Source of the DNA: an uncultured Bacteriovoracaceae bacterium
Lineage (GTDB): Bacteria > Bdellovibrionota > Bacteriovoracia > Bacteriovoracales > Bacteriovoracaceae
Length of the DNA stretch: 33,866 nt
Reading direction: 5' to 3'
Assembly (NCBI GenBank): GCA_913053615.1
Contig: CAJXHA010000006.1
Span: 1-33,866, forward strand
Made by a program: the position numbers and the translations under genes. Under the pieces are notes generated by a model. The model worked only from the letters and a program-made list of their open reading frames with translations. It was not told where the DNA came from and did not search any database. The first letter of the stretch is position 1, and each line of letters begins with the position of its first letter. This document shows positions 1 through 33,866 of the stretch, one piece after another.

Positions 1-1
1 A

Positions 2-1816
2 GAATTCTATGGACCAGGTCTAGATAATTTAACTCTTGCTGATAGAGCTACTATTGCAAATATGGCTCCTGAGTATGGTGCAACTTGTGGTTTCTTCACA
101 GTTGATCAACAAACTCTTGATTACTTAAAATTCTCAGGCAGAACTGAAGAGCAATGTGCACTTGTTGAAGCTTATGCAAAAGAGCAAGGTTTTTGGAGAA
201 CTAAAGATACTAAGGATCCAGAATTTACTGACTCACTTCACTTAGATATGAATACTGTTGAAGCAAGTATTGCTGGTCCTAAAAGACCACAAGATAGAAT
301 CTCTCTAACAAATGCTGCGACTCAATTTAAAACTGATATGCAAAAAGTATTCAATGTTCAAGATAATGAATTAGAGAAAACTGTTGATGTAGAAGGTAGA
401 GATCACACTCTTACTCACGGTGATGTTTGTATTGCTGCGATTACATCTTGTACGAATACTTCAAACCCATCTGTTTTAGTTGCAGCTGGATTAGTCGCAA
501 GAAAAGCAGTTGCTAAAGGTTTAAAAGTTAAGCCATGGGTTAAGACATCATTAGCTCCAGGTTCACAAGTTGTTACTGACTATCTTGCAAAAGCTGATCT
601 TCAAAAAGATTTAGATAAGCTTGGATTTAATATTGTAGGTTATGGTTGTACTACTTGTATTGGTAACTCAGGACCACTTGCTCCAGAACTTTCTAAAGCA
701 ATCGCTGATGGTAATCTTGTTTCAACTTCAGTTCTTTCAGGGAATAGAAACTTTGAAGGAAGAATTGGACCAGATATTAAAGCAAATTACTTAGCTTCAC
801 CACCACTTGTTGTGGCTTATGCCATTGCAGGAAACTTAAAAGTTGATCTTTATAAAGATCCGATTGGAAAAGACAGTGATGGAAATGAAGTTTATTTAAA
901 AGATGTATGGCCTACTAACCAAGAAGTTGCAGATACAATCAAAGAATGTTTAACAGAAGAAATGTTTAAGTCACGTTATGCTGATGTATTTAAAGGTGAT
1001 GAGAACTGGCAAAAAGTAGCTGTTACTGAATCTGAAACTTATAATTGGGATGGTAAATCAACTTATATCCAAAACCCTCCATACTTTGAGGGAATGAGTA
1101 TGAGCCTAGATAAGAAAGAAGATATTATCGATGCTAAGCCATTACTAGTACTTGGTGATTCTACAACTACAGATCACATCTCTCCTGCAGGAAGTATCAA
1201 AGTTGACTCTCCAGCTGGTAGTTATTTAAAAAATAATGGTGTTGAAGTAAAAGACTTTAACTCTTATGGATCTCGTCGTGGTAACCACGAAGTAATGATG
1301 AGAGGAACTTTTGCCAATATTCGTATCAAGAATGAAATGCTTGATGGAGTTGAGGGTGGATACTCTAAGTATAACGGTGAGCAAATGGCAGTATACGATG
1401 CGGCCATGAAGCATAAAGCTGATAATTCTCAATTAGTTGTTATTGGTGGAAAAGAATACGGAACAGGTTCTTCAAGAGACTGGGCTGCAAAGGGTACTAT
1501 TCTTTTAGGTGTTAAAGCAGTTATCGTTGAGTCTTACGAGAGAATCCATAGATCAAACTTAATTGGTATGGGTGTTCTTCCATTACAATTTGATGGAACA
1601 GATAGAAAAGCACTTGGTATCGATGGGACAGAAACTTTCACAATCACAGGTATTAATTCATTAAAACCAAAACAAGCAATTGAGGTTAAAATGAAGCGTG
1701 CTAATGGTGAAGAAGTTAGCTTTAAAACTGTTTCACGCATTGATACAGGTGATGAGTTAGAGTACTTTAATAATGGAGGTATTCTTCATAAAGTACTAAG
1801 AGATTTAGCTAAATAA
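2..1816 (+). CDS. acnA: Aconitate hydratase (AcnA/IRP1-type), 5' end truncated by window
   Basis: Frame open from base 2 (EFYGPGLDNLTLADRATIANMAPEYGATCGFF); motifs ITSCTNTSNPSV, GYGCTTCIGNSGPL, LVVIGGKEYGTGSSRDWAAKG typical of aconitase. Confidence 0.97.
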   Translation, partial: EFYGPGLDNLTLADRATIANMAPEYGATCGFFTVDQQTLDYLKFSGRTEEQCALVEAYAKEQGFWRTKDTKDPEFTDSLHLDMNTVEASIAGPKRPQDRISLTNAATQFKTDMQKVFNVQDNELEKTVDVEGRDHTLTHGDVCIAAITSCTNTSNPSVLVAAGLVARKAVAKGLKVKPWVKTSLAPGSQVVTDYLAKADLQKDLDKLGFNIVGYGCTTCIGNSGPLAPELSKAIADGNLVSTSVLSGNRNFEGRIGPDIKANYLASPPLVVAYAIAGNLKVDLYKDPIGKDSDGNEVYLKDVWPTNQEVADTIKECLTEEMFKSRYADVFKGDENWQKVAVTESETYNWDGKSTYIQNPPYFEGMSMSLDKKEDIIDAKPLLVLGDSTTTDHISPAGSIKVDSPAGSYLKNNGVEVKDFNSYGSRRGNHEVMMRGTFANIRIKNEMLDGVEGGYSKYNGEQMAVYDAAMKHKADNSQLVVIGGKEYGTGSSRDWAAKGTILLGVKAVIVESYERIHRSNLIGMGVLPLQFDGTDRKALGIDGTETFTITGINSLKPKQAIEVKMKRANGEEVSFKTVSRIDTGDELEYFNNGGILHKVLRDLAK

Positions 1817-1828
1817 GTTTAATACATA

Positions 1829-1848
1829 GGGGAGTGAAAGCTCCCCTT
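1829..1848 (+). terminator. Hairpin after acnA
   Basis: GGGGAG-TGAAAG-CTCCCC followed by a short TTAT; weak T-tract. Confidence 0.45.
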
Positions 1849-1864
1849 ATATAAAGAGAAGATT

Positions 1865-2275
1865 ATGAGTGTGGATACAAAAGAGTATTTAAAATACAAG
1901 GGTCAATTTCCTAAAAATGGTGCTGTCTTTGCGGCCATGCTAATCGATCTTCTTTCTTTTAATTTTATTATGGCAATTGTTCTTAAGTTTTATGGAATGA
2001 TTGCAGCTCAAATCTTTGATCGCTACACAACGGGACGAATCGGATTTGTTATCTATGTATTAAGTCTACTTCTCATTCCAATCCTTAGTGCTAAAGCACA
2101 AACACTTGGTCAGAGAATAACTAAAATTAAAATCCAATCGGTTAGCGGTGAAAGTCTTCCTATCGGTAAGGCCATTTTACGTTGGATTTATTCTATCTTT
2201 AGTCCAGTGGGCTATAGTCAGAAGCCAGTTCCTTGGTATGACTTTAAAACAGGTGCAGTTTTAATAAAAAAATAA
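1865..2275 (+). CDS. RDD-family membrane protein
   Basis: Hydrophobic segments and TLGQRITKIKIQ... motif typical of RDD proteins. Confidence 0.7.
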   Translation: MSVDTKEYLKYKGQFPKNGAVFAAMLIDLLSFNFIMAIVLKFYGMIAAQIFDRYTTGRIGFVIYVLSLLLIPILSAKAQTLGQRITKIKIQSVSGESLPIGKAILRWIYSIFSPVGYSQKPVPWYDFKTGAVLIKK

Positions 2276-3117
2276 TGCATTTTTTATCTCTATGCTTACT
2301 TTTCCTCTTTCTTGCTTGTTCCCAACATAAGCATATTGAAGTGCAAATAAAAAAAGATATTCGTATTGCCTGTCTTATAGGGGACAGTGGTAATGGATTA
2401 GATGCCAGTGGTGATGTCATCACTGAGATGAATAAGCACCAATGTGATATCGTCTTTATAATAGGTGATGTTATTTATAATCGTGGCATTGATGGGCTTA
2501 AAGATCCTGAGTTATTTGAAAAGCTTATTATCCCATTTAAAGATACAATTATTGATACTCCTATATTTATTTTATTAGGTAATCATGATTATAAGGGCAA
2601 TACCAAAGCATGGCTTAATATCAAACAAGTAAATCAGAATTTAAACTTTCCCCATTATTATTATATCGTTCGTGATCGATCTAATTGTTTTATTGCTATG
2701 GATACCAATGCAAACTATTTAGAGCAATTAGATTGGAAGTCTGATATTGAAAACTTAAAGTGTAAAAATAAAATATACTTGGCCCATCATCCAATAATAA
2801 GTTCAGGTCAGCATGGAGATGCTTATTTCATAAATAGGTATTTTATCAATTCAATGATCCCTAAAAACTCTCTTTATATAGCTGGACATGAACATCACCT
2901 AAGCGATGAGGGTAGTTTTGGTGAAGGCAGAATTCAGCTTATAAGTGGTGCGGGCTCTAAGCTTAGAGAACTTGCAGAAAAACCTCAGAAGTGGGGAGAG
3001 TCGACTAAGGGATTTTTAAAACTTGTCTTGAGTGAAGATAGAGTTGATTACTTATTTATTGGAATGGTAAATAAAGAATTTAAAACTCTTTATCAAAGTA
3101 GTTTTTTAAATAAGTAG
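2275..3117 (+). CDS. Calcineurin-like metallophosphoesterase, probable lipoprotein
   Basis: LFLACSQ lipobox; GDSG..., IGDVIYNRG, LGNHDYKG, AHHP, AGHEHH metallophosphoesterase motifs. Confidence 0.85.
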   Translation: MHFLSLCLLFLFLACSQHKHIEVQIKKDIRIACLIGDSGNGLDASGDVITEMNKHQCDIVFIIGDVIYNRGIDGLKDPELFEKLIIPFKDTIIDTPIFILLGNHDYKGNTKAWLNIKQVNQNLNFPHYYYIVRDRSNCFIAMDTNANYLEQLDWKSDIENLKCKNKIYLAHHPIISSGQHGDAYFINRYFINSMIPKNSLYIAGHEHHLSDEGSFGEGRIQLISGAGSKLRELAEKPQKWGESTKGFLKLVLSEDRVDYLFIGMVNKEFKTLYQSSFLNK

Positions 3118-3153
3118 AGATTATATAAAATCCCTACTTATTTAGACAATATC

Positions 3154-4095
3154 TTAAGAATTATTAGCTAAGTAATCATTTATCATATTGTTTATAAGCT
3201 TAACCTCGCTAAACTCTGCATTACCATATTTTGCAATTAATAGACCGATGTTATTCCCATTTGTTTCAGTATTTCTTACTTTCAAAGAGGTTGTCACTGA
3301 TTCATTCACAACCTTTATACCTGTTTGCATATTTTCTGCTAATACATTTCTAATCCTAACATCAGCTACATCATAAGCATGTATTCCTTCATAGCCATTT
3401 GCAAGCTTAGCACCATCAACAACTAATTTAGCAGATGAGTAGACATAAATTAAACTCCCAGCAATTTGAGCATTACTTAAATCTAAATCTTTTATTCTAA
3501 TCAGTTCATCAGATTTTAAAAGCAGGCCATTGCTGCTTCCATCAAAAATATTATTTTGTTTTTCAACTAATCTAATTCTTTTGCTTGTAATATTTAAAGC
3601 AAAACTTTTAGAATTAGAAAAATCATTATTCACAAATCTTGGAACATAGTCACAGTTTGGGGCATTAACTCTAACTGCATACTCATTATTTCGAACATGA
3701 CTATTAGATACTCTTAAACGATCACAAGCATAACTATCTTCAGTGTAATAATCGACACCAATATATGCACCATCTATATTACTATTATTCACAACGAGTT
3801 TTTGAACATTATAGCCCATAACTCCAATATTATTTTCAGAGCCAATAATATTAGTTCTTCTCACTCTAATATCACCACCCTCAGCATAAATAACAGCAGA
3901 TGTATTTGGAGCGATAATAGAAAAGTCATTACCTTGAAGTATTCCATTTTCTTTTATAATTAGTGCTGCATAACCAGTATATTCACTACAATCTAAATCT
4001 TCAGTTAACCTCACTTTTGTTGTAATTGTGTCTCCACAATTTAGTGCGTAAACATTTGATAAACTTAGAACAAATAACAAAAATACTTTAAGCAT
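3154..4095 (-). CDS. Secreted right-handed beta-helix repeat-like protein
   Basis: Signal peptide (MLKVFLLFVLSLSNVYA), repeated N/V-rich ~22-residue pattern resembling pectate-lyase/NosD-type repeats. Confidence 0.6.
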   Translation of the reverse strand: MLKVFLLFVLSLSNVYALNCGDTITTKVRLTEDLDCSEYTGYAALIIKENGILQGNDFSIIAPNTSAVIYAEGGDIRVRRTNIIGSENNIGVMGYNVQKLVVNNSNIDGAYIGVDYYTEDSYACDRLRVSNSHVRNNEYAVRVNAPNCDYVPRFVNNDFSNSKSFALNITSKRIRLVEKQNNIFDGSSNGLLLKSDELIRIKDLDLSNAQIAGSLIYVYSSAKLVVDGAKLANGYEGIHAYDVADVRIRNVLAENMQTGIKVVNESVTTSLKVRNTETNGNNIGLLIAKYGNAEFSEVKLINNMINDYLANNS

Positions 4096-4291
4096 TTTAA
4101 CTCTCCCTTAATATTAATTTACCAAATACCAAGCAAGTCATTTGCCAATGCAATAAACACTAAATAGTTAAAAAAACATAGAGAAAATTGGTCTAAATTG
4201 AATAGATTTTGAAATTGACTATTTTATTTACACTAAGGTAACTTTTACAAAACTCAATCAGCTCTTCCTAGCTCTTTGATAAAATGACCTT

Positions 4292-4867
4292 ATGAAAAAC
4301 CTTATCCTATGTACTTTATTTTTTAGTTTTAGTATAAATGCTGCCTCAAAGGCACAGAAACTACATGAGTTCTTTAATATTGAGCTTGAAAGCACTGAAG
4401 AAGTAAATCGAACCTATCAACTAGTTAATGGGGATATCGGCTGCTTTGAGAGATTAGAGCTTTATGTGGGAGCACCCCAATACTATAAAAGAGATGAGAC
4501 TCGTCGTTACTTTAGCCTCACTGGTGATCGTGATGAGATTTATATGATTAATAAGACTCAGAATATCTTTAAGGCGAGTACTGATAATCTGGATTATAGA
4601 GATGAGGATACTTATTCTGGCAGCTCTTTACGCTTTAGAAAAACTAGGTATTTAAAAATTGGAAAGAAGAAGCTTGAATATTCATTAAGAAGTGAAAGAG
4701 TAAGTGGCTATGTTGTCCTTGATGTTAAGCCAATGGATTACATCAAAATTAAATTAAAAAAAGACGGTGAAATGTATAATTTAGAATATCGATATGATTA
4801 CCTCTCTAATAAAAAGTACATTACTTTTGAGTGTAATTATGAAGAAACCCTTCAGAACACCCCTTAA
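4292..4867 (+). CDS. Secreted hypothetical protein
   Basis: Signal peptide MKNLILCTLFFSFSINAAS; intact ORF. Confidence 0.6.
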   Translation: MKNLILCTLFFSFSINAASKAQKLHEFFNIELESTEEVNRTYQLVNGDIGCFERLELYVGAPQYYKRDETRRYFSLTGDRDEIYMINKTQNIFKASTDNLDYRDEDTYSGSSLRFRKTRYLKIGKKKLEYSLRSERVSGYVVLDVKPMDYIKIKLKKDGEMYNLEYRYDYLSNKKYITFECNYEETLQNTP

Positions 4868-4949
4868 GCAACTGAAAATACATACTTAAGTGACTCTTAA
4901 GCTATAGTAATTGCGAAGAACGCCCGAATAACCTAGGAAGGGAGTTATT

Positions 4950-6305
4950 ATGCAATTATTCTTTAGCAGTTTATTGCTAGGGCTTAGTATCACTCAATTT
5001 GCAATGGCGGATTCGTTTAGTGATCTATGTGCTCGTACAAGTGAAAGAGATGCCTGCGAAACTCTCGTTGTTAGTTTAATGACTAATGGTGATTATAGGC
5101 CACAAGCAGGCACTTGTGATTTCTATCCAAATGCAATTGTTAATTGTAATCCTGATGAAGAATACGAAATAAAAAAAGAAGTAATCTATACCTCATCTGC
5201 AGGTGCACAAATCATTTTGTGCGATATGAAGTGTAGAGAAAAAGTTCCTCGAGATATTCCAGCGGTGTGTGAATCACAGAGATTTACTAATGTACTAAAT
5301 TATTATGATGCCAATAAAGAGCGCTACTCACGTATCGAAGATACTATAGAAGATATTATTCAAAATGAAATCTGTGGGCCTAATATGCAAATGCGCTATC
5401 AAGATATTAATGGAGAATGCTCTAAAGAATGTACTGAGATTGCTGATGGTGGTGCCACAACTGACAGAGTGGATAGAACCAATAGAAATGAAAGTAATGA
5501 TGACGATGATGAAGATTTAGCACAAGGACTCTGTGAAACTCCTGTGCCTAGTGCAAGTGAATTAGAAACATACTTTAGCTCACTAGCAGATAATCCTAAT
5601 AATACTGAAGACTATCAAAGACAAGTTCGTGCTTGTGCAGAGTTAAGTTCAGCTAATTTTTCTTTATACCGAGATCCAGATGCATGTGAAATTCTAAAGT
5701 GTAATCCACCTGACGAGCAATTTCCATACTGCCAAAATATAATCATTCCCATTGCTCCATGTAATGATGAAACTGAGAACACTGTTATTCAATTAGTAGA
5801 AAATTCCAATGGAACTTGTGAAATGGTTTGCTTGCCAAAAACACCTCGTATAAGACGACAATTACCAGCAATGTGTAATTGGGTCGATGCTAGTGAAAAT
5901 GGAATCACTTACTCAAGAATTACTGAGCCAGCGACTGCTAATAATTGTGAAGACGGTGAAACTTGTATTGGTATCGTTACTTGTCCGAGCACAAGTAATC
6001 CTCATAAGTGTAAAGATAATCCAAATAAAGTCTTTAAAGATATTTACTATATTATAGACCCTTGTGAAATTCATCCAGAAGCACAAACTTGTATGAGTTG
6101 TGCAGATATTACAAATAGTGATCAATGTAATGCCCATGAGACGCCTTATGACCGCAATGCATGTCAATGGGATGAAAGCTCATCGCCAAGTACAGGTGTT
6201 GATGATGGCTACTATACCGTTGAATGTAAGAAGGATCCTGCCAATCCAAACTCTCCATGTCCTGTGAATGCAGAAAACTGTGTCATCATTAAGGAGGGTT
6301 TATAA
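4950..6305 (+). CDS. Cys-rich secreted hypothetical protein
   Basis: Signal peptide, many paired Cys, RBS (aggaaggga) before ATG. Confidence 0.65.
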   Translation: MQLFFSSLLLGLSITQFAMADSFSDLCARTSERDACETLVVSLMTNGDYRPQAGTCDFYPNAIVNCNPDEEYEIKKEVIYTSSAGAQIILCDMKCREKVPRDIPAVCESQRFTNVLNYYDANKERYSRIEDTIEDIIQNEICGPNMQMRYQDINGECSKECTEIADGGATTDRVDRTNRNESNDDDDEDLAQGLCETPVPSASELETYFSSLADNPNNTEDYQRQVRACAELSSANFSLYRDPDACEILKCNPPDEQFPYCQNIIIPIAPCNDETENTVIQLVENSNGTCEMVCLPKTPRIRRQLPAMCNWVDASENGITYSRITEPATANNCEDGETCIGIVTCPSTSNPHKCKDNPNKVFKDIYYIIDPCEIHPEAQTCMSCADITNSDQCNAHETPYDRNACQWDESSSPSTGVDDGYYTVECKKDPANPNSPCPVNAENCVIIKEGL

Positions 6306-7856
6306 ATGAAACTAAGTAATCTAAGAACTCTCTCTATTATACTAATTACTTTATTAATGAGTCAGCTAGCTCTTGCAGATGTAATAAAGCTTCCACCAAG
6401 ACTTGGTAAAATTATCATTAAAGATAAGAATACTTATAAAGTGAAAGATATAAAGAGCCAAAAAGAATATATTATTAAGGAAAAAGATATCATTACTAAG
6501 AAAATAGATATCACCAAGCCAATTCTTTTTAAATTACCATATCGCTTATTGCAACCAAAAGAGCATTATCGTTTTAGTTCTAAGCAATATAAGTTATTGG
6601 TAAAAAAACATAAGCAGCGAGTCCTAAATATACTAACGAGCTTTATGAGTAAGGCGCAAGAAGTTAATCAACCTAATTATCTTCCTATGGATAAGTATTC
6701 TTTTTTAAATGCTTTTATTAAAAAGGCCTATGCCAGTGGAGATATGGATGGTATTTGTTTCTTTGGTGGTTGGCCATCAGCTAAGGCCATGAATGGTAAG
6801 TGTAACTCTCCTTGGAGAAGTACCACTAAAACTCAATTAAACGGAACAGCATTTCGTGAAATGCAACAATATGATTCTTCTCAATTTTGTAATAGTAGTG
6901 ATCATGTTAGGTGTAATCCGATGCTCTTTGGTGAAGTGGCCACACCTCAAGACTATAGTGCTATCGAATCCAATCAAAGTGATGTCATGATTAAAGATAG
7001 CGGAGCACTTTGTGTTAAGAAAACGGATAGTGATAATAAGAAGTTTGTAAACCTTACTCAAAAATGTAAGGAATTATCCAGTGCCTTAAACTTAGAAGTA
7101 AATATAAATGCTAGTCAATTACAAACATATATTGATGGTGCATTAAATTACTGCCAAGTTTCAGAGATTTCATTAACAGCATCTATACCAGATCAATTAA
7201 AGGATCCTTGTGAGCCCCTTATTCAGCAATTATATGCTTTGAAAAATGATATTCTATCTCCAACAGATGAAGAGCAAGATCGTGAAAATGATGATGAAGA
7301 TGACGACGATGATGATGTTAGAGATGAAGAAGATGATAGAGATGATACAGGTAATAATGATAACGATAATAATGGTGTGCCAGATAAAATATGTATTTAT
7401 GAACAAGCAAATCTCATCAATGATATTGCTCCAGGTGAATGGGATTGGCAAAATGGGCCTTTAAAAATATGTGATAATGGACAATGTTATATTGAGGCCA
7501 CTTGTTATTATGAAAAGTATGATCCAACAGAGGAAGAAATAGTCGTTGTCAATTCACTTCCAACACTTGGAAATAGTGAAGTTATAACAAATGATGAAAG
7601 GGTTGAGTATGAGGCCTTTCCAACATTACTTAAATGTCCATGTCCAGAGAGTGTAACGGAAGAAAGAGAAGATATAAGAGATGCAAATTATAGTCGCTAT
7701 TTTGGAAATCATACCAGTGCACGCATTCCAAATAGTTCTATTAATCAAGACTATATTGATCGTTGTATAGAGATGACAAGTTTTGAGTCAGAAAGACAAA
7801 GTTCAGAAGAAGGCTCAAATTATCGTATTAATACTGGTGGAGTGATTGAGAACTAA
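6306..7856 (+). CDS. Secreted hypothetical protein with Asp/Glu-rich low-complexity segment
   Basis: Signal peptide; DEEQDRENDDEDDDDDDVRDEEDDRDD tract; directly follows the preceding ORF. Confidence 0.65.
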   Translation: MKLSNLRTLSIILITLLMSQLALADVIKLPPRLGKIIIKDKNTYKVKDIKSQKEYIIKEKDIITKKIDITKPILFKLPYRLLQPKEHYRFSSKQYKLLVKKHKQRVLNILTSFMSKAQEVNQPNYLPMDKYSFLNAFIKKAYASGDMDGICFFGGWPSAKAMNGKCNSPWRSTTKTQLNGTAFREMQQYDSSQFCNSSDHVRCNPMLFGEVATPQDYSAIESNQSDVMIKDSGALCVKKTDSDNKKFVNLTQKCKELSSALNLEVNINASQLQTYIDGALNYCQVSEISLTASIPDQLKDPCEPLIQQLYALKNDILSPTDEEQDRENDDEDDDDDDVRDEEDDRDDTGNNDNDNNGVPDKICIYEQANLINDIAPGEWDWQNGPLKICDNGQCYIEATCYYEKYDPTEEEIVVVNSLPTLGNSEVITNDERVEYEAFPTLLKCPCPESVTEEREDIRDANYSRYFGNHTSARIPNSSINQDYIDRCIEMTSFESERQSSEEGSNYRINTGGVIEN

Positions 7857-7878
7857 ATAAGTAAGTAATAAAAAAATA

Positions 7879-7902
7879 GGGGAGTTAAGCTCCCCTTTTT
7901 TT
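7879..7902. terminator. Rho-independent terminator between convergent genes
   Basis: GGGGAG-TTAAG-CTCCCC followed by T7. Confidence 0.75.
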
Positions 7903-8392
7903 ATTTAATTTTTATAACTTTGGTATCTGCGATATTATCATGCCATGCTCGATTACCAAAAAGAACAACAATAAAGCCTATCCCTAAAAATATCCCTGAG
8001 ATTAGTTTTCCAATTGGTTCACGTATCATCACAGTACCCACACTTAATGCTTCAGTATTATCTTGATATACCACCTTAATTTTCATGGCCTTCTTACCAA
8101 GGGTTTGTCCATCACGGGTCAGAAATATGATTTGATACAAGGTTGGTAATGTAAAACTGACAAGAACTAATAAAGCATTTAAAATGACCACATTAGGCAT
8201 TGTTTGCATCGCCAATACTATAAGGGAGCTAATGACCTTGGTAGCGAATGCAACGATAAAACCATCAATTAAAACAGCAATAAATCTTTCAAAAAACTTG
8301 GCCTCTGGATAATGTGAAAAATCATCTTCACTTGAATGATAGATTTTTACCTCATCTGGCTCTTGGATTTCATCCATTTCAAACTCCTGCAT
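7901..8392 (-). CDS. RDD-family membrane protein
   Basis: FFERFIAVLIDGFIVAF...DGQTLGKKAMKIKVV...REPIGKLISG: RDD pattern. Confidence 0.8.
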   Translation of the reverse strand: MQEFEMDEIQEPDEVKIYHSSEDDFSHYPEAKFFERFIAVLIDGFIVAFATKVISSLIVLAMQTMPNVVILNALLVLVSFTLPTLYQIIFLTRDGQTLGKKAMKIKVVYQDNTEALSVGTVMIREPIGKLISGIFLGIGFIVVLFGNRAWHDNIADTKVIKIK

Positions 8393-9896
8393 CTACGTGA
8401 TCTTTTATAATTTGATCAAAACGTTTATTTTTAGAATATTTTAACACATATATACTGGCATCTAAACTAAGTGAGAAATGTTCAAAAATTGAATCAAGTG
8501 TTCTTTCAAAATTAGGCAATTGACGATGATTTTTATAATTAGTGAATATTACACCAATTGTTCTCACACTAGTTTTAAAATCTTTTTGATGAATTGTATG
8601 ATCAATAATATTGACGAGATCCTTATAGCGAAACTCATCAAGAATTGCCTGAAAGCTAATTATATCGGGCATATTATTTAAGATTTGAGCAAGCTTTGAG
8701 ACACCATCTCTTTGATAAATATTTTTAAGATGCAAGGGTAATTGAGACTCAAGAAAATCACTTTTTTCTAATAAAATGGACTTATCATGAGTAGCTTCTT
8801 CAAAGATTTCATTAAATATATAATTGCGCAAATTTTCATTATAAGGATTAATTTCCAAGAGATTGCGGGTACGAATAAGTTTTATATTTAATGATTCACA
8901 ATTTTTAATTTCTTTTATCTTATCTAGTTCAAGTGGATAGAGAAGATTTTCTGCTAGGGGAGCTGTTCTTTTTAAATAAAGAGCAATCAATACCCCTATT
9001 ATCAATCCATAAATATGTGCACCATGGGCCACATTAGTCTTTGAGAACATATTGATAAATTCTAATAAGAAAAAGAAAATAAAGAACCAATACTTGACTG
9101 GGACGCTTATGGTTTTAGAAACAAGGTAAAAAACTAAAACCTTAAACTTAAAGCGAATAAAAAAGATATAAAATGCACCCATAATTCCAAAGACATTCGC
9201 CGATGCACCCATAAGCGGAATATTTGCTTCGATATTAATAAGTGTGTAAAGCCCAAGTCCGACAAAGCCACTGAGTAAATATAGGCCTATATAATGAACA
9301 GCTTTCATGCGAAACTCAACATAAATCCCAAACACAATAAGCATAAACATATTCCCAAGGATATGCGCCAAATTAGCATGTCTGAACATCGCTAAAAAAA
9401 TTGATTTTAAATTAATATTCTTATCAGTTAAAAGATCATATCTAGCTGCACGAGTTGCGGACAAATCTTGTAATTCCTCATAGAAAACCAAGAAATCTGT
9501 GTATGAGTCTAGGACTTTAAAATCATCCTGATAAATATCCTTATTTATTTCATCTCGCGTATCATCAATTAAGGCCACAGCATCTAATAAAGATGGATCC
9601 ATTAGGTATTTGGTATTTATATTTTCTAAATTTGAGTTTTTCTTATGCCCAACAGACAGGATAAGTTTTACGTTTTCACAGATATTTGTGCCATAATTTT
9701 GAGAATAACAATACTCAGTATAAAAGCGTGCTCGGGTATTTAAATAAGCATCATTTTCTTGAAAGGACTGGATAATAAGTCCATCATTTCGATAATTAGC
9801 ATGAAAGATATAGGTATAAATATTAAGAACTACCAAGATAATAGTTATGATTGGTAAGCGTGGAAACTTTAAAAGTAATCCAAGTGGTAAGAGCAT
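8379..9896 (-). CDS. Rhomboid-family intramembrane serine protease with C-terminal extension
   Basis: FRHANLAHILGNMFML, GASANVFGIMGA (catalytic Ser), AHGAHIYGLIIG (catalytic His). Confidence 0.85.
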   Translation of the reverse strand: MLLPLGLLLKFPRLPIITIILVVLNIYTYIFHANYRNDGLIIQSFQENDAYLNTRARFYTEYCYSQNYGTNICENVKLILSVGHKKNSNLENINTKYLMDPSLLDAVALIDDTRDEINKDIYQDDFKVLDSYTDFLVFYEELQDLSATRAARYDLLTDKNINLKSIFLAMFRHANLAHILGNMFMLIVFGIYVEFRMKAVHYIGLYLLSGFVGLGLYTLINIEANIPLMGASANVFGIMGAFYIFFIRFKFKVLVFYLVSKTISVPVKYWFFIFFFLLEFINMFSKTNVAHGAHIYGLIIGVLIALYLKRTAPLAENLLYPLELDKIKEIKNCESLNIKLIRTRNLLEINPYNENLRNYIFNEIFEEATHDKSILLEKSDFLESQLPLHLKNIYQRDGVSKLAQILNNMPDIISFQAILDEFRYKDLVNIIDHTIHQKDFKTSVRTIGVIFTNYKNHRQLPNFERTLDSIFEHFSLSLDASIYVLKYSKNKRFDQIIKDHVDAGV

Positions 9897-9976
9897 TAAA
9901 ATCCTTTTTTATATAATAACACTAAAATAGGAATAATGAGCTAAGTTGTTATTATTCGGTGTGTTGAAACCCCAAA

Positions 9977-10004
9977 ATGCACGATAATGTTTCTTAATGA
10001 TTTA
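9977..10004 (+). repeat. Left Xer/dif-like attachment site (attL)
   Basis: ATGCACGATAA-TGTTTC-TTAATGATTTA; left arm and 6-bp centre identical to the dif site at 27898, right arm divergent. Confidence 0.8.
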
Positions 10005-10091
10005 TTCGATAATGCATAATATAGGACGCCATTTCGGCGATTGCCAATTTATCTTTGCTGTCAAACTTGTAAACGATTGAGGGAAAATTGA

Positions 10092-10131
10092 GCAAAAAAA
10101 AAGGGCTAGATACGGTAAGTGTCTAGCCCTT
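10092..10131 (-). terminator. Leftward rho-independent terminator
   Basis: Minus strand reads AAGGGCTAGA-loop-TCTAGCCCTT followed by T tract (plus-strand A tract 10094-10102). Confidence 0.65.
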
Positions 10132-10139
10132 TGACAAAA

Positions 10140-10206
10140 ATTCCACTGGAAAGACCAGAGAATCTTAGAATCACGAACTTTGAATCTCGCATTTTTCCAG
10201 TGGAAT
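10140..10206. promoter_or_regulatory. 13-bp perfect inverted repeat upstream of rep
   Basis: ATTCCACTGGAAA (10140-10152) and TTTCCAGTGGAAT (10194-10206), 41-bp spacer; each arm contains palindrome TTCCAnTGGAA. Confidence 0.6.
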
Positions 10207-10293
10207 ATCAAGTCATTTTGCTTATTTTTTATGGTTTTTCCATGGAAAGTCCAACGGCTTTTCTAGGGTTTTCCAGAAAATCAAGGGGGATGA

Positions 10294-11130
10294 GTGAGTG
10301 ACGCAGGTTTTCAGAATGATGTTAGAAATCAATCTCTAGGTTCATGGACAGCATTTCCAAACGACTTAATTAAATTATTGCAGTACAAAAAAATCACGCA
10401 TATTGAATTTTGCACTTTGCATTACATTTTTTGCACGTTGTATCGAAAGAATAAATACTCCGGAAATTTCTCACTTCGCCACTTGGAAGAAAAGGTAAGT
10501 GTAAATCGAAAGACTGTTATTAAATCAATTCGTAAGTTTGAGTCCCTAGGATTCATTTTCCGACACTTTGACCATAGTTTCTATGGCGAAACATACACTT
10601 TAAGCCTAAAGCATCTAGGGCTAATTTTGGACGAATTAGAGGGTGGTGTATCCAGTACACCACTTTCGGAACGAAATACACCACTTTCGGAACGAAATAC
10701 ACCACTTTCGGAATCAAATACACCACTTTCGGAACGAAATACACCAAACAATAGATTTATATATAATAATATATATTCTCTCTATAATAAGAAATTATTG
10801 GCAGGGTGCGAAAGTTTGGAAGTTGAATTCCAACGTCTAATCGACGTCGGGTTCTCTGTCGAGAACTTAATGTCATTTTTAGAGCTTCACTCTAAAAATG
10901 GTTACTTTGACTTTGAATCAATTCAGAGTTTTTACGCAGTCGTTACCAAGTACGGAAAAAAGAATCTCGAACAAATTGAAAAGGCTATGACGGCGAAACG
11001 ACTTCGCCGTATAGATGAAAATAAGAAAGTCCAAGCCCATATCGAAAATATCAGAAATGGCAAAGTCAAATCAAATACAAAGATCATTAAACGTAGTGAC
11101 GGAAAACCGTCATTCAAACTTAACACATAA
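10294..11130 (+). CDS. E1 replication initiator-like winged-helix protein
   Basis: N-terminal HTH (FSLRHLEEKVSVNRKTVIKSIRKFESLGFI); C-terminal block shared with E2 Rep (F(D/N)..xxQSxYAxxxxxGK); GTG start after AAGGGGG. Confidence 0.7.
   Translation: MSDAGFQNDVRNQSLGSWTAFPNDLIKLLQYKKITHIEFCTLHYIFCTLYRKNKYSGNFSLRHLEEKVSVNRKTVIKSIRKFESLGFIFRHFDHSFYGETYTLSLKHLGLILDELEGGVSSTPLSERNTPLSERNTPLSESNTPLSERNTPNNRFIYNNIYSLYNKKLLAGCESLEVEFQRLIDVGFSVENLMSFLELHSKNGYFDFESIQSFYAVVTKYGKKNLEQIEKAMTAKRLRRIDENKKVQAHIENIRNGKVKSNTKIIKRSDGKPSFKLNT
10657..10746 (+). repeat. Four 21-bp direct repeats (iterons) inside rep, plus partial fifth
   Basis: acaccactttcggaacgaaat at 10657, 10678, 10699 (variant), 10720, partial at 10741; each has palindromic core TTCGGAACGAA. 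Confidence 0.9.
10747..10800 (+). other. AT-rich stretch adjacent to iterons (candidate DNA unwinding element)
   Basis: aacaatagatttatatataataatatatattctctctataataagaaattattg directly after the iterons. Confidence 0.6.
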
Positions 11131-11143
11131 AAAGGGAGATTTT

Positions 11144-11473
11144 ATGAGCTTAGAATCACGAAAGAAAAGCCTTAATTCACAACTTGCACGACAAAAACTA
11201 AAGCAAGAACAAGCATTAAGGTCAATTGAGAGAATCGAAAGTCAATTAAGAGAGATTCAATTAATTGAAGAAAACAGAGAACTGGAAAGTTTGTCAGACA
11301 TGACTAGAAAAAAGGTAACGAAAAAGAAATTCCAAAAACCTGAAATAGTTGAGGAAGTTCAGAGTGAAAAAGAAGAATCGGAAAAGGGCGGCTTAGAAAA
11401 AAAAGAGTCGAGAAGTGGGGTTATATCTAAAGTCGGAAGTTATCTTTTTGAAGAAAGCGAGGATGAATTATGA
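11144..11473 (+). CDS. Coiled-coil hypothetical protein
   Basis: ATG at 11144 after AAAGGGAGAT; charged helical MSLESRKKSLNSQLARQKLKQEQALRSIERIESQLREIQ; positional equivalent of 19966-20232. Confidence 0.7.
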   Translation: MSLESRKKSLNSQLARQKLKQEQALRSIERIESQLREIQLIEENRELESLSDMTRKKVTKKKFQKPEIVEEVQSEKEESEKGGLEKKESRSGVISKVGSYLFEESEDEL

Positions 11474-12018
11474 TTTTCAAATTTGAAAATAAAATAGAAA
11501 AAGCGAAGTTTAATTATGTAATGGCAATCATGCATATTAATGAATTAGTGAGGTCAAAAGAATTTTGGAAAAATATTCCAAACGATAAAAAATTTACTTA
11601 CACACTTCACTCAACTGATAGATTAAAAAATCTAATGTCTAGCTATATGAGAAATGCAGAGATTGAGATTACTTTTTATAGATCAAGTTGGTTTTTTAGG
11701 GGCGTTGTTTCAAATGTAAAAAATAATAAACCAAATACAATTAATATTAATACTAGGCATAGAAATTTTACTCGCACAAGTGGTGAGTCTATAATTATGG
11801 ACATAGCAGATAAGATAAATACTATTTGTCATGAATGTGTTCACATCGCAGATAATTTAAATGGAAATATGAGTTTTGGTCATGGTGATAATAATCCGGT
11901 AGGGAAAGAAGACTCCTTTCCATACTGGTTTGGAAATTATGCCAGAGATTATTTTATTTATTATTACAACGATAGTGTTCAAGAAGAAATGCTTAAAAGG
12001 ATAAATTATGTTCAATAA
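11470..12018 (+). CDS. HExxH metallopeptidase-like protein
   Basis: INTICHECVHIADNLNG (HExxH); positional equivalent in E2 has HEQCHNLGFEHD. Confidence 0.6.
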   Translation: MIFKFENKIEKAKFNYVMAIMHINELVRSKEFWKNIPNDKKFTYTLHSTDRLKNLMSSYMRNAEIEITFYRSSWFFRGVVSNVKNNKPNTININTRHRNFTRTSGESIIMDIADKINTICHECVHIADNLNGNMSFGHGDNNPVGKEDSFPYWFGNYARDYFIYYYNDSVQEEMLKRINYVQ

Positions 12019-12481
12019 TAATGAGGAAAAGACTTCAAATAAACACTTGAGAGATATCGAAAAAGATTTACTAAAAGAAACTGCTCAAACCATTAACGAG
12101 CAAAATGCAAACAACAATAATCAAGGTGGTAATAGTGAGAATATTAACTCGGATACGAAAATCAATTATTCGGTTCAAATACCTAAAATTTTCCCAAGAA
12201 CTATCTTGGGTCTTAGCAATTATGCTATCTACGAAAAGCGGATACAGCTATTACCTAAAGACAATCAGGACAAAGCTAGAGAAGTTATAAAACCAACTGA
12301 TAAGCAAATTGACTTGCTTGGTGAGTTGTTAACTTTTTTTAGTGATAGATACGGCGTGAGCGTTGTTGAATCGCCTTGGTTTGGCCCATGTTTATTGGCC
12401 GGAGAAATTGCAAAGATTGAGTTTGTAAAGTTTCAAGCTTTTAAGCACATCGAGGAAATTTCAAAGGATGGTGACAAATGA
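12008..12481 (+). CDS. Hypothetical phage protein
   Basis: Intact ORF overlapping neighbours; low-complexity N-terminus, helical C-terminus; same position as 20757-21278. Confidence 0.6.
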   Translation: MFNNNEEKTSNKHLRDIEKDLLKETAQTINEQNANNNNQGGNSENINSDTKINYSVQIPKIFPRTILGLSNYAIYEKRIQLLPKDNQDKAREVIKPTDKQIDLLGELLTFFSDRYGVSVVESPWFGPCLLAGEIAKIEFVKFQAFKHIEEISKDGDK

Positions 12482-12648
12482 AAGTTTTAAAAACACAACT
12501 AAAAAGAATTTTTGTTAAAAAGATTGTTAATGCTTCGAGAGTTGAAGTTTCGACTGAGCTAAAAAAATTGAGAGAAGCAAAAGGAATAACAGTTACTACA
12601 AAAAATGAACTTTTAGAAATTGCAATCAGACAAATAAAGGGGGCGTAA
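12478..12648 (+). CDS. Small ribbon-helix-helix-like protein (56 aa), E1-specific
   Basis: MKVLKTQLKRIFVKKIVNASRVEVSTELKKLREAKGITVTTKNELLEIAIRQIKGA; overlaps both neighbours; below ORF-track size cutoff. Confidence 0.55.
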   Translation: MKVLKTQLKRIFVKKIVNASRVEVSTELKKLREAKGITVTTKNELLEIAIRQIKGA

Positions 12649-13313
12649 TGGCGGTTCATACAGTCTATGGAATGACTCAATCAGGTAAGTCTTACTTTGT
12701 AAAAAAACAAATGATGCCTAATCAAGAGAGAACAATCGTGTACGACGTTGCACGTTGTTTTGATGGTGGTGATTATATTACTTTGAAAAATCAAAATGAT
12801 GTTTTGAAGGTTTTTAGAAAATACTCTAAGAAAAAAAGATATAAAATTATTCTTAGACCAGATAGAAACGACGATTATGTTTTTACTTGTGATCTTTTAA
12901 TTTCTTTGGCGTGTGCTTTAGGAAGGGCTTGCAGTCCAGAATATAACGCAGATAAAAGAGTATGGTTAGTTATAGATGAAGCTGATCAAGTTTGTTCTAG
13001 TCATTATCAGTCAAAACAATTAAAGCATCTAGTAAATAAGGGACGTCATGATAATGTTGATTCAATTTTTATTGCAAGAATTCCCCAAAGGCTTCATACG
13101 GATATCAGGGCTAATACTAGTCGAATAGTTTCATTCAAAATATCTAATTCTACAATTAAGGATTTTGTAGATAATTTTGGTAGAGATTACGCAAAATCAA
13201 TTCAAGAACTCGGAAAGTATGAACGCTTAGAGTGGGACGATACGGGAACTATTACAGTCTATAGTTCTGACAATAGAATTTTAAAAACGGGGAGTAAGCG
13301 TGATAAAAATTAA
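12648..13313 (+). CDS. FtsK/HerA-type (A32/P9-like) packaging ATPase candidate
   Basis: Walker A GMTQSGKS at N-terminus; Walker B VWLVIDEAD; ~220 aa. Confidence 0.72.
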   Translation: MAVHTVYGMTQSGKSYFVKKQMMPNQERTIVYDVARCFDGGDYITLKNQNDVLKVFRKYSKKKRYKIILRPDRNDDYVFTCDLLISLACALGRACSPEYNADKRVWLVIDEADQVCSSHYQSKQLKHLVNKGRHDNVDSIFIARIPQRLHTDIRANTSRIVSFKISNSTIKDFVDNFGRDYAKSIQELGKYERLEWDDTGTITVYSSDNRILKTGSKRDKN

Positions 13314-13512
13314 AGGTTTTAAAAATTATATGTTTTGCCCAAAAAAAATTAAAGTTTTTTCCATTAGGGAAAATAAATTGCATGAAATAAAACCAATAAG
13401 AAATCGTGGCGGAGTTGTTAAATATGCACTTTATAAAAATGGAATTAAAAACATAATTTCGCTTTTTGATGTTCTTAAAATTATTCTTGAGACAAAGGAA
13501 AGTATTAAATAG
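13300..13512 (+). CDS. Small conserved phage protein
   Basis: YALYKNGIKNIISLFDVLK aligns with YTLYKNGVPFNVSLFDLLK of 21940-22146. Confidence 0.65.
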   Translation: MIKIKGFKNYMFCPKKIKVFSIRENKLHEIKPIRNRGGVVKYALYKNGIKNIISLFDVLKIILETKESIK

Positions 13513-13538
13513 TTACAAAATTGAGATTTACAAAGCAT

Positions 13539-13567
13539 AAGCCCTTAGAATTAAGGGCTTTTTTTTT
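13539..13567 (+). terminator. Rho-independent terminator ending early module
   Basis: AAGCCCTTAGAATTAAGGGCTT followed by T tract. Confidence 0.85.
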
Positions 13568-13729
13568 GTGTTTTGCGTACAAATTTGCACCAACTTTGAA
13601 ATATAAAAAAGTCTCTTTGAAAAATAAACTTTTAGTGTGTGTTGTATTTCTCACTAGGGTTCAATTCTCTGTCTTAGCCGGTCTTAAAAAGCCGGCGTCC
13701 TTTTGAGAGCAAAAAAAAAGGTAAAAATT

Positions 13730-13834
13730 ATGAAAGGTTTATTTTCAAAAAGAAATCTAATTCAAACTGCGATGACTATTGGGGTTATCATTTTGATTAG
13801 AAAGAGTCCATTAGCAAAGTATATTCAAGTTTAA
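13730..13834 (+). CDS. 34-aa transmembrane miniprotein upstream of MCP
   Basis: MKGLFSKRNLIQTAMTIGVIILIRKSPLAKYIQV; same position, size and architecture in E2. Confidence 0.7.
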   Translation: MKGLFSKRNLIQTAMTIGVIILIRKSPLAKYIQV

Positions 13835-13847
13835 TAAGGGGGATAAT

Positions 13848-14936
13848 GTGGAAAATCAAAAACAGCCAGCAAATATTGTCCTCTCTCAAAGATCAAGAAA
13901 GTTACCGTCTAAAAAATATTCGGCGGGTGATACTTTAGAGTTTGATATTCCTTCGGGAGAAGTTATTAAAGAAATCGTTGTTTCTATGCATGGAAAAGTT
14001 ACTCCAAGTTATTCGGCGGGTAATTTCGTATTTCATAAGTACGGTGTTATGGATGCGTTAGTAAGAGCGTTGAATGTGAATGACGGTTCTAAAGTTTTAA
14101 AAGGCTTTCAAGGCGTTGACGTTTTAAGAAGACAAGCACGTTATTTAAGTGGTTCTGCGTGTCCTACATTTTATAAAAAGAATAGCTCAACTTTAGGTAC
14201 AAGCCCAAGTGTTGGTTTTGTAGATGAAGCTGGTGCGTTCGGTGCGAATTCAGGTAATGATATTGCATTTAGTGAAACTGTAAGTATCCCTTTTGAAAAT
14301 AAGTTATCTAACCAATGGTCTAGAACGCTTTTAAATACTAAGGGTAAAAATAATGTAAAAGTTGAAATGGTTCTTAATGAATTATCAAAATTAGTTGATG
14401 CTAGTGATGGTACGACTGTAGTTACTGGTGTGACTTCTGATATTACGATTGAAGTTCAATTAATTACTATTCCAGCTAAAAGAGAAATGCCAGTATTTGA
14501 AAACTGGAGACAAAGTCACCAAACTTTTAATATTTTTGGTCAGCAATCTGAACAACCTTATAAACTTACTAAAGGTGCAAGGGTACAAGGTTTTTGGATA
14601 ACTGCTTATATGGGTTCGGCAAATAGAAGACTTTCTCTTGACGAAGCTAAAGAGCTAGTAATTGAAGTGCGTTTAAATGGTACTGAATTAGTTAAAAAGT
14701 TTTCTCTTTATAATTTAATGATGGAAAATTTATCGAAGTCTCAAATTTCGGAAGTTCAAGACGGTTCGGCGTATTGTAATTTTCTTGATAACTCGATGTT
14801 TGAAACAGCTTTAAATACTTCAAATCAAGCGGGTGTGCTTGAGTATGATGCAATCATCACGACACCTTCTTCATGGAGTTATAGTAGTCCAGTTCAATTA
14901 ACTTTTGAACAGGATGATATCGAACTTAAAAATTAA
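13848..14936 (+). CDS. Candidate major capsid protein (proposed double jelly-roll)
   Basis: Homologous to 22530-23588 (GEVIKEI..., FYKKNSSTLG, NFLDN..F.TALNT...GV); beta-rich; insulated by terminators; GTG start after AAGGGGG. Confidence 0.65.
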   Translation: MENQKQPANIVLSQRSRKLPSKKYSAGDTLEFDIPSGEVIKEIVVSMHGKVTPSYSAGNFVFHKYGVMDALVRALNVNDGSKVLKGFQGVDVLRRQARYLSGSACPTFYKKNSSTLGTSPSVGFVDEAGAFGANSGNDIAFSETVSIPFENKLSNQWSRTLLNTKGKNNVKVEMVLNELSKLVDASDGTTVVTGVTSDITIEVQLITIPAKREMPVFENWRQSHQTFNIFGQQSEQPYKLTKGARVQGFWITAYMGSANRRLSLDEAKELVIEVRLNGTELVKKFSLYNLMMENLSKSQISEVQDGSAYCNFLDNSMFETALNTSNQAGVLEYDAIITTPSSWSYSSPVQLTFEQDDIELKN

Positions 14937-14976
14937 TAACCTCGTTTCATGGTGACATGAACTTAATTGAGTGTTG

Positions 14977-15018
14977 AGGGCTTGTGAGAGTTAATATTAA
15001 CAATCACAGGCCTTTTTT
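14977..15018 (+). terminator. Terminator after MCP gene
   Basis: GGCTTGTGA ... TCACAGGCC followed by T7. Confidence 0.75.
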
Positions 15019-15035
15019 TATTGGAGTTAAACTTA

Positions 15036-15674
15036 ATGGGTTTATTTGATGATTTAAAAAAGAAAGCTGAGGAAACTTTTAACGAAGCTAAGAAAAGCGT
15101 TAATAATGTTGTTCGTGAAGTTGGAAAAGGTACTCAGAAAATTGGCTCAATTCCTTTAAATGCAGTTAAGGAAGTTGAGAGAAGTTATAATAGAAATCAG
15201 GCGGGAATAAATGCGACTGCGGGGCTAGCGGCTAGGGGTGCGGCGGCTTATTTTACAGGCGGTGCAAGTGAGGCGTTGGGTGCTGGTGATTTACTTACTA
15301 AGCAGTTTGGCGGTGCTGAAGATACGGCGGCACTTGGCGATCTAGTTGGATTAGCGTCAGGCGGTCAAACGGCTTTAGCGGCTAAATTGTTCCAAGCTAG
15401 TCAGGCACAACCACAAAATTATGTAATGGATTCACAGGGGGGATATGTGGAAGGTAATTGGTATGATGATTTTTTAGACATAGGGAAAGATTATGTGAGG
15501 CAACAGGCATTAGGGGGTGGAAAGGATAGAAAAGTTTCTTTGCCAAGTGCTACGCCACAACCGGCAGTAATAACTGTACCAGCACCACAGCAAGAAGACA
15601 ATACGACAAAGTATATTATTGCAGGTGTCGCTGGTCTTGCTTTAGTTGGTATTGCTTTTGCGTATAAGAGGTAA
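15036..15674 (+). CDS. Putative virion membrane protein (Gly/Ala-rich, C-terminal TM)
   Basis: INATAGLAARGAAAYFTGGASE...LTKQFGG matches E2; C-terminal YIIAGVAGLALVGIAFAYKR; ATG at 15036. Confidence 0.7.
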   Translation: MGLFDDLKKKAEETFNEAKKSVNNVVREVGKGTQKIGSIPLNAVKEVERSYNRNQAGINATAGLAARGAAAYFTGGASEALGAGDLLTKQFGGAEDTAALGDLVGLASGGQTALAAKLFQASQAQPQNYVMDSQGGYVEGNWYDDFLDIGKDYVRQQALGGGKDRKVSLPSATPQPAVITVPAPQQEDNTTKYIIAGVAGLALVGIAFAYKR

Positions 15675-15678
15675 CTAA

Positions 15679-16350
15679 ATGGAAAAATATAGAGAACAAC
15701 AAAAATATTTAAATGATTCTCTAAGGGAAAATACATTAGGGAAAGAAAAGGTTTTCACTCGTAAGAGATTTAAGCTTGATCAAAAACTAACCATTAATGA
15801 TGAGTATACAAAAAATGTTTTTAGGCAACCATTTAGAGGTTTTTGGGTTGTGGCTTCAAGCGATAAAGACTTTGAAGCAAAAATGCTTCCAAATATTAAT
15901 AATCAAAATGGTGACTTGTTAGACTTAAGGTATAACTTAACATTAGATATGGGCGAGTATGTAGACGGTTGTAAACTTGAGTTTGAAGCCCAAGCAGGGA
16001 AGTGGATAGAAATATTATTTTTTCATAAGGGCTTTGCTCAACTTGGTTTAACTGAGCTTGATAATTTAAAACTTGCTAAAGAAACTCTAAGAGTTCCAAG
16101 TATTGAAGCAATTACTACTTCTAAAGTTGAGATTGCTACAATCAGTGAAGAAAATTCAAGAGTTACTATTATTAATGTTGGTAGCAATATTGTTTATATT
16201 GGTAATGAAACTGTAATAGATGATGCAGATTATTTAAATCTATGTGACGTTATTCCTAGTGGTGAAGAGTTTGTTTATGAGGGTTCAAAAGAGATTTTCT
16301 CAAAAACTTTTATGGGTTCTACTTCAATTAAAGTTATAAAGGAAAAATAA
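15679..16350 (+). CDS. Putative minor virion protein, beta-rich
   Basis: FRQPFRGFWVVASSDKDFEA and VYIGNETVIDDADY align with E2 24799-25506. Confidence 0.6.
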   Translation: MEKYREQQKYLNDSLRENTLGKEKVFTRKRFKLDQKLTINDEYTKNVFRQPFRGFWVVASSDKDFEAKMLPNINNQNGDLLDLRYNLTLDMGEYVDGCKLEFEAQAGKWIEILFFHKGFAQLGLTELDNLKLAKETLRVPSIEAITTSKVEIATISEENSRVTIINVGSNIVYIGNETVIDDADYLNLCDVIPSGEEFVYEGSKEIFSKTFMGSTSIKVIKEK

Positions 16351-16352
16351 TA

Positions 16353-17012
16353 ATGAAAAATTATATTAACGCAGAAAACTTAAATAATGTTTTAGATACA
16401 GGTACTCTCTATGAAACTGCTGAGTTTATAAAGTCAAATAGTTTTTTAAATATTGGTGAGGCTTATAATTTAACAGGTACGCCAAGGCCAATGATTTTAA
16501 ACGAAGCTGATTTTGAAAATGGAAACATACTTGGTGACAATTTTTTTAATCGAGTACTTCTTGGCTTTGTTCCTTCTTTTGATGACCAAGGCTTTAGCAT
16601 GGTTCAATTTTTTGACTTAGATGCTGATTTAGGTGCAGGGGAAAAAGGCCATATAAGAAAAGTATTTTTGCCTAAGAAATTTAAAGTGACTTTTAGTGGA
16701 AATATCCAAGGTGATACTGAGGTATCAGAGTCATGTGCAGTGGTCGCAACAACTGTTACAAGAGAAAATGCCGGAAGTTTTACGGTTCAGACTGAAAAAC
16801 CTTTTGCCAAATACAATCTTGATTTTTCGGCTAGTGGAATAAGTACTGGTGTTAAGGAATTTTCTCATACATGGGAATTTGACTTAAATAATGTTGTTGA
16901 TACGGCGAATATAATTGAGTTTGGAATAGCAACTAATATTCCAACCGTTGCCAATTTTTCAAATAACACAGTCGAATTAAAAAATATAAAATGCACTATT
17001 GTTGGGATTTAG
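16353..17012 (+). CDS. Putative beta-rich structural/spike protein
   Basis: Syntenic with 25507-26052; beta-rich composition. Confidence 0.5.
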   Translation: MKNYINAENLNNVLDTGTLYETAEFIKSNSFLNIGEAYNLTGTPRPMILNEADFENGNILGDNFFNRVLLGFVPSFDDQGFSMVQFFDLDADLGAGEKGHIRKVFLPKKFKVTFSGNIQGDTEVSESCAVVATTVTRENAGSFTVQTEKPFAKYNLDFSASGISTGVKEFSHTWEFDLNNVVDTANIIEFGIATNIPTVANFSNNTVELKNIKCTIVGI

Positions 17013-17013
17013 T

Positions 17014-17457
17014 ATGTACGAAAAAGCGAATCGTTATTTAAAATTTTATTATGACAATGCAAAAAGTAAACTTCCCTTTTCAAGTTATGACGAGTTTGTT
17101 CAGCATTACAGAGTTGATAAATTTTTACTTGAAAATTATGGTGAAAAAGTTGTTCATGATGATTTTTTAAAATTCTTTGATAAGGCTTTGGAGTATTCAT
17201 CAGATAATGATGCAAAACAAGCTATGTTATCGCTTGCTAAAAATACTCAAAATGGAAAGACACCAAGTTCACAAAGTTTCTATGATTCTCTAAGTGGTCA
17301 AGTTGAAAGCTTTAGTTTTGAAGATGGCTTAGAAGTTATTAAGGAAACTGGAAAGGACTTGGGGAAAGTTGCTGTCGCTGGTGCTGGTTTGTTTCTTTTA
17401 AAAGTCGGTGCGACTGCATTGGTTGGATACTACTTAAAGAAATACTTAGATAAATGA
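17014..17457 (+). CDS. Putative virion membrane protein with C-terminal TM
   Basis: KLPFSSYDEFVQHYR...HDDFLKFFDKAL...GKTPSSQSFYDSLSGQVESFSF matches 26052-26498. Confidence 0.7.
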   Translation: MYEKANRYLKFYYDNAKSKLPFSSYDEFVQHYRVDKFLLENYGEKVVHDDFLKFFDKALEYSSDNDAKQAMLSLAKNTQNGKTPSSQSFYDSLSGQVESFSFEDGLEVIKETGKDLGKVAVAGAGLFLLKVGATALVGYYLKKYLDK

Positions 17458-17948
17458 AATATTTAATTTTTGGAATTATTTTAATGACTGTTATTGGTAA
17501 GAAAATTTATGACGTATCAAATGCCATTAATGATGAATTTGATCTTTATTTTCAGAGATCCGGTGAGAGAAATAATATAGATCCAAACTTAATAAAAGCT
17601 CTTGGCCTTAATGAATCATGGCTAGGAAAATATAAAAATGAAGTTGTAGTTAATGGCGAGGCGACAAGCGGTATAATGCATTTAGAATTACCCACTGCGA
17701 GAGACTACGTTTCCAATATTAGTCGTGATGATCTTTTAAAACCAGAAAATGAAATTGAAATAGCAACCAAGCACTTTAAGTGGTTACTTGGACAAACTAA
17801 TAATAATCTTGACCATGCAGTTAGGGCTTATAATGGCGGAATTGGTAGATTAAGGGAATATCTAAGGGGCGAAGCACCGGATATATGGGTTAAAAATACA
17901 AATGAGTACTTAGAGCGTTTTAAAAGGAATTTAGAGCGTTTGAGTTAA
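17454..17948 (+). CDS. Membrane-anchored lytic transglycosylase (SLT-like)
   Basis: NIDPNLIKALGLNESWLG ... TSGIMHLELPTARDY ... VRAYNGGIGRLREY; N-terminal TM. Confidence 0.85.
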   Translation: MKYLIFGIILMTVIGKKIYDVSNAINDEFDLYFQRSGERNNIDPNLIKALGLNESWLGKYKNEVVVNGEATSGIMHLELPTARDYVSNISRDDLLKPENEIEIATKHFKWLLGQTNNNLDHAVRAYNGGIGRLREYLRGEAPDIWVKNTNEYLERFKRNLERLS

Positions 17949-18046
17949 AACATATAATTATGTGTGGACTAGTCTCTAAAAAAGCTTCCTGAGCTAAATA
18001 TGAGGCTAGTTTTTTCTTTATAAACTTTAAAACCGAGGGGTTAAGA

Positions 18047-18235
18047 ATGGAATGGATTATTGAAAAGATTTTAAGTCGAGTATCTTTAAAAAAACTTGCT
18101 AAATCAGCTTATGCAGTTATTAGAAAAAAGCTTCAAAAAATGGTTGATGCCACTGATACAACTTTTGATAATGAAGCTTTAGAAGTTGTTGACGCTGTCG
18201 TTGATGCATTAATTGGCGAAATCAAAGAAGCATAA
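18047..18235 (+). CDS. Small hypothetical phage protein
   Basis: 62 aa, RBS GAGGGG; roughly syntenic with small ORFs 26986-27383. Confidence 0.5.
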   Translation: MEWIIEKILSRVSLKKLAKSAYAVIRKKLQKMVDATDTTFDNEALEVVDAVVDALIGEIKEA

Positions 18236-18501
18236 TGAATTTTGCACCTGTAGATTTATTCAGCATTTTAATGCAGTTTATATCTGTAGGTGCATTACTT
18301 AAAATTTCTTTTAATACTGGAAAGGTGAGCGAGCGACTTTCCTCAATGGAAGGTGTTAAGAGAGATCACGAAATCAGATTAAGAGAAGTTGAAGACCTTG
18401 AGATCAGACTCGTAACAGTCGAAAAAAATAAAGCTGATATCGCCAGTATTGCTAAGATTGAAGCAAGAGTCCAGTTAATTGAAAAAGGCCTTAATTTCTA
18501 G
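18235..18501 (+). CDS. Holin-like protein, one TM plus coiled coil
   Basis: N-terminal hydrophobic segment, ISFNTGKVSERL..., coiled-coil; matches 27370-27528 (ISHNTGKMAQKV). Confidence 0.55.
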   Translation: MNFAPVDLFSILMQFISVGALLKISFNTGKVSERLSSMEGVKRDHEIRLREVEDLEIRLVTVEKNKADIASIAKIEARVQLIEKGLNF

Positions 18502-18502
18502 C

Positions 18503-18730
18503 CTATTCTTTACATTTAAAATAAGTAACATCATTGGCACTTCCAAAGTCTATTTCAGTTTCAGTCGATAAAATCTTATAACCATTTGGGCAAGTTTTTT
18601 CTATTTTTTCTTCACATGAAAATGAAAGCTTATTACACTTTGCTTTGTAAGTATCATTCCCAATATTTTTAATACTTGAGCAAGAAGTCAATATAAATGA
18701 AATGGCTAGTATCCAGTATTTTGATTGCAT
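18503..18730 (-). CDS. Cys-rich lipoprotein
   Basis: Lipobox LTSC; NDTYKAKCNKLSFSCEEKIEKTCPNGYKIL homologous to 27590-27826. Confidence 0.75.
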   Translation of the reverse strand: MQSKYWILAISFILTSCSSIKNIGNDTYKAKCNKLSFSCEEKIEKTCPNGYKILSTETEIDFGSANDVTYFKCKE

Positions 18731-18947
18731 TTTTACACCTCACATTAATTGTTTGATTATTCATCGGCGAATAATTGGAAAGTCTTGATTTTTGGAGTAA
18801 TATTAGCTTGAAAACTTAATGGATTCTAAAAAAATTGACTTTTTTTATGGAAAATCCTATGGTTTTTTTACAAGTTTGCAGTAAAGGTTTGTCAAAACAC
18901 TTTACAATGTACTAAAGATTAATGAAGAAACTGTCGATAAAATGTAA

Positions 18948-18975
18948 ATGCACGATAATGTTTCTTATGCTGTAT
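18948..18975 (+). repeat. Central Xer/dif-like attachment site between E1 and E2
   Basis: ATGCACGATAA-TGTTTC-TTATGCTGTAT. Confidence 0.8.
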
Positions 18976-19005
18976 AGAATAAGTCAGGTATTATAAAAAA
19001 GATTT

Positions 19006-19032
19006 CCTCTTCAAAAAGAAGAGGTTTTTTTT
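19006..19032 (+). terminator. Hairpin + T-tract immediately 5' of E2 rep (attenuator/SD-sequestering candidate)
   Basis: CCTCTTC-AAAAA-GAAGAGG followed by T8; AAGAGG lies 6 nt before the TTG start. Confidence 0.7.
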
Positions 19033-19909
19033 GTTACAAAACGGTGAGAAAAGTAAAGAAAGTCTTAATTTTTTAGAAGATTATAGTCAATTCAACAAAA
19101 GAAATTCTGGTTTTATTCAGGTTAATACTTCAATTTTTTATTTACATCAATCCAAAGTCATTGATGACAAAGAGCTTATATTTTTATGTCGAGTTCTTGG
19201 TGATTGCAATGCCAGAAATACTAATGTTGTTAGAATTTCTCATAGCAGAGTGATGAAGTTTGCATCATGCGGAAAAGAAAAAGCAAACAAGATAATTAAA
19301 CGCATGGTTAATAAGCTAAAATTTCTAACTCTCGTCAGTTTAAATAAAAGATCAGGGTATTTGTATAGGTTAGATTTGGAAGCGTTAGAGACCGCTTTAA
19401 AGCTAAATTACAACTTGTTCGTTGAGCGAAGTAGTGAAAGTTCGATTAACGAAGTAGTGAACTACGACAATCGAACAGGTGATGTACGTCTATCGGGGAG
19501 CGAGAAGTTCGAGAGCCGAACACAAAGATATATAAATGATTTAATTAAAGACTACTATTCTTATATAAGATATTTGACGCCACAGGCTAAAACGCATATG
19601 GCGTCTGAGTTTTGGAGATTGGAGAATAAAGGTTTTGATCGCAAAGCGATCAAGTTTTTTATTGAATTTAACAAAGTAAATTTAGAAAAAGTTCAAAGTA
19701 TCTATGCACTAATAGCAAGTCATGGAAAAGAATACTTTGAAAGCTTAGAGCTTATAAAGCAAAGCTTTGAAGTAAAAAAGCCAGAAAGTGTCAATCAGTC
19801 ACACTTAGTAGCAGAAAGTGTCACAAAAGAACAAAAACCACTAACAGAAGAAGAAATGAAGGAAGTTGAAGAAGCTAAAAAGTTTTTAGCTGAGTTTATA
19901 AAGTCTTAA
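19031..19909 (+). CDS. E2 replication initiator-like winged-helix protein
   Basis: HTH-like VVRISHSRVMKFASCGKEKANKIIKRMVNKL; C-terminal VNLEKVQSIYALIASHGKEYFESLELIKQ matches E1 Rep; TTG start. Confidence 0.65.
   Translation: MLQNGEKSKESLNFLEDYSQFNKRNSGFIQVNTSIFYLHQSKVIDDKELIFLCRVLGDCNARNTNVVRISHSRVMKFASCGKEKANKIIKRMVNKLKFLTLVSLNKRSGYLYRLDLEALETALKLNYNLFVERSSESSINEVVNYDNRTGDVRLSGSEKFESRTQRYINDLIKDYYSYIRYLTPQAKTHMASEFWRLENKGFDRKAIKFFIEFNKVNLEKVQSIYALIASHGKEYFESLELIKQSFEVKKPESVNQSHLVAESVTKEQKPLTEEEMKEVEEAKKFLAEFIKS
19418..19520 (+). repeat. Five phased palindromic iterons inside E2 rep
   Basis: TTCGTTGAGCGAA (19418), TTCGATTAACGAA (19441), TACGACAATCGAA (19463), TACGTCTATCGGG (19485), TTCGAGAGCCGAA (19508); 22-23 bp spacing. 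Confidence 0.78.
19521..19575 (+). other. AT-rich stretch after E2 iterons (candidate unwinding element)
   Basis: cacaaagatatataaatgatttaattaaagactactattcttatataagatattt. Confidence 0.55.
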
Positions 19910-19965
19910 ATGATGCTCGCACGATGCGAGCAATAAAATGCTTTTAGCAAAAGGAGTTTTAAAAA

Positions 19966-20232
19966 ATGGAAAATGATTCTTACTACCAAAAAGTTGAGAG
20001 AAGACTTGAGCGAAACAAAAAAGTTCTTGCTCAAAAACAAAGAGCCGTACTTCGTGACGAAGAAATTTTAGACGGTTTAAAAAGCGGAAACGCAAATTAT
20101 GTGCCTAAGACAAAAAAAGGAGAAAAAAAGGAAGTTAAGTCACAAAAAGTTACAAAAAATGAAACTAAAGAAGAAATTAAACCAGAAAAGACACAAGCAA
20201 AAAGTGTCTTAGATGAAATTTTTGAGGAGTAA
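19966..20232 (+). CDS. Small charged coiled-coil protein
   Basis: MENDSYYQKVERRLERNKKVLAQKQRAVLRDEE; equivalent of 11144-11473. Confidence 0.65.
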   Translation: MENDSYYQKVERRLERNKKVLAQKQRAVLRDEEILDGLKSGNANYVPKTKKGEKKEVKSQKVTKNETKEEIKPEKTQAKSVLDEIFEE

Positions 20233-20760
20233 GTGATGCTAAGTAACAAAAAAACACAAGTTAAAGTTATTAAAAAGGGAATAAAGTATATTTGTGAAAG
20301 TGAGAAAATTGATAGAGCAAGGGAAAAGCTCGAAGTAATAATAAATTCAGATACCTTTAAAGAAAAAGTTAGAAACTATATTTCTTATGGAAAAAAACAA
20401 TTCATTCAAAACAATGGTTTTAGCAATGAAGAAGTTTTACAAAGACTTTTAGAGGGTTCCGAAATTCTTAATAAAAGAATTGATTACCTATGGGAAGTTC
20501 ATTTAACAATTATAAAAAGACCTTGGTATAAAAGGTTTTCAAGTGTCAACGGTTTTACCTATCCAAACACTCTTGAAATTAAAATTTATAGAGATTCTTT
20601 TAATTCTATGAGTGATGCATTTTTGGCTGCTTTTATGGCCCATGAGCAATGCCACAACTTAGGTTTTGAACATGACTTTAGAAGAACTGCAAGAAGACCT
20701 TTTAGCGTTCCATATGCAGTTGGTGGCATCATTTCAAAACTAATAAGAGAGGTATATTGA
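20233..20760 (+). CDS. HExxHxxGxxHD metallopeptidase-like protein
   Basis: FMAHEQCHNLGFEHDFRRTA: metzincin-like zinc motif. Confidence 0.7.
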   Translation: MMLSNKKTQVKVIKKGIKYICESEKIDRAREKLEVIINSDTFKEKVRNYISYGKKQFIQNNGFSNEEVLQRLLEGSEILNKRIDYLWEVHLTIIKRPWYKRFSSVNGFTYPNTLEIKIYRDSFNSMSDAFLAAFMAHEQCHNLGFEHDFRRTARRPFSVPYAVGGIISKLIREVY

Positions 20761-21278
20761 TGTTTCAGAAAAGTAAAATTAATAAATCAAGGTTAAAGGA
20801 TACAATCAGTGCATTTCGTATTGATTATTCTCAAATAATGGGGGCAAGTAATGCTAAAAGACTTTCGGGAGAAACTCAACAAAATGCTTTTTCTAGTGAG
20901 ACTCAAGAAAAAGTGCATATTCCTTGGATTGAGGATTTACTACCAAAAAATATTGCTAAAATTGTTGGTGAAGCGCCCGAGTCGGTTGCTCTTTTCCTTG
21001 CAAGCAAAGAACTCACTGAGGATGAAAAAAAATCAATTGCAGGTTTCTTCAATGTTGATGAAGAAACTGCTAAAAGACGTCTAACTATTTTAGAGAAATT
21101 AATCAATACATACTTTCCAAATATTGGTGATTTGGCATCTAAAATAAAAGATGATCCTCACTTTCAACTTCTCATGGAGATGATTTCTCCGTTCCAAGCT
21201 TATCATTTGGCAAAGAGACATATTGCAGAACAAAGAAGAATTAAAAATTATTCAAAAAGCAAGGGGGTAGATGTATGA
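20760..21278 (+). CDS. Hypothetical phage protein
   Basis: Same position as 12008-12481. Confidence 0.6.
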   Translation: MFQKSKINKSRLKDTISAFRIDYSQIMGASNAKRLSGETQQNAFSSETQEKVHIPWIEDLLPKNIAKIVGEAPESVALFLASKELTEDEKKSIAGFFNVDEETAKRRLTILEKLINTYFPNIGDLASKIKDDPHFQLLMEMISPFQAYHLAKRHIAEQRRIKNYSKSKGVDV

Positions 21279-21943
21279 GCGTATTATGCTATTTTGGAAA
21301 AACTGGAAGTGGTAAATCACATAAAGCAAAAGAAAAAATCAAAGAATATAAAAAAAGAATTATATTCGATATCACACCATCAAAGTCATTTAGGTTTGGA
21401 AAAGAAAAAGATGGTGGCATAGAATGCAAAAATGGAATTGAGCATAACAATTATTCTTTGAGGTCACTTGAGGAGCTTTTAGTTGAACTAATTGAAAAAG
21501 ATGAATTTACACTTATTTTTAGACCATCAACCGAGATAGATTGGTTTGCAATAGGTGAGGCGGTTTGTTCTTTTGCTATGAGGTTAGGCGATTATTACGA
21601 TAAAGACTTTAATGAAAATATTGTTTTAGTTTTAGATGAGCTTGATAAGTATGTTTCAACAACTAAACAATCATTTATTGCTAGGGCAATTGGCATGGGA
21701 AGGCATTCTCATTTAGACTTGTTTTGCATTTCACAAGTTCCAAGTCAATTACCAAAAGTTATTAGAGATAATGCAAGTGTTGAACATTTTTTTCAACTTG
21801 GTCTTAATGACTATTATCAAAAAAAATTAGGTGATGAAATTTCTAATAAGCTTGCAAGTGGTGACTTACCAGAATATTCATATTACCTAAAAGTTGATGG
21901 TGACAATCCAAAACTTTATAACAAAAATGGAAAATTACTATGA
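21275..21943 (+). CDS. FtsK/HerA-type packaging ATPase candidate
   Basis: Walker A GKTGSGKS; Walker B NIVLVLDELD. Confidence 0.75.
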   Translation: MSVLCYFGKTGSGKSHKAKEKIKEYKKRIIFDITPSKSFRFGKEKDGGIECKNGIEHNNYSLRSLEELLVELIEKDEFTLIFRPSTEIDWFAIGEAVCSFAMRLGDYYDKDFNENIVLVLDELDKYVSTTKQSFIARAIGMGRHSHLDLFCISQVPSQLPKVIRDNASVEHFFQLGLNDYYQKKLGDEISNKLASGDLPEYSYYLKVDGDNPKLYNKNGKLL

Positions 21944-22146
21944 TTGAATTAATTGGCCATGAGGGCTATTTTTTAGACATTCAATCGTTTAGAATTTTTT
22001 CAAGTCATTCAAAAGGTTATATAAAACCAAAGTACGATGGTAGAAAAAAAGTTTTTACTCTTTATAAAAATGGAGTTCCTTTTAATGTGTCTTTGTTCGA
22101 TCTTTTAAAAACTAATCTTAAAAATATATCAAAAAAATTGTCTTAA
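21940..22146 (+). CDS. Small conserved phage protein
   Basis: YTLYKNGVPFNVSLFDLLK shared with 13300-13512. Confidence 0.65.
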   Translation: MIELIGHEGYFLDIQSFRIFSSHSKGYIKPKYDGRKKVFTLYKNGVPFNVSLFDLLKTNLKNISKKLS

Positions 22147-22177
22147 AGTTGGAATTAACTAAGTATTGACACCGCTT

Positions 22178-22205
22178 AAAGCCCCTAACAAAGGGGCTTT
22201 TTTTT
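22178..22205 (+). terminator. Rho-independent terminator ending early module
   Basis: AAAGCCCCT-AACA-AAGGGGCTTT followed by T tract. Confidence 0.88.
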
Positions 22206-22313
22206 ATTTCTACAATGTAACAACTTTGGAATGAGGTTGTTATTTTTCTCCATTGACTTTTCTGTGAAAATTAAAACCTGATAATTATTTTTTTGCAAAC
22301 AAAGGAAGTAGAA

Positions 22314-22424
22314 ATGGCAAAATTCAAAAGATACGCAATTATGGCAATCGCTGGTGTAGTAGGCGTGGCAATCGCTTTTAGAACTCCTGTTTTAAAAGAT
22401 TACATTGTTCCAATGCAAAAATAA
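22314..22424 (+). CDS. 36-aa transmembrane miniprotein upstream of MCP
   Basis: MAKFKRYAIMAIAGVVGVAIAFRTPVLKDYIVPMQK; RBS AAGGAAG. Confidence 0.7.
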   Translation: MAKFKRYAIMAIAGVVGVAIAFRTPVLKDYIVPMQK

Positions 22425-22529
22425 GCCATTTAAGCCTTTGGGTTTTTATAAATGGTTTAGCAAGGGATTGTTCTTTAAAACGCTTTAAAAGCAAAATATG
22501 AAGTTTAATTTTTAAAAAAGGATTGAAAA

Positions 22530-23588
22530 ATGGCTACTAACTCACAGCAGTCTAGGGAAGTAGAACAGTTTAAGTATCAAAAAGCTGAGTCTAAAGTTAT
22601 TCGCTTACCACAAGGCGAAGTTATTAAAGAAATTCACATCATGGCAAAAGGTAAGTTCGCTCATACTTATGCCTCTGGTTCTCCAACTTTAAAAAAGCAT
22701 GGCGTACTAGATGCTCTTTGTAGAGGAATTAGATGCGTTGAAGATGGGAATAAAATTGTTAAATCATACAAGGGCGTAAAAGTTCTTCGTAATTTATCAG
22801 AATGGATTCAAGGAAGTGGTCTTGCATCATACTTCAAGAAAAACTCTTCTACACTTGGAGCTTTTAGTTCAGTGACTAAAGGTTTTCCAGACATTGGAAG
22901 TACTACAGAAGAAACTTCTTTTCTTGATACTGTAATTATTCCTTTTGATGGGAAGCTATCTACAGAGTATGCACGAACTAGATGGAACTTGAGAGATAAA
23001 ACAGATGCTTATATTCAAATTGATTTTAACGAGCTTGCTGACTTACTTGAAATTGGTTCCGATGCAGCAACGGTAAGTGCTGATATTGATTTTTATGTAT
23101 CAATCGTAACTTCTCCAGCTCTAAGTGATGTTGCTTTTGCAAAGTGGAAGCAAACTTTTAAAGAAGAGGAGCTTTCAGGGCCAGCAGTTGAAAAAAGAAT
23201 AGATTTAATTTCGGGTGGTTTACAGCAAGGTTTTTGGTTATCACTAGAGAAAGGTTCTACTAGAGAGCCACTAACACTAGAAGAGTGTTTAGAAACAAAA
23301 GTAAAAGTTATCCTAGATCAAGCAGGTCAAGGGCAATCAATTCTAAAGAGTACTAATCTTTTAGAGTTAATGGCAATTAACGAGAATAAGACAATGATTG
23401 AAGACTTTATTCCTTCAGCGGCTTATGTAAACTTTTTGGATAACAAAACTTTTGGAACTGCTCTTAATACAGGTGTTGGAAGTGGAGTTCAAAAACTTGA
23501 TTTAGTTTTAACAACTCCAGCGGGAATAAGTTATTCACCAAACCCTCTTATCGTAAGAGTTGAACACGATACGATAGAGGCACAATAA
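22530..23588 (+). CDS. Candidate major capsid protein (proposed double jelly-roll)
   Basis: Homolog of 13848-14936; KKHGVLDALCRG, YFKKNSSTLG, VNFLDNKTFGTALNTG. Confidence 0.65.
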   Translation: MATNSQQSREVEQFKYQKAESKVIRLPQGEVIKEIHIMAKGKFAHTYASGSPTLKKHGVLDALCRGIRCVEDGNKIVKSYKGVKVLRNLSEWIQGSGLASYFKKNSSTLGAFSSVTKGFPDIGSTTEETSFLDTVIIPFDGKLSTEYARTRWNLRDKTDAYIQIDFNELADLLEIGSDAATVSADIDFYVSIVTSPALSDVAFAKWKQTFKEEELSGPAVEKRIDLISGGLQQGFWLSLEKGSTREPLTLEECLETKVKVILDQAGQGQSILKSTNLLELMAINENKTMIEDFIPSAAYVNFLDNKTFGTALNTGVGSGVQKLDLVLTTPAGISYSPNPLIVRVEHDTIEAQ

Positions 23589-23607
23589 ACCTCTTTTTGA
23601 ATAAGTA

Positions 23608-23634
23608 AAAGGGGAGCTTTAAGTTCCCCTTTTT
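23608..23634 (+). terminator. Terminator after MCP gene
   Basis: AAGGGGAgctttaagTTCCCCTT followed by T run. Confidence 0.8.
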
Positions 23635-23653
23635 AACAAAAGGTTAAAGAATA

Positions 23654-23986
23654 GTGGAATTATATAAGGAATATACCAAATATAGGCATAATGCCATTTT
23701 AGAATATGATGAAAAATATTTTATCGAGTATATCTTATTTTCCGAAGTTCTTTTTATAAAAAACTTTTACGTTAGACCAGAATATAGACTTAAATTTTCT
23801 GTAAGAGATTTTTTTAACAACTTTAAAAAAGAAAAAGCAAAAGATGTTAAAGAAATTCAAGTTCAAGTTGATTTAAACTCTCGTGGAAGTTCACGAGCAT
23901 TGAGTTGTTTTTTAAAGTGCGGTCTAAAGCCTTTTAAAGCTCAAGATGACGTAATATCTCTCGTGTGTGAGGTAAGTAATGGGTGA
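23654..23986 (+). CDS. GNAT acetyltransferase-like small protein, E2-specific
   Basis: IKNFYVRPEYRLKFSVRDFFNNFKKEK...IQVQVDLNSRGSSRALSCFLKCGLKPF resembles GNAT motifs A/B. Confidence 0.5.
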   Translation: MELYKEYTKYRHNAILEYDEKYFIEYILFSEVLFIKNFYVRPEYRLKFSVRDFFNNFKKEKAKDVKEIQVQVDLNSRGSSRALSCFLKCGLKPFKAQDDVISLVCEVSNG

Positions 23987-24785
23987 TGTAGTAAAGAAAG
24001 CCGAAAAGGCCGTTAAATCAGTAAAAAAAGCTACTGGTATTGATAAAGTGGAAAAAGCCGTAAAGAAAACGGTTAAAAGTGTTCCAGTTGTTGGTGATGT
24101 TTATAAAGAAAGCGAAAAAGCAATTAGCAATGTTAGAAAAGAAGCTGATCGAGTTTGGGAAAAGAATAAAGATGGTGTAAATGCAACGGCAGGTTTAATT
24201 GGTAGAGGTGCCGCTGCTTACTATACGTTAGGAGCTAGTGAGCTAGTTGGTGGTGGTAACTATTTAACTAAGCAATTTGGTGGCTCTAAAAAAACTTCTC
24301 AATACGGACAATTGGCAGGAACTATTGGCGGTGCTTATGGTGCTGCAAATGCACTAGGTTCTCTAGCAGGTCAAGGTGTTATAAGTCAGTCGGCTGCAAA
24401 TGTAGGTGGCACGGCTGCAACTTCAATCATATCTCAAAGAGCGTCAGGCAATGCAGTGGATGCAGGTCGTACGATTGCAAGTGTAGGTGGAGCCGCAATT
24501 GATGAGAGCGTAAAGTCTAATATAGGGAGTAATGGAATGAATGAATCAAATTTTTGGGAAGACCAATGGAATCAATATGGCGGTCAAGTTGTAGATTCTG
24601 TTTTGGGTAATTTATTAGGAAGTAGCAAAGGTGGCGAACAACCTAAACCAATATCATCTGGTCAACAACCTATTGTTGTTCAAACTCCAGGGGGAAGCAA
24701 TAACGGTGGTGATAATGAAAAGATGATGATGATGCTCGCAGGTGGCTTAGGTCTTGTGACATTATTAGTATTATTAAGAAAATAA
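23979..24785 (+). CDS. Putative virion membrane protein (Gly/Ala-rich, C-terminal TM)
   Basis: VNATAGLIGRGAAAYYTLGASE...LTKQFGG; C-terminal MLAGGLGLVTLLVLLRK. Confidence 0.7.
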   Translation: MGDVVKKAEKAVKSVKKATGIDKVEKAVKKTVKSVPVVGDVYKESEKAISNVRKEADRVWEKNKDGVNATAGLIGRGAAAYYTLGASELVGGGNYLTKQFGGSKKTSQYGQLAGTIGGAYGAANALGSLAGQGVISQSAANVGGTAATSIISQRASGNAVDAGRTIASVGGAAIDESVKSNIGSNGMNESNFWEDQWNQYGGQVVDSVLGNLLGSSKGGEQPKPISSGQQPIVVQTPGGSNNGGDNEKMMMMLAGGLGLVTLLVLLRK

Positions 24786-24798
24786 ATAAGGTGTCATT

Positions 24799-25506
24799 AT
24801 GGCAGATAGTAAAGAAGTTCTAAACCCACAATTGCAAAAACTTTTAAAGTTCTTGCAGGATGGGCAAACATATTCAAGAACAACAAGTACTAAGGCATTT
24901 ACAGTCGTTAGATTTCATCTTGATGAAAAAAGAACAAGAGCATCAAGAGAAGGTAATTTGTTCGATCAATCTTTTATGGGTGTTTGGGTAATTGGTTCTA
25001 ACAAGAAAAAATTCTCTGCTACACTTTTTGTAAATGATAACAATAATGCAAGTGATGGAATACCTTTAAGATCGAATATGACAATACCTTTTGAGATACC
25101 AATGGCAGGTGCCACATTAAGTTGGGAAGCTCAAGAGAATACTTATATAGATGTTTTATTTTCTCATCATTCAGCAATTAATGTTGGTTCTATTGAGCAA
25201 GAACTTAAGGGCGTTATTGTAAATAGTGATGGTTCGAGTTATGACCATGACCAAAACCCAGTGACTAAAACACCAACACAAATTTTTGACGTTGATAGTA
25301 ACAGGGGAGTTGGAACTATTTTTAATTATAGTTCTGAAATTTTATACCTTGGAAAAGAGAGTATTTTAAATGATGTTAACTATCAAAAAAAATCACTAAG
25401 GTGTTACCCTGACCAATCATTTGAATGGCGTAATTCGGATGAGCTTTACGTTAGAACGGCTTTAACAGACGCAGATGATGTAGTTGTTTTAAATGAGGGG
25501 GTATAA
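24799..25506 (+). CDS. Putative minor virion protein, beta-rich
   Basis: FDQSFMGVWVIGSNKKKFSA and LYLGKESILNDVNY align with 15679-16350. Confidence 0.6.
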   Translation: MADSKEVLNPQLQKLLKFLQDGQTYSRTTSTKAFTVVRFHLDEKRTRASREGNLFDQSFMGVWVIGSNKKKFSATLFVNDNNNASDGIPLRSNMTIPFEIPMAGATLSWEAQENTYIDVLFSHHSAINVGSIEQELKGVIVNSDGSSYDHDQNPVTKTPTQIFDVDSNRGVGTIFNYSSEILYLGKESILNDVNYQKKSLRCYPDQSFEWRNSDELYVRTALTDADDVVVLNEGV

Positions 25507-26052
25507 ATGAGAAGTAGTTACTTAGGAAGCAAAGAACATAAGCTTGTCGTTTATGGAAATAATTATGGTTATGGTGGTAGATATAACCCTGAGTCTATTG
25601 TTGATAAATCAATGGTATCAGAGTTTAAAAAATCAGATGTAATTGGTTATGATGCAAACTTCATGGACACCACAGAAATGAATGTTGTTTTAAATAATGC
25701 CTCTAAGATTTTAGTTGAGTTAAAGTTTAACAATTTTCAAATGGAGAAAGTCGGTGGCGATCCATTTTACAGCATAACACCAACCATTAAACTTTTTCAT
25801 GATCTTAATATTTCAAATACACTTAAGACTTTTTCAACTTCAAGTACTCAACTCGTAAGTTCAACAAAAACTTATAATGGCTCATGGAATGATGGCTCTA
25901 CTGCAAACTTGCATTATAAGCACGCATTCTTAGTAGATGTAAGTGCCTTGTCTGATGGTATTCATCAGTTTCAACTTAGGGTTGATACAACTAGCTTTGA
26001 TGTGAATATCACTGAATTTGAATATTCAATGATAATTAAAGAGGTTGCTTAA
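25507..26052 (+). CDS. Putative beta-rich structural/spike protein
   Basis: Syntenic with 16353-17012. Confidence 0.5.
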   Translation: MRSSYLGSKEHKLVVYGNNYGYGGRYNPESIVDKSMVSEFKKSDVIGYDANFMDTTEMNVVLNNASKILVELKFNNFQMEKVGGDPFYSITPTIKLFHDLNISNTLKTFSTSSTQLVSSTKTYNGSWNDGSTANLHYKHAFLVDVSALSDGIHQFQLRVDTTSFDVNITEFEYSMIIKEVA

Positions 26053-26498
26053 TGTACGATAATGCAAAAAGAGCTTTAAAAATTTTTTGGGACAATTCAA
26101 AGAATAAACTTCCATTTGATTCTTACGAAGCAATGATTGAGTATTATCGAACTGATTTCGACGTAACAGATGTTTTGGGCAATCCACTTAAGCATGATGA
26201 TTTTTTTGAAATGTACAATAAGGCAGTTGGTTATGTTGATTGGAGTGAGGTTCGGGATGCAATGAAAGATCTTGCTAGTTCACTACCTAAAGGAAAGATA
26301 CCATCATCATCATCATTCTTTGATGCTTTAAGTGAGCAAGTTTCATCATTTACTTTTCATGATGTTAAAAATATTGCTGTTAATACAGTTGAGGATATTA
26401 AAGACACTGCAACAACGGTTGCGGTCGGTGGTGCTAGTTTATGGCTCCTAAAGACAATTGGAGCTTTTATTTTATTTCAATTGTTGTCTAAGAAATGA
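26052..26498 (+). CDS. Putative virion membrane protein with C-terminal TM
   Basis: KLPFDSYEAMIEYYRTD...HDDFFEMYNKAV...GKIPSSSSFFDALSEQVSSFTF matches 17014-17457. Confidence 0.7.
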   Translation: MYDNAKRALKIFWDNSKNKLPFDSYEAMIEYYRTDFDVTDVLGNPLKHDDFFEMYNKAVGYVDWSEVRDAMKDLASSLPKGKIPSSSSFFDALSEQVSSFTFHDVKNIAVNTVEDIKDTATTVAVGGASLWLLKTIGAFILFQLLSKK

Positions 26499-26989
26499 AG
26501 AATTTAATTATTTTTGGAGCATTAATTTTGGGAGCGTTAATTTTTACAAAAAAAGCAATAAGCGGTGTTAATGATGATTATGATGAGCTTTTTGTAAAGT
26601 TCGGTTTAAAACATGGTGTTAACCCAAAAATTTTAAAAGCAATTTCTCTCAATGAGAGTTGGCTAGGAGAATATCAAAATAGTGTGACTGTTGGTGGTAA
26701 TACAACGGCAGGCTTGATGCATATTGAATTACCAACGGCCAGAGATTATATGCCAATGATTGATCGAGACGAACTTTTAAAGCCAGAGGTAGAAATTGAA
26801 GTGGCGGCTATGCTCGTTAAAGACCTAATGAAAAAGTACAATAATAATTTAGAGCTTGTGTTAAGAGCATATAATGGCGGTCAAGGTCGTGTGACTCAAT
26901 ATTTGAACGGTACAGTTAATGAAACATGGAAGAAAAATACTACCGCTTATTGGGAGCGGTTTAATAGAAATATGGAGCGTTTAGGATGA
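26495..26989 (+). CDS. Membrane-anchored lytic transglycosylase (SLT-like)
   Basis: VNPKILKAISLNESWLG ... TAGLMHIELPTARDY ... LRAYNGGQGRVTQY. Confidence 0.85.
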   Translation: MKNLIIFGALILGALIFTKKAISGVNDDYDELFVKFGLKHGVNPKILKAISLNESWLGEYQNSVTVGGNTTAGLMHIELPTARDYMPMIDRDELLKPEVEIEVAAMLVKDLMKKYNNNLELVLRAYNGGQGRVTQYLNGTVNETWKKNTTAYWERFNRNMERLG

Positions 26990-27207
26990 ATCAAAAAATT
27001 AAAGACATGATTTACAAAAACATTAAACTTGATGACCTTACTAATGATTGTATTGATGAGGTTTTGGAGCCAGCTTTAAAAGAAGCTGTAAAAAAATCAC
27101 CAACAACTTTAGATGATTTAGCTTTAGCAAAGTTTTATCCAGACCTTGAGGAGATCGTTAAACTCAAAGTTAAGGAATATTACGCTAAGCTTTTAGGTCA
27201 AAACTAA
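26986..27207 (+). CDS. Small hypothetical phage protein
   Basis: 73 aa, overlaps the preceding gene. Confidence 0.55.
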   Translation: MNQKIKDMIYKNIKLDDLTNDCIDEVLEPALKEAVKKSPTTLDDLALAKFYPDLEEIVKLKVKEYYAKLLGQN

Positions 27208-27383
27208 TGAGATTTTTTAAGTATCTCAATATCGCAAAAATGGTTATTGATGGCGTTCGTGCAGTTGTTCGAGCAGTCAGAAAGGATAAACCAAAAAATA
27301 GATTTGAAAGGGTCTTAGAGGATATTGATGATGTAACAGATGTAATTGCTATTCCTAGTGAGAGCGAAAATGATCGAGTTTGA
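27207..27383 (+). CDS. Small hypothetical phage protein (58 aa)
   Basis: MRFFKYLNIAKMVIDGVRAVVRAVRKDKPKNRFERVLEDIDDVTDVIAIPSESENDRV; start overlaps upstream stop. Confidence 0.5.
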   Translation: MRFFKYLNIAKMVIDGVRAVVRAVRKDKPKNRFERVLEDIDDVTDVIAIPSESENDRV

Positions 27384-27528
27384 TTTCAGTGTAATTATTC
27401 CTTTTTTGCCTGTGTTGTTTTTTCTTGCACGAATAAGTCACAACACAGGTAAAATGGCTCAAAAAGTTGATGGTCATGAAAAAAGGCTAGATCACATCGA
27501 AAAAAAGATATTTTTTGTTAAAAAGTGA
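27370..27528 (+). CDS. Holin-like small TM/coiled-coil protein
   Basis: MIEFDFSVIIPFLPVLFFLARISHNTGKMAQKVDGHEKRLDHIEKK; equivalent of 18235-18501. Confidence 0.5.
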   Translation: MIEFDFSVIIPFLPVLFFLARISHNTGKMAQKVDGHEKRLDHIEKKIFFVKK

Positions 27529-27589
27529 TTATTTTTGTCACTTTTTGTCACTTTTTGACATTTTCAAAAAAAAATCTAACAATTATCTC

Positions 27590-27826
27590 ATGAAAATTTT
27601 ATTCTTATTATTACTAACAGTTTCTTGTTCTCAGTTCGCTACAAGTGAGTGGGTTTCTGATAATACTTACAAGGTTAAGTGTCCACAGCAATATGATTCT
27701 TCTTGTTATAAGAAAATTGAGAAAGATTTGTGCCCTAATGGTCATAAAATATTGCACAAGAAAGAGCCTTTAATTGGCCAATACGAAGTAGTTGTAAGAT
27801 GCGAACAAAAAGAGGGAACTAAATAA
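27590..27826 (+). CDS. Cys-rich lipoprotein
   Basis: MKILFLLLLTVSCSQ lipobox; NTYKVKCPQQYDSSCYKKIEKDLCPNGHKIL. Confidence 0.75.
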   Translation: MKILFLLLLTVSCSQFATSEWVSDNTYKVKCPQQYDSSCYKKIEKDLCPNGHKILHKKEPLIGQYEVVVRCEQKEGTK

Positions 27827-27834
27827 TACCTAAA

Positions 27835-27863
27835 ATGCACGGATAATTTTCGTTATCGTGCGT
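27835..27863 (+). repeat. Accessory dif-like sequence with 1-bp insertion
   Basis: ATGCACGGATAA-TTTTCG-TTATCGTGCGT, 63 bp left of the intact dif. Confidence 0.6.
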
Positions 27864-27897
27864 GCCAATAAAACTCAAGTGATTTCAAAGAGTTAAA

Positions 27898-27925
27898 ATG
27901 CACGATAATGTTTCTTATCGTGCAT
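27898..27925 (+). promoter_or_regulatory. Intact dif-like XerC/XerD site (attR, probable chromosomal dif)
   Basis: ATGCACGATAA-TGTTTC-TTATCGTGCAT: perfect 11-bp inverted arms, 6-bp centre. Confidence 0.82.
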
Positions 27926-28001
27926 TTTTTATGCTGCTATTTGACGTGAATTTATTTCAATTTCCTATGATGCCACTGCCTTTTCACATATGATTTAACC
28001 C

Positions 28002-28718
28002 ATGAAAACTCTAATATTATCCCTATTCATATTAGCAAACTTTTCTACTCATCTTATGGCACGCGAAATCATTATCGATGGATTCTTTTTAGATTTAGAA
28101 GATTTTAATAATGATTATCGTTCAACATCAACTTATGATGAGATCGCCGCCGAGGAATATATCACCAAAATTAATAGAAATGCCCGTACAAATGCCAGAG
28201 AAATTGCAGAAAATATAACTTTGGCCGCACAATGTGCACAAGTTGATGCCATCTACCTACTGGCAAAAATTCACCAAGAATCTACTTTTTATATTAGTGC
28301 TAATTCTAGTACAGGAGCCGCTGGACTCTCACAGATGACTGGTGTGGCAATTCAAGAAGTAAAAGATCAATTAGGTATTCGTGGCAGTCGCTATGCTCGT
28401 TCAAGTGTTATTAGAAGCCTAAGAAATGACTTAAAGAATTGTTTAGGTATAAGTGCCTATAATGAACTCTATGCTTTGTATCGTGACAAGACGAAGTATC
28501 AAATTAAGCAAGTTTATAAAAGAGATATTAAGCAAAGTATTTTAGCGGGTGCTATAATTTTAAAGATTTTCTTAACTAAGAATTATAGTCCCAATAGAAG
28601 CTTACGTGAAAACTACCGCCGTGCACTTGAAGATTATAATGGCGAAAGTACACGTGCTCAATATGCTCAGTCTATTATAGATAAGGCAAGTTTGATACGA
28701 GCACGTTTTAATAATTAA
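28002..28718 (+). CDS. Secreted SLT-type lytic transglycosylase-like protein
   Basis: Signal peptide; AIYLLAKIHQESTFYISANSSTGAAGLSQMT. Confidence 0.8.
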   Translation: MKTLILSLFILANFSTHLMAREIIIDGFFLDLEDFNNDYRSTSTYDEIAAEEYITKINRNARTNAREIAENITLAAQCAQVDAIYLLAKIHQESTFYISANSSTGAAGLSQMTGVAIQEVKDQLGIRGSRYARSSVIRSLRNDLKNCLGISAYNELYALYRDKTKYQIKQVYKRDIKQSILAGAIILKIFLTKNYSPNRSLRENYRRALEDYNGESTRAQYAQSIIDKASLIRARFNN

Positions 28719-28735
28719 AGTTGTAAGTAACTAAC

Positions 28736-29266
28736 CTATTTTTTCACTCCACAATGTGGCATATAATCACCAGCATAAGGATTAACTACTTCTTCAGACT
28801 TTGTAATATTTTGAATCCAATATTTCTTAAGCATTGGACAATAATAGCGTGAATAACTCTTATTAGGTGCATGTTTTTCTAATACAACTAATAAACCTTG
28901 TGAAACCGTATCCATAGCATCACGCTTTATTTCAATATTATCTTTCTCACTAATTTCTTTTAACTTTTTCTTTGTATAAGTAAGTGTTTTAGCAATCTTT
29001 TCATCTTCAATCTTATCAATTTCCACAATTAAATCTTTTGCCAATTTATTTATAGCTTCAATTTTATTTTCAAAGAAAGCTGAGTGTAACTCCTCATATT
29101 TCTTTAATACATTATTAAAGGCCTCATTACTTTTTCCGTGCTTATGTTCTTTATGCTTATGACTCTCTTTACTCATTTGCATCGATTTATGATTTTTATG
29201 AGCATCTTCAGCGTGGGCAAAATTTAAAAGTAAAATTAAACTAATCATTAAAGTTTTCATATTCAA
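28736..29266 (-). CDS. Periplasmic heavy-metal-associated protein (DUF3347-like)
   Basis: Signal peptide, His-rich HKNHKSMQMSKESHKHKEHKHGK, C-terminal YYCPMLKKYW...NPYAGDYMPHCG. Confidence 0.6.
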   Translation of the reverse strand: MNMKTLMISLILLLNFAHAEDAHKNHKSMQMSKESHKHKEHKHGKSNEAFNNVLKKYEELHSAFFENKIEAINKLAKDLIVEIDKIEDEKIAKTLTYTKKKLKEISEKDNIEIKRDAMDTVSQGLLVVLEKHAPNKSYSRYYCPMLKKYWIQNITKSEEVVNPYAGDYMPHCGVKK

Positions 29267-29806
29267 TCTCCTTATTTTTTATTTTATATTCTAAAACATA
29301 ACTAAATATCACAGGTACAATAAATAAAGTAATGAGCTCAATCGCCATTCCACCAAGAGTAGGTATTGCCATTGGTTTCATTACTTCACTCCCCTGCCCA
29401 GTCGCCCACATAACTGGTAATAATGCAATGACTGTCGTTGTTGTAGTCATCACAAGTGGACGAATTCTTCTAGATCCTGCTTCACTAATTGTATCTTTCA
29501 GACTTTGCCAGTCCTTAGGTGTATTATTTGTAAGTGAATCCTTTAAAAAAGTCATCATCACAACACCATCATCAACAGCAATTCCAAAGAGCGCTATAAA
29601 ACCAACCCAAACGGCAACAGAACTATTAAAACCACCTAACCATAGTAGAATAAGTCCACCTGAAGCGGCAATAGAGATAACACTAAAAATAATCGAACTC
29701 AGACTAAATAATCTAAAATTAAAATATATTATGAGCAAATTAATCAATAAAGAAAGTGGTATAAGTATCATCAGTCTTTTTGTTGCTCTTGCCTGGTTTT
29801 CAAATT
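29241..29806 (-). pseudogene. C-terminal remnant of CusA-type heavy-metal RND efflux pump
   Basis: GIAVDDGVVMMTFL, RIRPLVMTTTTTVIALLPVMW, PMAIPTLGGM; in-frame stop TAG just upstream, rest of pump absent. Confidence 0.8.
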
Positions 29807-30155
29807 GACCCTATTAATACTTAGCTGATTTTGTATAAGGTTTATATCCATCGAAGTGATAGGGTTAAATGTGAAATGCTTGAAGTTTGAAACTACATAA
29901 GAATTAAGTTCAACTTGATAATCAGATGAGCTTTCATGATAGCAAAGATCTGATTCATTATGATTACATTCTTTATCTTTATTAGATTTTTCTTTCTTAC
30001 TATGACAACAAGAGTGTTTATTCTGGGCCTTATGTTGCTTTTTCTTAACTATTTTCGCGAGACGACTAAGCTCATTTTACTTCACAATTAATTGCGTAAG
30101 CCTGAACACTCACGATACAAAAGCAAATAAATGTTAAAACTAGTTTTTTTATCAT
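29771..30155 (-). pseudogene. Frameshifted Cys/His-rich exported protein remnant
   Basis: MIKKLVLTFICFCIVSVQAYAINCEVK then stop; coding resumes in another frame as ELSRLAKIVKKKQHKAQNKHSCCHSKKEKSNKDKECNHNESDLCYHE. Confidence 0.55.
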
Positions 30156-30256
30156 ATGCTTCTTTATTCTAACATAATACTTTACGGTAAAACAATAAGA
30201 TGACTTTATATAAGGATACATAACCCCATGATATTACATCGATATTTTCAAGAAAT

Positions 30257-31006
30257 ATGTCAATTTTCCCTGACTTTAAAGAGTTTTTATACTATTTAGA
30301 GTTTATGACTCAATTAATACCTTTTGAAAATGTTCTACTAAGCTTTATACCCTTAATCATTCTTATCATTATTTTATATTCACTTATAGGTGATGTGAAA
30401 CGATTCATTATCGCTTCCCTTAGAATGCTATTACAATTAGTCGCTATTGGTTACTTATTAAAAAGCTTATTCTCAAATGAAAATGACTTACTTACACTAC
30501 TTGCACTATTAGTGATGTTGATTATGGCAGCCATCATTAGTATGAGTAGTGCTTATAAGAAAAATTTCAAGCTTTATACACTTAGCTTTGTCTCTTTATT
30601 ATTTGGCGCCTTTCCAACTTTGGTTTTTATGACTTATTTCATTATTCCTAGCGATAATTGGTTAAAGATAAGTTTTATCATACCACTGGCAGGAATGATT
30701 TTTTCTCAGGCCATGAATGTGATGAGCTTAGCACTAGAGCGCTTTCAAAAAGAAAGAGAGCATAATGATTATAGCCAAGCCCGTAAGCTCGCTCTGAAGG
30801 CCTCATTAATTCCTATAACGAATACATTTATGGCGGTTGGTCTGGTCTCATTTCCTGGCATGATGACTGGACAGATCCTTGCAGGCATAGAGCCTTTGAT
30901 TGCAGTACGCTATCAAATAATTATTATGACTATGGTCTTTAGCTCAGTGGCTTCTAGCACAATGATTTTACTCTATTTAATGCAAAAATTAGAATCAGAT
31001 CATTAA
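30257..31006 (+). CDS. FetB/UPF0014-type ABC transporter permease
   Basis: Multi-TM; LVAIGYLL, AMNVMSLALERF, SFPGMMTGQILAGIEPLIAVRYQI typical of FetB. Confidence 0.88.
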   Translation: MSIFPDFKEFLYYLEFMTQLIPFENVLLSFIPLIILIIILYSLIGDVKRFIIASLRMLLQLVAIGYLLKSLFSNENDLLTLLALLVMLIMAAIISMSSAYKKNFKLYTLSFVSLLFGAFPTLVFMTYFIIPSDNWLKISFIIPLAGMIFSQAMNVMSLALERFQKEREHNDYSQARKLALKASLIPITNTFMAVGLVSFPGMMTGQILAGIEPLIAVRYQIIIMTMVFSSVASSTMILLYLMQKLESDH

Positions 31007-31555
31007 ATCGCTAAATAAGATTGTACCCATTAATGTAAGTTCATCATAAACTTTCGCCACAGCACCTCCAGCAACCTTTGGAGGTTTAATCCCAAAGTGA
31101 CTAAAGTTTCCTTCGTATTTTACATCAATGGCTTCTTTATTATCCTCATTTAATGAAATTGAAAAAGTAACATCAATTGGAGAGTCAGTGGCATTAAGCT
31201 TTCCTTTAATATTTTTTAAATCCCCACTTTTTAAATTAATGATATCAAGCTTACTTAAATTAAAATTAAACTCAATATTTGGATTTTTCTTACCTTTTAG
31301 AATTAAGACCACCTCTTTATCACGATCAGAGTCACCACTATCAAAACTGTCTTTAGGAATGATAATAGTGAAATCGTTATTTACAGATTTTTTAATATTT
31401 ATATTCTTACTCACACCTATTGGTATTACTTCTTTAAATAAGAACATTCTCTTGCGTGTCTTCCAAGCCACATAAGATGAATCACTTGGTGGGTTAAATT
31501 CATCTGCAATTACAGAAGTCATTAAAAAAGTAAGTAGTAAAAAAAGTGTTTTCAT
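30995..31555 (-). CDS. YceI-like secreted protein
   Basis: Signal peptide; overall pattern ending in FSHFGIKPPKVAGGAVAKVYDEL. Confidence 0.55.
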   Translation of the reverse strand: MKTLFLLLTFLMTSVIADEFNPPSDSSYVAWKTRKRMFLFKEVIPIGVSKNINIKKSVNNDFTIIIPKDSFDSGDSDRDKEVVLILKGKKNPNIEFNFNLSKLDIINLKSGDLKNIKGKLNATDSPIDVTFSISLNEDNKEAIDVKYEGNFSHFGIKPPKVAGGAVAKVYDELTLMGTILFSDLMI

Positions 31556-31659
31556 AATAGATCCTCAACTCCCAACAAGGGTTTCAACATAAGTGCAATT
31601 GTTCACTGATTTATTACTTATTATATAAAAAAAATAAATTATGGACTAATATTGGCAAT

Positions 31660-32277
31660 TTATTCTAGGTATTTTATTCCCATACGATCAAAACCTAACT
31701 TTATTCTCTTCCATACATTATAAGCGATAGGACTAGTTCTAGGAGCTTGATTTTCTTTTAAAATCTGTATTGATTGTGACTTAATGACCGTAAGCTTTCC
31801 CCATGGGTCTTCATATTGAGTTTTACCGCGAATGACACCATAGAAGAGCTTACCTGAAGTTAAATTTAAATAACTATCCCCACCATAGATATTAAATACT
31901 GATTGAGGTGTTTTTAAGGCCATTACAGATGTAATTAGACGCTTATCAGGGTTGATCACATGAAAATAAAATTCACCATTTTTAAAAGCAAGACGGTTAT
32001 TATCTGTCTCATTTTTGTCTATAATGACTTCACCTGATTTTACGAGAACTCTATTACCATTATCATAGGTAATGACTGCAAAGGAGTCACTATCACTAGG
32101 AACACTTAATTTATAACCATTTTTTAAAGGAGTTTTTTTTATAATTTCAAGATCATTTACTTTCACTTTCCCTTCAAAATTAGTCACCATAACTTTATTG
32201 GCATAAGTATTAATTGAAAAAAGTAAAAGGGGGAGAATGCACTTAATTATCAACAGAAGCGAAGTCTCCAATATCAT
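31660..32277 (-). CDS. FecR-domain-like secreted protein
   Basis: VTNFEGKVKVN...LKNGYKLSVPSDSDSFAVITYDNGNRVLVKSGEVII. Confidence 0.6.
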   Translation of the reverse strand: MILETSLLLIIKCILPLLLFSINTYANKVMVTNFEGKVKVNDLEIIKKTPLKNGYKLSVPSDSDSFAVITYDNGNRVLVKSGEVIIDKNETDNNRLAFKNGEFYFHVINPDKRLITSVMALKTPQSVFNIYGGDSYLNLTSGKLFYGVIRGKTQYEDPWGKLTVIKSQSIQILKENQAPRTSPIAYNVWKRIKLGFDRMGIKYLE

Positions 32278-33866
32278 TTATCAATGATTCAGTTGAATAA
32301 AAGCCAGCGTCTGAGCCACCAGAGCTTGACTGATCGTCTTCATCATTAAAAAACTCTTCATATTGCTGTCTTTCCGTATCATCAGTAAAGCCACTTTCTT
32401 CAATCTCTCTCGCAATTGTATTTGCACGGGGGCTACCTTGATTACCATCACCATCTTTACTAACAAGGCTTACATATGAAGTAACAATATTTGTGTAGTT
32501 AAAAAGTGTCTCTACCCTATCTTTATTTCCCTCAAGATCATTAATCTGATCCTCAGCAAAATTAGTTCTAATAGTATCAGCTTGACTCTTATCTCTATTA
32601 AGGACTTCGTAGAGTCTATCATTCATAGTTGCAATTATGGCCTGTCTATCTGCTTTATACTTATTCTCAATAATTTGCACAATATCATTGCGATCAGTAT
32701 TACTAATATAGTCTTCTACTGTAGCTTCTGTTGCCAAACCATTTTCAATAATGAGTGTTCTCAATTCATCTTCATCACTCATACCACTATCACGAAATCT
32801 TCTGACTCTTTCTAGGTAAGCCGCAGTTTCAGCATCAGCTAATGCCTTAGTTTGTTTTAATTTATCTATATCTTCATCTTCTAATTTTAAATCTGCACAC
32901 TCAGCATCAGTAGCATTTAATTCACCATTAACAATACAGCGTGCCCTAAGCTCATCCGTATCAACAGATGTTGAACTCGCTTCTTTAATCTCTTTAGATG
33001 AAATCGATGTTATCTTATCAATGTCTTCACCATTAGGATTATACTGGCCTTCAAAAACATCATTTACATTAAGACCCTTGGCCACTTTAAAGTCATCATT
33101 TAATTCTTGTTGCTTTTGTTTAATGAGTTCCAATGTCTTCTTATAATCTACAATTTTACTAACCACATTACATGCAATTTTCCCTGACTTATCGGTATCA
33201 GGCCCAGTGGACCCTACTCGATCAATACCTAATACATCACGACAATTTTTGAGCTTCTTACCCATAAGACTATTATCATTATCTAAATCTGCTGTTGTGG
33301 CTGGCCATGTGTAAGTATTACGACATCTAAAGGCCTCACATGCAGTAGGAACAATTACCTTTGAACAAAGTACAAAACGATTTCCCAATTTAGCACCTAA
33401 GCTTCCAGCACTCGTATTCTTTGATAGGTCTAGTTCAAACCCTTTAAGCATATTTATTAAATTAGCATTTCTCCCCTTATCTTTATGACAAGGATCATTC
33501 GGGTCTGTACTTAATCGCGTACAATAATTATATTCGTGAAATACATCTCCAAACTTAGAGCTAGCTTGGTTAAAATCATGACTTGCTTGAAAGATAGTAT
33601 TAGGTTCAGCAGTTCGATCTTTACTGGTTTTAGTCCAATCTGTTTTCTTATACTTCACTCTTCCATTATTATCTTTACCATCTTCATCAGCAACTTTATA
33701 AGTATCCATAATGTTTATTTCTGATATTTTTAACTTCTTACCCTGTTCAAGTCTTTCATTAATTTGGGTATTTGTTAATGAAGAAGCAAACATAGTAAAG
33801 TAATTAGGATTACCTTTTTTACCAGCATTTTCAAGACAGTACTTTGCAAATTCAAGAGTAATATTT
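32243..33866 (-). CDS. Large hypothetical protein, N-terminus beyond window
   Basis: Minus-strand frame stays open to the window end (NITLEFAKYCLENAGKKGNPNYFTMFASS...); overlaps start of the downstream FecR-like gene. Confidence 0.7.
   Translation of the reverse strand, partial: NITLEFAKYCLENAGKKGNPNYFTMFASSLTNTQINERLEQGKKLKISEINIMDTYKVADEDGKDNNGRVKYKKTDWTKTSKDRTAEPNTIFQASHDFNQASSKFGDVFHEYNYCTRLSTDPNDPCHKDKGRNANLINMLKGFELDLSKNTSAGSLGAKLGNRFVLCSKVIVPTACEAFRCRNTYTWPATTADLDNDNSLMGKKLKNCRDVLGIDRVGSTGPDTDKSGKIACNVVSKIVDYKKTLELIKQKQQELNDDFKVAKGLNVNDVFEGQYNPNGEDIDKITSISSKEIKEASSTSVDTDELRARCIVNGELNATDAECADLKLEDEDIDKLKQTKALADAETAAYLERVRRFRDSGMSDEDELRTLIIENGLATEATVEDYISNTDRNDIVQIIENKYKADRQAIIATMNDRLYEVLNRDKSQADTIRTNFAEDQINDLEGNKDRVETLFNYTNIVTSYVSLVSKDGDGNQGSPRANTIAREIEESGFTDDTERQQYEEFFNDEDDQSSSGGSDAGFYSTESLINDIGDFASVDN

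Follow-up and report, generated by a model that had tools for sequence, protein, structure and literature searches.

The window analysed here, 33,866 nucleotides from an uncultured Bacteriovoracaceae bacterium, carries two adjacent elements, A and B. These are very probably intact prophages, related yet distinct, from a new lineage of double-jelly-roll (DJR) phages that lack a tail and probably contain a membrane; their life cycle would run through the Xer recombinases and dif site of the host. Phages of the tailless DJR kind are regarded as old relatives of numerous DNA viruses of eukaryotes, and prophage finders easily miss them. A first-pass annotation of the DNA had proposed tailless prophages of a distinct lineage, and fold search, profile comparisons, ATPase family, co-occurrence and trees now support this, pointing to the DJR type. 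Dif-integrated tailless prophages are already known from Vibrio and Flavobacterium; A and B are a new lineage and not a new kind.

Insertion sites

A 28-bp dif-type site occurs three times, at 9977, 18948 and 27898; its copies lie 8971 and 8950 bp apart and delimit the co-oriented blocks of near-equal length that had been described at first reading. Their first 17 bases are identical (ATGCACGATAATGTTTC), while the right arms differ.

9977..10004, +: left junction of A (attL), ATGCACGATAA-TGTTTC-TTAATGATTTA, with a good left dif arm and the core followed by a degenerate right arm
18948..18975, +: the middle att site, where A meets B; left arm and core as in attL, right arm TTATGCTGTAT, that of B
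27898..27925, +: attR or re-formed dif, perfect palindrome ATGCACGATAA-TGTTTC-TTATCGTGCAT

Many genera in the host family have near-perfect palindromes with the same consensus, usually one to a genome, so that the site used by A and B is not a product of chance. A GC-skew switch lies near it. An E. coli-style dif pattern run on the host genome returned noise only, because the dif of the host family has its own sequence. The computed geometry recurs in L010, L012 and L013, giving four insertion loci at which the element supplies a good left dif arm and core together with a poor right arm, and carries no integrase. Such uniformity, coupled with the lack of an integrase, makes it likely that host Xer recombinases integrate the element; Xer-like genes are present in the host genome, with scores below the curated XerC/XerD cut-offs. 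Like other elements that exploit Xer recombination of the host (IMEX), A and B are inserted at the host dif, leave it restored and lack an integrase of their own. Convincing att repeats were sought and not found for L011 and L014, L024 has a weak candidate att pair, and a search for flanking genes common to the A/B locus and a same-genus genome found none.

Gene content and order

The elements comprise 17-18 genes each, all on the + strand save one short gene of A (18503-18730).

Element A
10294..11130, +: candidate replication initiator with an HTH_36-like winged helix at the N terminus; its lambda-O / DnaD-like PHROG matches are weak (E about 1e-3, under the curated cut-offs)
10652..10750, +: tandem 21-bp repeats within rep (TACACCACTTTCGGAACGAAA), candidate iterons
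11470..12018, +: HExxH protein, weakly M91/SprT-like metallopeptidase (E 1e-3)
12648..13313, +: predicted genome-packaging ATPase (A32/B204 type)
13300..13512, +: conserved small protein directly 3' of ATPase
13539..13560, +: terminator-like hairpin separating packaging and capsid blocks
13730..13834, +: 34-aa membrane miniprotein (from sequence), place and size as PM2 P7
13848..14936, +: predicted DJR major capsid protein, fold seen in the model of the B homologue
15036..15674, +: g10, glycine/alanine-rich, membrane helix at C terminus
15679..16350, +: g11, beta-rich; candidate penton/vertex protein (a guess)
16353..17012, +: g12, variable and beta-rich, a spike candidate from its place alone; no similarity to its equivalent in B
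17014..17457, +: g13, membrane segment at C terminus
17454..17948, +: SLT lytic transglycosylase, N-terminal anchor (PF01464, E 7.5e-17)
18235..18501, +: small membrane protein, holin/spanin-like by place
18503..18730, -: short lipoprotein, 39% identical to that of B

Element B
19031..19909, +: candidate replication initiator, similar to that of A in the C-terminal part only
19417..19461, +: two 22-bp repeats at 23-bp spacing within rep, candidate iterons
20233..20760, +: HExxH protein (weak match)
21275..21943, +: predicted genome-packaging ATPase
21940..22146, +: conserved small protein 3' of ATPase
22178..22200, +: terminator-like hairpin after ATPase block
22314..22424, +: 36-aa membrane miniprotein
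22530..23588, +: predicted DJR major capsid protein
23654..23986, +: acetyltransferase-like protein, present too in L011, L014 and L024
23979..24785, +: g10, membrane helix at C terminus
24799..25506, +: g11, beta-rich; candidate vertex protein (a guess)
25507..26052, +: g12, variable protein
26052..26498, +: g13, membrane segment at C terminus
26495..26989, +: SLT lytic transglycosylase, N-terminal anchor (PF01464, E 7.7e-17)
27367..27528, +: small membrane protein, holin/spanin-like by place
27590..27826, +: short lipoprotein

The shared gene order noted at the outset holds apart from a few insertions: an extra 56-aa gene upstream of the ATPase in A, and in B the acetyltransferase-like gene, which follows that of the capsid, together with an additional 73-aa gene behind SLT. 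Protein identity between A and B is 51% for SLT, 43% for g13, 39% for the lipoprotein, 37% for g10 and the small post-ATPase protein, and 28% for g11 and the ATPase. Terminator-like sites number 17, against 8.1 +/- 2.7 in shuffled sequence, and the hairpins at the ATPase blocks are strong. The model of g11 is too poor (pLDDT 52) and it matches cupins generally, reaching the PM2 chain 2w0c_L only at E 0.014; its description as a penton protein therefore remains a guess.

Capsid protein and packaging ATPase

The largest ORF of the elements encodes a 362-aa protein, which the first-pass annotation had nominated as the capsid. Fold search and profile comparison agree: it is, by predicted fold and with modest model confidence, a DJR major capsid protein. 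The model of the B homologue (pLDDT 61) matched PRD1/PR772, STIV (E 1.6e-10), Wip1 and also GC1 in Foldseek, with TM-scores of 0.31-0.36; PM2 was not among the top matches. The capsid profile aligned end to end with the capsids of the tectiviruses phiKo and phiG2 (E 1.4e-8). Sequence searches of phages, plasmids and the PDB returned nothing relevant, and no capsid relatives were found in phage, plasmid and IMG/VR collections. Pattern scans of IMG/VR with capsid or ATPase alignments yielded no relative, an absence that is weak evidence as such scans reach mainly close relatives. Comparison with autolykivirus capsids was without significance, and no significant similarity was seen to the capsid of NO16, a member of Corticoviridae in its record.

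An A32/B204-type packaging ATPase encoded beside the capsid gene, as in tailless DJR phages broadly taken (class Tectiliviricetes), accompanies it. Its best solved relative is STIV B204, and the protein belongs to that packaging type. The element ATPases match those of tailless phages, the ATPase of one relative reaching 5e-18 against phiKo; in an ATPase tree with known phages, the unity of the new group had low support (31/21).

These two proteins also bear on a non-viral origin, in which A and B would be elements of a plasmid-like or filamentous-phage-like kind that use dif and carry a Zot-type ATPase. Filamentous phages typically use dif, the module for replication resembles that of a plasmid and both ATPases have weak Zot matches. 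The DJR fold and the match to the phiKo profile nevertheless speak for a tailless phage, the ATPase is matched best by STIV B204 and not by Zot, the B capsid has no match in the plasmid collection, and relaxase and pilus genes are absent from the scanned ORFs. We regard such an origin as scarcely credible.

Replication module

The initiators of A and B are tentatively assigned from weak matches. Direct repeats with a period of about 21-24 bp lie within each rep gene; the control for these was base shuffling of element A only, which is lenient. They suggest an iteron origin, rather than replication of the tectiviral PolB or corticoviral HUH kind. Scanned against Pfam and PHROG, the two initiators gave helix-turn-helix matches or nothing, and no HUH; among the scanned ORFs there was no PolB beyond one chance-level match in the capsid ORF.

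Two probable phages in one place

The earlier claim of two phages rather than a recent duplication stands. That a single element was duplicated in tandem in this chromosome, its copies diverging later, would account for the common orientation, the near-equal length and the capsids, which are each other's nearest (about 37-38% identity, alignment Z 85). The ATPases, however, pair with relatives from other genera, that of A with L010 and that of B with L013, and a sister grouping of the two was rejected (p-AU 0.0007). The initiators, HExxH proteins, g4, g12 and h1 are positional equivalents with no clear sequence homology, and the att sites carry different right arms. We consider tandem duplication very improbable; A and B are, on this evidence, distinct mosaic phages.

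Capsid and ATPase profiles match the same 8 of 369 genomes of the phylum, a patchy distribution, and nine copies of the lineage have been found so far; scans of genome contigs matched a pond MAG alone. These data may be read against the view that A and B are prophages that have died or been domesticated, or particles of phage origin that serve the host. Such a view draws on their being known only from chromosomes and on a capsid with no relative in IMG/VR or the phage collection. Yet all core ORFs are open (coding fraction 0.89 in A and 0.93 in B), the module is complete with a lysis-type enzyme and an initiator, and the spread is patchy rather than as expected of vertical retention. Decay or domestication is thus unlikely, and we take A and B to be intact, presumably infectious phages.

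Relation to known tailless phages

The nearest kin are tectivirus/STIV-type capsids (PRD1, phiKo, STIV), and not FLiP. Tectiviridae of the phiKo/phiG2 type share with the elements the order ATPase, short membrane protein, capsid, as well as a transglycosylase, and capsid homology at profile level only. They differ in their linear genomes of 11-18 kb with PolB and terminal protein, the elements being about 9 kb, lacking PolB and ending in dif sites. STIV (Turriviridae) infects archaea, and its genome, of 17.7 kb, holds other genes. Autolykiviridae are 10-kb DJR phages whose gene order runs from the ATPase through two small genes to the capsid and a TM protein; they are linear and lytic, their PolB and terminal protein are wanting in the elements, and no significant capsid homology links the two.

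The kin named by the first-pass annotation fared unequally. Corticovirus-like affinity holds for genome size and gene order, and for the use of dif by NO16, but not for detectable similarity of capsid sequence. PM2 and NO16 ('Asemoviridae') are circular DJR phages of about 10 kb in which, as in the elements, the ATPase is followed by a 34-aa membrane protein, the capsid and then a membrane protein, and NO16 prophages sit at dif-like sites with no integrase reported (PMC9966536). PM2 differs in P12, a rolling-circle type initiator; the elements carry a candidate winged-helix initiator with repeats and not the HUH initiator of Corticoviridae. Unlike PM2/NO16, the new lineage has SLT or GH108 wall enzymes.

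FLiP-like affinity falls away, as fold and profile point to the tectivirus/STIV type and an ATPase is present. To our knowledge, FLiP-type phages (Finnlakeviridae) have been described without a packaging ATPase. They and the PhiCjT23-like phages have ssDNA and, by fold ranking, another capsid type. Their Flavobacterium prophages are small (6-8 kb) DJR elements between palindromic dif sites, and the word 'ATPase' is absent from the text on them (PMC9719478).

Proposed life cycle

The phage genome would be a circle of about 9 kb with one attP, comprising a good left dif arm, a core of 6 bp and a right arm that is poor. The Xer recombinases of the host would join attP to the chromosomal dif. A complete dif would thereby re-form at the far end, leaving the host able to resolve chromosome dimers, and the same place may have received a second phage. 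Once the genome is excised, the initiator might bind the repeats within its own gene and so start replication of the theta type. A capsid of the DJR protein and small membrane proteins would form around an internal membrane, which family resemblance and membrane helices suggest, and the B204-type ATPase would package the DNA. The membrane-anchored transglycosylase may open the cell wall as the phage enters or leaves.

We know of no described tailless phage that combines a tectivirus/STIV-type capsid with a circle of about 9 kb, Xer/dif use and in-gene iterons. Whether this combination makes the elements founders of a new DJR phage family (or higher group), with Xer/dif lysogeny, theta-type replication from iterons in the initiator gene, and capsid, ATPase, lysis and replication modules exchanged within one bacterial phylum, is in our judgement evenly poised. 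The integration mode of most corticovirus-like prophages has been stated to be unclear (PMC9502842). A single capsid module common to integrase-less dif users and recombinase-carrying relatives shows how lysogeny can be gained or swapped, and the adjacency of A and B with unrelated initiators fits a plasmid-like incompatibility rule.

Two homologous elements between dif-type sites

The window is one entire contig of a 3.47 Mb genome (421 contigs, 82% complete). Between positions 9977 and 27925 it carries three copies of a 28-bp site, identical over the first 17 bases (ATGCACGATAATGTTTC) and differing in the last 11, which delimit co-oriented elements A and B (site-to-site lengths 8971 and 8950 bp; 17 and 18 genes). 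By blastp and global alignment, A and B share the capsid, lytic transglycosylase (SLT), ATPase, small post-ATPase protein, lipoprotein, one small membrane protein, and g10, g11 and g13 downstream of the capsid gene. Their replication initiators are similar at the C terminus only, while remaining pairs are equivalent by place only. The first-pass annotation had described two near-equal homologous blocks between dif-like repeats, and site spacing and protein homology bear this out. HExxH proteins of no clear mutual homology occupy the same place in both (A, 11470-12018; B, 20233-20760), possibly serving in host takeover.

Capsid and packaging ATPase

Searching the PDB, phages and plasmids with the capsid sequence gave no relevant match. 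An AlphaFold2 model from a three-sequence alignment was modest (pLDDT 61, pTM 0.49), and all 50 PDB matches listed for it were double-jelly-roll (DJR) capsids, with PR772/PRD1 and STIV at the top (E about 1e-10); Wip1, GC1 and STIV were best in a viral structure library. As TM-scores were low (0.31-0.36), we take the model as showing the DJR class but not the details of the predicted fold. A profile of nine capsids aligned collinearly over 307 columns with those of the tectiviruses phiKo and phiG2 (prob 95.5, E 1.4e-8), profile-level support that is independent of the model. Both results support the capsid candidate.

The small ATPase was likewise correctly assigned to the tailless-phage kind. 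That of A scores above the Pox_A32 cut-off, the family profile matches STIV packaging ATPase B204 at full length (E 1.6e-13), and one relative's ATPase matches the packaging ATPases of phiKo (5e-18), NO16 (4e-12), phiG2 (7e-10) and Methanosarcina spherical virus (2e-7), as well as further tailless phages. Capsid and ATPase profiles retrieve an identical set of nine elements in eight genomes (369 searched). From the ATPase the genes run through a short membrane protein and the capsid to a membrane protein, as in PM2 (P9, P7, P2, P3) and much as in PRD1 (P9, P20, P3). Wall enzymes are exchanged at one fixed place, with a GH108 muramidase replacing the SLT in two relatives (L010:5507-6103; L025:3564-4172).

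Relation to known tailless phages

Tailless prophages associated with dif have been described, namely NO16 (PMC9966536), a few in V. cyclitrophicus (PMC11630473) and PhiCjT23-like prophages (PMC9719478), but their capsid sequences differ from those found here. Unlike Tectiviridae, the present elements have neither PolB nor terminal protein. The proposed corticovirus likeness survives in the PM2 gene order; Corticoviridae have another initiator and no detectable capsid similarity. The kind is therefore known but the lineage new, in keeping with the distinct lineage originally proposed. A literature search, with subscription papers largely outside its reach, found DJR phages reported from neither Bdellovibrionota nor Bacteriovorax.

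Two phages or one duplicated element

The ATPase of A pairs with that of L010 (44%), an element in pond MAG G062, and that of B with L013 (37%), in genome G061. A tree holding the A and B ATPases together is rejected (p-AU 0.0007), which speaks against copies of one element and agrees with the earlier reading of two phages instead of a recent duplication. The capsids of A and B, by contrast, are mutually nearest (37%), so their modules are, judging by sequence, mosaic. Two co-resident related Paremcibacter prophages with exchanged replication genes offer a precedent (PMC9502842).

Integration at dif

Near-perfect palindromes YGCACGATAA-N6-TTATCGTGCR, often with core TGTTTC, occur in 33 of 95 host-family genomes (≤3 mismatches, a count including looser matches, some of them chance), usually once per genome; one same-genus genome has the palindrome without insertion. 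In G062 the site (128 kb) lies near the cumulative GC skew maximum (114 kb), and skew in the window is +0.05 left of the elements and -0.14 right. A dif site at the terminus of replication would be expected to show these features.

Where the window's insertion borders the initiator gene (rep), the site combines a good left arm with a degenerate right one; the opposite end has a complete palindrome. L010 (8945 bp) has the same geometry, as do L013 (8189 bp), with another palindrome (TCTACCCTATAA-TGGCAA-TTATAGGGTAGA), and, less perfectly, L012 (genome G176, about 11.2 kb). Given this recurrence, the phage would contribute left arm and core and the host the right arm, re-forming a full dif. The middle site has a third right-arm variant, as expected if two phages inserted successively. 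The putative dif of G061 (L013:490 and 8679) has outer arms (TCTACCCTATAA) entirely unlike the family consensus; since the prophage left arm matches them, phage arms seem to track the dif of their own host. Past the re-formed dif in the window, a host-side secreted SLT-domain protein (28002-28718) starts after 77 bp.

No recombinase gene was found among the ORFs of A and B. The host's own genome has Xer-like recombinases, scoring below curated XerC/XerD cut-offs, and in G062 an XerD-like gene (contig C6, 139050-139853) lies about 2.3 kb outside L010. In three family-f6 relatives, one or two short tyrosine recombinases adjoin the same capsid module:

Short (~185-aa) tyrosine recombinases, in another family
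L024:2177-3776, two genes
L014:1746-3792, two genes
L011:15068-15637

Lysogeny modules therefore vary within the lineage. The paired genes in L024 and L014 are copies from a single family, arranged convergently or divergently.

Replication

The initiator of A has a winged-helix N terminus and weak matches to lambda-O- and DnaD-like initiators. Direct repeats spaced 21, 23, 23, 44 and 48 bp (A, B, L010, L013 and L012, respectively) are situated 0.4-0.8 kb away from the left att site, inside the initiator ORF or, in L012, the first ORF. Because spacings of 23 and 44 bp do not keep the codon phase, these are not mere protein repeats. Shuffling the bases of A gave such repeats in 0 of 20 trials; this control is lenient, and A, B and L010 contain a few more close repeats in other places, so the repeats are suggestive, short of proof, of candidate iterons marking an origin within the initiator gene. 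Phage lambda has its replication origin in the same position, inside its initiator gene.

Follow-up and report, generated by a model that had tools for sequence, protein, structure and literature searches.

A candidate lambda-type replication origin inside the initiator gene of tandem double-jelly-roll prophages in a Bacteriovoracaceae bacterium

The window, a stretch of 33,866 nucleotides from an uncultured Bacteriovoracaceae bacterium (contig CAJXHA010000006.1), contains two tandem elements of ∼9 kb each, E1 and E2, that share a common gene order (Table 1). Both encode, in this order, an initiator-like, a small coiled-coil-like, and a metallopeptidase-like protein, followed by a packaging ATPase of the A32/FtsK-like type, the major capsid protein (MCP), and, near the element end, a transglycosylase. 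The AF2 model of the E1 MCP is a double jelly roll (pLDDT 70), and Foldseek matched it to PRD1 P3 (E = 1e-15, TM 0.69), to the MCPs of STIV and PM2, and to that of phage Wip1 (TM 0.73). This modelled fold and the matches to PRD1 P3 and the Wip1 MCP lead us to classify E1 and E2 as double-jelly-roll prophages. No tail-gene family was recognised with confidence, and E1 looks like a small prophage of the tailless type. The packaging ATPase is conserved between E1 and its sister elements, and the lysis gene is swapped across them, being an SLT transglycosylase in E1, E2, and the related element of genome G040, and a glycosyl hydrolase 108 in that of genome G089.

Table 1. Positions of the features of E1 and E2 within the window.
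Feature	Position	Strand	Remark
E1 left junction repeat (AAATGCACGATAATGTTTCTTA)	9975..9996	+	
Two consecutive hairpins, candidate counter-transcribed small RNA	10090..10215	-	Second closes with nine consecutive T
E1 candidate replication initiator (278 aa; GTG start codon)	10294..11130	+	
Inverted repeat GTGGTGTA-TCCAG-TACACCAC	10643..10663	.	Iteron 1 begins with the right arm
Candidate iteron 1	10656..10676	+	Core TTTCGGAACGAAA at 10664-10676
Candidate iteron 2	10677..10697	+	
Candidate iteron 3	10698..10718	+	Core changed to TTTCGGAATCAAA, palindrome broken
Candidate iteron 4	10719..10739	+	Followed by partial fifth copy TACACCA, 10740-10746
AT-rich stretch, candidate unwinding element	10749..10799	.	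Least stable 50-bp window of E1
Small coiled-coil-like protein, 107 aa, directly 3′ of E1 initiator	11150..11473	+	ORF; place of lambdoid gene P
E1 packaging ATPase (A32/FtsK-like)	12648..13313	+	Pox_A32 1.3e-5, above gathering score; phrog_2666 4e-15
E1 major capsid protein	13848..14936	+	AF2 model and Foldseek
E1/E2 junction repeat	18946..18968	+	
E2 initiator candidate, 292 aa	19031..19909	+	21% identity to E1
E2 repeat region	19417..19522	+	GTTCG..CGAAG-type dyads at 19417, 19440, ∼19462; GTTCGAGAGCCGAAC at ∼19508-19522
E2 AT-rich stretch	19524..19574	.	Least stable 50-bp window of E2
E2 packaging ATPase	21275..21943	+	phrog_2666 5e-12
E2 major capsid protein	22530..23588	+	38% identity to E1 MCP
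Right junction, perfect dif-like palindrome ATGCACGATAA-TGTTTC-TTATCGTGCAT	27898..27925	.	Sole such match in the genome

Three copies of AAATGCACGATAATGTTTCTTA bound the two elements, at 9975, 18946, and 27896 (spacing 8971 and 8950). The downstream end of the array carries a perfect 11-6-11 dif-like palindrome both in the window (TGCACGATAA-TGTTTC-TTATCGTGCA) and in G089 (TGCACGATAA-GAAAGA-TTATCGTGCA), and the upstream junctions of both are partial copies of that site; the G089 junction repeats lie at L008 5308-5335 and 14261-14280. The exact dif-like site is absent from two genomes of the same genus, and no integrase family was found among the subset of ORFs scanned. As judged from the junction sequences, this suggests tandem integration by the host XerCD system. 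A second, inverted dif-like palindrome (GCACGGATAA-TTTTCG-TTATCGTGCG, 27833-27866), lies ∼60 bp short of the full site that terminates E2 and recalls some Xer-using phages, in which inverted att sites occur in pairs.

The product of the E1 initiator gene has, in a low-confidence AF2 model (pLDDT 49), a winged helix (residues ∼36-103), a disordered linker (∼117-152), and a helical C-terminal domain (∼153-254), and it matches HTH_36 (E = 4.6e-4) and phrog_270 (9e-4). Its Foldseek list serves as a hint only because of that pLDDT; low in the list are 4pql (‘N-Terminal domain of DNA binding protein’) and 4pt7 (‘Structure of initiator’), which we take to be the pSK41-type initiator. The small protein encoded directly downstream had no family match of note, and none that was P-like, in Pfam and PHROG scans; each sister element encodes a small protein of 82-113 aa at the same place after the initiator. 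DnaA boxes are absent from the vicinity of the candidate origin, and the window as a whole contains about as many of them as expected by chance.

Four 21-bp direct repeats (TACACCACTTTCGGAACGAAA) occupy positions 10656-10739 of the gene. The original prediction had proposed four such repeats with cores at 10665, 10686, 10707, and 10728, each bearing a palindromic core and encoding a TPLSERN peptide. Copies were indeed found from 10656, 10677, 10698, and 10719, and the core positions are exact; the dyad, TTTCG-GAA-CGAAA at 21-bp spacing, is intact in three of the four copies and broken in the third (TTCGGAATCAA), and the encoded peptide reads TPLSESN in that same copy. As predicted, the repeats separate the winged helix (36-103) from the C-terminal domain, since they encode residues ∼122-149, a stretch modelled as disordered in the low-confidence model. 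The hairpin described ahead of them is present as the inverted repeat with a TCCAG spacer (z = -4.2 when folded as RNA). The ∼50 bp that follow had been described as nearly pure A/T, which overstates a composition of 88-90% AT (88% at 10747-10796) that includes a CTCTC run; this stretch is nonetheless the least stable of the 8,922 50-bp windows of E1 (0.924 kcal/mol per bp vs a mean of 1.231).

None of 2000 synonymous-codon shuffles of the E1 gene attained its best 21-bp-period score (z = 11.6). The identity of the repeat copies could reflect recent tandem duplication, and because such a duplication would give the same score, the evidence that matters comes from relatives. A capsid profile search of 376 genomes of the phylum matched seven further genomes, one of them by a weak and short hit, and a search of genome contigs with the ATPases returned the G089 record alone. 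The nearest relatives are G089 (L008; JAIYDL010000018.1) and G040 (L009), whose initiators share 15-19% identity with that of E1. Among the genomes searched, none was close enough to share the iterons of E1 itself. Capsid and ATPase profiles detect a double-jelly-roll prophage family in genomes of one phylum, with members at window positions 9986-27907 and in L008, L009, and L019-L022.

The repeats of E1, E2, G089, and G040 differ in sequence yet start at one point of the gene, nt 363-390. The G089 array consists of four 15-bp palindromes (GTGCACCAGGTTCAC, GTGAACGACGTTCAC, GTGTACCACGTTCAC, and GTGAACGAGGTGCAC; consensus GTGMAC-NNN-GTKCAC in all four) with an exact 23-bp period, shifts frame from copy to copy, and encodes the non-repetitive peptide PGSLPVVNDVHPGWCTTFTRGSERGAH; that of G040 is weaker and degenerate, with a 22-bp period. 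Since neither 22 nor 23 is a multiple of three, the peptides of both are non-repetitive and it is the DNA, not the protein, that is repeated; the presence of DNA repeats without a peptide repeat in G089 argues for a function at the DNA level. In E1, E2, and G089, no 50-bp window of the entire element is less stable than the one directly 3′ of the array; in G040 the corresponding stretch is the second-lowest non-overlapping 30-bp window, with its 50-bp window in the lowest 1.6%. The original prediction had named as its refuting case relatives that keep the peptide and lose the DNA palindromes, and the opposite was seen: the dyad array and the weak-duplex stretch are kept, and the peptide is not. 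G040 has two additional copies of its dyad in the intergenic stretch 3′ of the initiator gene (L009 7666-7682 and 7702-7718).

We applied the same repeat test to the relatives and, as positive controls, to lambda O and phi80 gp15, which have annotated binding sites or iterons. The best-repeat window starts at nt 363 with a period of 21 in E1, at nt 364 with a period of 23 in G089, and at nt 367 with a period of 22 in G040, scores reached by 0, 0, and 31 of 2000 synonymous shuffles, respectively; the dyad-array score of G089 was likewise reached by 0 of 2000. Run with 60 shuffles per gene, the test gave an excess over shuffles of 8.0 sd in G089, 4.3 sd in E1, and 2.7 sd in G040; 40 other genes from these elements reached at most 2.7 sd, a single one of them coming near G040 and none near E1 or G089. 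In the controls, the window began at nt 364 with a period of 21 in phi80 gp15 and at nt 356 with a period of 23 in lambda O, and the weakest 50 bp within each gene started at nt 432 and nt 438, respectively. The anatomy of E1, G089, and G040 coincides with the lambdoid one within ∼10 nucleotides.

Taken by itself, the E2 array does not reach significance in the rigid repeat test (244 of 2000 shuffles reached its score) or in a k-mer test (82/500 at k = 6, with the best k = 5 word outside the array), and E2 counts mainly for the position of its array and for its weak-duplex stretch. A fixed 6-3-6 dyad test was not significant in E2 and G040 and is ill-suited to both (E2 has 5-5-5 dyads with uneven spacing).

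Upstream of the E1 initiator, the paired hairpins fold with z = -6.8 on the minus strand and -10.0 on the plus strand, and a pair in the same layout lies directly upstream of the initiator in G089 (L008 14085-14200) and G040 (L009 8440-8575; fold z ∼-7 each). In E1, G089, and G040, a T run follows the last hairpin on the strand opposite to that of the initiator, resembling a counter-transcribed small RNA of ∼110 nt with an intrinsic terminator. Rfam gave no match to the hairpin region. In phi80, the oop-like M3 RNA has the same place and orientation, just upstream, and lambda oop is comparable. Several TTTTCCA/TGGAAAA-type dyads are present at 10141-10280, in the interval that separates the hairpins from the start of the E1 initiator (e.g. 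10232-10253), and are possible repressor operators.

We consider it very likely that the E1 repeats and the adjoining AT-rich stretch are a replication origin lying inside its own initiator gene, of the intragenic iteron type found in lambda and phi80. The lambda-like reading of the original prediction is supported by the DNA architecture kept in relatives and by the lambda O and phi80 gp15 controls. The N-terminal winged-helix domain would bind the dyad core of each 21-bp iteron as a dimer, and the spacing of two helical turns would align these dimers along a single face of the double helix. A compact, O-some-like nucleoprotein complex may then strain and open the adjacent stretch at 10749-10799, where the host helicase would be loaded via the C-terminal domain, perhaps with the adjacent small coiled-coil protein, and theta replication would proceed from this origin. 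The repeat-encoded linker would act as a spacer, tolerating any peptide that the origin DNA encodes.

A coding minisatellite would explain the E1 array without any role for its DNA sequence, as slippage-born 21-bp repeats encoding a harmless, flexible TPLSERN linker, and this fits a repeat length divisible by three, nearly identical copies, and a stretch modelled as disordered. Sister elements, however, carry unrelated, frame-breaking 22- and 23-bp repeats at the same position, in which the dyads are kept and the peptide is not, and the weakest duplex of the element adjoins the array in three of four cases; we therefore regard a minisatellite as very improbable.

An operator or silencer array, serving autoregulation or as a phage repressor site while replication starts elsewhere, is also improbable, though slightly less so. 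Its placement mid-gene rather than at a promoter, the same in all members, and the weak-duplex stretch that is always next to it, as in lambda and phi80, argue against such a role, even though a dyad recognised by a winged-helix protein is a typical operator and G040 has two extra dyads past the gene. The two readings are not exclusive, because lambda-type iterons can have a regulatory side effect too. The least probable reading is some other cis site, for instance for packaging or partition, bound by a different protein: tandem dyads are known at centromere-like sites and Foldseek gave one weak match to a centromere-binding protein of a plasmid (4rs8), but the gene families found included no recognised pair of partition genes, and the array co-varies with the winged-helix gene that contains it.

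If the intragenic origin is real, a group of phages that has received little study gains a concrete origin. Across the four initiators the putative binding site would have changed wholly while its place and spacing stayed fixed, and this natural set would make the geometric rules of such origins testable. The different iterons of E1 and E2, side by side in one host, fit replication modules that diverge to avoid incompatibility.

Similarity to lambdoid O proteins is remote at the sequence level. An hhalign comparison aligned the four initiators, in their N-terminal domains, with those of lambda and phi80 O over 78 columns (probability 85, P = 6e-6, a remote match), and the ‘O-like’ family phrog_678 gave weak matches to E1 (1.9e-3) and G040 (1.2e-3). 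In a tblastn search of 50,697 phages with the G040 initiator, phi80-type O proteins were the only matches (E = 0.01); TIGR01610 phage_O_Nterm scored 0.067 for G040 and was absent for E1, E2, and G089. The full-length O family phrog_277 did not match E1 (lambda O at 1e-152 and phi80 at 3e-122 served as controls). Because phrog_277 is unmatched, the C-terminal domain is different, and no P gene is adjacent, we do not file the E1 initiator as a standard O protein, though by analogy it would work like the lambda O/ori module.

Further searches delimit how widely this initiator occurs. No homologue was found for the initiator, MCP, and ATPase in a viral-contig collection or for the initiator and MCP in annotated phages, and matches to the initiator in plasmids were weak, winged-helix matches only. 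A match in L003 was rejected as low-complexity, and matches of G010 and a second one of G089 to the E2 and G089 initiators were rejected as stop-ridden or palindrome artefacts. The initiator profile had no match in the more distant sister elements L019-L022, indicating that not all of these phages carry an origin of this kind. That result is in line with the swapping of replication genes in double-jelly-roll phages, described as frequent and as including DnaD-like winged-helix initiators in PMC9502842.

The E1 locus shares much with lambda O and phi80 gene 15, which likewise have four dyad iterons in the middle of the initiator gene, 20-23 bp apart and starting from nt 356-364, with a winged-helix N-terminal domain before them and an AT-rich stretch directly 3′. 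Origins inside initiator genes are textbook knowledge for lambda and for pSK41-type plasmids. The lambdoid cases differ in having a P/helicase-loader gene adjacent, of which there is none beside the E1 initiator, and in their C-terminal domain and iteron sequences; lambdoid phages are also tailed, whereas E1 is a double-jelly-roll phage of ∼9 kb. In lambdoid phages the iterons, each an imperfect inverted repeat, and an AT-rich tract lie mid-O (PMC7466680), and in the RepA_N plasmid pSK41 the origin has four Rep boxes central in rep that are bound by the winged-helix N-terminal domain, and the origin-encoded stretch links this domain to the C-terminal one and can be dispensed with for protein function (PMC5703833); both fit the mechanism proposed for E1. 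Unlike RepA_N plasmids, E1 is a phage, and its initiator lacks a match to PF06970, as do those of E2, G089, and G040 in Pfam scans at E ≤ 1.

In size, double-jelly-roll MCP, and packaging ATPase, the elements resemble Vinavirales and other double-jelly-roll prophages (PM2, NO16, and gut prophages), and for NO16 an XerCD/dif-type integration is proposed (PMC9966536). Neither iterons nor an intragenic origin are described in the searched passages of the double-jelly-roll phage papers (PMC9502842 and PMC9966536 included). The architecture itself is known, and what appears new, as judged from the papers searched, is its occurrence in double-jelly-roll prophages with divergent, co-located arrays. 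More tentatively, and with considerable doubt, small double-jelly-roll prophages and lambdoid tailed phages might share a homologous replication cassette across two realms, made up of an oop-like counter-transcribed RNA, an O-like winged-helix initiator, and an intragenic iteron and AT-rich origin, in which iteron and winged helix change together and so keep the co-resident E1 and E2 compatible.
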